From assembly GCA_022826045.1 (NCBI GenBank), contig JAJDVQ010000022.1, positions 1 to 64,000 on the forward strand: a stretch of 64,000 nt of DNA, written 5' to 3'. The notes beneath the pieces were generated by a model. The model ran no database searches, had not been told where the DNA came from, and saw only the letters and a list, made by a program, of their open reading frames with translations. This document shows, one piece after another, positions 1 to 64,000 of this stretch; the stretch's first letter is position 1; each line of letters starts with the position of its first letter. The position numbers and the translations under genes are program-made. This stretch comes from Acidimicrobiia bacterium. GTDB taxonomy: Bacteria; Actinomycetota; Acidimicrobiia; Acidimicrobiales; Poriferisodalaceae.

Positions 1-70
1 CCGCCAGCAGATGCCCGCACACCGCAGCCGCGTCCAACAACACCCGATCCCGCCCAGCGGTTCCCTGCAT
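1..70 (-). CDS. Probable IS1182-family transposase, N-terminal fragment cut by window edge
   Basis: An ATG on the minus strand at position 70 opens a frame with no stop to the window edge. It reads MQGTAGRDRVLLDAAAVCGH and then LLA. From memory this resembles the first residues of actinobacterial IS1182-type DDE transposases, which typically begin with an MQG...LLD...GHL pattern. Only 23 residues are visible, so no catalytic residue can be checked. The AT-rich stretch at about 100-140, just before the small gene ending at 148, could hold the element's terminus, but no inverted repeat can be confirmed without the other end. Its position beside a restriction-modification operon fits a mobile-element-rich defence locus. 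Confidence 0.45.
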   Translation of the reverse strand, partial: MQGTAGRDRVLLDAAAVCGHLLA

Positions 71-147
71 GCCAGCATCATCCCGCGCACACCCAGCCGA
101 CACGCGGAAATCCCACCGAATAAATCAGCAGACTCCTAGGACAACGT

Positions 148-405
148 TCATTGATTGTCTTCTTCTGCTGCCGCCATCCGTCTATCTCTGAGCAAACCCT
201 CAAGCATGTCGGCACCGCCCAAATGCTCTCTTAACGAACGCAGAGCAGTTGAATAGTCTTTCTCATCTTGCTCAGCCGTGGCCTTCATTTTCGCACGCGC
301 GCGAATTGCGGCCACCAGAGCCGCCAATCGGGCTTGGACGGTTGCGGTGATCACTGTGCACTGATCGCCAGGAGAAGCTTCCGTGGATGTCGTTTGCCCA
401 TTCAT
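148..405 (-). CDS. Small hypothetical protein, 85 aa, third gene of the R-M operon
   Basis: No family is recognised. The 85-residue product has a polar N-terminus followed by an Ala/Arg/Lys-rich, probably helical middle (AALVAAIRARAKMKATAEQD) and an acidic end. The chosen start at 405 is preceded by AGAAGG seven bases upstream of the ATG. An upstream in-frame ATG at 444 gives 98 residues but has no evident ribosome-binding site. The gene lies 70 bases downstream of the type III methyltransferase on the same strand, so it is probably co-transcribed. It could be an accessory to the R-M system or an unrelated passenger. Confidence 0.5.
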   Translation of the reverse strand: MNGQTTSTEASPGDQCTVITATVQARLAALVAAIRARAKMKATAEQDEKDYSTALRSLREHLGGADMLEGLLRDRRMAAAEEDNQ

Positions 406-475
406 CGTGGTGCCTTCTGACTTGATTGATTTGGTGTGTCCCAAGAGCTAGGGATGACCTGAAGTCCAACGTTTC

Positions 476-3223
476 TCACACCACAGGATAGACCTGCAAG
501 ATTTCGTCGCCGTAGTGGTTTATGGCCTTTACGGCGATCTTGCCGGTGGTTGGCTGGGGGAACGACCGCGAGGTGGTTGAGTAGAGGCTGGCCCAGGCTT
601 CGGGGCTGATCTCGGTACGGAGGGTTCGGGCGAGCTGCGCGTAGGGGTCGCCAGCGCCCGTGAAGTAGGCGTGGCGCACGCAGAATCCTTGATCGTCGTA
701 GTTGGTGTCGATGAACCAGCAGGCGATGTCATCGGTGGACGACGAGCGGACTTGACCGGTGGTGGGGTCGTACACGTCGAGGCCCTTGATCTCGACGACG
801 TAGTTGTCGGAGTCGGCCGCTTCGTCGTAGACGCGGCGGATGTCGATATCCGGTTCGCCGAAGACCATGAACAGATTGCCTGCTCCGGTCTTCTTCAGCA
901 GCTCGTCGCCCATCGCCAAGTCGGGGTTCATCCGGGCAAGCAGCACTCGCAAGCTGCCGAGCGTCCGTTCTTCGGCGGCAACCGCGAATCCGCCTGCGGC
1001 ATCAGCGGCATCACCGAATGCCTTGGCCTCTTCGCTGGCGAGTGCGTCGAAGGCGAAGCCGAGCACGACAAGCAGGTCGAAGCCGGCGCCGCGTAGCGCC
1101 TCACGGCCTGCGCCCAGCACCTGCTCGGGGCCGACGGTGCCGTGCTCGGGGCCAATGGAGACCGCAACCCGACGCTGCTCGCCGTCATGATCGGTGAACT
1201 CGCCCTCGGCATGAATCCACTGGCCGGACCACAAGTCCAGACGATCGAACTTGAGGCGCTGGTCGGCGTAGGTGTTCTGCACGCCCGCGCTGCGCAGGTT
1301 CTCTACGATCATCGGCTCGAAGTCAGGCTTGAGGATGCCGTTCGGCGCAGCCTCGTCTTCATCGGTCGATTCGAGCGTGCGATGAGGCGACAAGCTCTCC
1401 ATCGTGAAACGTCCGGTCACCCGGACACGTTTGCGGTCCTCGTAGGGCTGATCCACCAGCGGCTCTGACGGAGCCTCCGCCAATGCAGCCGCCTCGGCTT
1501 CCTCCGCTGTCTCACAGTCGTCGATTGCTGCACAGTTAGCGAACAAACCAGAGGTAACGCGACGAGCCAACTTGTACACGAAGCCCTTGCGGACGTCATC
1601 GGTGAACGGTCCTTCACTGGGGCGTGTGTTAGACAGTTTCGCGACCCGATCTGCACCGGCGAACGAATCAGCCAAGATGAAGTATGGATGCCTTGCAGCC
1701 ATAAGGCGGGTCCGAGCAAGCGCCAACGCTACGCGACTGGTATCCGCCGTGATCCAGCGTCTCCCCCACTGCTCAGCCACGTAGGCCGTGGTTCCAGAGC
1801 CGCACGTCGGGTCCAGCACCAAGTCGCCGGGGTCCGTAGTCATCAAGATGCAACGCTTCACAACCTCGGGGTTCGTTTGAACGACATACACAGGGTTGGA
1901 GGCGCCCCCCAAATGGTCCCACCAGTTAGAAACCCTACGGTGTCCGAAGTCCTCAAGGTACCTCTTGAACCCGAGTGTCTTGCCTGTTGGGAGCAAACGT
2001 CGAGCCCGTGCCAACCGCTCCATACCTGACATTCCGGACTCGGAACGCTTGGATGTGTGACTCCAGCATCGGCCCTGAGTCGGATAGTAAATGGTCCCCT
2101 CGACCTCTATAGGGTCCATTTGATTTCGTCTTTCACCGCCATTGGTGATGTCACTCGACTTATATAGACGAGCTCCCGGATGATCACGCAGCAATTGATT
2201 CACTATAGTCCGGTAATCCGTAGTATCACCAGCAGGGCACGGCACTGCTGCGATCGGGTACTTGCTGCCATCGATTAGCTCAACACGCGAAAACTGCTGC
2301 AGCGTGCTCGCATCCAGTTGGCGGGGCTCGAACAAGGCGCGAAACTTGGGGCCAACTCCGGCAGACTCACGGGGATTCTTCGAGTACCATAACAGATAAT
2401 CGTTGACTGGATCGACGAATGTCGATTTCTGATTGCCCTTCTTCTTGAACACGATCGTTACGACAGAACAATCGGCACCGAATACTTCGTCGAGCAGCGA
2501 GCGCACCAAATGTACGTTGTCCTCGCCGATCTGGACGAAGATAGAACCAGTCTCGGTGAGCAGCTCGCGGCATACGATGAATCTGTCACGCAGATAGCTG
2601 AGGTACGAATTGATGCCAAGTTCCCAAGTGTCCCGATAGGCCTTTACTTGTTCAGGCTGGCGGGTCGCGTCTTCTGCTTTGCCGTCCGTGACATTCCGCT
2701 TGCGCGTCGAGACCTGCCAGTTCGAGCCAAATGAAATGCCGTATGGCGGGTCCAGATAGATCATCTGCACCTTGCCACGCATGTGCTCTTTCTCGGCAAG
2801 TGAGTTCATGACGAGCAGCGAATCACCGAGGATCATTCGGTTCGACCAGTTGTCCTCGTGCTCGTAGAAATCGATCGACTCGAAGCCTTCCGTACCGTCG
2901 AAGTCTTCGAACAACTGCAACTCAGAAGGCAGCTCGGCACCATGCCGCAGGCCTTCCACGATCGCCCGCGGCTCGATCCGTTCTTGGATGTAGATGGGTA
3001 CCGCGGGAACTTCGAGGTCGCCATCGGCCTTCTGCTGCCACACCAGCTCAGGCTCGTAGATCTCGCGGCCGTACCGAACGGTGACCGGCCGACGCTCGTC
3101 CTCGGCAACAAACTCCCGTTGTTCACCGCTTGGAATATTGGCCCTCATGTCGGCATGCTCCAGCGCCTCCACGACCGGCGTTGTCGGTGCGGTGGTGCTG
3201 GCACTGCCCTGCTGTTCACTCAT
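476..3223 (-). CDS. Type III-like restriction-modification methyltransferase (Mod), adenine-N6
   Basis: A site-specific DNA methyltransferase of about 915 residues. The catalytic motif DPPYGISF lies at residues 158-165 and the SAM-binding motif DPTCGSGTTA at about 471-480. Motif IV preceding motif I is the beta-class order of type III Mod and related adenine methyltransferases. Residues of roughly 250-450, between the two motifs, are the expected target-recognition region and are encoded by DNA visibly richer in A+T (about 1870-2475). Canonical type III Mod proteins are nearer 650 residues, so this one carries a long C-terminal extension of unknown role. The start at 3223 overlaps the stop of the Res gene as ATGA, indicating translational coupling. 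It should methylate the host site recognised with its Res partner. Confidence 0.88.
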   Translation of the reverse strand: MSEQQGSASTTAPTTPVVEALEHADMRANIPSGEQREFVAEDERRPVTVRYGREIYEPELVWQQKADGDLEVPAVPIYIQERIEPRAIVEGLRHGAELPSELQLFEDFDGTEGFESIDFYEHEDNWSNRMILGDSLLVMNSLAEKEHMRGKVQMIYLDPPYGISFGSNWQVSTRKRNVTDGKAEDATRQPEQVKAYRDTWELGINSYLSYLRDRFIVCRELLTETGSIFVQIGEDNVHLVRSLLDEVFGADCSVVTIVFKKKGNQKSTFVDPVNDYLLWYSKNPRESAGVGPKFRALFEPRQLDASTLQQFSRVELIDGSKYPIAAVPCPAGDTTDYRTIVNQLLRDHPGARLYKSSDITNGGERRNQMDPIEVEGTIYYPTQGRCWSHTSKRSESGMSGMERLARARRLLPTGKTLGFKRYLEDFGHRRVSNWWDHLGGASNPVYVVQTNPEVVKRCILMTTDPGDLVLDPTCGSGTTAYVAEQWGRRWITADTSRVALALARTRLMAARHPYFILADSFAGADRVAKLSNTRPSEGPFTDDVRKGFVYKLARRVTSGLFANCAAIDDCETAEEAEAAALAEAPSEPLVDQPYEDRKRVRVTGRFTMESLSPHRTLESTDEDEAAPNGILKPDFEPMIVENLRSAGVQNTYADQRLKFDRLDLWSGQWIHAEGEFTDHDGEQRRVAVSIGPEHGTVGPEQVLGAGREALRGAGFDLLVVLGFAFDALASEEAKAFGDAADAAGGFAVAAEERTLGSLRVLLARMNPDLAMGDELLKKTGAGNLFMVFGEPDIDIRRVYDEAADSDNYVVEIKGLDVYDPTTGQVRSSSTDDIACWFIDTNYDDQGFCVRHAYFTGAGDPYAQLARTLRTEISPEAWASLYSTTSRSFPQPTTGKIAVKAINHYGDEILQVYPVV

Positions 3224-6200
3224 ACCGCTACCGCCTCCGCCGTCCCGCTTGCATCCGCCACTGCGCCCCGAATGGTGGCGTGTGCGTCCCAAGGGTCGGT
3301 GACCTCTACGAAGGCCCAACGGCCGAGCGCTCCGTGATTGTTGACCGCCGGCACCCACAACTCCCGAGCAGCAGCAACCTTGGCTGCCTTGGCGTCGTCT
3401 GACTTGCCGGTCACTTCGACCACGAGGTGCAGCAGGTCGCCTTCGCCGTGGCCGTCGTCAAGGCAGGCGACGAAGTCGGGGATGTAGGACCGCTGCTGCC
3501 CAGCGTCGTGGTACGGGATGGTGAAGCCCAAGCCGACATTCTTGACATAGCGGCGTACTTCGGGCAGTTCCTCGAGCGCCTGGGCCATGCGCTGCTCCCA
3601 CGAGCCAGTGTCGGCGGCAACGTAGTTCACATGACAGCGGTCGGGCGCGGTCGCCCACACCGGCCGGGATGTGTCGAAATCGACAGGCCGGGTGCTGCCT
3701 ACCGGCTCGTACGGCCGCAGCACCGGCCGGAGCTGCCGAGTGCCGCCTTCCGCCCGAACGATGCCGAGGTAGATCTTGTCGACCGCACGAGCTCGAAGCT
3801 CATGCAGCTTCAGCAGACCGACAAACGCATTGTCCCGGATGCTGAGGCATGTGGGGTCTGCCAGCCACTGTCGGGTCACTCGCAGCAACGCCGGGAACAG
3901 CCACGGCGACTCCGATGCCAGACCGTCGACGACATCGCGGAAGTACCGGTCCAGCAGACCCTTCGCCAAGTCGAATGCCAGTGCCTGGTGCCGAGTGTCC
4001 TCCAGTGAGTCGAGCGTGTGAACCTCGCTGGGGCCGAGCGCACCGCGCACTTCGGTGAGCGTCGCCACGTCGCTGCCGCCGAGGCTCATGTGGCTGTCTG
4101 GTCCGAAGTCTGCAGCGAGCTGTTCAGTGGGCACGTCCCACTTGTAGCCGACGACTCGCGGGAAGGTGATCTCGCACGCTGAGCGTTCGGGCAGTGCGCG
4201 TACACGCTGCACCGGTTTCGGCGGACCAGGCGGCTCGCCCGCGCCCCGGGCGGGGATGAACGAGAACGGGATGCCGTACACCTCTGCGTACTCGGGGCTG
4301 AGCAAGCCCGTCGTGCGGTCGAGGTCATAGGAACGTCGGCGCAGGCCGCGCCCCACCACCTGTTCGCACAGCAGCTGGGTACCGAACGCCCGCACGCCCA
4401 AGATGTGGGTGACGGTGTTGGCATCCCAGCCTTCGGTCAGCATCGAGACACTGACAACGCAGCGCACGTGCTCGCCGAGCCGGCCCACCTTGCCGACGGT
4501 GTTCATTACCTCGCGCAGCAGGTCCTCGTCGGTGAGCTTGTCGGCATCTCGTCCGGGGAAGCGGGCTTCGTATTCGGCCTTGAACGCTGAGATCTCTGTG
4601 GCGGCGTCGCGCTTGAAGGTGGCGGACATGTCCTCGCCCGACTCCAGCTGCACCGAGTCGATCAGCACCGTGCGCGGCCGGGCCAACCACTGACCGTGCT
4701 CGACATTGGACAGCAGCGGCAGGGCGCCGGGCCGCAGTGCCTGACTGGCACCGTGGGGCACTTCACGCCCCGCGATGTAGTCGTAGATCAGCTTGGATAC
4801 CGCCGTGTTGGCACACACCACGATGAACACGGGCGGCGCGGTCCGTTCGCCGACGCCGCTGCGGCGCGCTCGCTGCTGAGCCTCCCACTGCTCGAACGCC
4901 TCGCGGTAGTTGGAATACAGGCTTTCCAAGGCACTTTGCAGTGTCGGCGGCAGCAGCGCCTCGATGTCGTCGTCCGCTGTGTGCCGACGACGCTTCGGCA
5001 GCCCGTCGGCAATGTGCGGCCACAGATGGCGATATGTGGGCACGATGCTCGCGGTGTCGTCATCGACGGGGACGCGGGGAATCTTGACCAGGCCGGATTC
5101 GATGGCATCCATCAGGCTGAAATCCGAGACGACCCACGGGAAGAGGGTGCCTTCCGCCCAACCGGAACCCTTGAGATAGAACGGCGTGGCGGACAGGTCG
5201 TAGGCAGCCCGGATGCCGAGCTTGGCCTGCACGGCTTCGAGACCTGTGATCCACATGCGGGCGTCGCTGTCGCGGGTTTCAGCTTCCTTGCGCTCAGCAG
5301 CCGTGAGCTTGGCCGGCCTCGGCGCATCGTGGGCCGTAGAGGCAGGTTCGTCGGCGCCGTCGTGCGGGGCCGACGGGCCATTCGTCGATACAGATTCGTC
5401 GAGGTCGTAGCGGCGTCGGTGGTAGCAGTGGTGAGCCTCGTCGTTGATGACGACGATGTTGCGCTTATTCGTACCGAGATCGCGGCACACCCGGCGGACC
5501 ATCTGCTCTGGCGTCTCGGTGAAGGCGTCGGACGGGCGGTCGGCGCCGCTGGCCAGTATCGACTTGGCGGCCTTCGTCGCCGCCATCTTCTCCTTCAGGC
5601 GTAGGGCGTGAAAGTTGGTGACGGCGATGCGAGCCCGGCCCAAGTCACCGCGTCGGTCGGGCGGCACCAAGTCCATGACCCGGTAGTAGTTCGACGGGTC
5701 CGACGGCAGCAGCACCCGAAGTCGATCTCGGATCGTGATGCCCGGGCATACCACCAAGAAGGCGTCAGCGAACCGGCGGTCGCGGGGGTTTGCGGCCTTG
5801 TTCAGCGTGTGCCAGGCAATGAGCATCGCTGCGACAACGGTCTTGCCGGTGCCGGTCGCCATCTTGTGCGCGATGCGCGGCAGCCCGGAGTTTGCGGCTG
5901 CGTTCGCTTCATCGAGGCGGTTGTCGATCCAGCTGGGGCGCAGTGCCGGGGGCGCCTCACGCAGGAAGATCGCCGTTTCGAGCGCTTCGATCTGGCAGAA
6001 GAACAGGCGGCGTTCGCGGTCTGGCGCCTGCCAGTGTGCGAGCAGGTGACGCGTCGTCGCCGTCACACCTGGATGGCCGAGATCGCGCCACCGACCGACG
6101 TGCTCGCGCACATCGTTGACGAACCGGTTCAGCTCGATGCGTTCACGATCCTCGTCGAACAGGTCAAGCGTGGCTTGCTCGGCCGCCTCGGCGCGGTTTC

Positions 6201-6381
6201 GTGCCGCTGGCACCGGCACGAAGTAGCCGCTGGGCCGCCGCTCGGCGACGATCTCGTCGGTGATCCCGTCGTCATCGAAGCGGAAATGGCGCGCCGGCTC
6301 ATCGAACGGCCCGTTGATGACCGGATTCTCAATCTGACTTCGCGACCCGCCAGTCGCCCCCGAAGAACTCACGCCCCGCAT
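3220..6381 (-). CDS. Type III-like restriction endonuclease subunit (Res), DEAD/DEAH helicase
   Basis: A superfamily 2 helicase-nuclease of about 1053 residues. Walker A (MATGTGKTVVAAM) is at about residues 174-186 and the DEAHH box at 314-318. The later helicase motifs follow in MLTEGWDANTVTHIL and the QVVGRGLRRR arginine-finger segment. Near the C-terminus, YIPDFVA followed by LVVEVTGK has the spacing of a PD-(D/E)xK nuclease core, as in type III Res subunits. The start at 6381 is preceded by GGCAGG; an upstream extension to 6522 would run into the divergent promoter region and is unlikely. It is the first gene of the operon and is followed by Mod with a 4-base overlap. Res-before-Mod is the reverse of the classical order in EcoP1I-like systems. 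Confidence 0.85.
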   Translation of the reverse strand: MRGVSSSGATGGSRSQIENPVINGPFDEPARHFRFDDDGITDEIVAERRPSGYFVPVPAARNRAEAAEQATLDLFDEDRERIELNRFVNDVREHVGRWRDLGHPGVTATTRHLLAHWQAPDRERRLFFCQIEALETAIFLREAPPALRPSWIDNRLDEANAAANSGLPRIAHKMATGTGKTVVAAMLIAWHTLNKAANPRDRRFADAFLVVCPGITIRDRLRVLLPSDPSNYYRVMDLVPPDRRGDLGRARIAVTNFHALRLKEKMAATKAAKSILASGADRPSDAFTETPEQMVRRVCRDLGTNKRNIVVINDEAHHCYHRRRYDLDESVSTNGPSAPHDGADEPASTAHDAPRPAKLTAAERKEAETRDSDARMWITGLEAVQAKLGIRAAYDLSATPFYLKGSGWAEGTLFPWVVSDFSLMDAIESGLVKIPRVPVDDDTASIVPTYRHLWPHIADGLPKRRRHTADDDIEALLPPTLQSALESLYSNYREAFEQWEAQQRARRSGVGERTAPPVFIVVCANTAVSKLIYDYIAGREVPHGASQALRPGALPLLSNVEHGQWLARPRTVLIDSVQLESGEDMSATFKRDAATEISAFKAEYEARFPGRDADKLTDEDLLREVMNTVGKVGRLGEHVRCVVSVSMLTEGWDANTVTHILGVRAFGTQLLCEQVVGRGLRRRSYDLDRTTGLLSPEYAEVYGIPFSFIPARGAGEPPGPPKPVQRVRALPERSACEITFPRVVGYKWDVPTEQLAADFGPDSHMSLGGSDVATLTEVRGALGPSEVHTLDSLEDTRHQALAFDLAKGLLDRYFRDVVDGLASESPWLFPALLRVTRQWLADPTCLSIRDNAFVGLLKLHELRARAVDKIYLGIVRAEGGTRQLRPVLRPYEPVGSTRPVDFDTSRPVWATAPDRCHVNYVAADTGSWEQRMAQALEELPEVRRYVKNVGLGFTIPYHDAGQQRSYIPDFVACLDDGHGEGDLLHLVVEVTGKSDDAKAAKVAAARELWVPAVNNHGALGRWAFVEVTDPWDAHATIRGAVADASGTAEAVAV

Positions 6382-6531
6382 CCTGCCACGGCAATGAGCC
6401 CGCGCCAGCGCCCATATCCCGAGCGCATCGTCAACACAGCTCAGAACACGATCCGCACGGCCACGCGGCCCTACACTTGGACGCCACCAACCGACCCCGT
6501 TACGCAGCCGTCGAATCCTCAAGGTGCACTC

Positions 6532-7959
6532 ATGTTCACGTCAATGAGACTCCGGGATTTCAAGTCTTGGTCAGATACAGGCAGAATCCGTCTTGCCCCG
6601 GTCACAGGCTTCTTCGGTGCCAACAGCTCCGGCAAGTCAAGCCTTCTCCACTCGTTCGTCCTTATGAAGCAGACAGTTCAGTCAAGCGACAAAGGGGTCT
6701 TCTTGAACCTCGCTGGGCATGACAGCATCATTGACTTCGGCAACTATGGCCATCTAGGTCACAGCGATTTCTTGAGTTTTCTGTTTATGGAATTTCAGTG
6801 GCAACAAGCAAGATACGCCGACGTCTTGGAACCCGAACTCCTCAATGCGCTGTTTGAATCGACCAAGAAAGTCGAGTTTAACGTCAAAAGCGAACCGACA
6901 AATGACCTCCAGTTTCGATTCGCTGCTCCGCATGATGACACTGCCCCTCCTCTCCTTGGATCGGCATCTATCCAATACCAATCTGGCTCAACCAGAGTCA
7001 GCTATTCGAGATCAGGGCATCCACCTACAGACGATAGCCGCGGCCACCTACTCAAGATCGAAGCAATATCCGCGGATTCTGACACGGCGCACGTCTATCA
7101 TAGCGTTGCCGAATTGCCCCCACCCGCCCGGTGCTATAGTTTTCCAAGCAATGTCGCTGTCGATGCCAACACACAGGGCCTGCTTAGGCTGCTTGAGGTA
7201 CAATTCGAGAGTAGGTTCTTCGAGAAACTCTTCTACCTCGGCCCACTGAGACAGGGTGCCACTCGGACCTATCTCTGGAGGCAATCTGCACCAACCGATG
7301 TGGGTACAGATGGATCAAATGCAATTCAAGCGCTACTCGCCGCGCGAGATCGCGGCAAAACTAACGCACGAGGATTTGCTACAGATCGCACACCGCGCGA
7401 ACCGATCACTGTTGAAGAGCACGTGTCGCAATGGCTGCAAGAACTCGGACTTGCCTCGGTATTCGAGACTCGACGGTTACGCGAAGGCGATGATTTCTAT
7501 GAAGTGATCCTACGCGCCGCGCCAAACGCTCGGCAGATCCCCCTCATCGATGTGGGCTTCGGCCTTTCCCAGGTGCTGCCCGTACTCGTACTTCTGGCGT
7601 ATGTCCCGGAAAACACGACTGTTCTTCTTGAACAACCTGAGATGCATCTTCATCCTGCAGCTCAAGCCGCACTCGCCGACATCTTGATCGAGGTTGCCAG
7701 AGTGCGCAACCTGCAGGTGCTGGTTGAGAGTCACAGCGAACACCTACTGGCGCGACTTCAGCGGCGAGTCGCCGAAGAAGTGGTAAGTGCTGACGACGTG
7801 GCGCTGTACTTCTGTAACCACGATGGGCACAAATCGGAGATTACGTCGCTTGAACTCAACGAACTCGGAGAAATCCAGAACTGGCCGAAGAATTTCTTCG
7901 GAGATGCGATGGGCGAAGCGGTGGCAATGATCGAAGCGCGGGCGCGCCGCGAAAAATGA
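6532..7959 (+). CDS. AAA family ATPase with DUF3696-like C-terminus (OLD/SMC-like)
   Basis: A 475-residue ABC/SMC-class ATPase. Walker A is FFGANSSGKSSLL (about residues 27-39). The signature/Walker B region is DVGFGLSQVLPVL followed by TTVLLEQPEMHLHP near residues 345-378, and the H-loop segment is VLVESHSEHLLARL near 395-408. The C-terminal NWPKNFFGDAMGEA resembles the tail of DUF3696 ATPases. The ATG at 6532 follows AAGGTG and starts exactly where the MRLRDFKSW beta-strand typical of RecF/OLD-like ATPases begins; the open frame extending upstream is an artefact. The gene is visibly more A+T-rich than its surroundings, suggesting transfer. It diverges from the R-M operon and is followed 29 bases later by a PIN-domain gene. 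Such ATPases are common sensors in anti-phage modules; the role here is inferred. Confidence 0.8.
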   Translation: MFTSMRLRDFKSWSDTGRIRLAPVTGFFGANSSGKSSLLHSFVLMKQTVQSSDKGVFLNLAGHDSIIDFGNYGHLGHSDFLSFLFMEFQWQQARYADVLEPELLNALFESTKKVEFNVKSEPTNDLQFRFAAPHDDTAPPLLGSASIQYQSGSTRVSYSRSGHPPTDDSRGHLLKIEAISADSDTAHVYHSVAELPPPARCYSFPSNVAVDANTQGLLRLLEVQFESRFFEKLFYLGPLRQGATRTYLWRQSAPTDVGTDGSNAIQALLAARDRGKTNARGFATDRTPREPITVEEHVSQWLQELGLASVFETRRLREGDDFYEVILRAAPNARQIPLIDVGFGLSQVLPVLVLLAYVPENTTVLLEQPEMHLHPAAQAALADILIEVARVRNLQVLVESHSEHLLARLQRRVAEEVVSADDVALYFCNHDGHKSEITSLELNELGEIQNWPKNFFGDAMGEAVAMIEARARREK

Positions 7960-7988
7960 TCGACTGATCGCTCGCAACACCATTGAGC

Positions 7989-8477
7989 ATGGATCTCCAA
8001 GTCATCGACACCAACGTGCTCGTTGCGGCCAACGGCACTACCGACACGCATGCAGACAGCTCGTGCCAGCTGACTTGCGCACAACGGTTGCAGGAGACTC
8101 AGGACAACGCTGCCCTCGTCTTGGATGCACAGCAGAACATCATGCGCGAGTACCAGCGACTGGTCGGTGCTGGAAGTCCCAACTCGCCCGCCAAGCGGTT
8201 CTTCGTGTGGGCATCGCAAACGTCCCCCAGCCTCAACGTGCAGCTCACACCCCATGCGACGCGGACCTTCGCCGAATTTCCTGCGAGCGAAGGCCTCCGA
8301 GGCTTCGACCCAGACGATCGCATGTTCGTCGCAGCGGCCGCTGTCGCTTCGCAGTCCGGTCCGACAGTCCTTGCCAACGCGCTCGACAACGACTACGCCG
8401 AACACCAAACAGCTCTACGGGAGGCCGGCATCCGGGTTGACGAACTCTGCCCGCAACACATCAAGGTCGAGCCATAA
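7989..8477 (+). CDS. PIN-domain protein, probable ribonuclease
   Basis: A 162-residue protein that begins with VIDTNVLVAANG (Asp7 in the first PIN acidic position). It continues to DPDDRMFVAAAVAS and ends with LANALDNDYAEHQTAL. The spaced acidic residues fit the metal-binding set of PIN nucleases (VapC-like fold), although the length is slightly above a typical VapC. An in-frame TTG at 7983 is an alternative start. No antitoxin-like gene is adjacent. Instead it follows the DUF3696 ATPase by 29 bases on the same strand, so the two are probably one unit in which the ATPase senses and the PIN domain cuts RNA. That pairing is inference from context. Confidence 0.7.
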   Translation: MDLQVIDTNVLVAANGTTDTHADSSCQLTCAQRLQETQDNAALVLDAQQNIMREYQRLVGAGSPNSPAKRFFVWASQTSPSLNVQLTPHATRTFAEFPASEGLRGFDPDDRMFVAAAAVASQSGPTVLANALDNDYAEHQTALREAGIRVDELCPQHIKVEP

Positions 8478-8593
8478 CCGCACAGTCACACGGAGTTCCC
8501 GACATCGCAGCCACCGCAGCCCTGCGCTACTTCGCCTACTCCATGTAGCTGCCGAGCCGCGGCGGCGGTGCTCACGGCGGACTCACCGAATGC

Positions 8594-9475
8594 TCAGAGG
8601 CCCAAGACGCGGGCGGCGTTGTCGCGCAGGTACTTGCGCTCGATGTGCGGCGGCAGTTCCCAGCCGGCCACGATGCGTCGCAGGTCGGTGAGCGGACCGC
8701 AGTTGGGATACACGCTGCCGAACAGGATCTGGTCGGGAAGCTGGCGGGCCAGCGCGGTCACGTAGTCGTCCGAGCCGGGGAACCCGTAGTGGACGTATTG
8801 GCCGGGCACGATCACGACGTTGGGCTGCTTGTAGGCCACGCCCAGCGCCTCGCGCACATAGGGCCAGCCGCCGTGCTGGATCGACACGGTCAGGCTGGGG
8901 AAGTCCGTCGCCACATGGTCGGCGTACTCGGGGCGGCAGTCGTCTTGGTACGGACCGAGCAGGCAGCTCATGGTGGTGGACACGATGAGGCCGAGACGCT
9001 GTGCCTCCTCGTAGATCGGGTAGAGCGCTCGATCATTGAACCGGCGGCTGATCTGGGCGGTGGACGGATCGACCGTGACGCCGCGCATGCCGTGGCGTGC
9101 CAGCTCGCCGACGGCCGTCACGGCGGCCTCGACGTCGCTGGGCTCGACCGAGCCGAATCCCACGAACCGATCCGGATGCTCCGAGACGATCTGGCGGATC
9201 TCGGCGGAACCGGTGGGGTCCAGCCCGCGGATGCCCGTCGGCCCGGGCACTCCGATGACGCCCAGCGCTATGCCGGCCTCGTCCATCTCGGCGAACATCA
9301 GGTCAACCGACTGGGCCTCGAAGCTGGGGCACGGCTCGAGGCCCATTCGCTCGAGGTAGTGGTAGGTGGTCTCGGGCGTCCAGCTGCGAGCGCCGATCGG
9401 CCGGAACCGGAAGTCGATGACGCCTACGTCATCGCTGTCGCCTCCGTCGGCCGGGGGACTCCCGTCGTCGGGCAC
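8594..9475 (-). CDS. Amidohydrolase-2 family TIM-barrel protein with altered metal ligands
   Basis: A 293-residue member of the amidohydrolase_2 (ACMSD / gamma-resorcylate decarboxylase-like) fold. Support comes from the overall layout, the GVPGPTGIRGLDPTG and GFGSVEPSD segments, the retained QHGGWPYVREAL motif and the C-terminal ERKYLRDNAARVLGL. The N-terminal metal motif, normally DxHxHP, reads DFRFRP (residues 21-26), and the late GSDYP motif reads GSVYP (Val255). Most expected metal ligands are therefore replaced. It may be metal-free, use different chemistry or be a pseudoenzyme. It is the last gene of an operon, 11 bases after an MDR oxidoreductase and downstream of an enoyl-CoA hydratase, suggesting a ring- or acyl-CoA-degradation role. 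Confidence 0.75.
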   Translation of the reverse strand: MPDDGSPPADGGDSDDVGVIDFRFRPIGARSWTPETTYHYLERMGLEPCPSFEAQSVDLMFAEMDEAGIALGVIGVPGPTGIRGLDPTGSAEIRQIVSEHPDRFVGFGSVEPSDVEAAVTAVGELARHGMRGVTVDPSTAQISRRFNDRALYPIYEEAQRLGLIVSTTMSCLLGPYQDDCRPEYADHVATDFPSLTVSIQHGGWPYVREALGVAYKQPNVVIVPGQYVHYGFPGSDDYVTALARQLPDQILFGSVYPNCGPLTDLRRIVAGWELPPHIERKYLRDNAARVLGL

Positions 9476-9486
9476 GGCAGCGATGC

Positions 9487-10506
9487 TCAGGCCAGCGCGT
9501 CGGCGGTGATGACGATCTTGCCGAAGAAGCGACGCTCCTCCATGGCCCGGTGCGCTTCTACGCCGTCAGGCAGCGGCACCAGCGAATCGATGACCGGCAC
9601 CAGCTCGCGGGTCTGCACCATCCGCAGCAACTCGTCGAGATCGCTGCGCTGCCAGCCGTTGGAGCCTCGGATGTCCATTTCGGCCGTCCAGATGAACCGC
9701 AGATCGGTCTGCGGGTCGTAACCAGCCGTGGCACCGCAGGTGAGCACGCGCCCGCCCTGGCGCACGCATCGCAGCGAGCGGGCCCACGTGTCGCCGCCAG
9801 TGAAGTTGACCACCACGTCGTAGCCGCCCCCGCCGAACAGGCCGCCTGTCTGCTCGCGGCAGTACCGGGCGATGTCGACCTCGGAGTAGTTGATGGTCTC
9901 GTCGGCACCGAGGTCGGCGAGGCGCTGGCACTTCTCGTCGGTTCCTGCGGCGGCGATCACCTTGGCGCCGCGCATCTTCGAGATCAGCAGCGCGCTGGTG
10001 CCTACGCCCCCGCTGGCGCCCAGGATCAGCACCGTGTCATCGGGGCCGACCTCGCCGCGGGTGATCATCATCCGGTGTGCCGTGCCGTACGCCACCGGCA
10101 GGCACGAAGCGTCCTCGTAGGAGACCTCGTCGGGCAGCGGGATCAGCTGGCTTGCCGCCACCACGACGTACTCGGCGTACGCACCCCACAGCGTGTCGCC
10201 GATCATCGAGAACTTGCCGGTGCCGCGGTCCCACCGCACAGGGTCCACGAGCACCCGGTCGCCCGCCGACCATCCCTCGACGTCGGGTCCGAGCTCGGCG
10301 ACCTGACCGGCGGCGTCGCAGCCCGGAATGCCGGGCAGCGGCACCTTGATGCCTGGCATGCCCCGACGGGTGAAGACGTCGTGATAGTTGAGCGAGCAGG
10401 CCCGCACCGCTACCCGGACTTCGCCGGGTTGCAGTTCGGGCGTGTCGATGTCTCGATACGCCAGCACGTCGATATCGCCGTGCTCGTCGAAGACAATCGC
10501 TTTCAT
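9487..10506 (-). CDS. MDR-superfamily NADPH-dependent oxidoreductase (quinone oxidoreductase/alcohol dehydrogenase-like)
   Basis: A 339-residue medium-chain dehydrogenase/reductase. The GroES-like N-terminal half contains RACSLNYHDVFTRRG and PGIPGCDAAGQV. The Rossmann half has ILGASGGVGTSALLISKM near residues 160-177 and the GADETINYSE nucleotide-specificity region. No four-cysteine structural zinc lobe is seen, which favours the zinc-independent quinone-oxidoreductase or enoyl-reductase branch over classical alcohol dehydrogenase. It is the middle gene of a three-gene minus-strand set with enoyl-CoA hydratase (90 bases upstream) and the amidohydrolase-fold protein. The substrate cannot be read from sequence. 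Confidence 0.85.
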   Translation of the reverse strand: MKAIVFDEHGDIDVLAYRDIDTPELQPGEVRVAVRACSLNYHDVFTRRGMPGIKVPLPGIPGCDAAGQVAELGPDVEGWSAGDRVLVDPVRWDRGTGKFSMIGDTLWGAYAEYVVVAASQLIPLPDEVSYEDASCLPVAYGTAHRMMITRGEVGPDDTVLILGASGGVGTSALLISKMRGAKVIAAAGTDEKCQRLADLGADETINYSEVDIARYCREQTGGLFGGGGYDVVVNFTGGDTWARSLRCVRQGGRVLTCGATAGYDPQTDLRFIWTAEMDIRGSNGWQRSDLDELLRMVQTRELVPVIDSLVPLPDGVEAHRAMEERRFFGKIVITADALA

Positions 10507-10596
10507 CGCTGAGCTCCCATGTCGCTGGCTGTCATCCCTGTCTCAGGCATCCCTGTCTCAAGCCGGCGTCTCGCCTCGGCATCCCACACCGCAGTC

Positions 10597-11319
10597 TCAA
10601 GCGGCCGCTGCCCGATCCCGCTCGACCGAAGCGTCCATTTCGGCGAGCACACCGCCGCGCAGCGCCCGCACGGTGCCGGCGTAGGCGCGGGCATCGAGCG
10701 TCTCTGCCAGCTCCGCAGCGACCTCGAGCGACCTGTCCACCACGGCATCTGGGTTGACGGCTTCGTCCAGGTAGCCGGCCTCGACCGCTCCATTGCCGTC
10801 GAGCAGGCGTGCGTTGGCCACGCAGCGCTGCAGGTGGCGACGCGACAGCCGTTCCTTGGAGATCGTCATGGCCCAGTCGGGCAGCGTCAGCGCGATCGCC
10901 ACTTCGTTCAAGCCGATCTTGACCGGCGCATCGGGGCCGACACGGTGGTCGCAGCCGAGCAGCAGCAAGGCGCCGGCGGCGACCGCGTGGCCGGTGCAGG
11001 CCGCCACCACCGGCACCGATGAGCCATAGGCCCGCCGCACCATCGCGCCGCCCGCCGAGACCAACTCGCCGATCGCAGCGCGGTCGCCGCCGCGGATCAC
11101 GTTGAGATCGAAGCCCGCGAAGAACGCCCGGTCATTGCCGGCGATGACGACCGCCCCGATCTCATCGTCTGCCTCGGCAATGTCGATCTGGGCATCGAGC
11201 GCCGCAAGCATCGGCACCGAGAAGGCGTTGGCCTTGCCGTCGTCCACCCGCACCAGCAGCACGTCGCCGTGCCGCTCCGCCGAAACCGTGCCGTTCCCAT
11301 TGTCTGCTGTATCGCTCAT
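10597..11319 (-). CDS. Enoyl-CoA hydratase/isomerase family protein
   Basis: A 240-residue crotonase-fold protein. The two oxyanion-hole segments are NDRAFFAGFDL (about residues 62-72) and GHAVAAGALLLLGCDHRVG (about 109-127). GLNEVAIAL carries a candidate catalytic glutamate. The start at 11319 (MSDTADNG) is the only ATG that begins the family's first strand properly; a longer upstream frame is non-homologous. It opens a minus-strand operon with the MDR oxidoreductase and amidohydrolase-fold genes and diverges from the P450 gene, leaving a 146-base shared promoter region. It probably hydrates an unsaturated acyl-CoA; the exact substrate is unknown. Confidence 0.85.
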   Translation of the reverse strand: MSDTADNGNGTVSAERHGDVLLVRVDDGKANAFSVPMLAALDAQIDIAEADDEIGAVVIAGNDRAFFAGFDLNVIRGGDRAAIGELVSAGGAMVRRAYGSSVPVVAACTGHAVAAGALLLLGCDHRVGPDAPVKIGLNEVAIALTLPDWAMTISKERLSRRHLQRCVANARLLDGNGAVEAGYLDEAVNPDAVVDRSLEVAAELAETLDARAYAGTVRALRGGVLAEMDASVERDRAAAA

Positions 11320-11465
11320 CGCGCGAATGGTACGGCTGCCAAACGGCACCGTGCTCGGCCTCGTGCCCACCCCCGCAACCTCGGCATGGACAACCAGCGT
11401 CGGCCTCGACCCGATCTCGTGGGGCTTCTGTTCGGCGCCGCAGGCGGGCTGGTTAGGGTGCGGCC

Positions 11466-12683
11466 ATGGCCACACTTGTTGCCGATGTCGACATGCCTGA
11501 GGTCGGTCTCGGGGGCGATGAAGGCGAGGACGAGAGGCGAGAGGCGCTGATCGGGCTCGCTGAGCGCAACTGGATCGCCCGCACGCCGCTGGGCTACGTC
11601 ATCACCCGCCACGCCGACGTGACCGCCATGCTGCGCGACAAGCGCTGGTTCAGCGCCATCGGCCTCATCGCCCAGATGCAAGGCGTCGACGACGCCGAGT
11701 GGAACCGCCGCAGCGGGCAGAACATCCTGGGCATGGAGGGCGACGAGCACCAACGGCTGCGCCGGCTCGTCGGGCCGGCGTTCACTCCCAAGGCCGCCGA
11801 ACGGCTGCGCCCGTTCATGGCTGAGGTCATCGATGAGCTGCTCGACCCGCTGTGTGCCCGCGGGCACGGCGATTTCGTCACTGAGGTCTGCGAGCCGTAC
11901 CCCATTCCGATCATCTGCGAGCTGCTGGGCGCCCCTCGCGACGACTGGGAGCTGTTCAGCCGCCTCGCCACCGACATCTTCCGGGTGTTCAACGGCAACC
12001 TGGCTCGCGACCTGCACACGATCATGGCCGCGCAGGACGAGATGGGCGCCTACATGTCCAAGCTCATTGCCGAGCGGCGCGCCGAACCTCGCGATGACCT
12101 GCTCTCGGACCTCATCGCCGCGGAGGAGGAAGGCGACCGGCTGAGCACTGAGGAGATGCAGTCGCTGGCCAACGCCGTACTGCTCGCCGGCACCGACACC
12201 ACGCGCAATCAGCTTGCCTGCGCTGTGGAGCTGTTCGCCCGCTGTCCCGACCAGCTCCGGCTGCTGCGCGACGAGCCGTCGCTCGCGCCCCTGGCTGCCG
12301 AAGAAGTCATGCGGCACTTCGGCGCCATCCGGGGCACCGCCCGCTACGCCAGCGAAAATCTCGTGTACCGCGACATCGAGTTCCCGGCCAGCACGCTGAT
12401 CTTCCCCAGCTTCACTGCCGCCAATCATGACGAGGCGCAGTTCGATCAGCCGCTGCACTTCGACATCACGCGCCGGTCGAGTGCGCCGCACATGACCTTC
12501 GGCAGCGGCATCCACTACTGCCTCGGCGCGTTCCTGGCACGAGCCGAGCTGCAGGAGGCCCTCAAGGCCGTCGCGAAGCGAATGCCGGACTTGCGTCTCG
12601 ACGGCGACGTGGAATGGAAACCTGTGTCCAACGGCATCTGGGGGCCATCGACACTGCCGATCAGGTTCACGCCGGGGCACTGA
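11466..12683 (+). CDS. Cytochrome P450
   Basis: A soluble bacterial class P450 of 405 residues. The I-helix oxygen-activation motif is LLAGTDTTRNQ near residue 240. The K-helix ExxR is EEVMRHFG. The haem-binding loop is FGSGIHYCLGAFLARAEL, with the proximal thiolate at Cys352. It needs a ferredoxin and reductase partner, neither of which is in this window. The ATG at 11466 is the first in-frame start. An MFS transporter gene begins 17 bases after its stop, so oxidation and transport of a small molecule may be linked. Confidence 0.95.
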   Translation: MATLVADVDMPEVGLGGDEGEDERREALIGLAERNWIARTPLGYVITRHADVTAMLRDKRWFSAIGLIAQMQGVDDAEWNRRSGQNILGMEGDEHQRLRRLVGPAFTPKAAERLRPFMAEVIDELLDPLCARGHGDFVTEVCEPYPIPIICELLGAPRDDWELFSRLATDIFRVFNGNLARDLHTIMAAQDEMGAYMSKLIAERRAEPRDDLLSDLIAAEEEGDRLSTEEMQSLANAVLLAGTDTTRNQLACAVELFARCPDQLRLLRDEPSLAPLAAEEVMRHFGAIRGTARYASENLVYRDIEFPASTLIFPSFTAANHDEAQFDQPLHFDITRRSSAPHMTFGSGIHYCLGAFLARAELQEALKAVAKRMPDLRLDGDVEWKPVSNGIWGPSTLPIRFTPGH

Positions 12684-12700
12684 ACCCCGTCACCGCGCAG

Positions 12701-13984
12701 ATGGGCCGCCTGCCCGACGTTTTCAAGGTCACTTCGGGCCAGGCCGCATCTAGCGCAGCGGCACCCAGCGAGGTCGGGCGCACCCGGCGCGAGCGCGTCC
12801 GCTGGGGACGGGTCGTGCTGGTGGCGCTGTCGGGAGTGGTGTCACATGTCTTCGGCCGGGCCACAGTCGGGGTGCTGGTGCCCGCCATGGCAGACGATCT
12901 CGACCTCAGCGACACGCTCATCGGCGCGCTCGGCTCGGCCAACATGGGCGCCTACTTCACCGGAGTGATCATCGTCACATTCACTGCCGGCCGAATCGAA
13001 CCGTTCACCCTGCTGCGCGCCGGCATCGTCACTTCCACCGTGGGCCTTGCGGTGATCGGCACGGCGTCGGGCCCGGCAGCCGTGGTGATCGGGACTGCAC
13101 TGGCCGGTCTCGGCGGCGGCGGCATCTGGCTCACGGCGCCAGTGATCGCCAGCGAAGGTGTGCCGGCGAGCCGCCGCGGCGCCGCGCTCGGCACGCTCAC
13201 CGCCACCATGGGCGCCGCGCTCATCGGCGTGCCCATCGCTACCGCTGCCCTGCGCAGCATTGCAGCCGACGATGCGATCTGGCGGCCCGTCTGGGTGGCC
13301 CAGGCTGCGCTGTCGGTGGTCCTGCTTGCGGCCTTGTCGGTCTTCGTCCGAGCTCGACGCACCGAGCGAGTGGCCGACGCCGGCGGCTTCGTGGCACTGT
13401 TCCGGATTCACGGGTGGAAGCGCGCTGTGGCGGCGTATATGGCATTCGCCTACATGACGTCCTCGTTCGCGAACTTCTTGGGACGAGCGCTGGAGGGCGA
13501 TCACGAATTCAGCCGCACCGCCGCGACGCTCATGTTCTCGTGGATGGGCGCGGGTTCGATTGTGGGAGCGCTGGCCTTTGGACGGCTCAGCGATCGGATC
13601 GGGCGACCCTTGACCATGGCCACGGTCATGGCCCTCAGCGCAAGCGCTGCCGCTGTCCTGGCGACGCGTGCGCCCGGCGCGGCGATCATCGCCGCTGTGG
13701 TGGTCTTCGGCGCAGCATCGTTCTCGTTCCCATCGCTCACCGCGACATTCGTGAGCGACCACGTGTCCGACCGCACCTTCGCCGCGGTGCTCGGTTCGAT
13801 GACGATGTTCTACGGCCCTGCGTCGGTCATCGGACCTGCCGCGAGCGGCTGGCTCGCCGACCGGACGGGCAGCTTCAGCGCGACCTATTCGGTCATCGCT
13901 GCACTTGCCCTCACTGCATGCATCTGCATGGCGACGATGCGCCGCAGGGATGGTGTGGCGCCGCAATCGGCGCCGCTGAACTGA
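12701..13984 (+). CDS. MFS transporter
   Basis: A 427-residue major facilitator with about twelve hydrophobic segments. The first begins at VVLVALSGVVSHVF; the second has ALGSANMGAYFTGVI. The loop between the halves is charged (VRARRTERVADAGG), and FGRLSDRIGRPL near the start of the second half is the canonical MFS loop motif. The start is uncertain: an ATG at 12614 would overlap the P450 frame by 70 bases, while the ATG at 12701 leaves a short cytoplasmic N-terminus and is preferred. Substrate unknown. It converges on the HU-like gene with only 8 bases between stops. Confidence 0.88.
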   Translation: MGRLPDVFKVTSGQAASSAAAPSEVGRTRRERVRWGRVVLVALSGVVSHVFGRATVGVLVPAMADDLDLSDTLIGALGSANMGAYFTGVIIVTFTAGRIEPFTLLRAGIVTSTVGLAVIGTASGPAAVVIGTALAGLGGGGIWLTAPVIASEGVPASRRGAALGTLTATMGAALIGVPIATAALRSIAADDAIWRPVWVAQAALSVVLLAALSVFVRARRTERVADAGGFVALFRIHGWKRAVAAYMAFAYMTSSFANFLGRALEGDHEFSRTAATLMFSWMGAGSIVGALAFGRLSDRIGRPLTMATVMALSASAAAVLATRAPGAAIIAAVVVFGAASFSFPSLTATFVSDHVSDRTFAAVLGSMTMFYGPASVIGPAASGWLADRTGSFSATYSVIAALALTACICMATMRRRDGVAPQSAPLN

Positions 13985-13996
13985 GCGTCAGCTCAG
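13981..13996. terminator. Short hairpin spanning both stop codons of convergent genes
   Basis: CTGAGC, a GTCA loop and GCTCAG form a perfect 6-base stem. It covers the stop of the MFS gene and the stop of the opposing HU-like gene. No T-tract follows, so it is a candidate bidirectional transcription end rather than a classic intrinsic terminator. Confidence 0.35.
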
Positions 13997-14271
13997 CTCA
14001 TCAGCTGCTTTTTCATGGCCGCAGCGGTGGCCAGCTTCAGCGAGCGGCTCGGGCCGATCTCGATGGACTCGCCGGTCTGCGGGTTGCGACCCATGCGGGC
14101 ACCACGCTCAGACATGGAGAACGAGCCGAATCCCGGCCAGGTCACCTTGCCGCCTGCCTTCGCTTCGGCCACAACGAGATCGAAGAACGCCGACAGCGTC
14201 CGCTCTGCGTCGCTCACAGTCACACCAGCTTCGGCGGCTACTGCCTTGATGGTCTCTGCCTTGTTCGCCAC
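13993..14271 (-). CDS. HU-family DNA-binding protein
   Basis: A 92-residue histone-like protein. The N-terminal helices NKAETIKAVAAEAGVTVSDA and the FDLVVAEAKAGGKVTWPGFG turn match HU. GSFSMSERGARMGRNPQTGE is the DNA-contacting beta-arm with the near-invariant R-NPQTGE motif. The GTG start at 14271 follows AGAGAGGAAC, an excellent ribosome-binding site; the upstream ATG at 14319 is disfavoured. It probably compacts DNA as a dimer. It lies 81 bases downstream of an ABC permease on the same strand but appears to have its own promoter. Confidence 0.93.
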   Translation of the reverse strand: MANKAETIKAVAAEAGVTVSDAERTLSAFFDLVVAEAKAGGKVTWPGFGSFSMSERGARMGRNPQTGESIEIGPSRSLKLATAAAMKKQLMS

Positions 14272-14300
14272 AGTCCAGTTCCTCTCTGAAACGATTCCGG

Positions 14301-14329
14301 GTACCACCTCAGCACACAAAAGCCCTCAA
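14301..14329 (-). promoter_or_regulatory. Candidate promoter of the HU-like gene
   Basis: On the minus strand TTGAGG (14329-14324) and TGGTAC (14306-14301) are separated by 17 bases. The implied transcript start would leave a leader of roughly 23 bases holding the AGAGAGGA ribosome-binding site before the GTG at 14271. The -10 match is weak. Confidence 0.3.
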
Positions 14330-14352
14330 GTGGTGGAATTGCGGCCCGCTGT

Positions 14353-15279
14353 CTATCGGCGCAACCCGGTACTTGCACCCCGCGACGACAGTCGACGGGA
14401 AGAACGGCTGTGCCCATCGCCGCGTACGTCAAGGGCGTCGCGCAAGCCGTCGCCGACGAAGTTCACGCACAGAACGGTGACGGCGATCGCCATGCCGGGC
14501 GGGATGACGAGCCACGGCGCGACGGTCATGAAGCCCTCATTGCCGCCGAGCATGTTGCCCCACGTCGGCGTGTCGACCTGGCTGACGCCGAACCCCAAGA
14601 AGCTGAGCACTGACTCCGTCAGGATGGCAGCCGCTGTTGCGAGCGAGACCGCCACTGCGATCTCCCCCACGAGGTTGGGCAACAGATGACGGAACATGAC
14701 TCGCCATGTGCCCGCGCCCATCGCTCGGGCCGAGGCGACGAACTCCATCTCGCGCAGCGACAGCACCTTGCCCCGAATGATCCGGGCCACTGCCATCCAA
14801 CCCAGCAGCGACAGCACCAGCACCACGTCGAAGATGCTGTCGCCCAGCATCCGCGCCCCCATCATCACGACCATCAGGGCGGGCAGTGCGAGCAGCGTGT
14901 CAGTCAGTCGCATCAGCACCGAGTCGACGCTGCCGCCGACGTAGCCCGCGACCATGCCGATCAGCGTCCCGCCAAAGGTGGCCAGCAGCGCCACCGACAC
15001 CCCGACGGCGAGCGTGACACGCCCCGCGTAGAGCAACTGGCTCAGCGTGTCCCGGCCCAAGGTGTCGGTGCCCAGCAAGTAGTCACGACTTGGATTCGCG
15101 AGCACATCGGTGGCGTGGGTGCGACCTTGCGGGTAGGGCGCCAGCAGCTCGGCGCCGACAGTCACCAGGACAACGCCCACGAGGATCGCCAGCGACACCA
15201 GCGCGACGCGACGGCGGGCGAACCGTCGCCAGGCAAGCGCTGCAGGCCGCTCGGCGCTCAGTGCCTCAGCCGCTGCCAC
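14353..15279 (-). CDS. Peptide/opine-type ABC transporter permease (DppC/OppC-like)
   Basis: An inner-membrane permease of about 308 residues. It has the N-terminal transmembrane segment and LLGTDTLGRDTLSQLLYAGR typical of DppC/OppC, and five further hydrophobic segments. The EAA-like cytoplasmic loop is EFVASARAMGAGTWRVMFRH. The preferred start is the GTG at 15279, which overlaps the end of the upstream permease by 14 bases; an ATG at 15306 gives nine more residues. It should form a heterodimeric channel with the neighbouring DppB-like protein. No ATP-binding subunit follows; the next gene is HU. Confidence 0.88.
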   Translation of the reverse strand: MAAAEALSAERPAALAWRRFARRRVALVSLAILVGVVLVTVGAELLAPYPQGRTHATDVLANPSRDYLLGTDTLGRDTLSQLLYAGRVTLAVGVSVALLATFGGTLIGMVAGYVGGSVDSVLMRLTDTLLALPALMVVMMGARMLGDSIFDVVLVLSLLGWMAVARIIRGKVLSLREMEFVASARAMGAGTWRVMFRHLLPNLVGEIAVAVSLATAAAILTESVLSFLGFGVSQVDTPTWGNMLGGNEGFMTVAPWLVIPPGMAIAVTVLCVNFVGDGLRDALDVRGDGHSRSSRRLSSRGASTGLRR

Positions 15280-16252
15280 GACGGATCCTCGGATCGAGCA
15301 CGCCATAGAACAGGTCCGCTGCCAGATTCATCGTGATCACCGCTGCTGCGATGATCATCGTGGTGGCCAGCAGCATGGGGTAATCGCCGCCGGTCATGGC
15401 ATCCACGAACAGCCGGCCCATGCCCGGGTACTGGAAGACCAACTCGGTCACGATGAGCCCGCCGACGAGCTGCCCGATGTCGACGGCGGCCTGGGTCGTG
15501 ACCGGGATCAGCGCATTGCGCACGCCATGGCGGATCACCACGGTGCGTTCTGCCAAGCCCTTGCCGCGTGCGACCCGGATGTGATCTGAGGTCATCACGT
15601 CGAGCAGGCTCGCCCGCATGTACCGGCTGTAGACGGCGATGAGCTGAAGAGACAGCGTCATCGTCGGCAAGGCCAGATGCCGTATCCGGTCAACGAGATC
15701 GAAGCCCTGCCGTCCTGGCGAATAGAGACCGGCCGTGGGCAGCAACGGCGGCGTCACGCCCAGCCAGTTCGCCAGGTAGAGGCCGAAGAACAGCTGCAGC
15801 ATGAGCCCGAGCCAGAACACCGGGATCGAGATGCCAGCGAATGAGAACGTCGCCATCGCATAGTCGGCGAAGGTGTTCCGGCGCACTGCCGACACGGTGC
15901 CGACGGCGATGCCCAGAGCCAGCGACAGCACCACCGCGGTGCCGACGAGCACGAGCGTGTTGGCGAGCGCTGTACGAACGATGGGCCAGACGTCAGATCC
16001 GTTGCGCACCAGCGATGTGCCCAGATCGCCCGTCACGAAGTCACCCAGCCACCGCAGGTAACGCAGCGGCAGCGGTTCGTTGAGCCCCAGCGATTCGAGG
16101 TAAGCGGCCCGGGCCGCCGGGCTCACCCGGGGATTGATGGCGATGTCGTATCCCGGCTTGGCGATCCGATTCGCCGCCCAGAACACCGCGAACGAGATGG
16201 CCAGCAGGATCGGCGCCATCGTCGCGATGCGTCGCAGGACGAAGCGCGTCAC
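15266..16252 (-). CDS. Peptide/opine-type ABC transporter permease (DppB/OppB-like)
   Basis: A 328-residue permease. It shows the DppB N-terminus (RFVLRRIATMAPILLAISF), the periplasmic loop with LGLNEPLPLRYLRWLGDFVT and GDLGTSL, and six membrane segments. The coupling loop is DHIRVARGKGLAERTVVIRH, and the C-terminal end is DLFYGVLDPRIRRG. It is the middle gene of a binding protein, DppB, DppC operon. The cargo could be peptides, opines, nickel or oligosaccharides; the sequence does not decide. Confidence 0.9.
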   Translation of the reverse strand: MTRFVLRRIATMAPILLAISFAVFWAANRIAKPGYDIAINPRVSPAARAAYLESLGLNEPLPLRYLRWLGDFVTGDLGTSLVRNGSDVWPIVRTALANTLVLVGTAVVLSLALGIAVGTVSAVRRNTFADYAMATFSFAGISIPVFWLGLMLQLFFGLYLANWLGVTPPLLPTAGLYSPGRQGFDLVDRIRHLALPTMTLSLQLIAVYSRYMRASLLDVMTSDHIRVARGKGLAERTVVIRHGVRNALIPVTTQAAVDIGQLVGGLIVTELVFQYPGMGRLFVDAMTGGDYPMLLATTMIIAAAVITMNLAADLFYGVLDPRIRRGSG

Positions 16253-16318
16253 AATCGAGAGCCTGCCAGCCGCTCGCGGACTACCCGTTCACCGGAGATG
16301 AACTCGCTTCCCGCGCGT

Positions 16319-18121
16319 TCAACCCGAGCGCACCGTCCAGTCGAAGATGTCGAAGAAGCCGCCGTACGGACTCGAGACGTAGGCGCCCGGACCCGACACC
16401 ACGGTCGTGTTCCAAACGATCATGTTGGGCAGGATGTACAGCGGGATCCACGGCACGTCGGCGGCCAGGATCTCGCTCAGCTCGTGCACCAGCTCGAGCC
16501 GAGCGGCTGGGTCCACCTCGGCATCGATGGCGAAGGCGAGATCGCTGGCCTGCTGGCTGCGATAGGCGGTGAAGTTCTGCCCGGTGTAGCCGTTCTCTTC
16601 GGTGGGGACGCCGTCGACGTCATACAGCGGCGCCACTGACGGATCCGGGTTGGTGCTGTTCGCGAACAGCGCCACCGGTCCGAAGTTCATGGCGGGCAGG
16701 CGATTCTGGAACAGCTCTCCCGGGTCATAGTTGACGATCTCCCAGCCGATGCCCAGCGGGGCTGTCATGTCGACCACCAGCGCTTGCACGTCTTCCCGGC
16801 GCTTGTTGCCGGCGACGGTGTTCCAAGCGAGCACCAGCTCCTCGCCCTCGGCGTTCACCCACAAGCCGTCGGGGTCGGGTCGTGTCCAGCCTTCGGCTTC
16901 GAGCAGCTCCGCTACCTTCGCGCCATCCTGGGAGTAGCGACCGAAGTCGTCCTTGCACCACGGCCCGAAGCCGGGATTCCAGCCGGCGCACTGCAGGACC
17001 GGCGGGTCAGCAGTGATCGTGCCAAGCGCGACGTTGGCAACAAGTTCACGGTCGAGGGCGTAGGCGACGGCTTGGCGGACGTTGCGTGTCAGGTCGAAAC
17101 GGCGGTCGGGAGCGTCCTGGTTGATCCACAGCCCTTCCATGTAGGTGCCCTCGGCGACTTCATAGGTCAGATCGCCGGTGATCCGCTCCCGGGCACCGGG
17201 GAACGGCTGGGGGAAGGCGGCCATGGCTTCGCCGGTCTGCAGGGCTAGCAGTTGGGAGTCGGTGTCCTCGCGGGGCACCATCACCACACGGTCCACCAGC
17301 GGGATGCGCTCGGTGTCCCAGTACGTGCGGTTGGGCACCAGGATGTGCTGCTCCTGATTCCATTCCTCCTGGATCCACGGACCGCCCGAGACGGTGATCT
17401 CGTCGTTCCACTTGTCGGCAATATCGGTGTCGGGACCCAGTTCGTGCGCCGGCAGCAAGCCGCCGAACAGCGTCGGCCACGGCGCGTACGGCTCGCTGAA
17501 CGTGATGACGGCCGTGTGGGGATCGGAGTGGTCGATCTCGGTGATGAGATCCAGACCGATGGTGCTGAGCGTGCCGGTGGTGTCAAGCCCGGCGCGCCAG
17601 GTGAACCAGACATCGGTGCTGGTGATGGGCGTGCCGTCGCTCCATGTCGCGTCGGGGTTCAGCCGGTAGATGAGCGTGAAGGTGCCGTCGTCCGCGGCGA
17701 CGAGGCCGCCGTTGGCAACCGTCGGTTCCTCAACGAGCAACGACGACGCGACATACGTGTTGCTCTGGTCGAGCTCCATGAGCCTGGGCAGGTAGTGGAT
17801 CAGCACCGACCAGATCGTCCAGGTGGCATTGGCACACGAGGTGACGGGGTTGATGCACTCGGGCCATTGCTCGACCGCAAGCACCAGCGTGCCGCCGCTG
17901 GAACTGTCGCCGCTGTCAGGCGCAGCGGTGTCGTCGGCAGTGCTGGCCGTGGTCTCGGGTTCCGATTCGTCAGCGGATGTGCCGCTTCCGCACGCCGCCG
18001 TCAGCAGCACGACGGCCAACGTCGCCGTCACCAGTCGCCAGCGGCGGGAGAACCGCGTCCCAGAGGAGTTCAACGAGCGGGATGAGCCCCGCGCTCGCCC
18101 CCGCGCATGAAGCAATGTCAT
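16319..18121 (-). CDS. ABC transporter substrate-binding lipoprotein (SBP_bac_5 family)
   Basis: A 600-residue extracellular solute-binding protein. An Arg-rich N-terminus and hydrophobic VTATLAVVLL run into a lipobox ending at Cys44 (LTAAC). A long Ser/Thr/Asp/Glu tether follows, then family-5 features such as WSDGTPITSTDVWFTWRAGL and RNVRQAVAYALDRELVANV. The start at 18121 gives a short basic leader; the longer frame from 18280 is unlikely. It captures the substrate for the DppB/DppC-like permeases 66 bases downstream. It diverges from the first fused CoA-transferase gene. Confidence 0.9.
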   Translation of the reverse strand: MTLLHARGRARGSSRSLNSSGTRFSRRWRLVTATLAVVLLTAACGSGTSADESEPETTASTADDTAAPDSGDSSSGGTLVLAVEQWPECINPVTSCANATWTIWSVLIHYLPRLMELDQSNTYVASSLLVEEPTVANGGLVAADDGTFTLIYRLNPDATWSDGTPITSTDVWFTWRAGLDTTGTLSTIGLDLITEIDHSDPHTAVITFSEPYAPWPTLFGGLLPAHELGPDTDIADKWNDEITVSGGPWIQEEWNQEQHILVPNRTYWDTERIPLVDRVVMVPREDTDSQLLALQTGEAMAAFPQPFPGARERITGDLTYEVAEGTYMEGLWINQDAPDRRFDLTRNVRQAVAYALDRELVANVALGTITADPPVLQCAGWNPGFGPWCKDDFGRYSQDGAKVAELLEAEGWTRPDPDGLWVNAEGEELVLAWNTVAGNKRREDVQALVVDMTAPLGIGWEIVNYDPGELFQNRLPAMNFGPVALFANSTNPDPSVAPLYDVDGVPTEENGYTGQNFTAYRSQQASDLAFAIDAEVDPAARLELVHELSEILAADVPWIPLYILPNMIVWNTTVVSGPGAYVSSPYGGFFDIFDWTVRSG

Positions 18122-18251
18122 GCGAGAAAGGTAACGCTCTGGCACTCGGCCGCGATGTTGTTCCGCGTCGGTTTGCTGCCAAGCCGACTGCGTGTGCATT
18201 GACGACATGGCACGCAGGCGGTGAGCGGTTCTGGCAGAGTTTGCGGGATTC

Positions 18252-18268
18252 AGCCGGGCACTCCGGCT
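18252..18268. promoter_or_regulatory. Perfect inverted repeat in the leader of the first CoA-transferase gene
   Basis: AGCCGG, a five-base GCACT loop and CCGGCT lie 28 bases before the GTG start at 18297, followed by CTTT. It lies in the 175-base divergent region between the binding-protein gene and the CoA-transferase. It could be an operator or a leader hairpin. Confidence 0.25.
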
Positions 18269-18296
18269 CTTTGGCGACAACTGGGGGCATACCGAG

Positions 18297-20780
18297 GTGC
18301 TGGACGGCTGCCGGATACTGGATCTGACCGACGACCGGGGCCATCTCGCCGGAATGCTGCTGGCTCAACTCGGCGCCGAGGTGGTGCTCTGCGAGCCGCC
18401 TGGCGGGCACCGCACCCGTCACCGTGGTCCGTACGTCGACGATGTAGCCGACCCGGAGCGCGCTATCGAGTTCCTCGTCTACAACCGCGGCAAGCACTCG
18501 GTGGTTGTCGAGAACCAGGCCCAGATTGCCGAGCTCGCTGCTGGCTGTGATGCGATGATCTCGTGCGGCGCATTCGACGTCGACCTCGATGCGCTGCGCG
18601 CTGCCAGCCCGCAGCTGGTGACGGCGGCCATCACGCCGTTCGGTGAGACGGGCCCCAAGACCGGCTGGGCCGCTACCGACCTCACCATCGCCGCTTCGAG
18701 CGGCACGATGTCACTGACCGGCGACAGCGACCGGGCGCCGGTGCGCATCGGGCCGCCGCAGACCTGGCACAACGCTGCGGTGGACACCGCCGGCGCGATC
18801 CTCATGGCGCTGCACGAACGGCAGGCCTCCGGGCTGGGCCAGCACGTCGACACGTCGGCCCAGCAGTCGTTCGTGGACTGCACGCAGTTCCAGATGATGG
18901 CGGTGCTCACCGGCGGCGAAGTGCCGGTGCGGCTGCCTGGAGCGGTGAACCTGGGCGGCTTCCTGATCCCCTGGGTGTACGAATGCGCCGACGGCTACGT
19001 GACCGTCACGTTCCTGTTCGGTCCGATGATCGCCCCGTTCACGAGCCGGATCCTGACCTGGGCCTGCGAGGAAGGGTTCTGCGAGCCCGAGCTGCGCGAC
19101 AAGGACTGGGTGGACTTCGGCATGGCCATCGTGGAGGGCCGCGAGTCGATGGACACGTTCGATCAGGCCATCAAGGCGCTGACCTCGTTCGTGGCCACCA
19201 AGACCAAAGCCGAGCTGCTGGAACGGGCGCTGACCGACAACCTGCTCATCGCGCCGATCACGACGACCGCCGACGTGCTGGCGCTCGACCATCTCGAAGT
19301 GCGTGACTATTGGGAGCACGTCGAGGTGCCCCGGGCTGGGGGGTCGGCACCCGTGCGGCTGTGCGGTTCGCTGGCCAAGACCACCGGAGGGCCATTGGCG
19401 GTGCTGCCCGTCGCGCCGAGACTCGGCGAGCATACTGAGGCGTACCTGAACGGCGATGGCTCGTCGGGCACTGCCATCACGGCGCGCCCTCACACCGAGA
19501 TCGCCGCCACCGGCCGCTCGCTGGAGCGTCCGCTCGACGACGTCAAGATCCTCGACTTCATGTGGGCGCTGGCAGGCCCCGGCGCCACGCGCACGCTGGC
19601 CGACTACGGCGCCACGGTGGTCAAGGTCGAGAGCGAGCTGAAGCCCGACGTGCTGCGCGGCGTCCACCCGTTCATCGGAGAGGAGGGCGGGCAGGAGAAC
19701 GCCCTGCAGTTCCACTCGATCAACGCGGGAAAGATGGACCTGACGCTCGACCTGTCGCTGCCCGAGGCGCGCGACGTGGTCCTCGACCTCGTCGCGTGGT
19801 GCGACGTGCTCACTGAGTCGTTCTCGCCGAAGGCCATGGAGAACTGGGGTCTTACCTACGACGTGCTGCGCGAGGTGAACCCCGAGCTGGTCATGTTCTC
19901 GAGCTGCCTGATGGGCCAGACCGGGCCGATGCGCATGTACGCCGGTTTCGGCACGATGGCGGCGGCCATCGCCGGCTTCTACCCGGTCACGGGATGGCCC
20001 GACCGCATCCCGGCGGGGCCGTTCACCGCCTACACCGACTACATCTCGCCGAAGCTGGGCGTGATGCTGATCCTGTCCGCACTGGCCGAGCGCGACCGCA
20101 CCGGGCGGGGCCAGCACATCGACTTCGCCCAGATGGAGGGGGCGCTGCACTTCCTGGCAACCGAGTTCGCCGACGAGGAGATCAACGGCCGCACCGCGGG
20201 CCGGGCCGGCAACGCCGACCGCCACATGTGCCCCCACAGCGTGTACCCCGCCGCCGGTGACGACCGCTGGGTGGCGATCGCCTGCGAGACCGAGGCCCAG
20301 TGGGGCGCCTTGACGGCGCTGCTGGCTGAGGCTGCGGCAAGCAACGCCGATCTGGCACAGGCGCTGGACACGCTGAGCGCCAGCGCCGATGGGGACCTTG
20401 CAGGCCTCGATGCGGAAGGCCGTCGAGCGCATGCCGAAACCATCGACGCTGCAATCACCGCGTGGACAGAGCCTCAGGCGGCAGCCGACATCGAGACGGC
20501 GCTCCAAGCGGCAGGCGTGCCCGCCCACCGTGTGAACGACGCTGCAGATCTCATGGCCGACCCGCAGATCGTGGCCCGCGATCACTTTCTGTCGGTACCG
20601 CACGCCAAGCACGGCCACACCTGGGTCGAGAACAGCAACTTCGAGCTGTCACGCACACCCGGTCGGCCGCTGTGGGGCGGCCCGATGTTCGGCGAGCACA
20701 ACATGGAAGTGCTCGAAGGCATCCTCGGCTACGACGCAGACAAGATTGCCGAACTCGTCATAGCCGGCGCCCTCGCTTGA
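18297..20780 (+). CDS. Tandem-fused CaiB/BaiF (family III) CoA-transferase, 827 aa
   Basis: Two family III CoA-transferase domains in one chain. The first starts at CRILDLTDDRGHLAGMLLAQ and the second near residue 413 with VKILDFMWALAGPGATRTLA. Each half carries the nucleotide-binding VVKVE/EVVLCE-type strand and a GxGQH(V/I)D segment. A usual family protein is about 400 residues, so this is a genuine duplication-fusion. At the position of the acyl-accepting acid in formyl-CoA transferase (the D of MQDA), the first half has Gln (DTSAQQSF) and the second half Glu (DFAQMEGA). By my alignment the N-half may therefore be inactive. GTG start. It is followed 6 bases later by a SNF2 helicase gene with no obvious link. 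Confidence 0.88.
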   Translation: MLDGCRILDLTDDRGHLAGMLLAQLGAEVVLCEPPGGHRTRHRGPYVDDVADPERAIEFLVYNRGKHSVVVENQAQIAELAAGCDAMISCGAFDVDLDALRAASPQLVTAAITPFGETGPKTGWAATDLTIAASSGTMSLTGDSDRAPVRIGPPQTWHNAAVDTAGAILMALHERQASGLGQHVDTSAQQSFVDCTQFQMMAVLTGGEVPVRLPGAVNLGGFLIPWVYECADGYVTVTFLFGPMIAPFTSRILTWACEEGFCEPELRDKDWVDFGMAIVEGRESMDTFDQAIKALTSFVATKTKAELLERALTDNLLIAPITTTADVLALDHLEVRDYWEHVEVPRAGGSAPVRLCGSLAKTTGGPLAVLPVAPRLGEHTEAYLNGDGSSGTAITARPHTEIAATGRSLERPLDDVKILDFMWALAGPGATRTLADYGATVVKVESELKPDVLRGVHPFIGEEGGQENALQFHSINAGKMDLTLDLSLPEARDVVLDLVAWCDVLTESFSPKAMENWGLTYDVLREVNPELVMFSSCLMGQTGPMRMYAGFGTMAAAIAGFYPVTGWPDRIPAGPFTAYTDYISPKLGVMLILSALAERDRTGRGQHIDFAQMEGALHFLATEFADEEINGRTAGRAGNADRHMCPHSVYPAAGDDRWVAIACETEAQWGALTALLAEAAASNADLAQALDTLSASADGDLAGLDAEGRRAHAETIDAAITAWTEPQAAADIETALQAAGVPAHRVNDAADLMADPQIVARDHFLSVPHAKHGHTWVENSNFELSRTPGRPLWGGPMFGEHNMEVLEGILGYDADKIAELVIAGALA

Positions 20781-20786
20781 ACGCCG

Positions 20787-23237
20787 ATGCCGTCGCCAGC
20801 CGAGATGCCAGACCAGCCGCTCCCTTTCTTCAAGGCCCGCGAAGTACGCGAGATCTTGGCAAGGGTCGCAGGCTTGGACGAGCGTTGCGAAACACTGCGC
20901 TCTCTGGCGCACATGGCTCGGGACACAGCCGAAGTGGCCTACGGGCGAGAGATGGATCGTGCCATCAGGCATCGCCTTGCACGGATGCCGCTGGGCGAGC
21001 TCAAGCGGACCGGGATGACCGGTCTCCGTCTCGGAGCACTGGCGGACGCCGGCATGCGAACGGTGGCCGACCTCATGCACTTCGACTCGCACAGCATCGA
21101 GAGCGTCCGCGGCATCGGACCTGCCACGGCATCCAACGTCATGGCCGCTGCCGCCCGCTGTGTCGCCGACGTGTCGGCAGAGACACGAGTTCGGTTCGAT
21201 TTCGAGGAACGCCCGCAATCACAGACCAGGCTGCTGGATGCGATCCGTTCCTGGGATGAGGCACGAAACAGCGCACCGACGCTGACAGAAGGCATCTCCG
21301 AACTGCACACAGAGTGCATCGAGGACGCTCGCACGGCTCGGGTCCTGTCCAGAGGTCTCAGGCATCTCATGCTTGGAAAGCGAAGGCGCGCAGACGCTTA
21401 CGCCGCAGCCGATCGCCTGCACAGGCGTTTGGACAGCGCCGAAGCCAAGCAGCTCATTCGCGACGCGGACCGCTTGATGCAGAGCGTCAACGAGACGCAG
21501 AATCCAGATGCGCTGTGGCACGCGTACGAGTCGCGAGCCGTCGTCTTCAACGGCTACGTCGCTGAAATCGAGGAATCAACAACGGAACTTGGGCACTCGC
21601 CGCAGGCTGAGACGCTCGACCGTTCCTCGCCGTACACGGAGACGCCGCCCCAGGGTGCAGGCGGCCCCGCGAATCGCGGGACGCTTCGGCGCGACAATGA
21701 CCACTGGGATCCGTCGCCTGGTGCTCGTCAGTCGGCGGTTCGACGGAAGCCCAGACACTCTGGGCGATCGAGTCCAGGTGATCCACCGCGGGATCGCCGC
21801 GCAGCGAGATCGGGCAACGGTGATCCCTCACGAGGCTTCCTGCCGCGAGCGATTGCGCGTGCGGTCGAGCAATTCGAACTCGATACGAGCCTGATGCGCG
21901 CCAATCTCCGCGGCTATCAGCACTTCGGCGCCCAGTTCGCGGCACGCCAGACTCGCGCCATCATCGGCGACGAGATGGGTCTCGGCAAGACGCTCGAGGC
22001 TCTCGCGCTCATCTGTCATCTCGCAGCGCGGGGCGAGACCCGCTTCCTGATCGTCTGCCCTGCGAGCGTTCTCACCAACTGGGAACGCGAAGCCGACCGG
22101 CACACTTCGCTGCCGTCGTGCATGCGCCTGCACGGACCTCAACGCGAACGACTCAGGCACCAGTGGGAACGCGATGGCGGCGTAGCAATCACCACCTATG
22201 ACACGCTTCGGCTGCTGGCTGAATCCGCGAAGCAGTATGCGGCACTCATCGTCGACGAGGCCCACTTCATCAAGAACCCATCGGCGTTACGCACCCAAGC
22301 AGTAGCCCGCTGGACCGCGAAGGCCGAACATGTGCTCTTTCTGAGCGGCACTCCGATGGAGAACCGGCTTCGAGAATTCAGGCACCTCATCGGCCTGCTC
22401 GACCCGAAACTGAGTGCATCAATAGGGGACGACGATGACTGGGTCGATCCCGGTGAATTCCGTCGACGGATCGCACCCGTGTATCTGCGGCGCAATCAGG
22501 CTGATGTGCTTAACGAACTGCCCGACAAGATCGAAGTGCCCGAATGGCTGACGCTGGAAGGAGCAGCGGCGCGCTCGTATCAACGGGCTGTGGCGAGCGG
22601 CAACTTCATGCTCATGCGCCGAGCGGCGTTCCTGACTCCCGACCCGATGGACTCGCCAAAGCTGAGGCGCTTGCTCGAGATCGTCGACGATGCAGCAGCG
22701 AACGGACGCAAGGTCGTCGTCTTCTCCTTCTTCCTGGAAGTGCTCGACAGAATCTGTGCGGCGGCACCGGTGCCCGCCTTTGGCCCGCTGACCGGCGCCA
22801 TGGCACCGCCGCAGCGACTGGCCCTGATCGACGAATTCTCCGGCGCAGACGGTCCCGGCGTGCTCGTCTCGCAAATCGAGGCGGGGGGCACGGGCCTGAA
22901 CATCCAAGCTGCTTCAGTCGTGATCCTGGCCGAGCCGCAATGGAAGCCCAGCAGCGAGGAACAGGCGATCGCTCGGAGTCATCGTCTCGGTCAGGTGCGC
23001 CATGTCGAAGTGCATCGCCTGCTGACCGAGAACAGCGTGGACGAGTACATGGTCTCCATTCTCGCCAGAAAATCTGAGCTCTTCGCCACATACGCCCGGG
23101 AAAGCGCCATCAAGACTGCGAGCGCTGCCGCCGTGGATGCGGCCGAGCTTGGGCGCCATCTGTCGTTGCTGCCGCAGCATCGGCAAGTCGACGAGATCAT
23201 TCGAATGGAACGTGAGCGGCTGGCGATCGCCAGTTGA
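20787..23237 (+). CDS. SNF2-family helicase with N-terminal helix-hairpin-helix domain
   Basis: An 816-residue DNA-dependent ATPase. A helix-hairpin-helix region lies at about residues 82-122 (LADAGMRTVADLMHF...VRGIGPATASNVMA). The SNF2 core begins near 370: Walker A GDEMGLGKTLEAL (about 394-406), DEAHFIKNPS, LSGTPMENRL. The C-terminal helicase domain includes EAGGTGLNIQAAS and QAIARSHRLGQVRHVEVHRL. Residues of about 280-350 are Pro/Arg/Gly-rich and unlike a folded domain, while another frame of the same DNA reads more protein-like, so two compensating frameshifts are possible there. It probably remodels DNA-protein complexes or acts in repair or defence; no nuclease is fused. Confidence 0.85.
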   Translation: MPSPAEMPDQPLPFFKAREVREILARVAGLDERCETLRSLAHMARDTAEVAYGREMDRAIRHRLARMPLGELKRTGMTGLRLGALADAGMRTVADLMHFDSHSIESVRGIGPATASNVMAAAARCVADVSAETRVRFDFEERPQSQTRLLDAIRSWDEARNSAPTLTEGISELHTECIEDARTARVLSRGLRHLMLGKRRRADAYAAADRLHRRLDSAEAKQLIRDADRLMQSVNETQNPDALWHAYESRAVVFNGYVAEIEESTTELGHSPQAETLDRSSPYTETPPQGAGGPANRGTLRRDNDHWDPSPGARQSAVRRKPRHSGRSSPGDPPRDRRAARSGNGDPSRGFLPRAIARAVEQFELDTSLMRANLRGYQHFGAQFAARQTRAIIGDEMGLGKTLEALALICHLAARGETRFLIVCPASVLTNWEREADRHTSLPSCMRLHGPQRERLRHQWERDGGVAITTYDTLRLLAESAKQYAALIVDEAHFIKNPSALRTQAVARWTAKAEHVLFLSGTPMENRLREFRHLIGLLDPKLSASIGDDDDWVDPGEFRRRIAPVYLRRNQADVLNELPDKIEVPEWLTLEGAAARSYQRAVASGNFMLMRRAAFLTPDPMDSPKLRRLLEIVDDAAANGRKVVVFSFFLEVLDRICAAAPVPAFGPLTGAMAPPQRLALIDEFSGADGPGVLVSQIEAGGTGLNIQAASVVILAEPQWKPSSEEQAIARSHRLGQVRHVEVHRLLTENSVDEYMVSILARKSELFATYARESAIKTASAAAVDAAELGRHLSLLPQHRQVDEIIRMERERLAIAS

Positions 23238-23346
23238 CCGAGGAACCGCTGTCTGCCGCGACTGCACTGGATGGCCGTGTGAAGGTTCCGGCATGTCGTC
23301 CGATTGCGGGACGGAACGGGTCGACGATCCCGTGTTGGCGGCCGAC

Positions 23347-23377
23347 TTGACGGTCGGCCCGCGGATTCATGTATCAT
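23347..23377 (+). promoter_or_regulatory. Candidate promoter upstream of the DUF4143 ATPase
   Basis: TTGACG at 23347 and TATCAT at 23372 sit in an unusually A+T-rich stretch for this chromosome. The 19-base spacing is longer than ideal; ATGTAT at 23369 gives 16. The downstream leader lacks a clear Shine-Dalgarno sequence before the ATG at 23424. Confidence 0.3.
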
Positions 23378-23423
23378 ATTGGGTGAGAACAGACACATTA
23401 AATCTCCGATAAATACCGCATAA

Positions 23424-24701
23424 ATGTCTTGGCGCCGCACTAGCCTGCGCTGCATCGCCGAATACATCCCCCGGATTGCTGATCTCTCACTGGCACGCCA
23501 CCTCGACGCTTGGCCCGCCGAGTTCATCACGGGGCCGCGCGCCGTGGGCAAGACCACGACTGCGCTGCGGCACGCCGAGTCGGTTCTGCGACTCGACAAC
23601 GCATCCGAGCGCGGCATCGTGCTCGACGATCCCGATGCAGCACTGCGTGAAGGCCCTTTCCCCTTGCTGATCGACGAATGGCAGCACGCACCCGAGGTTC
23701 TGGGCGCCGTCAAGCGAGCAGTCGATTCCAAGCAGCCCGTCGGGGGCCGATTCATCATCACCGGCTCCTCCCGCAACGACCTCCACACCGGGCAATGGCC
23801 TCTGGTCGGACGCGCGCTGACGACGCATCTGTGGCCCCTCGTGGGCCGAGAGCGGTTCGGAGACGCCGCCAAGCCGTCTCTTTTCGACCGATGGGATACC
23901 GACCGACGATTCAGCGTCCCCGCCGATGCGCCTGATGTGCTGGGCTACATCGACCTCGCGCTGGACGGAGGCTTCCCCGGCGCCTTGACGGCAGCAGCGT
24001 CCGGCGCTCGTGACGACTGGATGCGGACCTACGTGGACACGACTGCTGTTCGCGACCTCCCTGAGTTCTCCGCTCCCCGCGGCCGCCCGCCCAGTCCTGA
24101 GCTGATGCGCCGATGCTTGGCCGTTTGCGCGTTGCACACTGCCGGAGTCGCACCCGACGCCTCTCTAGCTCGCGACATGGGCGTGGACGCTCGCACGGCA
24201 GCGGGCTACCACGAGACGCTGCGCGTGCTGCGACTCGTCGCAGATGTCCCTGCCTGGCACACCAACCGGCTGAAGCGATTGACGGCAATACCCAAGCGGT
24301 TCGTCGCCGATTCCGGCCTCGCGGCATGGCTGATGGGTGTCGACCGGGAGGGTCTCAAGCGGGATTCGACCGCCCGTGGCCGCATCATCGAGACCTATGT
24401 GGCCGCCCAGCTCCGCACCGAGGTCGAGGCTGCCAGCCGCCGCTGCACGATGTTCCACCTGCGAACTCAGGGCGGCGAGCACGAGGTGGATCTCGTCGTG
24501 GAGTTCGGCAGGCGAGTAGCTGCCTTCGAAGTCAAGACCGCCAGCGCGCCCACGAACATGGACGCGCGCGATCTGGCTTGGCTGCGGGACCGGCTGCCTG
24601 CCGAGCAGTTTGCCGACGGTGTGGTGTTCCACACCGGACCGCATCGGTACCGGCTCGACGAGCGCATCGAAGCCGTGCCCATCGCTGCATTGTGGGGCTG
24701 A
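23424..24701 (+). CDS. AAA ATPase with DUF4143 C-terminal domain
   Basis: A 425-residue ATP-binding protein. Walker A is ITGPRAVGKTTTALRH near residues 35-50. Walker B is PLLIDEWQHAPEVLGAVKRA near 88-107. Sensor-like IITGSSR follows. The C-terminal third has GRIIETYVAAQLRTE and HEVDLVVEFG with FEVKTA, the DUF4143 layout containing a PD-(D/E)xK-like strand pattern. Proteins of this type are widespread and mostly uncharacterised, often near mobile or defence genes. It stands alone, downstream of the SNF2 helicase, with its own candidate promoter and a hairpin directly after its stop. Confidence 0.85.
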   Translation: MSWRRTSLRCIAEYIPRIADLSLARHLDAWPAEFITGPRAVGKTTTALRHAESVLRLDNASERGIVLDDPDAALREGPFPLLIDEWQHAPEVLGAVKRAVDSKQPVGGRFIITGSSRNDLHTGQWPLVGRALTTHLWPLVGRERFGDAAKPSLFDRWDTDRRFSVPADAPDVLGYIDLALDGGFPGALTAAASGARDDWMRTYVDTTAVRDLPEFSAPRGRPPSPELMRRCLAVCALHTAGVAPDASLARDMGVDARTAAGYHETLRVLRLVADVPAWHTNRLKRLTAIPKRFVADSGLAAWLMGVDREGLKRDSTARGRIIETYVAAQLRTEVEAASRRCTMFHLRTQGGEHEVDLVVEFGRRVAAFEVKTASAPTNMDARDLAWLRDRLPAEQFADGVVFHTGPHRYRLDERIEAVPIAALWG

Positions 24702-24723
24702 CGGACATGCCCCGGAATGTCCG
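24702..24723 (+). terminator. Hairpin directly after the DUF4143 gene
   Basis: CGGACAT, an 8-base loop and ATGTCCG form a perfect 7-base stem right behind the stop codon. There is no T-run, so it is a candidate transcription end or 3' stability element. Confidence 0.35.
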
Positions 24724-24865
24724 CCGGGCGATGATCGACGGTTCGCGTACCGTCTGATTGGCGAATTCGGCCTCGGCTGAATGAAGTCCCGGGGTACGGA
24801 CGGGTGCGAGCTGCGTCGGCTGGCCCAAGCTCACGGAGTGGTCCCAGATGCTCAGGCGTGTCGCC

Positions 24866-25294
24866 ATGAACCACAATGGCGGGATGAGCGATGACGGGGA
24901 CGCAGCAGGCGTCGACAGGCAGAACATCTCGAGCGGCGGGCCGCTGGAGTCCGTGGCCGGCTACTCGCGGGCTGTGCGGCTCGGCGACTGGGTCGCTGTA
25001 TCGGGGAGCACGTCGCTGAGTCCCGACGGCGTGGCGCACCCGGGCGATTGCTACGGGCAGGCCATCTACACGCTGGGCGTCATTGAGCAGGCGCTGGCAG
25101 AGGCGGGAGCGCAGATGAGCGATGTCGTGCGGACCCGCTCGTTCGTCACCGACATCGGGATGCTCGACGACTTCATCCGCGCCCACGGCGAGGTGTTCGG
25201 CGACATCCGGCCGGCGTCGACACTCGTCGAGGTATCGGGGCTGATCCATCCCGACCTCGTCATCGAGATCGAAGTCGACGCGATCATTCCCTGA
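24866..25294 (+). CDS. RidA family protein (enamine/imine deaminase-like)
   Basis: A RidA/YjgF-fold protein of about 142 residues. It shows VAVSGSTSLSPDG, a central QAIYTLGVIEQALAEAGAQM helix, and IRPASTLVEVSGL, which carries the conserved substrate-binding Arg of deaminase-competent members. The start is uncertain: ATGs at 24848, 24866 and 24884 are in frame, and 24866 has an AGGCG at reasonable spacing. Homologues form trimers and clear reactive enamines from PLP enzymes. The dtd gene begins 5 bases later, so they are likely co-transcribed. Confidence 0.85.
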   Translation: MNHNGGMSDDGDAAGVDRQNISSGGPLESVAGYSRAVRLGDWVAVSGSTSLSPDGVAHPGDCYGQAIYTLGVIEQALAEAGAQMSDVVRTRSFVTDIGMLDDFIRAHGEVFGDIRPASTLVEVSGLIHPDLVIEIEVDAIIP

Positions 25295-25298
25295 GCGC

Positions 25299-25736
25299 GT
25301 GCGAGCACTGGTGCAGCGGGCCGCCCAGGCCCGGGTGCGGGTCGACGGCGAGGTCATCGGCGAGATCGGTCCGGGGCTGTGCTGCCTGGTTGGTGCAACG
25401 CACGACGACAGCGCTGAGTCGGCGCACAAGCTCGCCGGCAAGATCTGGAACCTGCGGATCTTCGCCGACGACAACGGCCAGATGAACCGGTCAGTAGCAG
25501 AAACCAGCGGCGAAGTGCTGGTGGTCAGCCAATTCACGCTCTACGGCGACACCCGCAAGGGCCGCCGCCCGTCGTTTGTGGCCGCAGCAGCGCCCGATCG
25601 GGCCATCGGGCTGATCGACGAGTTGGTCGCCGAGCTGCGGCGCCTGGGCGCCACGGTGGCCACTGGCTCGTTCGGGGCCGAGATGGCGGTCGAGCTGACC
25701 AACGACGGCCCGGTGACGCTGATGCTCGAAGTCTGA
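25299..25736 (+). CDS. dtd: D-aminoacyl-tRNA deacylase
   Basis: A 145-residue Dtd with the full family signature. MRALVQRAAQARVRVDGEV opens the chain, the catalytic strand is VVSQFTLYGDTRKGRRPSF, and the C-terminal NDGPVT supplies the cis-Gly-Pro motif that excludes L-aminoacyl-tRNA. It hydrolyses D-amino acids (and Gly) mischarged on tRNA, acting as a cytosolic dimer. GTG start. It sits just behind ridA and converges on the DUF35 gene. Confidence 0.95.
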   Translation: MRALVQRAAQARVRVDGEVIGEIGPGLCCLVGATHDDSAESAHKLAGKIWNLRIFADDNGQMNRSVAETSGEVLVVSQFTLYGDTRKGRRPSFVAAAAPDRAIGLIDELVAELRRLGATVATGSFGAEMAVELTNDGPVTLMLEV

Positions 25737-25765
25737 CTCCGGCGCTCCCGCTGAACGGCGGTCAG
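25733..25765. terminator. Imperfect hairpin spanning convergent stop codons
   Basis: CTGAC-T-CCG pairs with CGG-CG-GTCAG across a 14-base loop. It overlaps the stop of dtd and the stop of the DUF35 gene. It is a candidate bidirectional transcription end; no T-tract. Confidence 0.3.
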
Positions 25766-26181
25766 GCCGGCGTGAAGCGGAGCAGTGCGGGGCCGTCGGG
25801 GGTGGGGTCAAAGACGACCTGCACGGCCTGGCCGATGTGGACCGTCTCGGGGTCGCAGCCGACGATGTTGGTGACCACCCGGGGGCCCTCGTCGAGCTCC
25901 ACATAGGCCAGCACGAACGGCGCAGCCGCCCGCCACGAGCCCGGGATGCGCCGGGTGACCGTGCAGCTGTACACGGTGCCTCGCCCCGAAGCCTCGAACC
26001 AGGTCACCGAGGTGCTGCCGCACTGGTCACAGCGTTCCCGCGGGTACCACACGACGTGGCCGCAGCTGTCGCAGCGGGGCAGCTCCAGGCGGCCCTCGGC
26101 GGTGGCATCCCAGAACCGCTGCGTCTCGAGGTTGGGGTTCGGCGGCGGGACGGGCAGCCCCGATGGGCCCAGATCGCTCAT
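25762..26181 (-). CDS. DUF35 / OB-fold zinc-ribbon acyl-CoA-binding protein
   Basis: A 139-residue protein with an N-terminal helix (NLETQRFWDATAEGRLELPR). A four-cysteine zinc ribbon follows (CDSCGHVVWYPRERCDQCGS), then an OB-fold with GRGTVYSCTVTRR and FVLAYVELDEGPRVVTNIVG. The start overlaps the stop of the upstream thiolase-like gene as ATGA. DUF35 proteins pair with thiolase-like proteins, as in the steroid side-chain aldolase Ltp2 with ChsH2. That pairing is the best model for this locus, but the substrate is not known. Confidence 0.9.
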   Translation of the reverse strand: MSDLGPSGLPVPPPNPNLETQRFWDATAEGRLELPRCDSCGHVVWYPRERCDQCGSTSVTWFEASGRGTVYSCTVTRRIPGSWRAAAPFVLAYVELDEGPRVVTNIVGCDPETVHIGQAVQVVFDPTPDGPALLRFTPA

Positions 26182-27365
26182 GTCGACCTGCCCAGCACGA
26201 GCGTGGCGCTGCCCATGCGGGTGGCGAGGCTGCCTCCGGTGCCGTGCGCCAGGGCCAGCTCGCAGTCGGGCACCTGCACGGCCGCATGCGCTTCGCCGCG
26301 CAGCTGCCGCACAGCCTCGACCACCTTGGTCATGCCGCCGCGGTTGGCCGGGTGGTTGTTGCACAGCCCGCCGCCATCGGTGTTGAACGGCAGCACGCCG
26401 CCGGGCGACTGCAGCGCGCCATCCGACACGAATCGTCCGCCGTCGCCCTTTGCGCAGAAGCCGAGGTCTTCCAGCGTCATCAGGACCGTGATCGTGAAGC
26501 TGTCGTAGATCGACACGTAGTCGATGTCGGCAGGCGTCACGCCGGCTTCGGCGAACGCCAGCGGGCCGGAGCGCGTCGCGCCGGTGTGGGTCAGGTCGAT
26601 GCGGCCGCCCGAGGTGTGCTTGATGGACGTTCCTGTGCCGAGCACCGGTGTGCAGTGACGGTCGAGCGACGCCGCCACCGCTTCGCTGACCAGCACGAGG
26701 GCGCCCCCGCCGTCGGTGATCACGCAGCAGTCGAGCCGGTGCAGCGGATCGGAGATCATCGGCGACGACACCACCTCGTCCACCGTGACGACGTCTTGGA
26801 GGAAGGCGTGCGGATTGTGCTGCGCATGGGTCGAGGCGGCCACCTTGACTTCGGCCAGCTGCTCTGAGGTGGTGCCGAACTCGTGCATGTGCCGTGCCGC
26901 GGCCAGCGCGTACCCGCCGGACACCGACATGCCGAACTGGTTCTCGAACGATGCCTCGGGCGCCGAGCTGAACCGCGCGCTGCCGCCCGGCCCGGCGCCG
27001 CCCGTGCGCGGCTTGCCGGCCAGCGTGATCAACGCCACATTCACGTGGCCCGCAGCGATAGCTGCTGCCGCGTGCTGCGCGTGCACCAGGTAGGCAGAGC
27101 CGCCGGTCTCGGTGTCGTCGATGTAGCTGCAGTCGAGACCGAGGTACTCCACCATCGACAGCGCCCCGAAGCCAGGCGCATCGCCCGCCGAGTAGTAGGC
27201 GTCGACATCGGCAAGCGTCAGCCCGGCATCGGCCAGCGCGCCCGCAGCCACATCGGCGTGGATCTGCGGCAGCGTGCGGTCGGGCAGCTCACGGCCAGGA
27301 TGCTCGTACACGCCGGCGATGAGTGCCTTGCCTCGAATCGTCACCGGCGGCACGCTAGCCGCCAT
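26178..27365 (-). CDS. Thiolase-fold protein (Ltp2/SCP2-thiolase-like)
   Basis: A 395-residue thiolase-superfamily protein. The expected nucleophile region reads DTETGGSAYLVHAQHAAAAI, with no cysteine at the usual position. Later family motifs are kept: NTDGGGLCNNHPANRGGM and LALAHGTGGSLATRMGS. Loss of the nucleophilic Cys is typical of Ltp2-type aldol lyases and related thiolase-like partners of DUF35 proteins, so an aldolase or lyase is more likely than an acetyltransferase. The start at 27365 is the best-placed ATG; much longer upstream frames are spurious. It is coupled by a 4-base overlap to the DUF35 gene and diverges from the second fused CoA-transferase. Confidence 0.85.
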   Translation of the reverse strand: MAASVPPVTIRGKALIAGVYEHPGRELPDRTLPQIHADVAAGALADAGLTLADVDAYYSAGDAPGFGALSMVEYLGLDCSYIDDTETGGSAYLVHAQHAAAAIAAGHVNVALITLAGKPRTGGAGPGGSARFSSAPEASFENQFGMSVSGGYALAAARHMHEFGTTSEQLAEVKVAASTHAQHNPHAFLQDVVTVDEVVSSPMISDPLHRLDCCVITDGGGALVLVSEAVAASLDRHCTPVLGTGTSIKHTSGGRIDLTHTGATRSGPLAFAEAGVTPADIDYVSIYDSFTITVLMTLEDLGFCAKGDGGRFVSDGALQSPGGVLPFNTDGGGLCNNHPANRGGMTKVVEAVRQLRGEAHAAVQVPDCELALAHGTGGSLATRMGSATLVLGRST

Positions 27366-27440
27366 CCCCGAGGCGATGCCCGACCGCCGCCGGCGCCGGG
27401 TAGCCGGTCGGAGTCGAGAGCGAGCGTTAGCGTCGCGCCG

Positions 27441-29900
27441 ATGCTGAAGCCATACCGAGTGCTGGACCTCACCGATCACCGGGGCGCGATGTGCACCTCG
27501 ATCCTCGGCTCGCTGGGCGCGGAGGTGATCCTCGTGGAGGGTCCCGACGGCCGAGGAAGAGACCATCGTGAGACGGGTCCCGACGGCACATCGCTGGGCT
27601 GGTGGAACCTGCGGCGCGGTGCGCAGAGCTGCGTCATCGAGGATCGCAACGAGCTGATGGAGCTGGTCGCCGGCGCCGACGCCTTGATCGAATCGCCCGA
27701 TCCCGGACTGGCGCTCGACCACAACGAGCTGCGGGCGATCAATCCGGGACTCGTGCACACCACCGTCACCCCATTCGGCAGCACGGGGCCCAAGGCCGGC
27801 TGGGCAGCGTCGGATCTCACCATTGCGGCGGCTGCCTGCAGCGCTGCCATCACCGGCGACGCCGACCGGGCGCCGCTGCGCATCACGGCGCCGCAGAGCT
27901 GGATGCACGCGGGATCGCATGCCGCCGTCGGCACGGCGCTCGCGCTGCGCCAGCGAGACCGCAGCGGCTACGGCCAGCACGTCGACATCTCCGCCCAGCA
28001 GGCGATGATGCAGACGGCATTTCCCGGCATCGTCCACGCGCCCAACCAGTACCCGTCAGCCCGGCGAACCTCGGGCGGGATCCTCTTCCTCAACTTCCAT
28101 CTGCAGTTCGTGTACCCGGCGGCAGACGGCTACGTCTCGATCACGCTGCTGTTCGGCGACACCATCGGCCGATTCACCAAGCGGCTGATGGACTGGGTGC
28201 ATGAGAACGGCTGCTGCGACGACGAGCTCGCGGCACTCGACTGGGTCGACTTCGGGATGCGCCTGTTCACCGATCCTGAGGTTGCGCCGGGCCAGCTCGA
28301 GCAGACCAAGGCCGCGATCACCCGCTTGACGAGCACGCGCACCCGCGCCGATTTGTTCGCCGAAGCGCAGCGCCGCGAGCTGCTGCTGGCGCCCGTGTAC
28401 ACGCCAGCCGAGCTGACCCAGGTGGAGCACTTCAACGAGCGCGGCTATTGGGACACCGTCGCCGATCCTGCGTGGGGCAGCGTGATCACCCCAGGCGCAT
28501 GGTGCAAGCCCAGCCGCACGCCACTCCGCTCCCTCGGCGCCCCGCCGGATCTCGGCGCCCACACCGCGGCCGTCAAGGCGAAGCCGCGCTCGGCGCTGCT
28601 GGACGCCGCGGAGAAACCGCGCGACGGCGGCGGCGATCCGTCGAGCCCGCGGCCCCTCGAGGGGATCAAGGTGCTCGACACCACGTGGGTGTACGCCGGG
28701 CCGTTCACGACGCGGGTGCTCGCCGACTTCGGCGCCACTGTCGTCAAGGTGGAAGGACCGGCACGCTTCGACGCCGCACGCGGCAGCGGCGGCGGCCTGC
28801 GGGGCGACATGGGGCCCGACGCCTCGATCCAGTACGGCACGCTCAATGCGGGCAAGCTCGGCGTGACCATCGATCTCAACACCGCCGAGGGCCGCGACGT
28901 GCTGTGCGACCTGGCGGAATGGGCCGACATCTACGTCGAGTCGTACACGCCTGGCACGCTCGACGACTGGGGCATCGGCTACGAGACGCTCTCGGCCCGC
29001 AACCCGAGCCTGATTCTGCTGAGCACCAGCCTGATGGGCCAGACCGGGCCGCTTGCCACATTCGCCGGCTTCGGCAATCTGGCCGGCGCCATCACCGGCT
29101 ACTACGAGATGACCGGCTGGCCAGACCGGGCGCCGGCGGGACCGTTTCTCGCCTACACCGACTACGTCACCCCGCAGTACATGGTGCCGCTGCTGCTGGC
29201 CGCGCTCGATGCCCGTGACGCCGATCCGCTGGGCCGGGGCCAGCATCTCGACTTCGCTCAGGCCGAGGCCGCGGTGCACTTCCTTGCGACCGAGGTGCTC
29301 GAGCACACGGTCAATGGCGTTGCTGCCACCCGGTCGGGCAACGCGGACGCCTTCCTGTGCCCCCATGCGATGTACCCGTGCGACCCGGGCGACGCCGACC
29401 CCGACAATCCGCTCGAGGCGCCAGACCCTTGGGTTGCGGTCGTCTGCGAGACCGAGCACCAGTGGGAGTCACTGTGTGAGGTGCTCAGCCGCGACGGCCA
29501 GCCCATGCCGGCCGAACTCGCCGGCCTCGACGCAGCGGGACGCGTCGCGCGCAACGCAGACATTGACGCCGCCATCGCGGCATGGGCCGCCGGGCGCACA
29601 CCGGCTGAAGCCGAAGCCGTGCTGCAGGCTGCGGGCGTGCCCGCACACGCCAGCCAGAACAGTCTCGGCTGCTTCGCCGATCCGCAGCTCAATCACCGCG
29701 GCCACTGGATGGATGTCGAGCACCCGGTGTACGACCGCATGGTCGTGGAGGCGCCCCGCATGCATCTCAACGCGTCACCTCACGAGGTCACCAAGTCAGG
29801 CCCGAGCCTGGGTGAGCACAACGACCGCGTCCTGCGGGACATTCTCGGCTACGACGACGACCGCGTTGTCGAGCTCGCCGTAGCCGGCGCCATCGGCTGA
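27441..29900 (+). CDS. Tandem-fused CaiB/BaiF (family III) CoA-transferase, 819 aa
   Basis: A two-domain CoA-transferase closely resembling the protein encoded at 18297. Domain one opens with YRVLDLTDHRGAMCTSILGS and domain two with IKVLDTTWVYAGPFTTRVLA near residue 410. The acid position reads DISAQQAM in the first half and DFAQAEAA in the second, so only the second half keeps an acidic residue there. The ATG at 27441 fits the first beta-strand exactly; the frame extends upstream without homology. It diverges from the thiolase/DUF35 pair, a context that suggests acyl-CoA activation and chain shortening of a lipid or steroid-like substrate (inferred). Confidence 0.88.
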   Translation: MLKPYRVLDLTDHRGAMCTSILGSLGAEVILVEGPDGRGRDHRETGPDGTSLGWWNLRRGAQSCVIEDRNELMELVAGADALIESPDPGLALDHNELRAINPGLVHTTVTPFGSTGPKAGWAASDLTIAAAACSAAITGDADRAPLRITAPQSWMHAGSHAAVGTALALRQRDRSGYGQHVDISAQQAMMQTAFPGIVHAPNQYPSARRTSGGILFLNFHLQFVYPAADGYVSITLLFGDTIGRFTKRLMDWVHENGCCDDELAALDWVDFGMRLFTDPEVAPGQLEQTKAAITRLTSTRTRADLFAEAQRRELLLAPVYTPAELTQVEHFNERGYWDTVADPAWGSVITPGAWCKPSRTPLRSLGAPPDLGAHTAAVKAKPRSALLDAAEKPRDGGGDPSSPRPLEGIKVLDTTWVYAGPFTTRVLADFGATVVKVEGPARFDAARGSGGGLRGDMGPDASIQYGTLNAGKLGVTIDLNTAEGRDVLCDLAEWADIYVESYTPGTLDDWGIGYETLSARNPSLILLSTSLMGQTGPLATFAGFGNLAGAITGYYEMTGWPDRAPAGPFLAYTDYVTPQYMVPLLLAALDARDADPLGRGQHLDFAQAEAAVHFLATEVLEHTVNGVAATRSGNADAFLCPHAMYPCDPGDADPDNPLEAPDPWVAVVCETEHQWESLCEVLSRDGQPMPAELAGLDAAGRVARNADIDAAIAAWAAGRTPAEAEAVLQAAGVPAHASQNSLGCFADPQLNHRGHWMDVEHPVYDRMVVEAPRMHLNASPHEVTKSGPSLGEHNDRVLRDILGYDDDRVVELAVAGAIG

Positions 29901-29906
29901 ACGTCC

Positions 29907-32900
29907 CTAGTCCTCGCTGAAGCCGGTGCCTTCCTCGAAGCCGAGAACTCGGGTGTTCTCGTTGACGTCGCGGACGAGATCGCCAGCGAAGCCTCCCGGC
30001 TTGCGGACTTCGACTTCGACTCGTACGACGACTTCTGCATCTGGGTGACCGATGAGATGGGTGAGCACATCGTCGCTGACCTGGGTGAATGCGCGGGTGG
30101 GGCGATCAGGGTTCAAGACAATCGACCCTCGAAAGACGCTGAGGGCTGGACGCGACGGATCCGTCTGAGAACCGGAACCCTCGCTTTCGTCGTCTGCACC
30201 ACCGCCGAAGTAGTCGTCTCCGCCTGAGGCGCCACCGCGGCCATCGCCCGAGTCGCCACCATCTCCGCTCGTCCGTCCAGCGTCGTCGCCCGCAGCTGCT
30301 TCACGGTCTCGCTCGTGCTGCTGCATCGCCAAGTCGGGATGAACAATGAGATGGGATGGCGTCACTGCCGCTGTTCGCTCCCCAGGCGGGCTCAGCCCCA
30401 AGTAGCGACCGGCCGCCTCGTCGTAGGAAACGGCGACGGCGAATCCTTCGGTCGTCCAAGCGATGCCCTCGGGGCCGCGTTCGACCGTGGACGTCAGCAC
30501 ATCCTGATCACGCAAGCGCGGCAGGTACACGTATCGCGCCATGTCTTCCCACAGCGCCGCTAGCGACATGTGGCCCTCCGCCCAGCGCGACGCCAGCACC
30601 CCGTCGAGTTGCTGCCGCAGCAGGACCGCTGGGAACTGCGCGCCCAGGCTGCCATCGTTCACGAGCCTTCGAGCAGCGTTCTCGGCTATGCGCGCCACGG
30701 GCTGCATCGCGCTGAGCTGATGGTCGCCGGCGCGCCTGCGGCCGTTCCGCTCGCCGGCCGCGCTGTCCGCGTCCAGTCTGACCACCTCCAACGTGACCGA
30801 TCCGCGCGGGTCTTCTTGCTGGGGAACCAGGAGGAAGCGGTAGGCCTCCGCTATTCGCAATCCAGTAGCCTGATCAGCCCGCTCGCGCTGCGACCGGGCG
30901 AGGTTCATCTGCTGGGCGTCGAGATTCAGGTCGTCTTGACGCGTACAGATGCCTTCCCAGGCCAAATACTCAGCGGCGGCCTGTTCCAGGGCCTCAGCGG
31001 CGCGCTGCTCAGCTGCGGCGAACACCAGCATGTTCCTGTATTGCCGCGGTCCAGCACCTCGCTGTTCGAGTATCTCTCGCGCCGTGGACACGGCGGGTGA
31101 ATCATCGGAGTTCAGCGTCAGTGTGGTCCCGGGTTCCAGAACCACCAGGCGCGCACGCGGCTCGTCAGCCACGTCGGCGCCGCTCGCCGGAGCGACGTGG
31201 ACGCTTGCGAATGTGTCGGCTTGCATGCCAACCCTGCCGATCCGCTCGCGGAGCCTCCTGACGATCTCAGCGTGCAACTGGAAACGGTCGCCCGAAAGCA
31301 GGTTCTCGATCTCGTCACGTGCGGTTCTCGTCACGTTCTGCTGCCGATCGAACCAGTACCGGTCGCGGTCGACGTACAGGTACGGCGCCTCCGCAGCGAG
31401 CCGGCTCAGCGCATCAGACACCGGACCCGATGGGTCGCCGACGAAGGTGGCCCCGAGACGTACGCGACGCAGATCCAAGCCTTGGTTCGGCCCTCCGACT
31501 CGGGGAGTTGCGCCGACGAAGATGGTCCGGGCAACCCGACGCGCCGCATGCAGCGCCCCCAGGTGAGGCGTTGCGCGGTCGATGCGCCCGGCATGCGAGG
31601 ACTGCCCGTCCACGTCAGAGTCGATGACCGGATGCCAGTAGTCAGGCAGCCGTCCGGCCAGCTCATTGACGACGCGGTCGTCGCCCAAGGGGATCGAGCA
31701 GGGCAGGATCAGGGGCGACTTGTCATCGCTCGCCCAGAGCGAGTCGATGGTTGCAGCCATCAGCCGAAGCACACCGCGAGTGCGCTGGAAGCGATCTATC
31801 GAAGACCAGTCCTGATAGAGCCGGTCGAACACTTCCGGGTGGATCGGATATGCCGCCTTGATGCGCTCGACGAACGCGATCTCGGAGCACTCGGAAGGGA
31901 AGTCGGCGCGCCGAGACCGGTAGAGCCGACCGAAGGCCTCTGCGGTTTCGTCCCGGTGCGCTCGCGCCTCATCGCTGAGCGGCTGGAAGAGCCGCCGACG
32001 CACGATCTCGTAGCTTTCGTCGCCGCTCGCGGGCTGCCAAGTCTCCGCAAGGCGGTTCGTGACATTGGTCAACCGCCGCAGCGCCTCCCGCCCGGCCGTG
32101 CCGCCCACCTCCAAGCTCGACACCGCGAAACTGTCCTCGTCGGTGTCGGCTTCCTCCGAAGCGGGTATGGACACCACGAACAGCGCCCCGTCAGTTGCCC
32201 TCGTCGCCTCCGAGAGCGTCTGGGCGAAGCTGAACTGAGAATCGAAGCTGCCGCCGGGCAGGTCGGTGCGCTCGTAGAGCTCGCGTGCGTAGGCGACCCA
32301 TTCGTCGATGAGGATCAGGCACGGCGAACACACAGTGAGCACGTCCCGGATCGCCTCGCCGGGGTTGGTGCGGTTGCGGTCGCTGTCGGCGACCAGCTCG
32401 TACGCCGCAGCACCACCGAGCTGCCACGCGATCTCGCCCCAGATCGTCTGCACCTCAGTGCCGTCGGACTTGGTGTGAATCTCACCGGCGCCGAAACGGT
32501 TGCCGACGACGACGGCGCAGTTCACTTCGGGCAGGTTGTCGACGCCGGCATCGCGAACCAGATTGACGATCTCCGCCGGCATCTGAGACAGGTCGAGGCC
32601 TGACATCAGGTGGTACAGCGCGATGAGACTGTGTGTCTTTCCGCCACCGAAGTTGGTCTGACAGCTGATGACCGGCTGTCCGCCTTGCCCCGACACACGC
32701 CTGACGGCGAGCGTGAGTAGGTCGCGCAACCCCGCCGTCAAGTAGGTGCGCTCGAAGAACCGACGCGGGTTGGCATATTCTTCACTGCCCTCGCCTCGGC
32801 GAACCATCTCCAGGTCGGCTGCGAACTCCGCAACGCTGAACCGGCCCGAGTGAATATCCGCATGGGGGTGGATCACCTCTCGCCACGGCCTCAACCCAGC

Positions 32901-33413
32901 CGGCACCGAATCCACCACGTTGAACACCGCGCCGGAGTTCTCGCTCTCGTCGGCGCGCTGCGTTCGTTCGTACTGTGTTCGGTTTAGGTCGTCGAGCAAC
33001 TCCTGCACGGCGGCGGCTTCGGAAGGCGCCACCGCTTCGATCAGCGTGACGATCCCGCTCAGCGTGTACTGCGCGTCGTGCAGCTGGAATCGCTTGTTGT
33101 GAGCCCACTCGTTGCGCTTGTCACGAAGCGTGAAGACAATGTTGCGAGCACCGCGTGGCAGCTGCCGCTCGAACCTGCCCTGCCAGCAGTCAGCAATCAC
33201 CCGCAGCAAGAACGCCGGGTCGTCCTCCGAGTACTCCCGCAGCGCCGGACGCGCCGTCGCAGCAAACGTCGCTGCCCAGTCCGCGCCGCCGCCAGCCCCG
33301 CTCGACATGTGCCGATCGACGAACGGGCGCAACACCCGAGCCAGTACCTCGAAGGCCTCCCCCACCCGCGCCCGATTGCTCATCTCAGCCATCGCTCGCA
33401 CCGACCTCTCCAT
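29907..33413 (-). CDS. Swt1-HEPN / DUF499 ATPase (Hma-type defence ATPase, HmaC-like)
   Basis: A very large ATPase of about 1168 residues. The N-terminal 130 residues resemble a Swt1-type HEPN domain, with RDKRNEWAHNKRF holding an R-x4-H motif (Arg100, His105). Walker A is CQTNFGGGKTHSLIALYHL (about 251-269) and Walker B LILIDEWVAYARELY, both as in DUF499 proteins. An acidic, Gly-rich low-complexity segment lies near residues 1040-1090. Starts at 33413, 33392 or 33383 are all possible. DUF499 ATPases accompany DUF1156 methylases and large helicases in anti-phage loci. Here the peptidase gene upstream separates it from the methylase. HEPN suggests RNA cleavage, but activity is inferred. Confidence 0.82.
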   Translation of the reverse strand: MERSVRAMAEMSNRARVGEAFEVLARVLRPFVDRHMSSGAGGGADWAATFAATARPALREYSEDDPAFLLRVIADCWQGRFERQLPRGARNIVFTLRDKRNEWAHNKRFQLHDAQYTLSGIVTLIEAVAPSEAAAVQELLDDLNRTQYERTQRADESENSGAVFNVVDSVPAGLRPWREVIHPHADIHSGRFSVAEFAADLEMVRRGEGSEEYANPRRFFERTYLTAGLRDLLTLAVRRVSGQGGQPVISCQTNFGGGKTHSLIALYHLMSGLDLSQMPAEIVNLVRDAGVDNLPEVNCAVVVGNRFGAGEIHTKSDGTEVQTIWGEIAWQLGGAAAYELVADSDRNRTNPGEAIRDVLTVCSPCLILIDEWVAYARELYERTDLPGGSFDSQFSFAQTLSEATRATDGALFVVSIPASEEADTDEDSFAVSSLEVGGTAGREALRRLTNVTNRLAETWQPASGDESYEIVRRRLFQPLSDEARAHRDETAEAFGRLYRSRRADFPSECSEIAFVERIKAAYPIHPEVFDRLYQDWSSIDRFQRTRGVLRLMAATIDSLWASDDKSPLILPCSIPLGDDRVVNELAGRLPDYWHPVIDSDVDGQSSHAGRIDRATPHLGALHAARRVARTIFVGATPRVGGPNQGLDLRRVRLGATFVGDPSGPVSDALSRLAAEAPYLYVDRDRYWFDRQQNVTRTARDEIENLLSGDRFQLHAEIVRRLRERIGRVGMQADTFASVHVAPASGADVADEPRARLVVLEPGTTLTLNSDDSPAVSTAREILEQRGAGPRQYRNMLVFAAAEQRAAEALEQAAAEYLAWEGICTRQDDLNLDAQQMNLARSQRERADQATGLRIAEAYRFLLVPQQEDPRGSVTLEVVRLDADSAAGERNGRRRAGDHQLSAMQPVARIAENAARRLVNDGSLGAQFPAVLLRQQLDGVLASRWAEGHMSLAALWEDMARYVYLPRLRDQDVLTSTVERGPEGIAWTTEGFAVAVSYDEAAGRYLGLSPPGERTAAVTPSHLIVHPDLAMQQHERDREAAAGDDAGRTSGDGGDSGDGRGGASGGDDYFGGGADDESEGSGSQTDPSRPALSVFRGSIVLNPDRPTRAFTQVSDDVLTHLIGHPDAEVVVRVEVEVRKPGGFAGDLVRDVNENTRVLGFEEGTGFSED

Positions 33414-33469
33414 GGCACATTGTCGGGAGCCACTTCATCCACAGCCGTGCAGAACCAGCACACTCGCAA

Positions 33470-34318
33470 TCAGAAGCGCAGCGATGCTCGACGGCCCTCG
33501 ATCATCGTCTCTTTGAATTGCCAGCCAAGCTCCACGACGTAGTTGACGTGAAGACTCCAGAGCATCTTCCAGTACTCTGACTCTGGTTCTTCGTAGACCG
33601 CTGGCAATCCGAGTTCTTGGGCATGACGATATCCGATAGTTGCTGAATGCATCGAAGGACCTTGAAGGCCTTGCGTCAGAGCTTCAACAAGCTCTTCTGA
33701 TGGGGGATTGCTTCGGATGCTGAGGACATCCGGCACCAACTCCTCCGTACGCAGTATGGATGCCCGTGCCGCTTGGTATGTCGCGCCGTCGATGTCTCCC
33801 AGTAATGCAGAATAAAACTCGAACGCTAAGGGATTGGACTGAGTGCGCTGTTCAAGGTCATCTACTATCTGAACCAGATCTTTCGCTGGATAGTAGGAAT
33901 TTCTTGTCGGTAGGAAGATCTGAGGGTCTACTGGACCCAAGGCCGAAGTGGTGCTCATGAGAATGGATTCAGCAGCGAGTGCCAACAGAGTGGCTGCCGA
34001 GGCGGCCGTTTCTGGCACAATCACCCGGAAGTCGGACCGACCTGCGTGGCACATCATTGCCAACCGCAAGGCTGTCTCCGCATCGCCACCCGGAGACGTA
34101 AGCATCAGGTCGAGGGGTGTATCACTTGGTATATCTCCAATGGCGTCTTGGAACGGTGCCACGACTGCATGGTGCATTGGGCCATAAAAGACCACAACCG
34201 CGCGTCCCGTCTCGTCCTCTATGTCGCGTAGTGCCTGTTGTCGCTCGTAGCGGTGTGCTTGAGTTGCCCGAAAGAACGGCGTGTGAACAACGCTTGCCGA
34301 AGAACCGTCATCGGACAT
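33470..34318 (-). CDS. ClpP/crotonase-fold serine peptidase of the SDH (serine dehydrogenase proteinase) type
   Basis: A 282-residue protein with a SppA/ClpP-like core. The oxyanion strand is LMLTSPGGDAETALRLAMM (residues 71-89). The nucleophile helix is ETAASAATLLALAAESILM, with Ser107 as candidate nucleophile. The following SALGPVDPQI is typical of SDH-family proteases. No signal peptide or membrane segment is seen, so it is cytosolic. The gene is distinctly A+T-richer than its neighbours. It overlaps the 66-residue gene upstream by 11 bases and precedes the DUF499 ATPase by 56 bases, i.e. it is inserted between the methylase and the ATPase of the defence locus. A protease effector or regulator is plausible but unproven. 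Confidence 0.8.
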   Translation of the reverse strand: MSDDGSSASVVHTPFFRATQAHRYERQQALRDIEDETGRAVVVFYGPMHHAVVAPFQDAIGDIPSDTPLDLMLTSPGGDAETALRLAMMCHAGRSDFRVIVPETAASAATLLALAAESILMSTTSALGPVDPQIFLPTRNSYYPAKDLVQIVDDLEQRTQSNPLAFEFYSALLGDIDGATYQAARASILRTEELVPDVLSIRSNPPSEELVEALTQGLQGPSMHSATIGYRHAQELGLPAVYEEPESEYWKMLWSLHVNYVVELGWQFKETMIEGRRASLRF

Positions 34319-34508
34319 GAAGCGGCTCTCGCGGAATCTTGAGCGGTTCTTCCGTGCGCCACTTGCGTTCGTCGGGTTCTAGCTCGGCATAGCGCTTGCG
34401 GATGCGTTCGGCGGCGTCTTCGCGGGCCTTGCGGGCGCGGGCGATGCGGTCGCGGAGTGATTCCTCGTTGCGGCGGGACTCCGGGATGAAGGGTGGGTCG
34501 TAGCTCAT
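34308..34508 (-). CDS. Small highly charged helical protein, 66 aa
   Basis: No family recognised. The sequence (SYDPPFIPESRRNEESLRDR, then alternating Arg/Ala/Glu to DERKWRTEEPLK) predicts a long charged helix, possibly a coiled coil. The start at 34508 is the methionine nearest the compositional onset. Its last 11 bases overlap the start of the SDH-type peptidase gene, so the two are translationally linked. This makes it a candidate adaptor, inhibitor or substrate of that peptidase. Confidence 0.6.
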   Translation of the reverse strand: MSYDPPFIPESRRNEESLRDRIARARKAREDAAERIRKRYAELEPDERKWRTEEPLKIPREPLHVR

Positions 34509-34817
34509 GGGGTGTTCCTTCGCTGGCGCTATTGGGTCGGTTGGGGTCGGGTTCGGCGTCACCGGTCGCATGGGGACCGTAGGCCATGGTCTACAGACTA
34601 CGCGGGGGGTGTGACCCGTCTGCTGCCGCGTGTATCGAGTGCAGGCCCTGCCTACTCGTCGGCGTCGCAAGGGGGACCAGCCGAACGGCGCAACCCCGGC
34701 CGTTTGCCGAAGCAGGGACGGTTCCGGGGCCTTCGCCTCGAATGCTACTCACCACAGGCTGTGCTGAGTCAGATTTCTGCACAGTAGCTTCGCAATGGCT
34801 TCAGGGAGCGACGACCG
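34509..34817. other. Non-coding break inside the defence island, with an inverted repeat at 34694-34729
   Basis: No convincing gene on either strand. CCCCGGCCGT (34694-34703) pairs with ACGG-TT-CCGGGG (34718-34729), an imperfect 10-base stem with a 14-base loop. It could be a transcription end or the scar of an insertion. The break may also hold the promoter of the 66-aa gene, peptidase and DUF499 unit, but no clear -35/-10 pair is visible. Confidence 0.4.
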
Positions 34818-35060
34818 ATGAAGATGGTCTCCGCCATGACACAGACGCAACACTCAAGCGATTCCGCGGTCCCGCATGACTGCGCCAAACACGCGGTCCG
34901 CGTGACCTTCATCAATGTGACGCCTGGCGACTACGACCCCGATGTCGCTGCAGCCTTCGGAAGCCTCGCCGCTCACTACGAGGAAGTTGCGGCGGATCTG
35001 TTCAACGACGACCCCGACCTAACCAGCCACATCGCACCCCAGAGCCTCGGCCAGCCCTGA
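34818..35060 (+). CDS. Hypothetical protein, 80 aa
   Basis: An open frame of 80 residues with no recognised family; the middle reads AVRVTFINVTPGDYDPDVAA and is followed by an acidic helix. AGGGAGC lies about 9 bases before the ATG at 34818, supporting translation; a second ATG at 34836 is possible. It is the only plus-strand candidate inside the minus-strand defence island, converging on the DUF1156 methylase. It may be a real small gene or chance. Confidence 0.35.
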   Translation: MKMVSAMTQTQHSSDSAVPHDCAKHAVRVTFINVTPGDYDPDVAAAFGSLAAHYEEVAADLFNDDPDLTSHIAPQSLGQP

Positions 35061-35163
35061 GCCCGGCGGCACAGAGCGCATGCTGCTCGTTCAGGCCGAA
35101 CTCGACGCCGCGACGCGCTGACGAGATCACCAGGACGCTGTGAGCAGACCCGGTAGTTGCGGG

Positions 35164-38079
35164 TCAGATGAGGGTGAGGTCGGTGGGGATTGTGGCTTGG
35201 CGGATGATCTCGGGCCAGGAGGTGACGAGGGCGTTGTAGGCCACGGCTTCGGGCTGCCAGCCTTGGCGCTCGCAGATGTGGAACAAGCGGTAGGCGAGAT
35301 CGCGCGGGGCATCGTCGATGACGCCAACTTGGGCCAGGAGGCCGGACGCTGCCTGCTCGCCGTCGCTCATCAGCTTGCGGCGCAGGTGAAGAGTGGTTTC
35401 CCAGACGGTCAGGCGCCGGTCGGTGGCCGGGTCCCAGTCCTCGTCGAGTTCGTCGACGGTCAGCAGGCGGCACTCGTTGCCCTGCTGCCACAGGATGCCC
35501 GCCTCCACGAGGCCTGCGATGGAGGTGTTCTTGGCCTTGCACAGCGTGTCTGCCTCGCCAGCGGGACCGCTGCCGTGACCGTGCTGCGCGTACCACGCCA
35601 GTGCCCAGCGGGTGTCGGCGTCGAGGTCAGCATCTTGCTCTTCGAGCACGGCGTCGAGGGCACGGTTGATCTCGGCCAGTGCATCACGGACCCTCATCGT
35701 GCTGCCGTCGAGCTCCACTACTCGTGAGTAGCGGGAGAACACGGCCATGCCCGGGCCGATGGACGACTGCGCCAAGTCAACCGGTGCGATGTTCTCGGCT
35801 TGCAGTTCAGCAAGCGCCTCCGGCAACTCGTTGCGCAGCGCAGTGAGGAAGTCGCGGCGGCTGACCACCGGAGCGTCGTCAGGCCGACGGCGACAGACCA
35901 GGATGATCGACGACGCGAGCGCAGCCCGCCCCACATCGCGGAGGCCTCCGGCTTTCTCGGTACGTATCGGCCAGGTCCGCACAATGGACGCGCCGCTGTC
36001 GAGAAGCCCTTCCAGCATCGTCTCCCAACCGGTGGATGCTGTACCCGAAGCATCGGTCTCGGACTGCTTGAACGCATAGAAGACGGTGTAGGGAAAGCGG
36101 TCGTCGTGAACGCTGCCAATCGCGCTGAAAGCCTGCTGCAGGCCGCGCTCGAAGAACTCGGCGGCTGCATCCCAGCCGTCGTGGCGGGCGGGCTCCGCGA
36201 TCAGCTCCTGCGCCTTGGGCACCTGCAGCGTGCGGAACAGGTCGGGATGGACATCAGCCAAGCTCTTCCGCAGCCAGATGTAGAAGAAATCGGACAGATC
36301 GGCGTACGGGATGTTGTCGTAGTACGGCGGATCGGTACAAACCACCACATCGGCAACGCGGTCGCTGATATCGCGGGCGTCGCGCTGGGTCGCGGTGCCA
36401 GCCGCGGCGGCGGGCACACGCGTCAAGGCTTCAACCAAGTAGTCCAGTTGGCCCAAGAAATTCCCGGAAGAAGTTGAGAAGGGGTTGCCCTCTGCGTACA
36501 CCCAGATCAGCGGCAGTGCAGTCCGAGCGAAAGTTTGCTCAATCTTCTCCCCTTGCGGGTTCCAGAAGCATGACGACGAGCTGCGGTTCGCGAGGCGACC
36601 GAGGGCGAGCGCGAGGTAGTGAGTGATGGCGTCGGCGTATGCGATAGGGCCGATACCGCCTTCGTGAAGTCGCAGCGCATCGCCTTCGATGCCTGCTGCC
36701 TCGGCGTCGGCGATGACCCTGTCGCGAACCTGCGGCAGGAGCGCGGTGAAGGCGCACATCGTGGTCAGCTGGCGGGGCGTGAACAGGTCCGACCAAGCCC
36801 GGATGCCGTATTGCGGCACGCGAAAGCCCAGCGCTTTGGCAGGAAGATCGCCGACAGGCGCGCCGTCGGGGATCGGGAGCCGCGACGCTTCGATGTGGTC
36901 CTGTGTGGCCTCGACGTAGGCGCGGCCTCGCTTGCCCTCGGCCACGATGCACAGCAGTTGCGAGCCCAGTCCACCCGCCTGCGCCAGTGTGCGGACATCT
37001 TTCAGCGGCACCGCTGTGCCACACACGAGGCAGGTCGCGCCCCGTCGGGTGACGGTGCCGCCCGACGGGCACCCTGCACCGTGGCGAACCCGGAAATGCA
37101 CGTGCGAGGTCGCCGTGTCGACCTCGGGTTCCAGCCACGCCTCGCGGTTGCGGCGCCGCGACAGGGCGTAGGAGTTCAGCAGCGGCATGCGTGCCTCGCA
37201 CGCCGGGTTGCTGCACGGGACCGTTCGAGCCCAAAGCCACGCGATGACGGTGGCGGCTTCATCGCCGGGGATCTCCACCGTCGGGTAGTGCTCGCCCACG
37301 CGGTCGCGAGCGAGATCCCTCAGCACGCCCCCGTAGTGCCGTACGTCCTCGGCCAAACCAGTCGCGCCCGGCCAGTCGTCGTCGAGATGCAGCGTCTGGC
37401 GGAACCGAGCGGTTGACGTCTCCGGTGGGGGCTGGCCCAAGCGTGCCCGGCCGGCTGTGCCATCGTCTGCGGGGCCGCGGGTCTCCGTCGATGCGGGCTG
37501 ACCGTGGCCGAGCGTGTCGGGCGAGATGTCGTCGGCTTTGCGAGACGCGAGTTGCTCGCTGATCGGCGTCTGGCCGGCGAACTTGGGCGGAATCTCGATC
37601 AGCGCCTTGTTGATCAGGACCGCCACCGGGTTGAGGTCACTGGCGTGGGCTTCCAAGCCGAGCCGTTGGGCCTCCAGCGGGATGCTGCCACCGCCCGCGA
37701 ACGGGTCGAGCACCGCAGGCAGTTCTCCGTCGCACGACCTGGCGATCTCGGCTCGGGCGGCGGCGAGGACGGCCTCGTCGGATGTGTTCTTCCACTGGAC
37801 CATGTCGGCGATGATCTTGAACAGGCGGTTCCGCTCTTCGTCTTGGTCCTCGTCGGTCGGGAAGCGGTCCGGGTGTGCGGACGGATCATCGACGAGCTGC
37901 GCGAACAGCACAGCCCGACAGGCGGCCAGCGGTCGGCGCGCCCACCACAGGTGCAGCGTGGACGGATGACCGTGGCGTATCGACTTCTCCTTCGCCGACG
38001 CCGCATTGATGGCATCGAGCGGCAGCGCAACCTCGATCAGCTTCTTCTTCACTCGGGAGACCTCGTCTCGCTGAATCAT
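35164..38079 (-). CDS. DUF1156 DNA methylase (Hma-type, HmaB-like)
   Basis: A 971-residue DNA methyltransferase. It opens with the DUF1156 block IRHGHPSTLHLWWARRPLAA (residues 35-54). The SAM motif LDPFAGGGSIPLEAQRLG is at about 124-141. Cys pairs in PCSNPACEARM and ATCLVCGTAV suggest a zinc ribbon. The catalytic motif DPPYYDNIPYADLSDFFYIW lies near residue 583. DPPY implies exocyclic amino methylation, probably adenine-N6. The start overlaps the stop of the helicase gene as ATGA. DUF1156 methylases occur in anti-phage loci with DUF499 ATPases and large helicases. It is the last gene of the overlapping block before the roughly 650-base break. Confidence 0.88.
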   Translation of the reverse strand: MIQRDEVSRVKKKLIEVALPLDAINAASAKEKSIRHGHPSTLHLWWARRPLAACRAVLFAQLVDDPSAHPDRFPTDEDQDEERNRLFKIIADMVQWKNTSDEAVLAAARAEIARSCDGELPAVLDPFAGGGSIPLEAQRLGLEAHASDLNPVAVLINKALIEIPPKFAGQTPISEQLASRKADDISPDTLGHGQPASTETRGPADDGTAGRARLGQPPPETSTARFRQTLHLDDDWPGATGLAEDVRHYGGVLRDLARDRVGEHYPTVEIPGDEAATVIAWLWARTVPCSNPACEARMPLLNSYALSRRRNREAWLEPEVDTATSHVHFRVRHGAGCPSGGTVTRRGATCLVCGTAVPLKDVRTLAQAGGLGSQLLCIVAEGKRGRAYVEATQDHIEASRLPIPDGAPVGDLPAKALGFRVPQYGIRAWSDLFTPRQLTTMCAFTALLPQVRDRVIADAEAAGIEGDALRLHEGGIGPIAYADAITHYLALALGRLANRSSSSCFWNPQGEKIEQTFARTALPLIWVYAEGNPFSTSSGNFLGQLDYLVEALTRVPAAAAGTATQRDARDISDRVADVVVCTDPPYYDNIPYADLSDFFYIWLRKSLADVHPDLFRTLQVPKAQELIAEPARHDGWDAAAEFFERGLQQAFSAIGSVHDDRFPYTVFYAFKQSETDASGTASTGWETMLEGLLDSGASIVRTWPIRTEKAGGLRDVGRAALASSIILVCRRRPDDAPVVSRRDFLTALRNELPEALAELQAENIAPVDLAQSSIGPGMAVFSRYSRVVELDGSTMRVRDALAEINRALDAVLEEQDADLDADTRWALAWYAQHGHGSGPAGEADTLCKAKNTSIAGLVEAGILWQQGNECRLLTVDELDEDWDPATDRRLTVWETTLHLRRKLMSDGEQAASGLLAQVGVIDDAPRDLAYRLFHICERQGWQPEAVAYNALVTSWPEIIRQATIPTDLTLI

Positions 38080-41000
38080 CGGCTGCTCCTCGGAGCGTCC
38101 GCTTGCCAGGCCACGCCAGCCTCCCGCGCATCACCGGTCACAGAGTTGGCCCCGGTGGCGTCATCGTGCGCCGCTGCGCTCGCAGCCGTGGTGCCGAACT
38201 CGCCTGATGGCACGCCGCGTGCCCACAGCGACGCCCAGTTGAAGTTGACGCTGGTCACCTCGAACATCTGGTCCTCCGAGCCCACATCGAGCGGACCCTG
38301 CACGTAGCGCACCCGGTCACGGTCTCCGTTGCCGTCGGCCGCCACTTCGACCAAGGCAAGAATCCAACGGTCGGGTTCGTTGAGGCTGGTGAGAATCTCG
38401 TTGCGGCTGACGGTGACCGTGGTTGCGCCAGCCAGCCGACCCTTGACCTCCAGGTAGCGGAAGCTGGTCACGGTGCCTTCGGTGCGGCTCGACCGGATGT
38501 CGAAGCCGGGGTGGTTAGGACGCTCTTCGTTGAGGTCAACCGCGTCCCACCCCATATCTGTCTCGGCGGCGAGCACCGCAGCTATGGCTCGGCGCTCAGT
38601 CTCCCGTTTCGACAACTGGTCGCCGACCGCAGCCTCAGGCTCGGCAACGTCGAGAACTTCAGGGTCTGCCGTCAGCCACTCGGCCAGCAGGCCGGCGGGC
38701 ACCACGAATGCGCCGCCCGCCACCCGCGGCGGCAGGGCGCTGACGGCTCGTTCCTGCTCCAGCGCTGCCAGCCGCTCTTTGAGACGCGCTTCGTACTCGT
38801 CGGCACGCCGGCGGGCGGTGTCGACGTTCATCTTGGGTACTCGGCCGGCATCCACATCGAGCTGCAACTGCGCTGCTCGGTTGTCCCAGTGGTTGATCTC
38901 CTTCGTCAGCCGTTGATGCACCGCTTCGCGGGTGCGCTCCACCCGTGCCAGCGTGCGCGCCCGGATAGACGCCAAGTGATCGGGTGCGGACACGTTGACG
39001 GCGTGATCCATGCCGAGCGTTTCCGCGCCGCGGCCCTCGGACTGCTGCCGCTCCACCAAGTGCCCCACTGCTGCGGCTTCGGCTTCAGTGGCCGGGCGGT
39101 AGTCCAGGTAGCGAGCGTGCGAACTGGTCGACGGCTCGCCGGTCTCCGGTATCTCCACGAACTCGAAGCGGCGGCTCACCACCGTGTGCGGCGCCCTCGC
39201 AGAGGGGCGGGCATCGGCCACCTCATGCTCGAGCATCACCATGACCCTCGGAATGGTTCCCGAGTCGGCATCGTCCACCAGCACCGCTCCTCGACGGATC
39301 TGGTCGCTGTGATGTTCGAGCGTCAGGTCGACCACGGCTTCGAGCAACGGATGGCCAGGCGCCAGCAGATCGGCGTCGGGCACGCCGGTGGCCTCGGTCA
39401 GGTCCTTGTCGAAGGTGACGCGCGTGTAGCGCTCCAGAACGGCGGGGGCGCCCCGAGCCGCGACTGAACGGCTGTGCTGGCGAACCGACAGCGGCACCCG
39501 GCGAATCTGGAACCGGCCCGGCTCCTTCTCCTGCATGGTGCCGCCCAAGTCGCCCAGCGCGGCCTCGAAGAACGCTCGCACGTAGTGGGGCTGGATGCGC
39601 CGCAGTGCTGCTTCGTCCATGTCGCGCCGGATGCGGTCCAGATCGGAGTAGCCGATCACCTCCGATGCCAGCACCGGGTCGGTGATGGCCGCCTCCACGC
39701 GGGCAGGCACGTCGGCGTCGATCACTTCGTCGAGTCGGCGTCGTACGTCAGGGCGGTCGCCGTAGCGAATGGCCTCGAGCAGCAGGCCGCGCAGCTCGCG
39801 GCCGGACAGCACTTCGCCGAGCACGTCGTACACCTGCCCGTCGAATGTCTCGCGCATCTGCTCGATCTTCTCCAGCAAGCGCACGTACACCTGCGCTTCG
39901 CGGGTGTCTTCGGCCACGAGGTTCCACATGTGGCACACCTCGGTCTGGCCGATCCGGTGGACCCGCCCGAAGCGCTGCTCGATGCGGTTCGGGTTCCACG
40001 GCAGGTCGTAGTTGACGACCAGGTGCGCCTGCTGGAGGTTGATGCCCTCGCCTGCGGCATCGGTGGCCACCAGCACCAGCACGTCGGGGTCCTGGGTGAA
40101 CCGGTGCTGGATGCGGCGACGCTCGTCACGGCCCGTGCCGCCGGAGATGTGGACAACTGCCTCATCGGAGCCCAGGAACGTCCGCAGCCGGTCAACGAGA
40201 TAGTTGAGGGTGTCACGGTGCTCGGTGAACACGATCAGCTTGCGCCGGTCGCCTGTGGGCGAGCGCATCTGCGGGGAGTCGCTGAGCGTGCGCGACAGCT
40301 GCGCCCACTTCGTGTCGGTGCCCTCGGAGCGCAGCCGCAGCGCCAGTTCCTCTAGCTGACGCAGCGTGTCCACCTCAGCCTCGAGCTCGGCGATGGTGGC
40401 CGCTGCTGTTGCGGCGTCCACCACTTCGGCATCTACTTCCGCCTGTTCGGACTCGTCGAGTTCGTCGTAGGCATCGGGGTCCAGCGTCGATGCATCGCCG
40501 TCGTCAGCGAGCAGTCGTGACAGGCGTTCTTCGCGGCCCGACATTCCCAGCCGGGCGGACCGAACCGCTTGCCGTTCTTCAGCGATCCGGGCCTCCAGCC
40601 GCCGGCGACGGCGACGCAGCGATTGGTAGATCGCTTCTGGCGACGATGCCAGCCGCCGCTGCAGCACGGTCAGCGCGAACCCCACGGTGTTGCCCCGTCG
40701 GCCGTCACCGCCTTCGCGCAGTCGATCCGCCGCATTCATCTGCTCGCGCACGTACGAAGTCACTTCGTCGTACAGCGCCATCTCTGCGTCGGACAGGTGG
40801 TACCGAATCGTCGTGGAGCGGCGTTCGGGAAACAGCGGCCGTCCCTCGAAGGTCAGCAGCCGCTCCTTGGTCATGCGACGCATGAATGCCGACGGGTCCG
40901 TCGCGTGGACGCCGTCGCGGAACCGGCCAGCGAACTGGTCGCCGTCGAGCAGAGCGCAGAACAGCTGGAAGTCCTCCTCCTTGCCGTTGTGCGGAGTTGC

Positions 41001-41864
41001 GGTCATCAACAGCAAGTGCTGCGCCGCCTCGCCGAGCAGTTCGCCAAGCTGGTACCGCAGCGTCTTGCGAATCTCGTCACCCCAGAAGTGCGCCGCCATG
41101 CGATGTGCCTCGTCGACCACCACCAAGTCCCACTCGCCACGACGCAGGTAGGGCCCGAGCTCCTCTTGTCGCCGGGCGATCTGGTCGACGCGGGCGATCA
41201 GCAGCCGCTTGCGCTCGAACGGGTTGATGCTGGCAACTCCGTCAAGGTCGTCCTTGGTCACGATGTCGAAGTGCAGGTCGAATTTGTCCCGCAGTTCTTC
41301 TTGCCATTGCGCCGTGAGGTTGCCGGGCACCACCACCAGCGCCCGCTCCAACGCCCCACGCAACATCAGCTCCTTCATGTAGAGCCCAGCCATGACGGTC
41401 TTTCCCGCACCCGGATCGTCGGCGAGCAGGAACCGCAGCGGCTGGCGCGGCAACATGTGCCCGTATACCGCCTCGATCTGGTGCGGCAACGGCCGCACCC
41501 GACTCGCATCCAGCGCCAAGTACGGATCGAACAGGTGCGCCAGCCGAATACGTCGAGCCTCAGCCGCCAACCGAAACAGCCATCCGTCCCCATCGAAGGT
41601 AAGCGACCCGCTGGTCCCTGGAGTCACTAGCCGGGGCGCCGATTCGTCGTCCCGAAATAGCACCCGCTCGCCCAGCGAGCCATCCCCTCGGCGATACGTC
41701 AGCGTGACCGCCTGCGTGCCATGCCATTGCACCGCCACCACCGTGACCGCCCCGCCAGGCTCCACCCCGAGCAACTCCGTCCCAGCGGCGATGTGCTCCA
41801 GATCCGCTACGGGCGATCTGTTGAGAGTGCCCTCGTTGCTCGCGATCGCCTCACCTGTGCTCAA
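38076..41864 (-). CDS. SNF2/DEAH helicase with C-terminal DUF3883 domain (Hma-type, HmaA-like)
   Basis: A 1262-residue SF2 ATPase. Q-motif-like PLPHQIEAVYGHMLP precedes Walker A ADDPGAGKTVMAGL (about 148-161). DEAHRMAAHF is at 251-260 and LLMTATPHNGKEEDF follows. The second RecA-like lobe has DAAGEGINLQQAHLVVNYDL and FGRVHRIGQ near 635. At the far C-terminus, FRYLEVKGR plus the EILTSLNEPDRWILALVEV segment is a DUF3883 (nuclease-fold-related) domain. Translation probably starts at TTG (41864), forming a TTGA overlap with the GHKL gene stop; no ATG precedes the conserved region. It would supply the DNA-translocating motor for the system. Confidence 0.87.
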   Translation of the reverse strand: MSTGEAIASNEGTLNRSPVADLEHIAAGTELLGVEPGGAVTVVAVQWHGTQAVTLTYRRGDGSLGERVLFRDDESAPRLVTPGTSGSLTFDGDGWLFRLAAEARRIRLAHLFDPYLALDASRVRPLPHQIEAVYGHMLPRQPLRFLLADDPGAGKTVMAGLYMKELMLRGALERALVVVPGNLTAQWQEELRDKFDLHFDIVTKDDLDGVASINPFERKRLLIARVDQIARRQEELGPYLRRGEWDLVVVDEAHRMAAHFWGDEIRKTLRYQLGELLGEAAQHLLLMTATPHNGKEEDFQLFCALLDGDQFAGRFRDGVHATDPSAFMRRMTKERLLTFEGRPLFPERRSTTIRYHLSDAEMALYDEVTSYVREQMNAADRLREGGDGRRGNTVGFALTVLQRRLASSPEAIYQSLRRRRRRLEARIAEERQAVRSARLGMSGREERLSRLLADDGDASTLDPDAYDELDESEQAEVDAEVVDAATAAATIAELEAEVDTLRQLEELALRLRSEGTDTKWAQLSRTLSDSPQMRSPTGDRRKLIVFTEHRDTLNYLVDRLRTFLGSDEAVVHISGGTGRDERRRIQHRFTQDPDVLVLVATDAAGEGINLQQAHLVVNYDLPWNPNRIEQRFGRVHRIGQTEVCHMWNLVAEDTREAQVYVRLLEKIEQMRETFDGQVYDVLGEVLSGRELRGLLLEAIRYGDRPDVRRRLDEVIDADVPARVEAAITDPVLASEVIGYSDLDRIRRDMDEAALRRIQPHYVRAFFEAALGDLGGTMQEKEPGRFQIRRVPLSVRQHSRSVAARGAPAVLERYTRVTFDKDLTEATGVPDADLLAPGHPLLEAVVDLTLEHHSDQIRRGAVLVDDADSGTIPRVMVMLEHEVADARPSARAPHTVVSRRFEFVEIPETGEPSTSSHARYLDYRPATEAEAAAVGHLVERQQSEGRGAETLGMDHAVNVSAPDHLASIRARTLARVERTREAVHQRLTKEINHWDNRAAQLQLDVDAGRVPKMNVDTARRRADEYEARLKERLAALEQERAVSALPPRVAGGAFVVPAGLLAEWLTADPEVLDVAEPEAAVGDQLSKRETERRAIAAVLAAETDMGWDAVDLNEERPNHPGFDIRSSRTEGTVTSFRYLEVKGRLAGATTVTVSRNEILTSLNEPDRWILALVEVAADGNGDRDRVRYVQGPLDVGSEDQMFEVTSVNFNWASLWARGVPSGEFGTTAASAAAHDDATGANSVTGDAREAGVAWQADAPRSSR

Positions 41865-43864
41865 ACTTGATCAACAATTCTCTGCACGGTCGCGAACTGG
41901 TCGCGCTTCTCCAAGAATTCGCTATACGCCTTGTTTGCTTTCGCAATAAGCGATTCGTAGTAGGCAACCCGGGAACCAGGTGAAATAGACTCCATGAGGC
42001 GTCGTAGCCGGTCAGGATTTTCGGTTTCTTCTGCAAGCGGTTCACCGAGTACAAAGACCACCTCTACGTTGGGGTATTTCTCTCCCTGTGCTGTAGCGAT
42101 CTTCTTTACTTTATCGACATACTTCGTACCTTGCTCAACAAGAGCGAGCACATTCACGTTGCGCTCAGCGCGCTTTAGTTCAACCACGACGTGCTTTCCA
42201 GCAATCGTTTTGTAGCAGATGTCAACTCGGCCCAGACGTTCCTTCTCGGTAAGGTCTTCGACGATTACTCCCTCATCGGCCAATCTAGATTCCATCCGTT
42301 CACTACCGTCGGCCCGCTCCCACGCAGGATCTAGCAGCCAAAGATGGTCAAACAAGTATTGTTGGAGAGCCGACTCCCGCGCGTTGTTGTCAATTGCCTG
42401 CATCAGCCCTTGAATGGCTTCGAGTCGAGAAGTGACGATATCCAAATACAGACTGGCCTCGTAGCTGTCTTGGTCTGCCAATAGACGCAGAAGCTTGTCG
42501 GCGTCGTCAACTGCCTCGGCGAATTCGGCTGTCATGCCACGCAGTCTCATGCGCTCAAAGGCATACATTGAGTGCTTGAGAAGTTCCTTACGATCATCAT
42601 CGGTTTCGAAATGTTGCCTTCCGATTCGACGGATCATCGACTCGGCTTGCCGCCGCGGTCCACTCCTTAGCGTCGTCAACCAATCGTTCAATGCCGGAGT
42701 GCGTTGGATGATGTCGTCTAGTTGCTGCTCGCCTCTCCATTCGGCCCAATCATCCTTGACATAGTTCAACATACGCTTGAGATGATCTCTAAGCTGGATG
42801 ATTCGCTCGTCATCCTCTTGAACACGCTGGCGATCGCTGGTCGCCAAGTCGACATCACCCTCTTTGTCTAAGAAATTGGCATTGATGCGACCTGTGATGT
42901 ACTTGGTATAGAGCCGTCCATCGCTAATGCTGTCCAAAATGTTCTCGTGAAACAGACGGCCACGTGCAAAAAGAACAACTCCGTTCAGGTTGCCCGCGTC
43001 GCGTGAACTGAGATCCGACGGTTTGTGTGCCGTTCCGATCCATCCGTCGATAATCCATGCGGGGTTCTCGGCCACGCGGTCGAACTCAATCTGCTTTTGC
43101 GTCTTCAGTTTCGGCAGATTGTCAGTCGCCTCGTCAAAGGATCCGATCGTCCAAAGGTACTCACAGGAGCGCAAGTCACCACGGTCATCGGCCGTGATGG
43201 CTTGACCGTTGATAGACATATTGAAATCATGCTGCATGCCTAGAATCGAGAAACGTCGGCTCAGTCGTTTTCGAAGAGCAGCAGCGGTGACGCCGAGTCT
43301 TTCGCTCTTGAGGTTGTTCAATGTGATTCGTGTGCCGACTTCTACCGTGATCTCGCTGTCATCGAGCGGGTCCGGGTGATATGGCTTGTTCCTGCCACTT
43401 GCTTCTCGAATGCCTTGACTGGTAAGCATGCAGCCATGACGTTCCCCATCCTTTGCTGATTGTATTCGGATGGTCTCGGCAATCGAGAACAACGACAGCT
43501 TGCCGAGTCCCTTGCGGCCCATAACAGGTCTTCCCAAGGCGGTACTGTCGCCAGTGTGCGTGTCGTCATCGCGTCGCGCATAGCCGACCCTCAGGTAACG
43601 ATTGTTCATATCATCCACAGTCATGCCAACACCGTCGTCCGTGATCACGATGGTGTCGCCCGCTTGATCAAGCTCAACACTCACGGTTCTCGCGTCGGCA
43701 TCCCACGCGTTCGCGACCGCTTCACTCAGCACTGCCGCGATGTTGCTGTAAAGGTTGATGCCGAGGTGCTCCACGACGACGAGATCAACCGTCATTTCGT
43801 AAGTGCTCACGGCCGATTTCTCTACGTCACGGTTTGGGCCACATGGCGATCTATGTTCGTTCAT
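41861..43864 (-). CDS. MORC/MutL-like GHKL ATPase with C-terminal nuclease-like domain
   Basis: A 667-residue protein. The N-terminal GHKL ATPase is complete: N-box EAVANAWDADA (residues 48-58), G1 box DDGVGM (76-81), G2 box MGRKGLGKLSLFSIAE (115-130). Helical middle. Around residues 555-600, GRVDICYKTIAGKHVVVELK has the D...ExK spacing of a PD-(D/E)xK nuclease, followed by a charged tail. Prokaryotic MORC-like GHKL proteins were reported within R-M-type loci (Iyer and colleagues). The start overlaps the Dcm stop as ATGA. The gene is visibly lower in G+C than its neighbours, suggesting separate acquisition. It may act as an ATP-driven DNA clamp and cutter; this is inference. Confidence 0.82.
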   Translation of the reverse strand: MNEHRSPCGPNRDVEKSAVSTYEMTVDLVVVEHLGINLYSNIAAVLSEAVANAWDADARTVSVELDQAGDTIVITDDGVGMTVDDMNNRYLRVGYARRDDDTHTGDSTALGRPVMGRKGLGKLSLFSIAETIRIQSAKDGERHGCMLTSQGIREASGRNKPYHPDPLDDSEITVEVGTRITLNNLKSERLGVTAAALRKRLSRRFSILGMQHDFNMSINGQAITADDRGDLRSCEYLWTIGSFDEATDNLPKLKTQKQIEFDRVAENPAWIIDGWIGTAHKPSDLSSRDAGNLNGVVLFARGRLFHENILDSISDGRLYTKYITGRINANFLDKEGDVDLATSDRQRVQEDDERIIQLRDHLKRMLNYVKDDWAEWRGEQQLDDIIQRTPALNDWLTTLRSGPRRQAESMIRRIGRQHFETDDDRKELLKHSMYAFERMRLRGMTAEFAEAVDDADKLLRLLADQDSYEASLYLDIVTSRLEAIQGLMQAIDNNARESALQQYLFDHLWLLDPAWERADGSERMESRLADEGVIVEDLTEKERLGRVDICYKTIAGKHVVVELKRAERNVNVLALVEQGTKYVDKVKKIATAQGEKYPNVEVVFVLGEPLAEETENPDRLRRLMESISPGSRVAYYESLIAKANKAYSEFLEKRDQFATVQRIVDQV

Positions 43865-44997
43865 CGCTGCTCTCCGGCTCGGCCGAGGTTCATCAGCAAG
43901 CTGCGACCGATAGATTCCCCGAGTGGCGGCGGGACAGCGTTGCCGATGTGACGGCCCAAGGTCGTCAGCGGCGCGGCTTCTCCCTGTGGAACGAACCGGT
44001 AATCCTCGGGGAAGCCTTGGAGGATGGCGGCCTCTCGCAGGGAGATGGTGCGGTGTTGTTCAGGGTGGCCGAAGCGGCCGGCGCCGAAGTTGTGGAAGTA
44101 GGTCGTAATCGTCGGGGACGGTCGATCCCATTGCATCCGGGCATACACGTTCTTGAACGCAGCCCCACTGGACCGCTGATGGCAGGGCGCCCGCAGTTCT
44201 GCCGGCCAATCGCGCCAGGTGCCGCCTGGCTTGGACGCAACCATTCGTTTGCGGTTGAGTGCCGATAGGCCGCGGCTTCGATGCACAGGATCGGTTTCAT
44301 GGGTATCGCCGGCACCGATGGGCGGCAGGTTCCCAATCGCTTGCTTGACGGTCTTGGCGGGACGGTCCCGCCAGTCTCCTTCCGGGACCGCGGCAGTGCC
44401 CAGCCGGGAGGCGACGAGCACGAGGCGGCGGCGACTCTGGGCGAGGCCGTAATCGGTGCACTTACAGATGTCGCTGTCCACGGAGTAACCGAGGCGATGG
44501 AGCATCTCGACGAAGTCACCGAACACGGTCTTGTCGTGAATACGGGGGACGTTCTCGGTGGTGACGAAGTCCGGCTGCGTCTCCTCTACGAGCCGACCCA
44601 GCTCCCGCAACAGCACCCATCGGTCGTCGCTCGACGGGCTGACGCCCTTGCGATACGACGAGAAGGGCTGGCACGGCGCGCATCCGGCCAAGAGCCTGAG
44701 CGAGCCCTCGGGCCACAGGACGGACAGCTCCTCCGCCGTGACATCGCGGATGTCGCGCTCAAGAAACTGTGCGGCGGCCACGTTGGCTTCGAAAGGGAAG
44801 CGGCAGGACCCGTCCACGTCAATACCCGCCACGACGTCGATGCCTGCCGCGGCCAGGCCGTAGGACAGGCCGCCGATGCCACAGAAGACATCGATGGCCG
44901 ATATGCCGCTCGTGCCTCGGGCCGCGGTCGTGCTGGGACTCGTCGGAGTCCGGGCTGCTGGGCAGTCCAAGATCGTCTGCTGCTCTTGCGCGGCCAT
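43861..44997 (-). CDS. DNA cytosine-C5 methyltransferase (Dcm type)
   Basis: A 378-residue C5 methyltransferase with motifs in standard order. Motif I is DVFCGIGGLSYGLAAAG (about 36-52), motif IV GCAPCQPFSSY with nucleophile Cys109, motif VI TENVP (147-151), motif VIII QSRRRLVLVAS and motif X GNAVPPPLGESIG. The variable region before motif X is the target-recognition domain. The start at 44997 has GAGGGAGC upstream; the longer frame from 45081 would overlap the preceding methyltransferase. It overlaps the GHKL ATPase gene as ATGA, so modification and a putative restriction function are coupled. Confidence 0.95.
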   Translation of the reverse strand: MAAQEQQTILDCPAARTPTSPSTTAARGTSGISAIDVFCGIGGLSYGLAAAGIDVVAGIDVDGSCRFPFEANVAAAQFLERDIRDVTAEELSVLWPEGSLRLLAGCAPCQPFSSYRKGVSPSSDDRWVLLRELGRLVEETQPDFVTTENVPRIHDKTVFGDFVEMLHRLGYSVDSDICKCTDYGLAQSRRRLVLVASRLGTAAVPEGDWRDRPAKTVKQAIGNLPPIGAGDTHETDPVHRSRGLSALNRKRMVASKPGGTWRDWPAELRAPCHQRSSGAAFKNVYARMQWDRPSPTITTYFHNFGAGRFGHPEQHRTISLREAAILQGFPEDYRFVPQGEAAPLTTLGRHIGNAVPPPLGESIGRSLLMNLGRAGEQR

Positions 44998-45046
44998 CAG
45001 CAGCTCCCTCGCGACATGCCTCGCCGGTCCGTCGCGGGTGTGGACT

Positions 45047-46735
45047 CTACGCCGAGCGGGGCCACGGCTCGTCTGCCTCAAGCCAGCTCGGCGGCGGGAC
45101 CATGATGCGTGCCATCTCGGAAGGCTCGAACTTGGTCAGGCCTCCCGCGTAGGTGCGTCCATCTGCGAGGACAGCGCGGTCACGCAATGCCTCCGTCAAC
45201 CTGCACAGTGCTGCCTCAGACAGCGGCTCGATCGGGTAGATGCCATGCACATTGTTGAGGTTGTGGACGGCAGCGAGGTTGCGCACGAATGCCGGTGGGC
45301 GTCGGGCCATGTAGGTGGCGAGAATCGGCGCGGGCGCTCGCAGCTTGACCGACCACCATTTCTTGCGGTGACGTGCGATGTAGCCATCGGCGACACCTGC
45401 TCGACGTGCTGTGTCCAAGAAGCGCTCCACCAGGCCGCGGTCGGCGGCGGCGAGATCGTCGAGATCTTCGGGCAGGCTGACCAGAGCCTTCAGATCGCTG
45501 CTGTCGGCCAATACACCCGATGCCATGCCGAAGAGCTCCAAGGCCTTCGTGACGGCAGGGTAGAGCACCGAAGCAGGCAGCCGCGGGTCGTTCTGCGAGG
45601 TCACCCATGTTGCGTTGGCACCGGTGGCCACCCCTCGATGCACGCGGCAGAAATCGCCGAGCGCGACGAAATCACCGGGAATCGACGCCTGCGGCGCCAG
45701 CAGTGTCGACCAGCGGCGCTCCCTGCGCAGTTCCTCGGGGCTGCAGCGTCGGCCCCCTGCCAAGCCCCGGAGTTCTTCGACTCGGTTAATCCTGCGGACG
45801 CGAATCGTGCGCTCTGGCCCGCCAACCTCGAAGGCAGTCACCGTCGCCGTCGTTGCGGCATCTGCGAACACCTGGGTTCGAGCGTCGAGGACATGCAGGG
45901 ACAGACCGCCGAGCGGCCCCGCGACCAGGTCTCGTGCCAGCTGCCCGTAGCCGACGTCCAGCCATTCTGACGAGGTGACGAATGCGCCGAAGTCGCCAGG
46001 GCGCGCAAGATGCACAGTGGCGAGCAGGAAGTGGACATGCAGGCCTGCCAGCGCCGATGCCTTGAGGTTCAAGTCCGCAGCGCGTTCTCGCAGCCACGTC
46101 TTCCATGCAGGGTCGATGTCGTGATGGCGCACGTAGGGCGGATTTCCGATGAAGGCCGTCGGGCCAGACGCGGGCGGCAGGTTCAGCGCGCGGTAATCGC
46201 CGACACGCAACTCGGCGCGCTTGTCGAAGCCCAGCACGGTCAGATTCGCCCGGGCCATCAAGGCAGCGAGCGGATCAATCTCGACAGCCACGAGGCGCGC
46301 ATCGGGAAGGCGTCGGCCGACGGCACAGAGGAACCGGCCAGACCCCGCACCAGGGTCAACGACTCGCGCGGCCCGCTTGTGGTTTGCCAGCCATTCCGTC
46401 ATGGGCTCGACGACTGCCGCAGGCGTGTAGGTCGCACCTCGCAGGCGACGCTGCGCCGCTGATCGCAGCGAGGCGAACGTCTCACCCAATGGGTCGTCCC
46501 CCGCCCGGATCGCAGCCGCCAGATCGCTCAGCGTGTTTGGCTGAGGCGAGGACGCCGCGGCCTTGATGAGCTCTCGCTCGGCACGGCTCACATCCGCGAC
46601 GCAGCCGGCGCGAGCCAGTGCCCAAGCCGCAGCACACAGGGCGCGCTCATCGCCCATCCCTTCGACGCCTGGCTCGGCAGGATCGGAGGACGTTGCGTTC
46701 GTCGAGGTCGTGGACACCTGCCCGAATGTTCGCAT
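45047..46735 (-). CDS. N6-adenine DNA methyltransferase (class I SAM, Eco57I/TaqI-like)
   Basis: A 562-residue methyltransferase. A helical N-terminal 100 residues precede GATYTPAAVVEPMTEWL. SAM motif I is VVDPGAGSGRFLCAVG (125-140), and VEIDPLAALMARANL follows. Catalytic NPPYVRHHDI is at 198-207. The motif order (I before IV) and NPPY are those of gamma-class adenine methyltransferases. The C-terminal half, with a KKWWSVKLRAPAPILATYM segment, is a TaqI-like recognition region. The start at 46735 follows AAGGGTG. It is the first gene of the defence operon and precedes Dcm by 49 bases. Confidence 0.9.
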   Translation of the reverse strand: MRTFGQVSTTSTNATSSDPAEPGVEGMGDERALCAAAWALARAGCVADVSRAERELIKAAASSPQPNTLSDLAAAIRAGDDPLGETFASLRSAAQRRLRGATYTPAAVVEPMTEWLANHKRAARVVDPGAGSGRFLCAVGRRLPDARLVAVEIDPLAALMARANLTVLGFDKRAELRVGDYRALNLPPASGPTAFIGNPPYVRHHDIDPAWKTWLRERAADLNLKASALAGLHVHFLLATVHLARPGDFGAFVTSSEWLDVGYGQLARDLVAGPLGGLSLHVLDARTQVFADAATTATVTAFEVGGPERTIRVRRINRVEELRGLAGGRRCSPEELRRERRWSTLLAPQASIPGDFVALGDFCRVHRGVATGANATWVTSQNDPRLPASVLYPAVTKALELFGMASGVLADSSDLKALVSLPEDLDDLAAADRGLVERFLDTARRAGVADGYIARHRKKWWSVKLRAPAPILATYMARRPPAFVRNLAAVHNLNNVHGIYPIEPLSEAALCRLTEALRDRAVLADGRTYAGGLTKFEPSEMARIMVPPPSWLEADEPWPRSA

Positions 46736-46782
46736 ACGGCACCCTTATCGCCGCGAAGCTCCTGGATGGCGAGGTCCATGAG

Positions 46783-46812
46783 CATCCCAACGGGATGTCA
46801 CAACAATTGTTG
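46783..46812. promoter_or_regulatory. Two adjacent dyads upstream of the defence operon (candidate operator)
   Basis: CATCCC-AAC-GGGATG (46783-46797) is a perfect 6-base inverted repeat. Three bases on, CAACAATTGTTG (46801-46812) is a perfect 12-base palindrome. Both lie 48-77 bases upstream of the first methyltransferase start at 46735, where an operator or a methylation-sensitive control site would be expected. No dedicated regulator gene is adjacent. Confidence 0.4.
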
Positions 46813-46997
46813 GCTGCCGTCCAAGCCGCTTTCGCGGGCGTCGCCGCCTCGACGGCCGTGGGCGATGCGACGGCACACGCGTCAGCCGGCCTCTCGGCAC
46901 CTGTCAGCACTGGGCCGAACGTCGGGTCACAAGTAGGGTGTGCGGCCGCAGGCGCAGCACGGGCCGCTTGCGCCGCCGAGGCGATTGAGGAGCCGGG

Positions 46998-47609
46998 TTG
47001 CGCGTCATCATCTTCGGTGCCACCGGCAAGACCGGGCAGCACGCGACCCGTCAGGCACTCAGCGCGGGCCATGAAGCGACCGCGTTCGGGCGTTCCGTGC
47101 ACAAGCTCAGCGTCGAGCGCGGTCTGACGCTGCGGCAGGGCGATGTCTTCGAAGCTGAAGCAGTCAGCGATGCCGTCGCCGGCCACGACGCTGCCATTGT
47201 GTGCCTCGGAAGCGCGAACCTGAAGGACCGCTCGACGCTGACGCGAGGCACCGAGCACATCGTCCACGCCGTCGACCGTCACGGCGTCGGGCGGCTCGTG
47301 GTGGTATCTGCAGCGGGCGTCGGCGACAGCTGGTCTCAGGTTCCGTGGAGTTCGAAGCTGATGTTCAGGACCATGTTGCGGAACGTGCTCGCAGACCATC
47401 GGACGCAAGAGGACGCGGTGCGCGCCAGCACTGCTGACTGGACCATCGTCCGCGCAGCAGTCCTGTCTGACAAGTTGGACCGTCGCACCGTGAACGCTTC
47501 CAACACGAACAGAACGAGTCGCATTCACCGCGCTGCACTCGCCGGCTTCCTCGTCAGTCAACTCGACGACGGCAGCTACAACCGGCAGACCATCACGGTG
47601 ACCTCGTAG
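46998..47609 (+). CDS. NAD(P)-binding atypical SDR family protein
   Basis: A 203-residue Rossmann protein starting RVIIFGATGKTGQHATRQAL, the GxxGxxG motif of atypical short-chain dehydrogenases (NmrA/BVR-B-like). It continues with DAAIVCLGSANLKDRS and a RLVVVSAAGVGDSW strand. The C-terminal half carries DWTIVRAAVLSDK. TTG start at 46998 with GGAG upstream. It may be a flavin reductase-like enzyme or an NADP sensor; the substrate is unknown. It diverges from the defence operon and precedes the CinA-like gene by 29 bases. Confidence 0.85.
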   Translation: MRVIIFGATGKTGQHATRQALSAGHEATAFGRSVHKLSVERGLTLRQGDVFEAEAVSDAVAGHDAAIVCLGSANLKDRSTLTRGTEHIVHAVDRHGVGRLVVVSAAGVGDSWSQVPWSSKLMFRTMLRNVLADHRTQEDAVRASTADWTIVRAAVLSDKLDRRTVNASNTNRTSRIHRAALAGFLVSQLDDGSYNRQTITVTS

Positions 47610-47638
47610 GCACGCACCCCCGAAGGCGAGGTTCGCAC

Positions 47639-48139
47639 ATGAACGCTGACGAGCGCTTGGCGACGATCCGGGCGATCCACGACTCGCCGCTGCGCATCGT
47701 GCTGTCGGTGACAGGGGGCGGGATGCTGGCGCTCAGCGACCTGCTGACGGTGCCAGGCGGCTCGCGCACGATCCTCGAGGCCGGCGTGCCGTACTCGGTG
47801 AAATCGCTGTATGAGCTGATGGGCTCGGAGCTGGAGCCGCACGTGTCCGATGAGGCCGCGCTGGCGATGGCCGACGGCTGCCTGGCCCGGGCGCAGCACC
47901 TCGTCTCGACGCCCAAGCCGGGCACTGAGCCGTGGCCGCTGGCGGGCATCTCGTGCACCGCGGCGCTGGTCACCGACCCGCCTCGGCGCGGGGAAGATCG
48001 GGCACACATCGCGGCGGTCAGTGACAGCGGTGTGCGCGTCGCCCGCAAGATCACCTACTCGACCCAAGATCGGATCGAGCAGGACCGCGAGACCTCCGAC
48101 GCAGTGCTGGCTCTCGTCGCCGAGATCGCTGCCGGTTGA
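47639..48139 (+). CDS. CinA-like family protein
   Basis: A 166-residue protein resembling the stand-alone CinA C-terminal (nicotinamide-nucleotide amidohydrolase-like) fold. VLSVTGGGMLALSDLLTVPG, then SRTILEAGVPYS with SVKSLYELMGS, and WPLAGISCTAALVTDPPR fit that group. The usual catalytic E/S-x-C-T-GG entry is modified to SVTGGG, so pyridine-nucleotide deamidation is uncertain. It probably forms a unit with the preceding SDR-like gene, a pairing that would place both in NAD(P) metabolism or repair (inferred). Confidence 0.75.
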   Translation: MNADERLATIRAIHDSPLRIVLSVTGGGMLALSDLLTVPGGSRTILEAGVPYSVKSLYELMGSELEPHVSDEAALAMADGCLARAQHLVSTPKPGTEPWPLAGISCTAALVTDPPRRGEDRAHIAAVSDSGVRVARKITYSTQDRIEQDRETSDAVLALVAEIAAG

Positions 48140-48342
48140 CGGTCCTCGGATTCGCTCGGCGGGGTGAGTACCGGCTCAGAGAAACAGCACATCCCTGACG
48201 CGGCTGCAACACACATAGCAGACAGACTCTTCCGAACCCGGTGCAACACACGCTTGCCAGGGAACCTTCAACCCACCCCCCAGCCCACAAAAGGACGAAG
48301 AGCCCCATACTCGTCGGTCTGCGTGCGCCAACGGGCAGCTTG

Positions 48343-48972
48343 TCAGCAGCGCCTGCTGGGGCCAGTGTCTCGGTCTGAACCGATGATCTGCTGCCGTTGT
48401 GCGGGCGAGCCCACGACTCCGCCATCGCTGCATAGATCCCGCAGCCACGCGATGACCATCTGGACGCCATCGTTCGACAGGCCATTCACACGATAGTTGC
48501 GTATGCCTGCGAAGTGCCGTTCGCCAAGGCATGCGATCTCGAATGGCAGATCGATCGACGCGTCGCCGTAGTAGACGAACTCTGTCGCCACAAGGACCCT
48601 GTCGACGCGGAGATCGTTGCCCATGTGGTCTGAGCAATGGAAGCAGGCCTCCTGCAGCCAGCTGCCGTCAGGGGCACGGCGGTATACGTTGTCTCCGCAA
48701 GTTTCCTCGTAGCGGGAGCTGCGTATGGGCTTCTTGGCTGCGAACCTCGGATCGCCCCAATACTCCTCGAACGTCATGGTCTCAGCAACGCGCATGGCGT
48801 ACACGAGCTGCCCCGAGCGTCCCCTGGTAGCGCTCCCGAATCCTGCGACCCAGTCGCCGACCTGCGCGTGCTCACGCACCCGCGGCTTGCAGGTCGCCAA
48901 GGTGCAGTAGCCGCCATAGGGGTTAGGAGCAAACCCAGAATCGAACGTGAGGGTGTAGCGGTACAGCTTCAT
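48343..48972 (-). CDS. Nmad2 (nucleotide modification associated domain 2) family protein
   Basis: A 209-residue protein whose N-terminus, with FAPNPYGGYCTLATCKPRVR followed by GDWVAGFGS, is characteristic of Nmad2. Further support is the GQLVYAMRVAETMTFEEYW segment and conserved Cys/His in CFHCSDH. Nmad domains were defined by genome context with base-modification and defence genes; the biochemical role is not established. GGAAGG lies 8 bases before the ATG at 48972. It is separated from the methyltransferase-rich island by two metabolic genes but may belong functionally with it. Confidence 0.8.
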   Translation of the reverse strand: MKLYRYTLTFDSGFAPNPYGGYCTLATCKPRVREHAQVGDWVAGFGSATRGRSGQLVYAMRVAETMTFEEYWGDPRFAAKKPIRSSRYEETCGDNVYRRAPDGSWLQEACFHCSDHMGNDLRVDRVLVATEFVYYGDASIDLPFEIACLGERHFAGIRNYRVNGLSNDGVQMVIAWLRDLCSDGGVVGSPAQRQQIIGSDRDTGPSRRC

Positions 48973-49087
48973 CGCCGCGGCCTTCCCGCACCCAGCACCC
49001 GCACTCGGCGGTTGCCTTGCACTTCGGCAAGGCAGCATAGAGTCGCAGAGCTGGTGCTTCCGCGGCGCCGGTCCGCGGCGGGGCGGC

Positions 49088-51661
49088 TCAGCGAAACAGG
49101 CCGTCGCCGATGCCCTCGGCGATCTCCTCTGGCGAGTAGCCGGCATCGGCCCAGACGTCGAAGTTGTGCTCGCCGAGATAGGCGGGGCTGAGATGGCGGG
49201 GCGTCCAGCGCCGGCCGTTCCACAGCCCCGCAAACGCGTCGACGGTCCGCTCGCCGAAGACCGCATGGTCGACCGGCTGCCAGAAGCCCCGGTCGGCGTG
49301 CTGGGGATCGTCGGCGAACAGCTGGTGTGAGCTCTGCACCGGCCCCGCCGGCACACCGGCACCCTGCAGGGCATCGGCTGCTTCAGCTGCGGTGCGGCCG
49401 GCGGCCCACTCCCCCAGCACCGCATCGATCATCGACCTGCGGTCGCGGCGGGCCGCCTCGGTGACCAGCGACGGATCGTCGAGCCGGGGATCGGCGAGCA
49501 GGCCGACGAGCCCGAGCCACTGCGCCGGCTCAGTCACCGTCACGGCCACGAAACCGTCGCCCGTCGCGTACACCTCGTTGGGCACATGGTCGGCTATGCC
49601 GTCGCGGTTGCCCTCGGGGCGCGGCGGCAGCACCCCGGCTGATTGGCGGATGATCGCGGCGCCGATGGCGTAGGTGCCCACTTCGAGCTGGGCCATGTCG
49701 ATGCGCTGCCCCTCGCCGGTGCGCTCGCGCGCGTACAGCGCGCCGACAGTCGAGACCGCCGCGGCGAAGCCGGCCAAGTGATCATTGAGCGAGAAGCCCG
49801 GGCCCACGTCGCCGCGGTCGGCGAAGTTGGTCAGGTGGGTGATGCCGCACACGGCATGCACTGTCGGCGCGTACGAGATGACATGGCGCCACGGTCCGTC
49901 GTGGCCGCAGCCCGACATGGTCACGTAGACCAGCCGTGGGTTCCACTCGTGCACGGTTTCCCAGTCGAGGCCCCACGAGTCGAGCACGCCGGCGCTGAAG
50001 TTCTCGATGAGCACATCGCACGTCTCGATCAGCCGCCGCGCTGCCGCCAGGGCGTCGGAATGCTTCATGTCGAGCGTGGCGCTGCGCTTGGAGCGGTTCC
50101 ACACGAAGTAGTAGGGGAAGTCCGGCGAGTTGACGAGGGTGGATCGCTCCTCGCTCTGGATGCGGATCACGTCGGCGCCGAGGTCGCCGAGCAGCTTGGT
50201 GGCCGACGGCCCGGCCAGCACCCAGGTGAAGTCCGCCACGCGGATGCCATCCAGCGGGCGCCGGTCGCCGTCCTCGGAACCCGGCTCGCCGTCGCCCACA
50301 GCACCTGGATCCGATGCTCCGGCGCTTGACGCGCCAGTGCCCGGTTCGTCGGCGCCGCGGTCACGGACGTCTCCATTGCGAGCCTCGCCCGCAGGCGCCG
50401 CCCACAACGCCAGGATCTCCTCGAGCGATGTGTCCGCAGCAGCCGGGGGGCGGGGCGGCACCGATCCGGATCGACCCGAATCGCTCCATCGCACCAAGCG
50501 CGCCGGCAACGTCACCGAACCCGCAGCGCTGCCCGCTCCTGCGTCCATCGATCGGGCCGATACCAGTGAACCGTTCGCAGCCACCGCACCGGGCGGCAGC
50601 ACGTCGGCGAAGAACTCCCGGTGCGCGAACTGCGGGTTCGCGCAGACCTCGGCGATGTCGAGCACCCCGCCGAAGGCCACGTGCCGCTTCTGTGCTTCCC
50701 ACCAGACCTCGCGCGCATCCTGCGGGGCGATCCAGCGCCGGACGGCATCCATGACCTCGTCCACGCTGAGCAGCAGCTCGCTGGGGTCGAGGCCGATCCA
50801 CTTGCCGACTTCGTCGGACCCCGTCTCGGCCATCCACTCCAGCAGCAAGTCGGGTGTCGGCGTCGGCGTGATCATGACGTAGCCGCCGTGGCCGCCCGCA
50901 CACTCCGCCAAGTCGTAGGCACGCAGCCAGTGCAGCGCCCCTTGGCGCGGGGCCACCTTGGGCAGCGGCAGCAGGTCGTCGAAGAAGTACTGCATGAACA
51001 GGTTCTCGATCGAACCGGTGACCGTCTCGTGGACGGACAGGTCGAGGTGTGCGCCGCGGCCCGTCGAGCGGGCCGACAATGCCGCCGCAATTCCTGAGGT
51101 CGCTGCCACGAAGCCCGCGTAGTTGTACGCCTGGCGGCCCCACACGTTGAGCGGGCGGTCGGCGAGGCCCGTCAACGCCATCATCCCGCCCATCGCGGCG
51201 GCTACCAGGTCCGAGCCGAGCCACTGCGCCCGCGGGCCTGTGCGCCCGAATGGCGTGATCGACACCTGCACCAGCGCCGGGTTGACTGCGCTGATGTCGG
51301 GGTAGTCGATGCCCGCGTCGGCCAGCCGGCCGGGGCGCTCGGTCTCCACGACCACGTCGGCCGCGAGAGCCAACCGGCGGTAAGCGTCTTGACCCGCAGG
51401 GGTGCTCAGGTCCACCGGGCAGCGGCGCTTGCCGCCGTCGTACCACCAGTCGGCGACCCCGCCGAGCGCTGCTGCAGCCGGATCCGCCAGCGGCAGGCCC
51501 GGCGCTGCGGTGCCGGCCCGCACCACATCGGCTCCCAGCTCGGTCAGCAGCTTCGTCGCGAACCGGCCTGCGTCGCCGGTGAGATCCACGACACGCAGTC
51601 CCGACAGCGCCCCGTGGACTGTCGAAGAGTCGCGACCGCGAGGGTTGGCGGGCTGATTCAT
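49088..51661 (-). CDS. Tandem-fused CaiB/BaiF (family III) CoA-transferase, 857 aa
   Basis: A third double-domain CoA-transferase. Domain one begins LRVVDLTGDAGRFATKLLTE and domain two IRVADFTWVLAGPSATKLLG near residue 475. A Gly/Ala/Asp-rich linker lies before domain two. The catalytic-acid position reads DLSVHETV in the first half and DMAQLEVG in the second, so both halves keep an acidic residue here, unlike the other two paralogues. Minus strand; the GATase gene lies 67 bases upstream on the same strand. Substrate unknown. Confidence 0.88.
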   Translation of the reverse strand: MNQPANPRGRDSSTVHGALSGLRVVDLTGDAGRFATKLLTELGADVVRAGTAAPGLPLADPAAAALGGVADWWYDGGKRRCPVDLSTPAGQDAYRRLALAADVVVETERPGRLADAGIDYPDISAVNPALVQVSITPFGRTGPRAQWLGSDLVAAAMGGMMALTGLADRPLNVWGRQAYNYAGFVAATSGIAAALSARSTGRGAHLDLSVHETVTGSIENLFMQYFFDDLLPLPKVAPRQGALHWLRAYDLAECAGGHGGYVMITPTPTPDLLLEWMAETGSDEVGKWIGLDPSELLLSVDEVMDAVRRWIAPQDAREVWWEAQKRHVAFGGVLDIAEVCANPQFAHREFFADVLPPGAVAANGSLVSARSMDAGAGSAAGSVTLPARLVRWSDSGRSGSVPPRPPAAADTSLEEILALWAAPAGEARNGDVRDRGADEPGTGASSAGASDPGAVGDGEPGSEDGDRRPLDGIRVADFTWVLAGPSATKLLGDLGADVIRIQSEERSTLVNSPDFPYYFVWNRSKRSATLDMKHSDALAAARRLIETCDVLIENFSAGVLDSWGLDWETVHEWNPRLVYVTMSGCGHDGPWRHVISYAPTVHAVCGITHLTNFADRGDVGPGFSLNDHLAGFAAAVSTVGALYARERTGEGQRIDMAQLEVGTYAIGAAIIRQSAGVLPPRPEGNRDGIADHVPNEVYATGDGFVAVTVTEPAQWLGLVGLLADPRLDDPSLVTEAARRDRRSMIDAVLGEWAAGRTAAEAADALQGAGVPAGPVQSSHQLFADDPQHADRGFWQPVDHAVFGERTVDAFAGLWNGRRWTPRHLSPAYLGEHNFDVWADAGYSPEEIAEGIGDGLFR

Positions 51662-51728
51662 GACGGCCCGAAGCTAGCCCCGGCGCGCACGTCAGCCCAT
51701 GGCGAGTCGGGCCCTTGCAGGCCGCCCG

Positions 51729-52445
51729 CTAGTCGAACGAAGCCGCCATGAAGTTGCGGTAGAGCTGCTCGGCGTCGGCGGCGAAGCCCTCCATGGCGCG
51801 GTCGGCGTCGGCGGCGAGCGAGTCCAGCGAACCGGGGCCGAGCGTCGACTCCAGGGCGTCGCGGTAGGCGTCGATGGCTCCCCAGTTGCGCACTGTGTCG
51901 TCCTCCACCTCGACGTGGTACTGCATCGACCACGCCCGTGGGCCGACCCGCATCGCCTGCACCCGGCACTCAGGCGAGCTGGCCAGAACGACCGCATCGT
52001 CGGGCGGCTGCGCCACCTGCACTGAGTGCCACTGCAGCGCGTGCTGGCGGTCGCTCATCCGGCGGAAGATCGGGTCGCTGCGGCCCTCCGGCGTGAGATC
52101 CACTGCCAGCACGCCGATCTCCGGCGGGCGCTGCGGGCCGCAGGTGCCCCCGAGCGCATCGGCCAGCAGCTGGTGCCCCAGGCACAGCCCCAGGAACGGT
52201 CGCCGTAGCTCACGTACCCAGCGGCGGATGGCGCGCTTCTCGGGCACCAGCCAGGGGCAGTCCTCCACGTCCCACACGTCCATCGGGCCGCCCATCACCC
52301 ACATGGCGTCGTAGTCCTCCAGCGGCGGGATGGGCTCGCCGTCGTCGAGCTCCACCGCAGTCCACTCCACGCCGTCGGCGCGCAGAAAGTCGCGCAGCCG
52401 GCCGGGGTGCTCGCAGTCGATGTGCTGCAGTACGAGGAGCCGCAT
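51729..52445 (-). CDS. Class I glutamine amidotransferase-like protein
   Basis: A 238-residue stand-alone GATase1 domain. The nucleophile elbow is FLGLCLGHQLLADALGG (Cys88), and the His-Glu pair is in MQYHVEVED (His177, Glu179). WVMGGPMDVWD supplies the oxyanion region. Proteins of this size act like GMP synthase glutaminase subunits or gamma-glutamyl peptidases; no synthetase partner is adjacent. The start at 52445 (MRLLVLQH) fits the first strand better than the ATG at 52463. Confidence 0.88.
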   Translation of the reverse strand: MRLLVLQHIDCEHPGRLRDFLRADGVEWTAVELDDGEPIPPLEDYDAMWVMGGPMDVWDVEDCPWLVPEKRAIRRWVRELRRPFLGLCLGHQLLADALGGTCGPQRPPEIGVLAVDLTPEGRSDPIFRRMSDRQHALQWHSVQVAQPPDDAVVLASSPECRVQAMRVGPRAWSMQYHVEVEDDTVRNWGAIDAYRDALESTLGPGSLDSLAADADRAMEGFAADAEQLYRNFMAASFD

Positions 52446-52491
52446 CGCCCCCGTTGCTACCACGTTGGCGATCGCGGTCGGTCAGGGGCGG

Positions 52492-53631
52492 TCAGCCGGG
52501 AGTAGTGCAGAGCCCGGCGAGACTGCCGATCGCAGTGTCACGCCGAGGCTGACGAACCTCGTGCTCGTCGTAGCCGTTGGTGGTGTAGCCGAGCGACAGA
52601 CCAGTGGCCGGGTCGCCCCAGGCGAGCTGCCCGCCGGCGCCGTTGTGGCCGAACGCCATCGGCGACACGGTGCGGCCCAGCCCGCGCATGTTCGACAGGC
52701 CGTCGTCGCCCGCCAGGAACAGCCCGATCGAGCGATTGGCGGGCATGCCCATGGGGTCGGGCATCGTGTTGCGGACCTCGCCGGTGCCAGTGGCCAGCAT
52801 GCCGGGGTCCCACAGATCGTCTGGGTTGTGGAGCAGGGCTTGGTAGAAGAGCGCCAGGTCGACCGCGGTGCCGAACCCCCCGCCGCCGGGCACGCCCACC
52901 TCGCGCACGGTTGGCTCGTTGAACCGCAGGATTGCCTCGTTGGTGACCTCGGTCATCGGCAGTTCCCGCACGCCGAACGTCGCCTCGAGCTCGTCGGGCG
53001 TGGCCGGCTCGCCCACCAGGATCAGCTCCGCAATGCCGTCCTGGTCGTCAGCAGCCAGGCCCAGCAGGCGGGGCAGCCCCAGCGGGCCGGTAACCCGGTC
53101 GTGCACCTCGTCGCGGAAGTCGTTTCCGGTGACTGCGTTGATGATCTCGGCCAGCACCCAGTGCGCCGACGTCGGGTGGTACTCGTACCGGGTGCCCGGC
53201 TCCCAGTTGAGCCGCCAGTTCGCCATGGCGACCAGACGTGACTCCGACGTGTCCCACTGCGGCGGCTTCAGCGGAGCGTGCGGGAAGCCCGACGTGTGCA
53301 GCATCACCTGCTCCACGGTGATCTGGTCCTTGCCGTTCTCGCCGAATGCCGGCACGTAGCTGGCTGCCGTGGCGTCGAGCTCCACCACCCCTTCGCTGAG
53401 GAGCTGCCACATCGTCGAGGCCACGAACGGCTTGGTGGCCGAGAAGATGCAATAGCGGGTCTCGTCGGTGGCATCGCCGTAGGTGGCCTGCGCGACGATC
53501 TCACCCTCGAAGCCGATCGCCACCTGGCAGCTCGGCAGGAGCCCCGATTCCACCTCGCGCTTGCAGCGGTCGAGCAGCGCGTCGATGCGGGACGGTTGGA
53601 CGGTGGATGCAGCGTCAGTCGTTGTGCTCAC
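52492..53631 (-). CDS. Serine hydrolase, class C beta-lactamase/esterase family
   Basis: A 379-residue protein with the SxxK nucleophile motif SATK (Ser64, Lys67). A Tyr-containing YEYHPTSAHWVLAEII segment supplies the probable second motif, and FGHNGAGGQLAW gives the HxG third motif. No signal peptide is seen, so a cytosolic esterase or lactonase is more likely than a true beta-lactamase. It diverges from the luciferase-like gene, with 66 bases between starts. Confidence 0.85.
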   Translation of the reverse strand: MSTTTDAASTVQPSRIDALLDRCKREVESGLLPSCQVAIGFEGEIVAQATYGDATDETRYCIFSATKPFVASTMWQLLSEGVVELDATAASYVPAFGENGKDQITVEQVMLHTSGFPHAPLKPPQWDTSESRLVAMANWRLNWEPGTRYEYHPTSAHWVLAEIINAVTGNDFRDEVHDRVTGPLGLPRLLGLAADDQDGIAELILVGEPATPDELEATFGVRELPMTEVTNEAILRFNEPTVREVGVPGGGGFGTAVDLALFYQALLHNPDDLWDPGMLATGTGEVRNTMPDPMGMPANRSIGLFLAGDDGLSNMRGLGRTVSPMAFGHNGAGGQLAWGDPATGLSLGYTTNGYDEHEVRQPRRDTAIGSLAGLCTTPG

Positions 53632-53697
53632 GGTCTTGGCCTAGCACCCGCGGCTACCGTCTCGCTCCACAAAGGCGAGCAAGCGCAGGGGGATGCA

Positions 53698-54636
53698 ATG
53701 AGCGACAGCACACCGGCCAACGGCAAGATCGAGTTCGGGCTGGCAATTCGCCGCAGTGACGACATCGCCGGGGCTGCGCGTGAGATCGAGGCGCTCGGCT
53801 ACGACTACGCCACCACCGGCGAGCACGTGTTCTTCCACGTGCCCACGTCGAACGGCTTCATCTCGCTGGCGGTGGCCGCGGGCGCCACCACCACGCTCAA
53901 GCTGATGACGTCGATCACGCTCATCCCGCTGTACCCGGCGGCGCTGTGCGCCAAGCTCGCGGCCTCGCTCGACGTGGCCTCCGGCGGGCGCTTCCACCTC
54001 GGCGTGGGCGTGGGCGGCGAGATGCCGTCGGAGTTCGAGGCGTGCGGGGTGCCGGTGCGCGAGCGCGGCGCTCGCACCAATGAGGCCCTCGAGATCATGC
54101 GGCGGCTGTTCACCGAAGACGACGTCACCTTCGAGGGCCGCTTCAACACCTTGAACGGTGTCACGCTCGCACCCAAGCCGGCATCGCCGCCGCCGGTGTG
54201 GGTCTCCGGCAGGCAGGACGCCGCGTGGCGACGAGCAGCACGCTACGGCGACGGCTGGCTGCCGTACATGTACACGCCCGAGCGGCTCGCGCAGTCGATC
54301 GAGGCAATCGCCGGCTACCGGGAAGACGAAGGCAACCCGACGCCGGTGGAGCCCGGCCTGTTCGTGTTCTTCTGCTGCCACGAAGACAACGACACGGCCG
54401 TCCAATACGCCGCTGAGCGGCTGTCCAAGCAGTACGCGCAGGATTTCTCCCAGCTCGTTCACAAGTTCGCCATTGCGGGCGATCCCGACCGCTGCGAAGC
54501 GCGGCTGCGGGAGTACATCGACGCCGGCGCCCGCACCGTGGTGCTCAGCGCCGCCTCGCCCATGAGCTACATCGAAGAGAGCGAGCGATTCTGGGCAGCG
54601 GAGGTGCTTCCGCGCTTCCGCGAGGGGCAGGCCTAG
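53698..54636 (+). CDS. LLM-class (luciferase-like) flavin- or F420-dependent oxidoreductase
   Basis: A 312-residue TIM-barrel enzyme: KIEFGLAIRRSDD first strand, YDYATTGEHVFFH, LKLMTSITLIPLYPAALCAK, SGGRFHLGVGVGGEMPSEFE, then the KPASPPPVWVSGRQDAAWRR region. AGGGGG precedes the ATG at 53698. The family uses FMN or F420; in actinobacteria F420 is common, but the cofactor cannot be fixed here. The acyl-CoA ligase gene begins 17 bases after the stop, so the two probably act in one oxidation pathway. Confidence 0.88.
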   Translation: MSDSTPANGKIEFGLAIRRSDDIAGAAREIEALGYDYATTGEHVFFHVPTSNGFISLAVAAGATTTLKLMTSITLIPLYPAALCAKLAASLDVASGGRFHLGVGVGGEMPSEFEACGVPVRERGARTNEALEIMRRLFTEDDVTFEGRFNTLNGVTLAPKPASPPPVWVSGRQDAAWRRAARYGDGWLPYMYTPERLAQSIEAIAGYREDEGNPTPVEPGLFVFFCCHEDNDTAVQYAAERLSKQYAQDFSQLVHKFAIAGDPDRCEARLREYIDAGARTVVLSAASPMSYIEESERFWAAEVLPRFREGQA

Positions 54637-54653
54637 TCGCCGAAAGGGACCCG

Positions 54654-56348
54654 ATGTCCGCAAAGCGATTCTTCGAGACCACGCTGGCAGCGGAGCGCAT
54701 CGACGAGCTGAGCGCGTCGGGAGCCTGGCCGAACCGGCTGCTCGACGAGCGGATCGACAGGTGGACTGCCGAGCGGGCGGGCGAGCCGGTCATCACCGAT
54801 CGCTTCGGCACCATGACCTGGGGCGAGCTGGGCGCCGACGTGGACGCTGTCAGCAAGGGCCTGCTGGAGATCGGCGTCCGCCCCGGCACGGTCGTGCAGC
54901 TGCAACTGCCGAATTGGCGCCATTTCGTCGTGACGGCAGTGGCCTGCGATCGCATCGGCGCGGTGGTGAACCCGGTGGCACCGATCTTCCGCCACAACGA
55001 GCTCACGGTGATGAGCGAACTCGGCCGGCCGATGGTGGTGGTGACCGCCGACAGCTACCGGGGTTTCAAGCTCGCCGAGATGCACGCCGAGCTGCGCGAG
55101 CGCTGCCAATGGGTCACCGAGCTGGTGGTGGTGCCCTCGCCCGAGACCTTGCAGTCGGATGCCGACGGAGACGAGTCGTGGCTGCCGGAGGGCGCTATCA
55201 CCTGGGAGGACCTGATCGAAGAAGGCCGGTTCTCGTCGTACGACCGCGCCGCGGTCGACCTGTGCCGGCCGGCGCCCGACGACGTGTGCGAGATGATGTT
55301 CACCTCGGGCACCACCGGCCTGCCCAAGGGCGTCATGCACACCCACAACATCCTGTCGGTGGCCGTCGACGCCTTCCTCGACACGGTGTGCGAAGGGCTC
55401 GAGCCGCATCCCGGCGCCGGCGCGCCGCAGGCGTACGTCACCCACATGGCCTCCACCCTGGGCCACCAGACCGGCTTCCTCTACGGGATGCGGCTGCCGT
55501 TGTACACGGGCGGCCACGTCGTCATGCAGGACGTGTGGGATCCGGTGGAGTTCGTGGAGCTCATCGGCAAGCACCGGATCCAGCTGTCGATGGGTGCGAC
55601 GCCGTTCCTGGCCGATGTGCTCAATGTGGACGATCTGGCCGGCTACGACCTCTCCACGTGGCAGCGATTCCTGTGTGCGGGTGCAGCGATCCCGCGCCCG
55701 GTGCTCGAACGTGCGCTCGAGTTGCTGCCCGATTGCGTGGTGATGCCGGGCTGGGGCATGACCGAGACCGGCCTGCTGACCGTGGGCCGGCCCAGCGACC
55801 CGCTCGAGCGCCGGCTCACCGACGGCCGGGCCGTGGATGACAACGAAGTGAGGGTGATCGACGAGTCCGGTCAGGCGGTACTGGACGTCGAGGGTGACCT
55901 GCAGTGCCGTGGCTCAGCGCTGTTCGCCGGCTACATGGCCGGGCGGGAGTTCACCGAGCAGTTCTGGACAGACGGCTGGTTCGACACCGGCGACCGTGCT
56001 GTCATGAACAGCGACGGCTACATCAGCATCGCGGGCCGTACGAAGGACTTGGTGATCCGCGGCGGCGAGAACGTCCCGGTCAAGGAAGTGGAAGATGTGC
56101 TGCTGAGGCACCCCGCCGTCGGTGTTGCCGCGATCGTCGCCAAGCCTCATGAACGCCTCGGCGAGATCGGCTGCGCGTTCGTTCAACCCATCGGCGAGGA
56201 GCCGACCCTGGCGGAGCTCACGGAGTTTCTCGACGACCAGCAGGTGACACGGCAGTTCTGGCCCGAGGAACTCGTCATCATCGATGAGTTCCCGATGACC
56301 CCCAGCGGCAAGATCCAGAAGTACCGGCTGCGCGAGCACTTCGCCTGA
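54654..56348 (+). CDS. AMP-dependent acyl-CoA ligase
   Basis: A 564-residue ANL-superfamily enzyme. P-loop MMFTSGTTGLPKGVMHTHN is near residues 213-231. MPGWGMTETGL carries the A5 motif, WFDTGDRAVMNSDGY the A7 motif and GRTKDLVIRGGENV the A8 hinge. PMTPSGKIQKYRLRE ends with the catalytic Lys. It activates a carboxylic acid to the adenylate and then the CoA thioester; resemblance to cyclohexanecarboxylate- or medium-chain-CoA ligases is only by general layout. Co-directional with the LLM enzyme. Confidence 0.92.
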   Translation: MSAKRFFETTLAAERIDELSASGAWPNRLLDERIDRWTAERAGEPVITDRFGTMTWGELGADVDAVSKGLLEIGVRPGTVVQLQLPNWRHFVVTAVACDRIGAVVNPVAPIFRHNELTVMSELGRPMVVVTADSYRGFKLAEMHAELRERCQWVTELVVVPSPETLQSDADGDESWLPEGAITWEDLIEEGRFSSYDRAAVDLCRPAPDDVCEMMFTSGTTGLPKGVMHTHNILSVAVDAFLDTVCEGLEPHPGAGAPQAYVTHMASTLGHQTGFLYGMRLPLYTGGHVVMQDVWDPVEFVELIGKHRIQLSMGATPFLADVLNVDDLAGYDLSTWQRFLCAGAAIPRPVLERALELLPDCVVMPGWGMTETGLLTVGRPSDPLERRLTDGRAVDDNEVRVIDESGQAVLDVEGDLQCRGSALFAGYMAGREFTEQFWTDGWFDTGDRAVMNSDGYISIAGRTKDLVIRGGENVPVKEVEDVLLRHPAVGVAAIVAKPHERLGEIGCAFVQPIGEEPTLAELTEFLDDQQVTRQFWPEELVIIDEFPMTPSGKIQKYRLREHFA

Positions 56349-56379
56349 CCCGGTGCCGCTCGGGCACGGCCCGCAGTGC

Positions 56380-58368
56380 TCAGCGGTACGAGACCGGGAT
56401 GCCCTCGTTGGTGTAAGTGACTTCGGGATCCCACAGCAGCCAGTTAGTGATGCCGAGATCGGCTGCGGCATCGATCTGAGCACGCACTTCGTCGGGGCCG
56501 TAGTTCACTCGCATCGAGAAGTCCTGCAGCCACGGCACCACTGCCGTGCTGGTGCCCGCAAGCACGTCCTGGAACTTGGCCAGCGACTCGCTGATGATGT
56601 CGTAGGGCTGCGCCTCTGGGTGCACCACGCCGTACTCGCCGCGCCCCCAGTGCGACGGATACACCATGGGCGCCACATAGTCGACGTGTGGGGACATGGC
56701 GCCGATGTCCTGCGCCACCCACTCGCCGCGGTCGGCCGCGATGCCGAACACCGAGACGCCGTGGAACACCTGCGCCTCGCGCAGCATGGAACCGGCCTCG
56801 GCAAGGAACTCCACGATGACCTGTGACGGGTCGCCGCCGTCCCAGCCCGGAATCCGGATGCCGCTCAGGTCGCCTTCGGGCCGGCGCATGTAGTCCCACA
56901 AGATGTCGTCGATGCCGGCTTCGGCCGCCTCGGCCGCGATGTCCAGGTTGTACTGCCGCACCATCGAGTGGTGGAAGTTGGTGAACCCGCCGTAACTCGC
57001 CAGTGGCCTGCCGTCGGGCGTCTGCAGCACCCAGTCGTGGTTGCCGTTGTCCAGTGCATAGCGGCTCAGCGTCGGATCCCTGAACGCCACGATGCGCCCG
57101 ATGACCCGCACGCCGAGGCCGTGCAGTTCGTCGATGGCTTCTCTCAAGTCGTAGAGCTCTCGCGACGCACCGGCTAGCTGGGCGAGCTGGACATCGGTCC
57201 GGTGGCCGATACGTCCGTCCTCGTCCTTGAGGTCGAGCTGCACTGTGTTGATGCGGCCTTGCTCGATGAGCTCCACCACCGACTCGCGCAACCCGTCGTG
57301 GTCCCATGCCGCGGCTGTGACGTGGACTCCGGTGGTGTGCGGGTAGCCGATCGGCACGATGACGTCGAAATCGGTGCGGTTGCCAGCAGCGTCCTCGGCG
57401 ATCACCCGGACCGGACCGCCGGGCGGGCTCGGCAGGGTGAGGCTGAACGAACCCGATGACGTGTCGACCTGCTGACCCCCGATCCGCAGCGACACCCCAG
57501 GCTCGACGGACCCGTCCAAGACCACCGGCTCGCCCAGTTCCACTGGGTCGAAGACCCTCGGCAACTCCACCTCGGGGGGGGTGCCGTCGACGGTGAAGGC
57601 CACCGCCGCCTGGGCCGTGCCGAAGAAGCGCCGGTCGACATCGAGCGTCACGACGTGGGTGCCCTCAGTCAATCCGGGCACCGGCCACACGATCGTGTTG
57701 TCATAACGCTGCATGCCGCTGACCGGCAGGCCGTCGAGCAGCAGCTGCGCCGAAGCGAGGTCGCCGCCGTCCACGGTGAACTCCAGCACGGTCTCCTGAA
57801 CCTGGTCCGGTCGCAGGATTGCGCTGTCGCTGATCCCGCTGACGGTGATCTCGGTGACACGCAGCGCACCGAAGGCCACGATGCCCACCCCAATCGTCGC
57901 GGCCACCAGCAGCAGCACGGCCAGCAGCCGGCTGCCGTGCCGACGCTGACGCCGCGACCCCACCATGCTGAGAACGGCTCGATCAGCGACGCGTCGAGCG
58001 CGGCGGCTCAGTCCGGTCGCATAGAGGGGCGCTTCGGGCTTCGGCGGTCGCCACGGGAAGCCCCAGCCCTCGGCCGGGTCGGCAACCTGCGCCGCTGCGC
58101 CGTCGGACTCCTGCCGAGCGAGGTCGCTGCCGATCAGTGACGGCCCCACCTCGTGGCCGTGCTGAGTGAGCGACCACCGGGCGCCCCGCAAGCCCGGCAC
58201 CGACCCTGTCGGCGTCACGATGCCCGACTGGTGCAGGGTGTCGAGCGACGTCTGCACTGCCTCGCCGTCCAAGGCCGTGGCCGCTCGGATCTCGCCGATC
58301 TCGGCAGCGCCGCCGCGAGTAAGCAGCTCGCGCAGAATGCGCCTGTCGGCCGGTGCCAGCAACGGCAT
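56380..58368 (-). CDS. DUF4015-type glycoside hydrolase with N-terminal winged helix and membrane segment
   Basis: A 662-residue multidomain protein. Residues 1-75 resemble a winged helix (RRILRELLTRGG...LDTLHQSGIVTPTG). A single membrane span, LLAVLLLVAATIGVGIVAFG, lies near 148-167. Two Ig/Big-like beta segments follow (about 170-345). The DUF4015 catalytic barrel starts at GVHVTAAAWDHDGLRESVVE, with VQLDLKDEDGRIG, DDILWDYMRRP and DYVAPMVYPSHWGRGEYG. The topology puts the wHTH in the cytoplasm and the hydrolase outside, so it may be a sensor or a fusion of convenience. DUF4015 is linked to cell-wall polysaccharide hydrolysis; the substrate is unknown. Confidence 0.82.
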   Translation of the reverse strand: MPLLAPADRRILRELLTRGGAAEIGEIRAATALDGEAVQTSLDTLHQSGIVTPTGSVPGLRGARWSLTQHGHEVGPSLIGSDLARQESDGAAAQVADPAEGWGFPWRPPKPEAPLYATGLSRRARRVADRAVLSMVGSRRQRRHGSRLLAVLLLVAATIGVGIVAFGALRVTEITVSGISDSAILRPDQVQETVLEFTVDGGDLASAQLLLDGLPVSGMQRYDNTIVWPVPGLTEGTHVVTLDVDRRFFGTAQAAVAFTVDGTPPEVELPRVFDPVELGEPVVLDGSVEPGVSLRIGGQQVDTSSGSFSLTLPSPPGGPVRVIAEDAAGNRTDFDVIVPIGYPHTTGVHVTAAAWDHDGLRESVVELIEQGRINTVQLDLKDEDGRIGHRTDVQLAQLAGASRELYDLREAIDELHGLGVRVIGRIVAFRDPTLSRYALDNGNHDWVLQTPDGRPLASYGGFTNFHHSMVRQYNLDIAAEAAEAGIDDILWDYMRRPEGDLSGIRIPGWDGGDPSQVIVEFLAEAGSMLREAQVFHGVSVFGIAADRGEWVAQDIGAMSPHVDYVAPMVYPSHWGRGEYGVVHPEAQPYDIISESLAKFQDVLAGTSTAVVPWLQDFSMRVNYGPDEVRAQIDAAADLGITNWLLWDPEVTYTNEGIPVSYR

Positions 58369-58459
58369 CAGACCGAGTGTATTGAGGTCGCTAGGCGAGC
58401 TTCAGTCAGAACTATGCGCAGGAATGCAGCGCACCACGCCGAACGCTCGGGTCAGCAGC

Positions 58460-58828
58460 TCAGCCGAGCGAGGCTTCGGCGGGATGCCGGGCCGTCACTG
58501 TCGTGGTGATCCCGCCCCTCACCAGCCAGCGCGTCTCGACCGTTGCCCGCTTCGGGGCGGCGGCCGCCACCAGATCATCGAGGATCCGGTTGGTGATGGC
58601 CTCATGGTGGACCGGCTCGTCCCGGTAGCTCCACAGGTAGAGCTTCAGCGACTTCAGCTCGACGATGCGGCGGTCGGGGATGTAGGCGATCTCGACGGTG
58701 GCGTAGTCGGGCTGGCCGGTCACCGGGCAGACGCAGGTCAGCTCGGGCGTCGTGCAGCGGACCTCGTAGTCGCGGTCGGGGTACGGGTCGTCGAGCGCGA
58801 TCAGATCTCGTGACGGTTCGCTTCCCAT
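58460..58828 (-). CDS. queF: NADPH-dependent 7-cyano-7-deazaguanine (preQ0) reductase, QueF type I
   Basis: A 122-residue single-domain QueF. CPVTGQPDYATVEIAY carries catalytic Cys34 and Asp41, and ELKSLKLYLWSYRDE is the QueF substrate motif, with HHE following. It reduces preQ0 to preQ1 in queuosine biosynthesis. The other que genes are not in the window. It lies 34 bases downstream of the GMP reductase-like gene on the same strand, which makes sense as both act on guanine-type substrates. Confidence 0.95.
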   Translation of the reverse strand: MGSEPSRDLIALDDPYPDRDYEVRCTTPELTCVCPVTGQPDYATVEIAYIPDRRIVELKSLKLYLWSYRDEPVHHEAITNRILDDLVAAAAPKRATVETRWLVRGGITTTVTARHPAEASLG

Positions 58829-58862
58829 GTCGGATCTCCTCGACCGGCGGGCAGGGTGCCCG

Positions 58863-59942
58863 TCAGTACGACAGGGTGGCGTGCGGCGTGTTCTCCGCCA
58901 ACCCCAGCGGCGTCACCGCGACGAACGACGCCCGCTCGGTGAATTCCGCCAGCGTGCGGGCGTTGGTGTAGCTCATGGCGCTGCGCAGACCGGCCATCAG
59001 CTCGCCGATCAGCTTGCCCGCCTCGCCCCGGTAGGGCACGGTGCCTTCGACGCCCTCAGGTGCCCGCTGCTCGAAGTACTCGTCGTCGATCTCTTCGCCG
59101 TGGCGTTCTGCCCGAGCCTCGATGGCCTCGAAGCTCGCCATGCCCCGGATCCGCTTGCGCAGCCCATGGGGACCCTGCTCGACCTCGCCGGGACTTTCCT
59201 TGGTGCCCGCCAGCATGCTGCCGATCATCACGGTCTCAGCGCCGACTGCGAGTGCCTTGGCGATGTCGCCGGAGTTCTTGATGCCGCCGTCAGCGACGAC
59301 GGGCACATCGAGCCCCGCTTCTGCCAGCGCGATGACCACGTCGTCGGTGGCGCTGAGCTGCGGAACGCCGACGCCGGCCACCAGCCGGGTCGTGCAGACG
59401 CCGCCAGGTCCGACGCCGACCTTGATCGCATCCGCTCCGGCCCCGGCCATGTCGATCGCCCCGTCTGGCGTAGCGACATTTCCCGCGATGACGTCGACAT
59501 CGTCGAAGCGGTCCTTCAAACGGCGCACGCCGTCGATGGCGTGATCGGCGTGGCCGTGTGCGATATCCAGCACCAGCACATCGGCTCCAGCGGCAACGAG
59601 CGCCTTGGCCCGGTCGCCCATGTCGTGGTCGGTGCCGACCGCGCCGCCGGCTACCAGGGCGCCGCCGTCGACGTCCTTGACAGCGGCGATCTGAGCTGCC
59701 TGCGCTTCGATGGGCATGAACCGGTGGACGATGCCGGCGCCGCCGAGACGTCCCATGGCGATCGCCATCTCGTGCTCGCAGACCGTGTCCATGTTGGCCG
59801 CAATGACCGGCAGATCCAGCTCGATGTTGCGTGACAGGCGAGTGCGGACCGAAACGTGGCTGCGGCTGCGTATCGATGATCGTTGCGGGACGATCAGCAC
59901 ATCGTCGAAGGTCAGCCCGGTTCGCAGGTCGCGCAGTTTCAT
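58863..59942 (-). CDS. IMP dehydrogenase/GMP reductase family protein, CBS-less
   Basis: A 359-residue TIM barrel. [19 protein letters not shown] opens the chain, [13 protein letters not shown] follows, and the catalytic loop is [18 protein letters not shown], with the thioimidate-forming Cys. [19 protein letters not shown] and the [11 protein letters not shown] flap are present. It lacks the paired CBS domains of housekeeping IMPDH and has the length of GMP reductase (GuaC), which favours GMP to IMP salvage. The start at 59942 is 28 bases from the divergent YceI start. An upstream open frame is spurious. Confidence 0.88.
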
Positions 59943-59970
59943 GAGCGGCCCCAAGCTACCGTGACCCGCC

Positions 59971-60906
59971 ATGAGCCCCCGGCGACGGACTGTTCTGACG
60001 GTGGCGGTGCTGCTGGTGATCGTCGCTGCTGCGGCGGCTCTCGGCGTCTGGCGTGTGCTCGGCGACGCCCCCGACGAGGTCAGTCTGGCCGAGGCAGAGG
60101 AGCTTGCCGAGGAGTTGCAGCAGGATGCCGGGGCGGAACCAGCCGCGCCGGACACCGGCAGCGATGCTGCCGAGGACGAGAGTGCTGTGCCCGAATCGGG
60201 TGACAGCGGTGGTGCCAGCGCTGCGGGCGACGGCGGCGGCGCTGCGGGACCGGGTGCGGGCGACGGTGACGCCCGTGCCGAGTCGGCAGAGAGTGGCAGC
60301 GACCCCGAAGAGACTGCGGCGCCCGACGCGACAGTGGCCTCGACCGCCGAGCTGGACGGCACCTGGGCCGTGGATGCGGAGTCCGGGGAGTTCACGCTGG
60401 AGGACGCCACTGGTTCCTTTGCGGGCTTCCGCGTCGACGAGGAACTGGCGCGCATCGGCGCCTTCACTGCGGTGGGCCGCACCGGCGATGTCTCTGGCAC
60501 CTTGGAGATCGCCGACGAGCAGGTGACCTCGGTGGAGATCGAGGTCGACCTGACCACGCTCCGGACCGACGACAGCCGCCGTGACGGGGCCGTGCAAAGC
60601 GCCTTGGGCACCTCACAGCACCCGACGGCCACGTTCTCGCTCACCACCGAACTGGACATCGGGGGTGCCGTAGAGAGCGGCGAACCCATCAGCCTCGCGG
60701 CACCGGGTGACCTGACGGTGAAGGGCATCACCCAGCCGGTGACCATCAACATCGAGGCCCGGCTGGTCGGCAGCGTCATCGCCGTGGTCGGCTCGGTCGA
60801 GGTCACCTTCGCCGACTTCGACGTGACGGTGCCGCAGGTCCCGATCGTGCTGTCCGCCGAGGACCACGGCATCATGGAGTTCTTGTTGCTCTTCAGACGC
60901 CGTTAG
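59971..60906 (+). CDS. Membrane-anchored YceI-family lipid-binding protein
   Basis: A 311-residue protein. An N-terminal membrane anchor (TVLTVAVLLVIVAAAAALGV) is followed by a 90-residue Ala/Glu/Asp/Gly-rich tether. A YceI lipocalin-like barrel begins at LDGTWAVDAESGEFT, with GTLEIADEQVTSVEIEVDLT, LGTSQHPTATFSL and LTVKGITQPVTINIE. YceI proteins bind polyisoprenoid-like lipids. The 28-base gap to the divergent IMPDH/GMPR gene leaves little room for promoters, so part of its control region must lie inside that gene. Its last codons form one arm of a hairpin. Confidence 0.88.
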   Translation: MSPRRRTVLTVAVLLVIVAAAAALGVWRVLGDAPDEVSLAEAEELAEELQQDAGAEPAAPDTGSDAAEDESAVPESGDSGGASAAGDGGGAAGPGAGDGDARAESAESGSDPEETAAPDATVASTAELDGTWAVDAESGEFTLEDATGSFAGFRVDEELARIGAFTAVGRTGDVSGTLEIADEQVTSVEIEVDLTTLRTDDSRRDGAVQSALGTSQHPTATFSLTTELDIGGAVESGEPISLAAPGDLTVKGITQPVTINIEARLVGSVIAVVGSVEVTFADFDVTVPQVPIVLSAEDHGIMEFLLLFRRR

Positions 60907-60916
60907 GCGTCTGAAG
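60891..60916 (+). terminator. Perfect 11-base hairpin overlapping the YceI stop codon
   Basis: CTTCAGACGCC, a GTTA loop and GGCGTCTGAAG form a perfect stem that includes the TAG stop. There is no T-run behind it. A second, weaker stem (GTCTGA-AGCA-TCAGAC, 60909-60924) is mutually exclusive with it, so alternative structures are possible. Confidence 0.5.
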
Positions 60917-60962
60917 CATCAGACACAGCGGTGCTCGTGAGCGCCGGGACCATCAGACACAG
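60917..60962 (+). repeat. Two copies of a 12-base direct repeat
   Basis: CATCAGACACAG occurs at 60917-60928 and again at 60951-60962, 34 bases apart start to start. It lies in the leader region upstream of the haloalkane dehalogenase gene. The spacing (about three helical turns) would suit a cooperative regulator, but a simple duplication is equally possible. Confidence 0.5.
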
Positions 60963-61057
60963 AAGGCGTACTCGCTGAGTCTCGGTGCATCGCCCTGACA
61001 GGGCGGGCATGATGAGGCGCCGATCCGGCTGAACCCCTACAGCACCGAGGAGCACCA

Positions 61058-61936
61058 ATGGCGCCCATCTCTGCAGAACCCCTGCCCAAGTCCTTCGCCA
61101 CTGTCAACGGCAAGCGCATGGCGTACCACGAGTCGGGCACCGGCGATCCGGTGGTGTTCCTGCACGGCAATCCGACCTCGTCGTACCTGTGGCGCAACAT
61201 CGTGCCCCATGTCTCGCCGCACGCACGCTGCATCGTGCCGGATCTGATCGGCCAGGGCGACTCCGACAAGCTGGACGACACCGGGCCCGACTCGTACCGC
61301 TTCGTGGAGCACCGCGAGTACCTCGACGGCTTGCTCGACCAGCTCGACTTGGGCGACAGCATCACGTTCGTGATCCACGACTGGGGATCGGCCCTCGGCT
61401 TCGACTGGGCCAATCGGCACCGCGACCGCGTGGCGGGTCTCTGCTACATGGAGGCCATCGTGCGGCCGATGAGCTGGGCGGAGTGGCCCGAGGCGGCAGC
61501 CGGCATCTTCCAGGGCTTCCGCTCCCCCGCTGGCGAGGAAATGGTCATCACCAAGAACCTGTTCGTGGAAGCGGTGCTGCCCGGCTCGATCCAGCGCAAG
61601 CTGTCCGACGAGGAGATGAACGAGTACCGGCGCCCGTTCGTCGGGCCCGAGCACCGGCGTCCCACCCTCACGTGGCCTCGCCAGATCCCGATCGAGGGCG
61701 AGCCGGCCGACGTCACCCAGATCGTGACCGACTACGGCGAGTGGCTGTCGGGCTCAGACGTGCCGAAGCTGCTGGTCAACGCCGATCCGGGCGCGATCCT
61801 CAACGGCCCGCAGCTGGAGTACTGCCGCACCTGGCCGAACCAGACCGAGGTGACCGTCGCAGGCAATCACTTCTGCCAGGAAGACAGCCCCGACGAGATC
61901 GGCCAAGCGATCGCCGACTGGCTGGCGAACCGCTAG
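61058..61936 (+). CDS. Haloalkane dehalogenase, subfamily HLD-II (LinB/DhaA-like)
   Basis: A 292-residue alpha/beta-hydrolase strikingly like LinB along its length. The catalytic set is intact: halide-stabilising Asn38 in [10 protein letters not shown], nucleophile Asp108 and Trp109 in [12 protein letters not shown], acid Glu132 in [11 protein letters not shown], and base His271 in [13 protein letters not shown]. It hydrolyses carbon-halogen bonds of haloalkanes to alcohol plus halide in the cytoplasm. GAGGAGC precedes the ATG at 61058. It is monocistronic and ends at a hairpin shared with the opposing monooxygenase gene. Gene name withheld since substrate range cannot be inferred. Confidence 0.93.
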
Positions 61937-61976
61937 CCGAGCGGCTGGCCCAATCCCATCGCTGAGCCAGCGGCTA
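61932..61976. terminator. Bidirectional hairpin between dehalogenase and LLM monooxygenase
   Basis: CTAGCCG (61932-61938) pairs with CGGCTAG (61970-61976). CTGGC (61944-61948) pairs with GCCAG (61965-61969), leaving a 5-base bulge in the left arm. The stem covers the stop codons of both convergent genes and is a good candidate bidirectional terminator. Confidence 0.5.
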
Positions 61977-63206
61977 GCCGAGCCCGACCGCTTCGCGGGC
62001 TCTGGCCTCGCGCTGCTTGCGCTCGATCTCCTCGCGCTTCTCCACCGGCGTCTGGTTGGTGATCACCTGGTACAGGTCGGTGTCGATGTCGTCGAGGACG
62101 ACATCGCCGGCCAGCACTGCTGACTTCCAGTCCTGGTGCTCGGCGTCGCGCTCGTGGAATTCACCCATGACCTCGGCGGCGAACAGCTCGAGGCTGGAGC
62201 AGATGTCCTCGTGGGTGTTCTTGCCGGCCTGGTTGAGCAGGATGAGCTGATCGACGTGGGCGTCCTCGTACATCTCCAGCTTGCGGCGGATGGTGTCGGG
62301 TGAGCCCACGAGGCCGACGTTGTTGCTGGCCTTCTGGCCCTTCGGCGACTTCTTCCACTCCTGGTACTCGTCCCACAGGTTGACCGAGCCCGGCTCGACC
62401 GGACCATGGGAGTTGTAGAAGACCAGCGAGAACTGGAAGAACGTCCAGCCCTCTGCCTTGGCTTGGGCTTCCTCGTCGGTCTCGGCGCACATGAACGGAC
62501 TCACCACTGCCACGCCGGGGTTGGTCTGGTAGTCGCAGAGCAGGTCGAGGTGGTTGAGGTAGTTGTTGTAGTAGGCGTTCACCCAGGCCCGGGCGGCGTC
62601 GGCCGACACGAATGAGAAGCCCAGCGCTCCCATGCCCCGCTGGGCCGCCATGACGATCGTGTCGAGCTGGCTGCAGGCCACCCACAGGGGCGGGTGCGGC
62701 TTCTGATACGGCTTCGGCACGACGTTTCGGGCGGGGAACTTGAAGATCTCGCCGTCGTAGCTGTGGTTGACCTCTTGGAACATCGGCATGAGGCAGCGCA
62801 CGGCGTCTTCCCACACGACGCGCTTGTCGCGGAAGCGGCGGTCGAAGGGGTGCAGCTCGGTGACCGACGATCCCTCGCCGATGCCCAGCTCGACCCGGCC
62901 GCCGCTGACGATGTCGAGCGTGGAGACCCGCTCGGCGACGCGGGCTGGGTGGTTGGTGGGCAGCTGCACGATGCCGTGCCCGAGCCGGATGTTGCGGGTG
63001 CGCTGGCTGGCTGCCGCCAGGAAGACCTCGGGCGCCGAGCTGTGGCTGTACTCCTCGAGGAAGTGGTGCTCGACCTCCCACGCGTAGTCGTAGCCGAGCT
63101 TGTCGGCCAGCTCGATCTGGTCGAGCGCCTGCTGGAACAGGACGAACTCGGAGTCGTCGTTCCACGGCCTCGGCAGCTGCAGCTCGTAGAAGATCCCGAA
63201 CTTCAT
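61974..63206 (-). CDS. LLM-class (luciferase-like) flavin-dependent oxidoreductase, bacterial-luciferase-type
   Basis: A 410-residue TIM-barrel enzyme that opens MKFGIFYELQLPRPW. It continues with EVEHHFLEEYSHSSAPEVFL, RTRNIRLGHGIVQLPTNHPA and SGGRVELGIGEGSS, the standard luciferase-like layout. The middle has KPHPPLWVACSQLDTIVMAA, and a charged C-terminal tail rich in Glu/Arg/Lys ends the chain. It is longer than the other LLM protein in the window and belongs to a different branch. Probably an alkane-, amine- or dialkyl-sulfide-type monooxygenase using reduced FMN; the substrate is unknown. It converges on the dehalogenase gene. Confidence 0.88.
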   Translation of the reverse strand: MKFGIFYELQLPRPWNDDSEFVLFQQALDQIELADKLGYDYAWEVEHHFLEEYSHSSAPEVFLAAASQRTRNIRLGHGIVQLPTNHPARVAERVSTLDIVSGGRVELGIGEGSSVTELHPFDRRFRDKRVVWEDAVRCLMPMFQEVNHSYDGEIFKFPARNVVPKPYQKPHPPLWVACSQLDTIVMAAQRGMGALGFSFVSADAARAWVNAYYNNYLNHLDLLCDYQTNPGVAVVSPFMCAETDEEAQAKAEGWTFFQFSLVFYNSHGPVEPGSVNLWDEYQEWKKSPKGQKASNNVGLVGSPDTIRRKLEMYEDAHVDQLILLNQAGKNTHEDICSSLELFAAEVMGEFHERDAEHQDWKSAVLAGDVVLDDIDTDLYQVITNQTPVEKREEIERKQREARAREAVGLG

Positions 63207-63494
63207 GGCATGTCCCCCTGTGCGCTCGACCGCCGGTCATCCTATGTGGGCGCTCCCGGTGCTGACCGGGGCGGGTCCTGTCAGCTCGCTGCGCGTCAGC
63301 GCGGGCAATAGGCGCAGTCCTCGCGGGCTGCGGGGCCCGTTCGCTGCCACCCACCCCTCCGCTGGCGCGCACACGGACCCTCGCGGGTGCCGTCGTATCG
63401 GACCGCTTGGTATTGGCCGAGTGCATCTGAGTCTCGCTGTCTGGCGGCCGTACATACAGGGGTGTTTGGACGGGAATGGGGGCGGTGCGAAGAT

Positions 63495-64000
63495 ATGAGC
63501 GTGAACACCATTGGATTCGTGGGGCTGGGCACGATGGGCGGGCCGATGTGCGCTCGCTTGGCCGACGCCGGCTACCCGGTCACGGCCTTCGACCTGAATG
63601 CTGACGCGCTCGATGCCGCGGTGGCAGCAGGCGCGATCGCGGCTGGCTCAGCTGCGGAAGCGGCCTCTGGCGCCGACGTCTTCCTGACCTCGCTGCCCGC
63701 TCCTCAGCATGTCGAAGCGGTGATGCGCGACGCCGGTGCGCTTGGGGCGCTGTCTGCGGATTCGGTGTGGGTGGATTTGACGACGAGTCGTCCGGAGCTG
63801 ATCCGGCGACTGGCTGGGGAGGCGCCCGAGGGTGTTGCCGTGGTGGATTCACCGGTGACGGGTGCCGTGGATGGCGCCCGTCACGGCACTTTGACGCTGT
63901 TCGCCGGAGGCGAGACGGCGGCGGTTGAGCGGGTGCGGCCGGTGCTGGAACGGCTGGGGCGGGTCATCGCGTGCGGGGCGTTGGGCACGGGGTGCGTGAC
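63495..64000 (+). CDS. 3-hydroxyisobutyrate dehydrogenase-family NAD(P) oxidoreductase, 3' end cut by window
   Basis: An ATG at 63495 opens a frame without stop to the right edge (168 codons). It reads NTIGFVGLGTMGGPMCARLA, the GxGxxG nucleotide motif of beta-hydroxyacid dehydrogenases. DVFLTSLPAPQHVEAVM and the substrate-binding DSPVTGAVDGARHGTLTLFA (normally DAPVSGG) follow. The catalytic Lys lies beyond the edge. The 288 bases upstream hold no recognisable gene. Likely tartronate-semialdehyde, 3-hydroxyisobutyrate or a related substrate. Confidence 0.9.
   Translation, partial: MSVNTIGFVGLGTMGGPMCARLADAGYPVTAFDLNADALDAAVAAGAIAAGSAAEAASGADVFLTSLPAPQHVEAVMRDAGALGALSADSVWVDLTTSRPELIRRLAGEAPEGVAVVDSPVTGAVDGARHGTLTLFAGGETAAVERVRPVLERLGRVIACGALGTGCV

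Follow-up and report, generated by a model that had tools for sequence, protein, structure and literature searches.

We propose that positions 29907..46735 of the window, the whole 64,000-nucleotide stretch of DNA analysed here, very probably form a hotspot that holds two adjacent and separately functional anti-phage systems, an Hma system and a restriction-modification (R-M) cassette, which are at times co-transferred, and that the restriction gene of the cassette has been swapped. The borders were read in genomes of the same genus and are a CoA-transferase gene on the left (26883..29900, plus strand), whose orthologue (81-91% identical) is present in ten of eleven genus genomes including that of the window, and a CinA-like gene on the right (47639..48139, plus strand), which in three empty sites (G481, G535, G668) is separated from the CoA-transferase gene by about 35 bases.

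The array itself comprises eight minus-strand genes. First are an N6-adenine methyltransferase (m6A MTase; 45047..46735; PADLOC MTase_II PDLC03222, 596 bits; Pfam Eco57I and N6_Mtase; NPPY motif), a Dcm-type C5-cytosine MTase (43861..44997; PF00145, 172.9 bits; TIGR00675 over its cut-off) and a GHKL ATPase-restriction enzyme (REase) with a C-terminal PD-(D/E)XK motif (41861..43864; NF050001, 772.2 bits, cut-off 550). These are followed by HmaA, a SNF2 helicase with a C-terminal DUF3883/NOV_C domain and a TTG start codon (38076..41864; PDLC00659, 1421.6 bits; PF13020, PF00271), and HmaB, a DUF1156 N6-MTase (35164..38079; PDLC00660, 1086.6 bits; PF06634; DPPY at 583). A small charged protein of about 66 residues (34308..34508, the latter being the likeliest start), an SDH/ClpP-like serine peptidase (33470..34318; PF01972, 65.7 bits) and HmaC, a Swt1-like HEPN and DUF499 AAA+ ATPase (29907..33413; PDLC00662, 872.3 bits; PF18731, PF04465), complete the array. 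The PADLOC evidence consists of model scores of individual proteins. Open reading frames and domain models bear out what the earlier note had claimed of this arrangement, namely the gene order, the domains, three MTases on one strand in one array, a 49-base gap between the m6A MTase and the start of Dcm (for which a longer TTG-start reading to 45081 is an alternative) and three 4-base overlaps (ATGA, TTGA, ATGA). The further gap of some 650 bases measures 655 but is not empty, as it contains a plus-strand ORF for an acidic protein of 80 residues (34818..35060) with relatives in G664 (65%) and G665 (73%); the remaining eight stretches searched gave none at E 1e-4. The same gene order was found again in other genomes (G664, G263), and thus the order of the array is not due to chance.

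The Hma core, with its HEPN and DUF3883 parts, is supported by the PADLOC and Pfam models. HmaA has both Helicase_C and NOV_C, and an ExK-like stretch at residues 1122-1141 fits the putative C-terminal PD-(D/E)XK nuclease of an Hma helicase; in HmaC, the HEPN domain is an optional feature of Hma ATPases. Hma is described as a Type-1 BREX-related system (PMC12839542), and the window matches the Hma/Type-1 descriptions (PMC8565338, PMC12839542) in the order HmaA-HmaB-HmaC and in the HEPN-DUF499, DUF1156 and helicase plus C-terminal nuclease domains. It differs in that an R-M cassette lies directly upstream and that HmaB and HmaC are separated by about 1.75 kb holding the small protein and the SDH peptidase, in place of the three-gene layout by which Hma is usually described, with nucleases reported near or within loci (PMC12839542). 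The words GHKL, MORC, SDH and ClpP are absent from the main text of that 2026 paper. The small protein has relatives in G635 (69%), G665 (82%) and G263 (86%), and the peptidase is 56% identical in G635, internally deleted in G263 and without a match in G664. The peptidase gene that the earlier note had counted as a system part is thus present but optional, and it and the small protein are optional cargo between HmaB and HmaC. A defense system stacked in another is also seen in the Septu embedded in Hma of PMC12255303, although the window has a type II R-M system upstream rather than Septu inside.

The protein that had been described as a MORC-like GHKL ATPase and clamp is indeed a GHKL ATPase, but it exceeds the cut-off of NF050001, the NCBI curated model for the BbrUII/HgiDII restriction enzyme, and is by this model a type II R-M REase; the clamp was half right, as a nuclease motif is also present. 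In an alignment of 52 rows the GHKL motif residues (E48, N52, D55, D76, G78, G80, G116, K118, G119) and the nuclease motif residues (D548, E562, K564) are invariant, and a nuclease-free MORC clamp is ruled out by the conserved PD-(D/E)XK motif. The full-length model matches Hsp90 and MORC2/MORC3, while the C-terminal model alone has no match at E 0.001 or below, its best (5.4e-3) being a viral RNA polymerase chain followed by the nucleases Shedu and Nt.BspD6I. As the GHKL protein is by the curated model a restriction enzyme, the region represents an R-M cassette (m6A MTase, Dcm, GHKL REase) beside Hma. That GHKL R-M loci were already known is confirmed by the account of paraMORC3 proteins with an RE fold (PMC2292703), with which the window protein shares a GHKL ATPase and a C-terminal RE-fold ExK motif and which lie in R-M loci holding SFII helicases and Dcm, whereas the helicase adjacent in the window is the HmaA of a complete Hma system. 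For MORC proper, PMC2292703 names a family motif in the S5 domain. As in BbrUII/HgiDII type II R-M, dcm is directly ahead of a GHKL REase above the NF050001 cut-off, but the window has an extra m6A MTase ahead of Dcm and its REase allele is from a different clade than its Dcm.

The m6A MTase is 68-70% identical to MTases adjoining XamI-type REases in G445, G558 and G665, and XamI cuts GTCGAC. Dcm is probably the modification enzyme of the cassette, and family membership suggests that the target site of the cassette is probably GTCGAC, at which M.HgiDII makes 5mC (PMC5867850). In 148,908 letters of the organism's own DNA, separators included, GTCGAC occurs 126 times against an expectation of 162.8, which places it at rank 31 among 64 palindromes and amounts to no special avoidance.

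At this one chromosomal site the parts are separable. In the same genus, G635 has Hma with cargo and without the cassette, G445 has the m6A-Dcm-GHKL cassette without Hma, and G664 has both, to which the three empty sites can be added. Both systems also travel linked: besides G664, a genome of another family (G263) has, at another site, m6A-Dcm-GHKL-HmaA on one contig and the end of HmaB, the small protein, an SDH remnant and HmaC on a second, two contigs that presumably join, several of the compared genomes being cut at contig ends. The earlier note had held that the region would be two neighboring systems if Hma never carried these genes and they formed an independent cassette elsewhere; the cassette does occur without Hma (G445), as do Dcm-GHKL pairs alone, but Hma and the cassette are found together in G664 and G263. 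That the two are chance neighbors in a defense island, with no linkage in transfer, would agree with the clustering of defense genes and with a GHKL match above 60 bits in just one of 40 Hma stretches from the same bacterial order (a set in which some stretches stop at contig ends, and counted apart from the window and G263:C48), but the m6A-Dcm-GHKL-HmaA order is common to two families at different flanks and we judge this reading very unlikely. In five of five plasmid Hma loci examined (56 records found) there was no GHKL, Dcm, m6A MTase or SDH match (E 1e-3). Integrase-driven mobility was put aside, as there was no integrase among the ten flank proteins scanned. As a separate observation, Hma in G635 is flanked by a 117-base duplicate of the 3' end of the CoA-transferase gene and, among four stretches scanned, by a tRNA-like sequence.

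The GHKL allele has been replaced while Dcm was kept. Relative to the syntenic G664, blastn and an identity profile delimit a replaced segment (41795..43915, minus strand) in which only one 74-base piece (75.7%) aligns by blastn and whose adjoining blocks are 90.5% and 93.4% identical; in 200-base steps, identity is mostly 96-100% in dcm, 44-62% in the GHKL gene and mostly 90-98% in hmaA. The window GHKL protein, encoded by this distant segment of about 2 kb between dcm and hmaA, is 38% identical to that of G664 and 38-39% to those of G664, G445 and G263, which are 80-85% identical to one another, while its Dcm is 94% identical to that of G664 and 73% to those of G445 and G263. In the trees, the window Dcm groups with those of G664, G665, G445 and G263, the ancestral actinobacterial cassette, whereas the GHKL protein pairs with L186 (support 100) inside a 32-row, DISARM-rich set (99) that lies outside the clade formed by G664, G445 and G263; both placements are highly supported, the GHKL tree by a quick method with SH-aLRT support only. 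Fast in-place divergence under phage pressure would account for GHKL being the most variable array gene between the window and G664, but given the likeness of the other three alleles across two families, the position of the window allele outside their clade and the sharp edges of the segment, we give it hardly any credence. Low G+C was rejected as a sign of recent import because it is common to the GHKL genes of G263, G445 and the window (0.515-0.533).

Relatives of the window GHKL were found by an alignment-based scan, a single-sequence scan of genome contigs having given no confirmed relative, and the 80 other loci considered are best matches to the query, from a candidate list of limited length, rather than a random sample. 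Among them, 44 have a Dcm-GHKL pair and neither DISARM nor Hma genes in the stretch retrieved (15 of these with less than 8 kb on one side) and 27 have DISARM genes, 21 of the latter with the SNF2 helicase DrmD. Two Hma loci have another GHKL-Dcm pair, between HmaB and HmaC in G647 and after HmaC in L243. The earlier proposal of one composite system merging both architectures is not supported, as the modules are separable at the same site (G635, G445). A single machine, in which GHKL enzyme and HmaA work together along one DNA track while three MTases provide layered self-marking, could be argued from the four-base overlaps, the recurrence in G664 and G263, the pairs in G647 and L243 and the frequency of DISARM and DrmD. 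We nevertheless consider it unlikely, since either module occurs alone in the same genus, lone Dcm-GHKL pairs are numerous among the best matches, the GHKL-HmaA overlap is not kept in G664 or G263, and hmaA, apart from its start, changed little when GHKL was exchanged. Recurrence in two families may still leave room for a functional tie.

DISARM loci with a GHKL REase make up most of the 32-row set (21 of 32 rows) and, like the window, have a SNF2 helicase and MTases nearby. They differ in that no DrmB or DrmC model is listed for the eight array proteins (for HmaA and Dcm, among the best 25 models). HmaA scores 1421.6 as HmaA, 388.4 as DrmD and 207.2 as DrmA, and DrmA, DrmB and DrmC are not found together in the array, although the top PADLOC model of Dcm is DrmMII of DISARM (297.4 bits), followed by MTase_II (270.9). 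Papers that name both DISARM and GHKL do not, judged by their abstracts, concern such a link. A speculative and rather improbable idea sees the GHKL nuclease as an exchangeable effector coupling to SNF2-helicase defense systems, the same clade serving DISARM through DrmD and Hma through HmaA, such that a DISARM-type allele moved into an Hma-linked cassette with its Dcm mark kept would retool the effector against phage inhibitors and leave self-recognition unchanged.

Under our preferred reading of two separate systems, Dcm, and probably also the m6A MTase, would mark host DNA at the site of the cassette and the GHKL-PD-(D/E)XK enzyme would cut unmarked DNA, with the ATPase probably gating DNA engagement. 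HmaB would mark host DNA with m6A, HmaC would sense unmarked DNA and assemble on it, HmaA would translocate and cut by its DUF3883 nuclease, and the HEPN domain of HmaC may serve as a last-resort RNase; the small protein and the peptidase would be dispensable. Modules would be gained and lost at the hotspot, sometimes moving together, and in the lineage of the window recombination within dcm and hmaA would have exchanged the GHKL allele and retained Dcm. As Dcm was kept across the exchange, we would expect the old and the new allele to tolerate one and the same modification, and we deduce that site specificity should have been kept.

The window and G664 hence represent a natural experiment, with near-alike arrays and one modification gene but restriction genes that are only 38% alike. 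If both GHKL alleles are active, they would reveal the site-reading residues of a little-studied ATP-binding restriction family and show whether restriction genes are swappable under a constant modification gene, and the empty, single and double occupancy of the site within one genus would make it possible to test what is gained when Hma is stacked on R-M.

The eight genes, all on the minus strand, run from 46735 to 29907 in the order m6A methyltransferase (MTase), Dcm, GHKL protein, SNF2 helicase with DUF3883/NOV_C, DUF1156 MTase, a small charged protein, an SDH/ClpP-like serine peptidase (SDH) and a HEPN-DUF499 ATPase. The gene order described in the earlier note was borne out, including the 49 bases that separate the m6A MTase end from the Dcm start and the three four-base stop/start overlaps (ATGA, TTGA, ATGA), and so was its Hma core, with the helicase named HmaA (1421.6 bits), the DUF1156 MTase HmaB (1086.6 bits) and the DUF499 ATPase HmaC (872.3 bits) by PADLOC models. 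An 80-aa acidic ORF (34818-35060, plus strand), with relatives in two genomes of the genus (G664 and G665), lies between HmaB and the small protein. Elsewhere in the window, which comes from a genome of 3.64 Mb in 104 contigs, there are a type III R-M-like pair (476-6522, minus strand; N6_N4 MTase of 960 aa and ResIII protein of 1100 aa) and, in a span of 34 kb, three large paralogues of CoA-transferase family III (18297-20780, 26883-29900 and 49088-51661), of which the genus has more.

The GHKL protein had been described as a MORC-like ATPase, and its full-length model (mean pLDDT 78.9, pTM 0.59) does match MORC2/MORC3 as well as Hsp90-type chaperones, but by NCBIfam NF050001, which covers nearly all of the protein (772 bits, cut-off 550), it is a BbrUII/HgiDII restriction enzyme. 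Across the 52 rows of an alignment, D548, E562, K564 and the residues of the GHKL motif do not vary. For the model of the C-terminal 203 residues (mean pLDDT 73.4) no structural match reached E 0.001, the top ones being a viral RNA polymerase chain (5.4e-3) and then the Shedu and Nt.BspD6I nucleases, and hence the nuclease fold is predicted chiefly from the PD-(D/E)XK motif and from paraMORC3, described in PMC2292703 as a GHKL ATPase with a C-terminal RE-fold motif.

The array occupies a chromosomal site between a CoA-transferase gene (26883-29900, plus strand) and a CinA-like gene (47639-48139, plus strand). A CoA-transferase orthologue (81-91% identical) marks this site in 10 of the 11 genomes of the genus; in the other, G667 (84% complete), no orthologue was found, only paralogues of at most 47%. 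The site is empty in three of the ten (G481, G535 and G668), with the border genes ~35 bases apart, while both systems are present in the window and in G664, where small protein and SDH had no matches. G635 has Hma without the m6A-Dcm-GHKL cassette (HmaA 95%, HmaB 87%, small protein 69%, SDH 56%, HmaC 98%), and G445 has the cassette, followed by a CoA-transferase fragment and then by another m6A MTase paired with a XamI-type REase. G558 also has such an MTase-REase pair. G665, at a contig end, combines one with SDH (97%), small protein (82%), Dcm (83%) and the terminal part of a further m6A MTase; in G666, likewise at a contig end, HmaC (97%) and a portion of SDH are seen. Genomes of the same genus thus hold either, both or none at this site, which shows that Hma and the cassette can be separated. 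At the edge of the Hma insertion (L089, 7332-7405, and the right border in G635) lie a tRNA-like sequence and a duplicate, 117 bases long, of the CoA-transferase 3′ end; the two flank Hma in G635.

Outside the genus, contig C48 of G263, from another family of the order, encodes m6A MTase (63%), Dcm (74%), GHKL (38%) and HmaA (86%), within which it ends, and contig C9 starts inside HmaB (81%) and continues with small protein (86%), an internally deleted SDH and HmaC (73%); we infer that the two contigs join into one array. Beside the C48 array, the window's flank genes had one weak match only (34% over 134 residues). The middle of the G263 SDH gene (L176, 956-1438) is gone, and with it the segment that in the window contains SAAT. 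The proposal of a single composite system is favored by the joint presence of both parts in G664 and G263, whereas the cassette without Hma in G445 and Hma without the cassette in G635 argue for two neighbors. Other arrangements are a distant GHKL (26%) and Dcm (30%) between HmaB and HmaC in G647 and a Dcm-GHKL pair after a divergent Hma set (L243). Among 298 genomes of the order, a sample outside which G664 falls, HmaB is found in 39 at E ≤ 1e-60 and GHKL over the cut-off in six. These six have eight GHKL genes, two of them beside HmaA; of the other six genes, two (L142 and L147) are on ~4-kb contigs too short to judge. Another of these six, L015 (contig C39, 1453-4549), belongs to a second Dcm-GHKL pair without Hma in the window's own genome (G000), at 45% and 35% identity to that of the window; a helicase was matched weakly (28.6%, 92 bits) ~4 kb away. 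Shortened Hma-like remnants are seen at L009 (C90) and L010 (C8), as an HmaA with internal losses and as an HmaA start that adjoins the end of HmaB and one third of HmaC, and divergent HmaA, HmaB and HmaC relatives (33, 25 and 26% identical) occur together at L011 (C18), where they may form a second BREX-related system. The plasmid Hma loci examined, five out of 56 records, all have HmaA, HmaB and HmaC; in the 11 kb around them, or as far as the record runs, nothing matched GHKL, Dcm, m6A MTase, SDH or small protein at E 1e-3. In one of the five (L260) a further gene separates HmaA from HmaB.

Of the 80 best-matching GHKL loci, with DISARM and Hma judged by the queries used, 44 carry a Dcm gene at most 600 bases away and no DISARM or Hma (15 of these with under 8 kb on one side), 27 have at least two of DrmD, DrmMI, DrmA and DrmB (DrmD in 21), one has Hma and eight have none of these classes. 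BbrUII-like GHKL REase genes are in or beside DISARM operons at L184 (9938-11944; order DrmMII-DrmD-DrmMI-GHKL-DrmA-DrmB) and 26 further loci. In nine of the 27, GHKL is flanked by DrmMI and DrmA, each no more than 1.5 kb away; in ten more its position is between the two, but at a greater distance from the best-matching piece; four lack DrmMI or DrmA in the fetched stretch and four have another order. On plasmids, Dcm adjoins GHKL in six of the seven loci read (of 18 records found). The m6A MTase had no match over 80 bits in any of the 80 loci, and so its addition to Dcm-GHKL may be specific to this order.

Nucleotide identity between the window and G664, in 200-base steps, is 96-100% across positions 45300-44101, which fall in dcm and the last part of the m6A gene. 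It is 82% at the dcm 3′ end and only 44-62% along GHKL, where the alignment has gaps, then 70% where hmaA begins and 80-98%, mostly above 90, beyond. The proteins are 94% (Dcm), 87% (m6A MTase), 94% (HmaA), 88% (HmaB) and 98% (HmaC) identical, with GHKL at 38%; the GHKLs of G664, G445 and G263 are 80-85% alike. In a GHKL tree built by a quick method (92 rows; three of the 80 loci dropped for a stop in the matched stretch, and the distant GHKLs of G647, G616, G572, G579 and G056 omitted), L186 is the partner of the window (support 100) and both fall inside a 32-row set (99) of 21 DISARM, seven R-M, one Hma (the window itself) and three unlabelled loci, while G664, G445 and G263 are in a mostly actinobacterial 10-row clade (100). 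L186, the closest GHKL locus with a name, gives no more than a hint of kinship with Acidimicrobiaceae. The Dcm tree (69 rows, leaving out loci without a Dcm match or with weak, short or interrupted ones) places the window with G664, G665, G445 and G263 (100/100), next to (99/94) the Dcms of five loci whose GHKLs likewise neighbor those of G664, G445 and G263 in the GHKL tree. Read plainly, these sequences indicate that the window lineage took in its GHKL allele from elsewhere and kept its Dcm. As the cell still depends on Dcm for protection, the two alleles should both spare DNA that bears the same mark.

The m6A MTase of the window is 68-70% identical to MTases beside XamI-type REases. The XamI site is GTCGAC. 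M.HgiDII places 5mC at GTCGAC (PMC5867850), and by homology the Dcm may do the same; if the two MTases share the site, host DNA would carry two marks at one site. Counts of GTCGAC were neutral, neither for nor against the predicted site. Hma is described in PMC12839542 as an R-M-like device with self-marking by an N6-MTase, scanning by the DUF499 ATPase, cutting by a helicase-nuclease and HEPN as a last resort, roles that the window's Hma would share by homology. A word search did not find the GHKL-Hma combination in the main text of that paper, nor was it in titles or abstract starts among the matches listed. Septu is likewise a defense system stacked with Hma, as already noted in PMC12255303 and PMC8565338. 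The array is best read as two known systems, stacked and sometimes transferred together, with a swap of the restriction gene.
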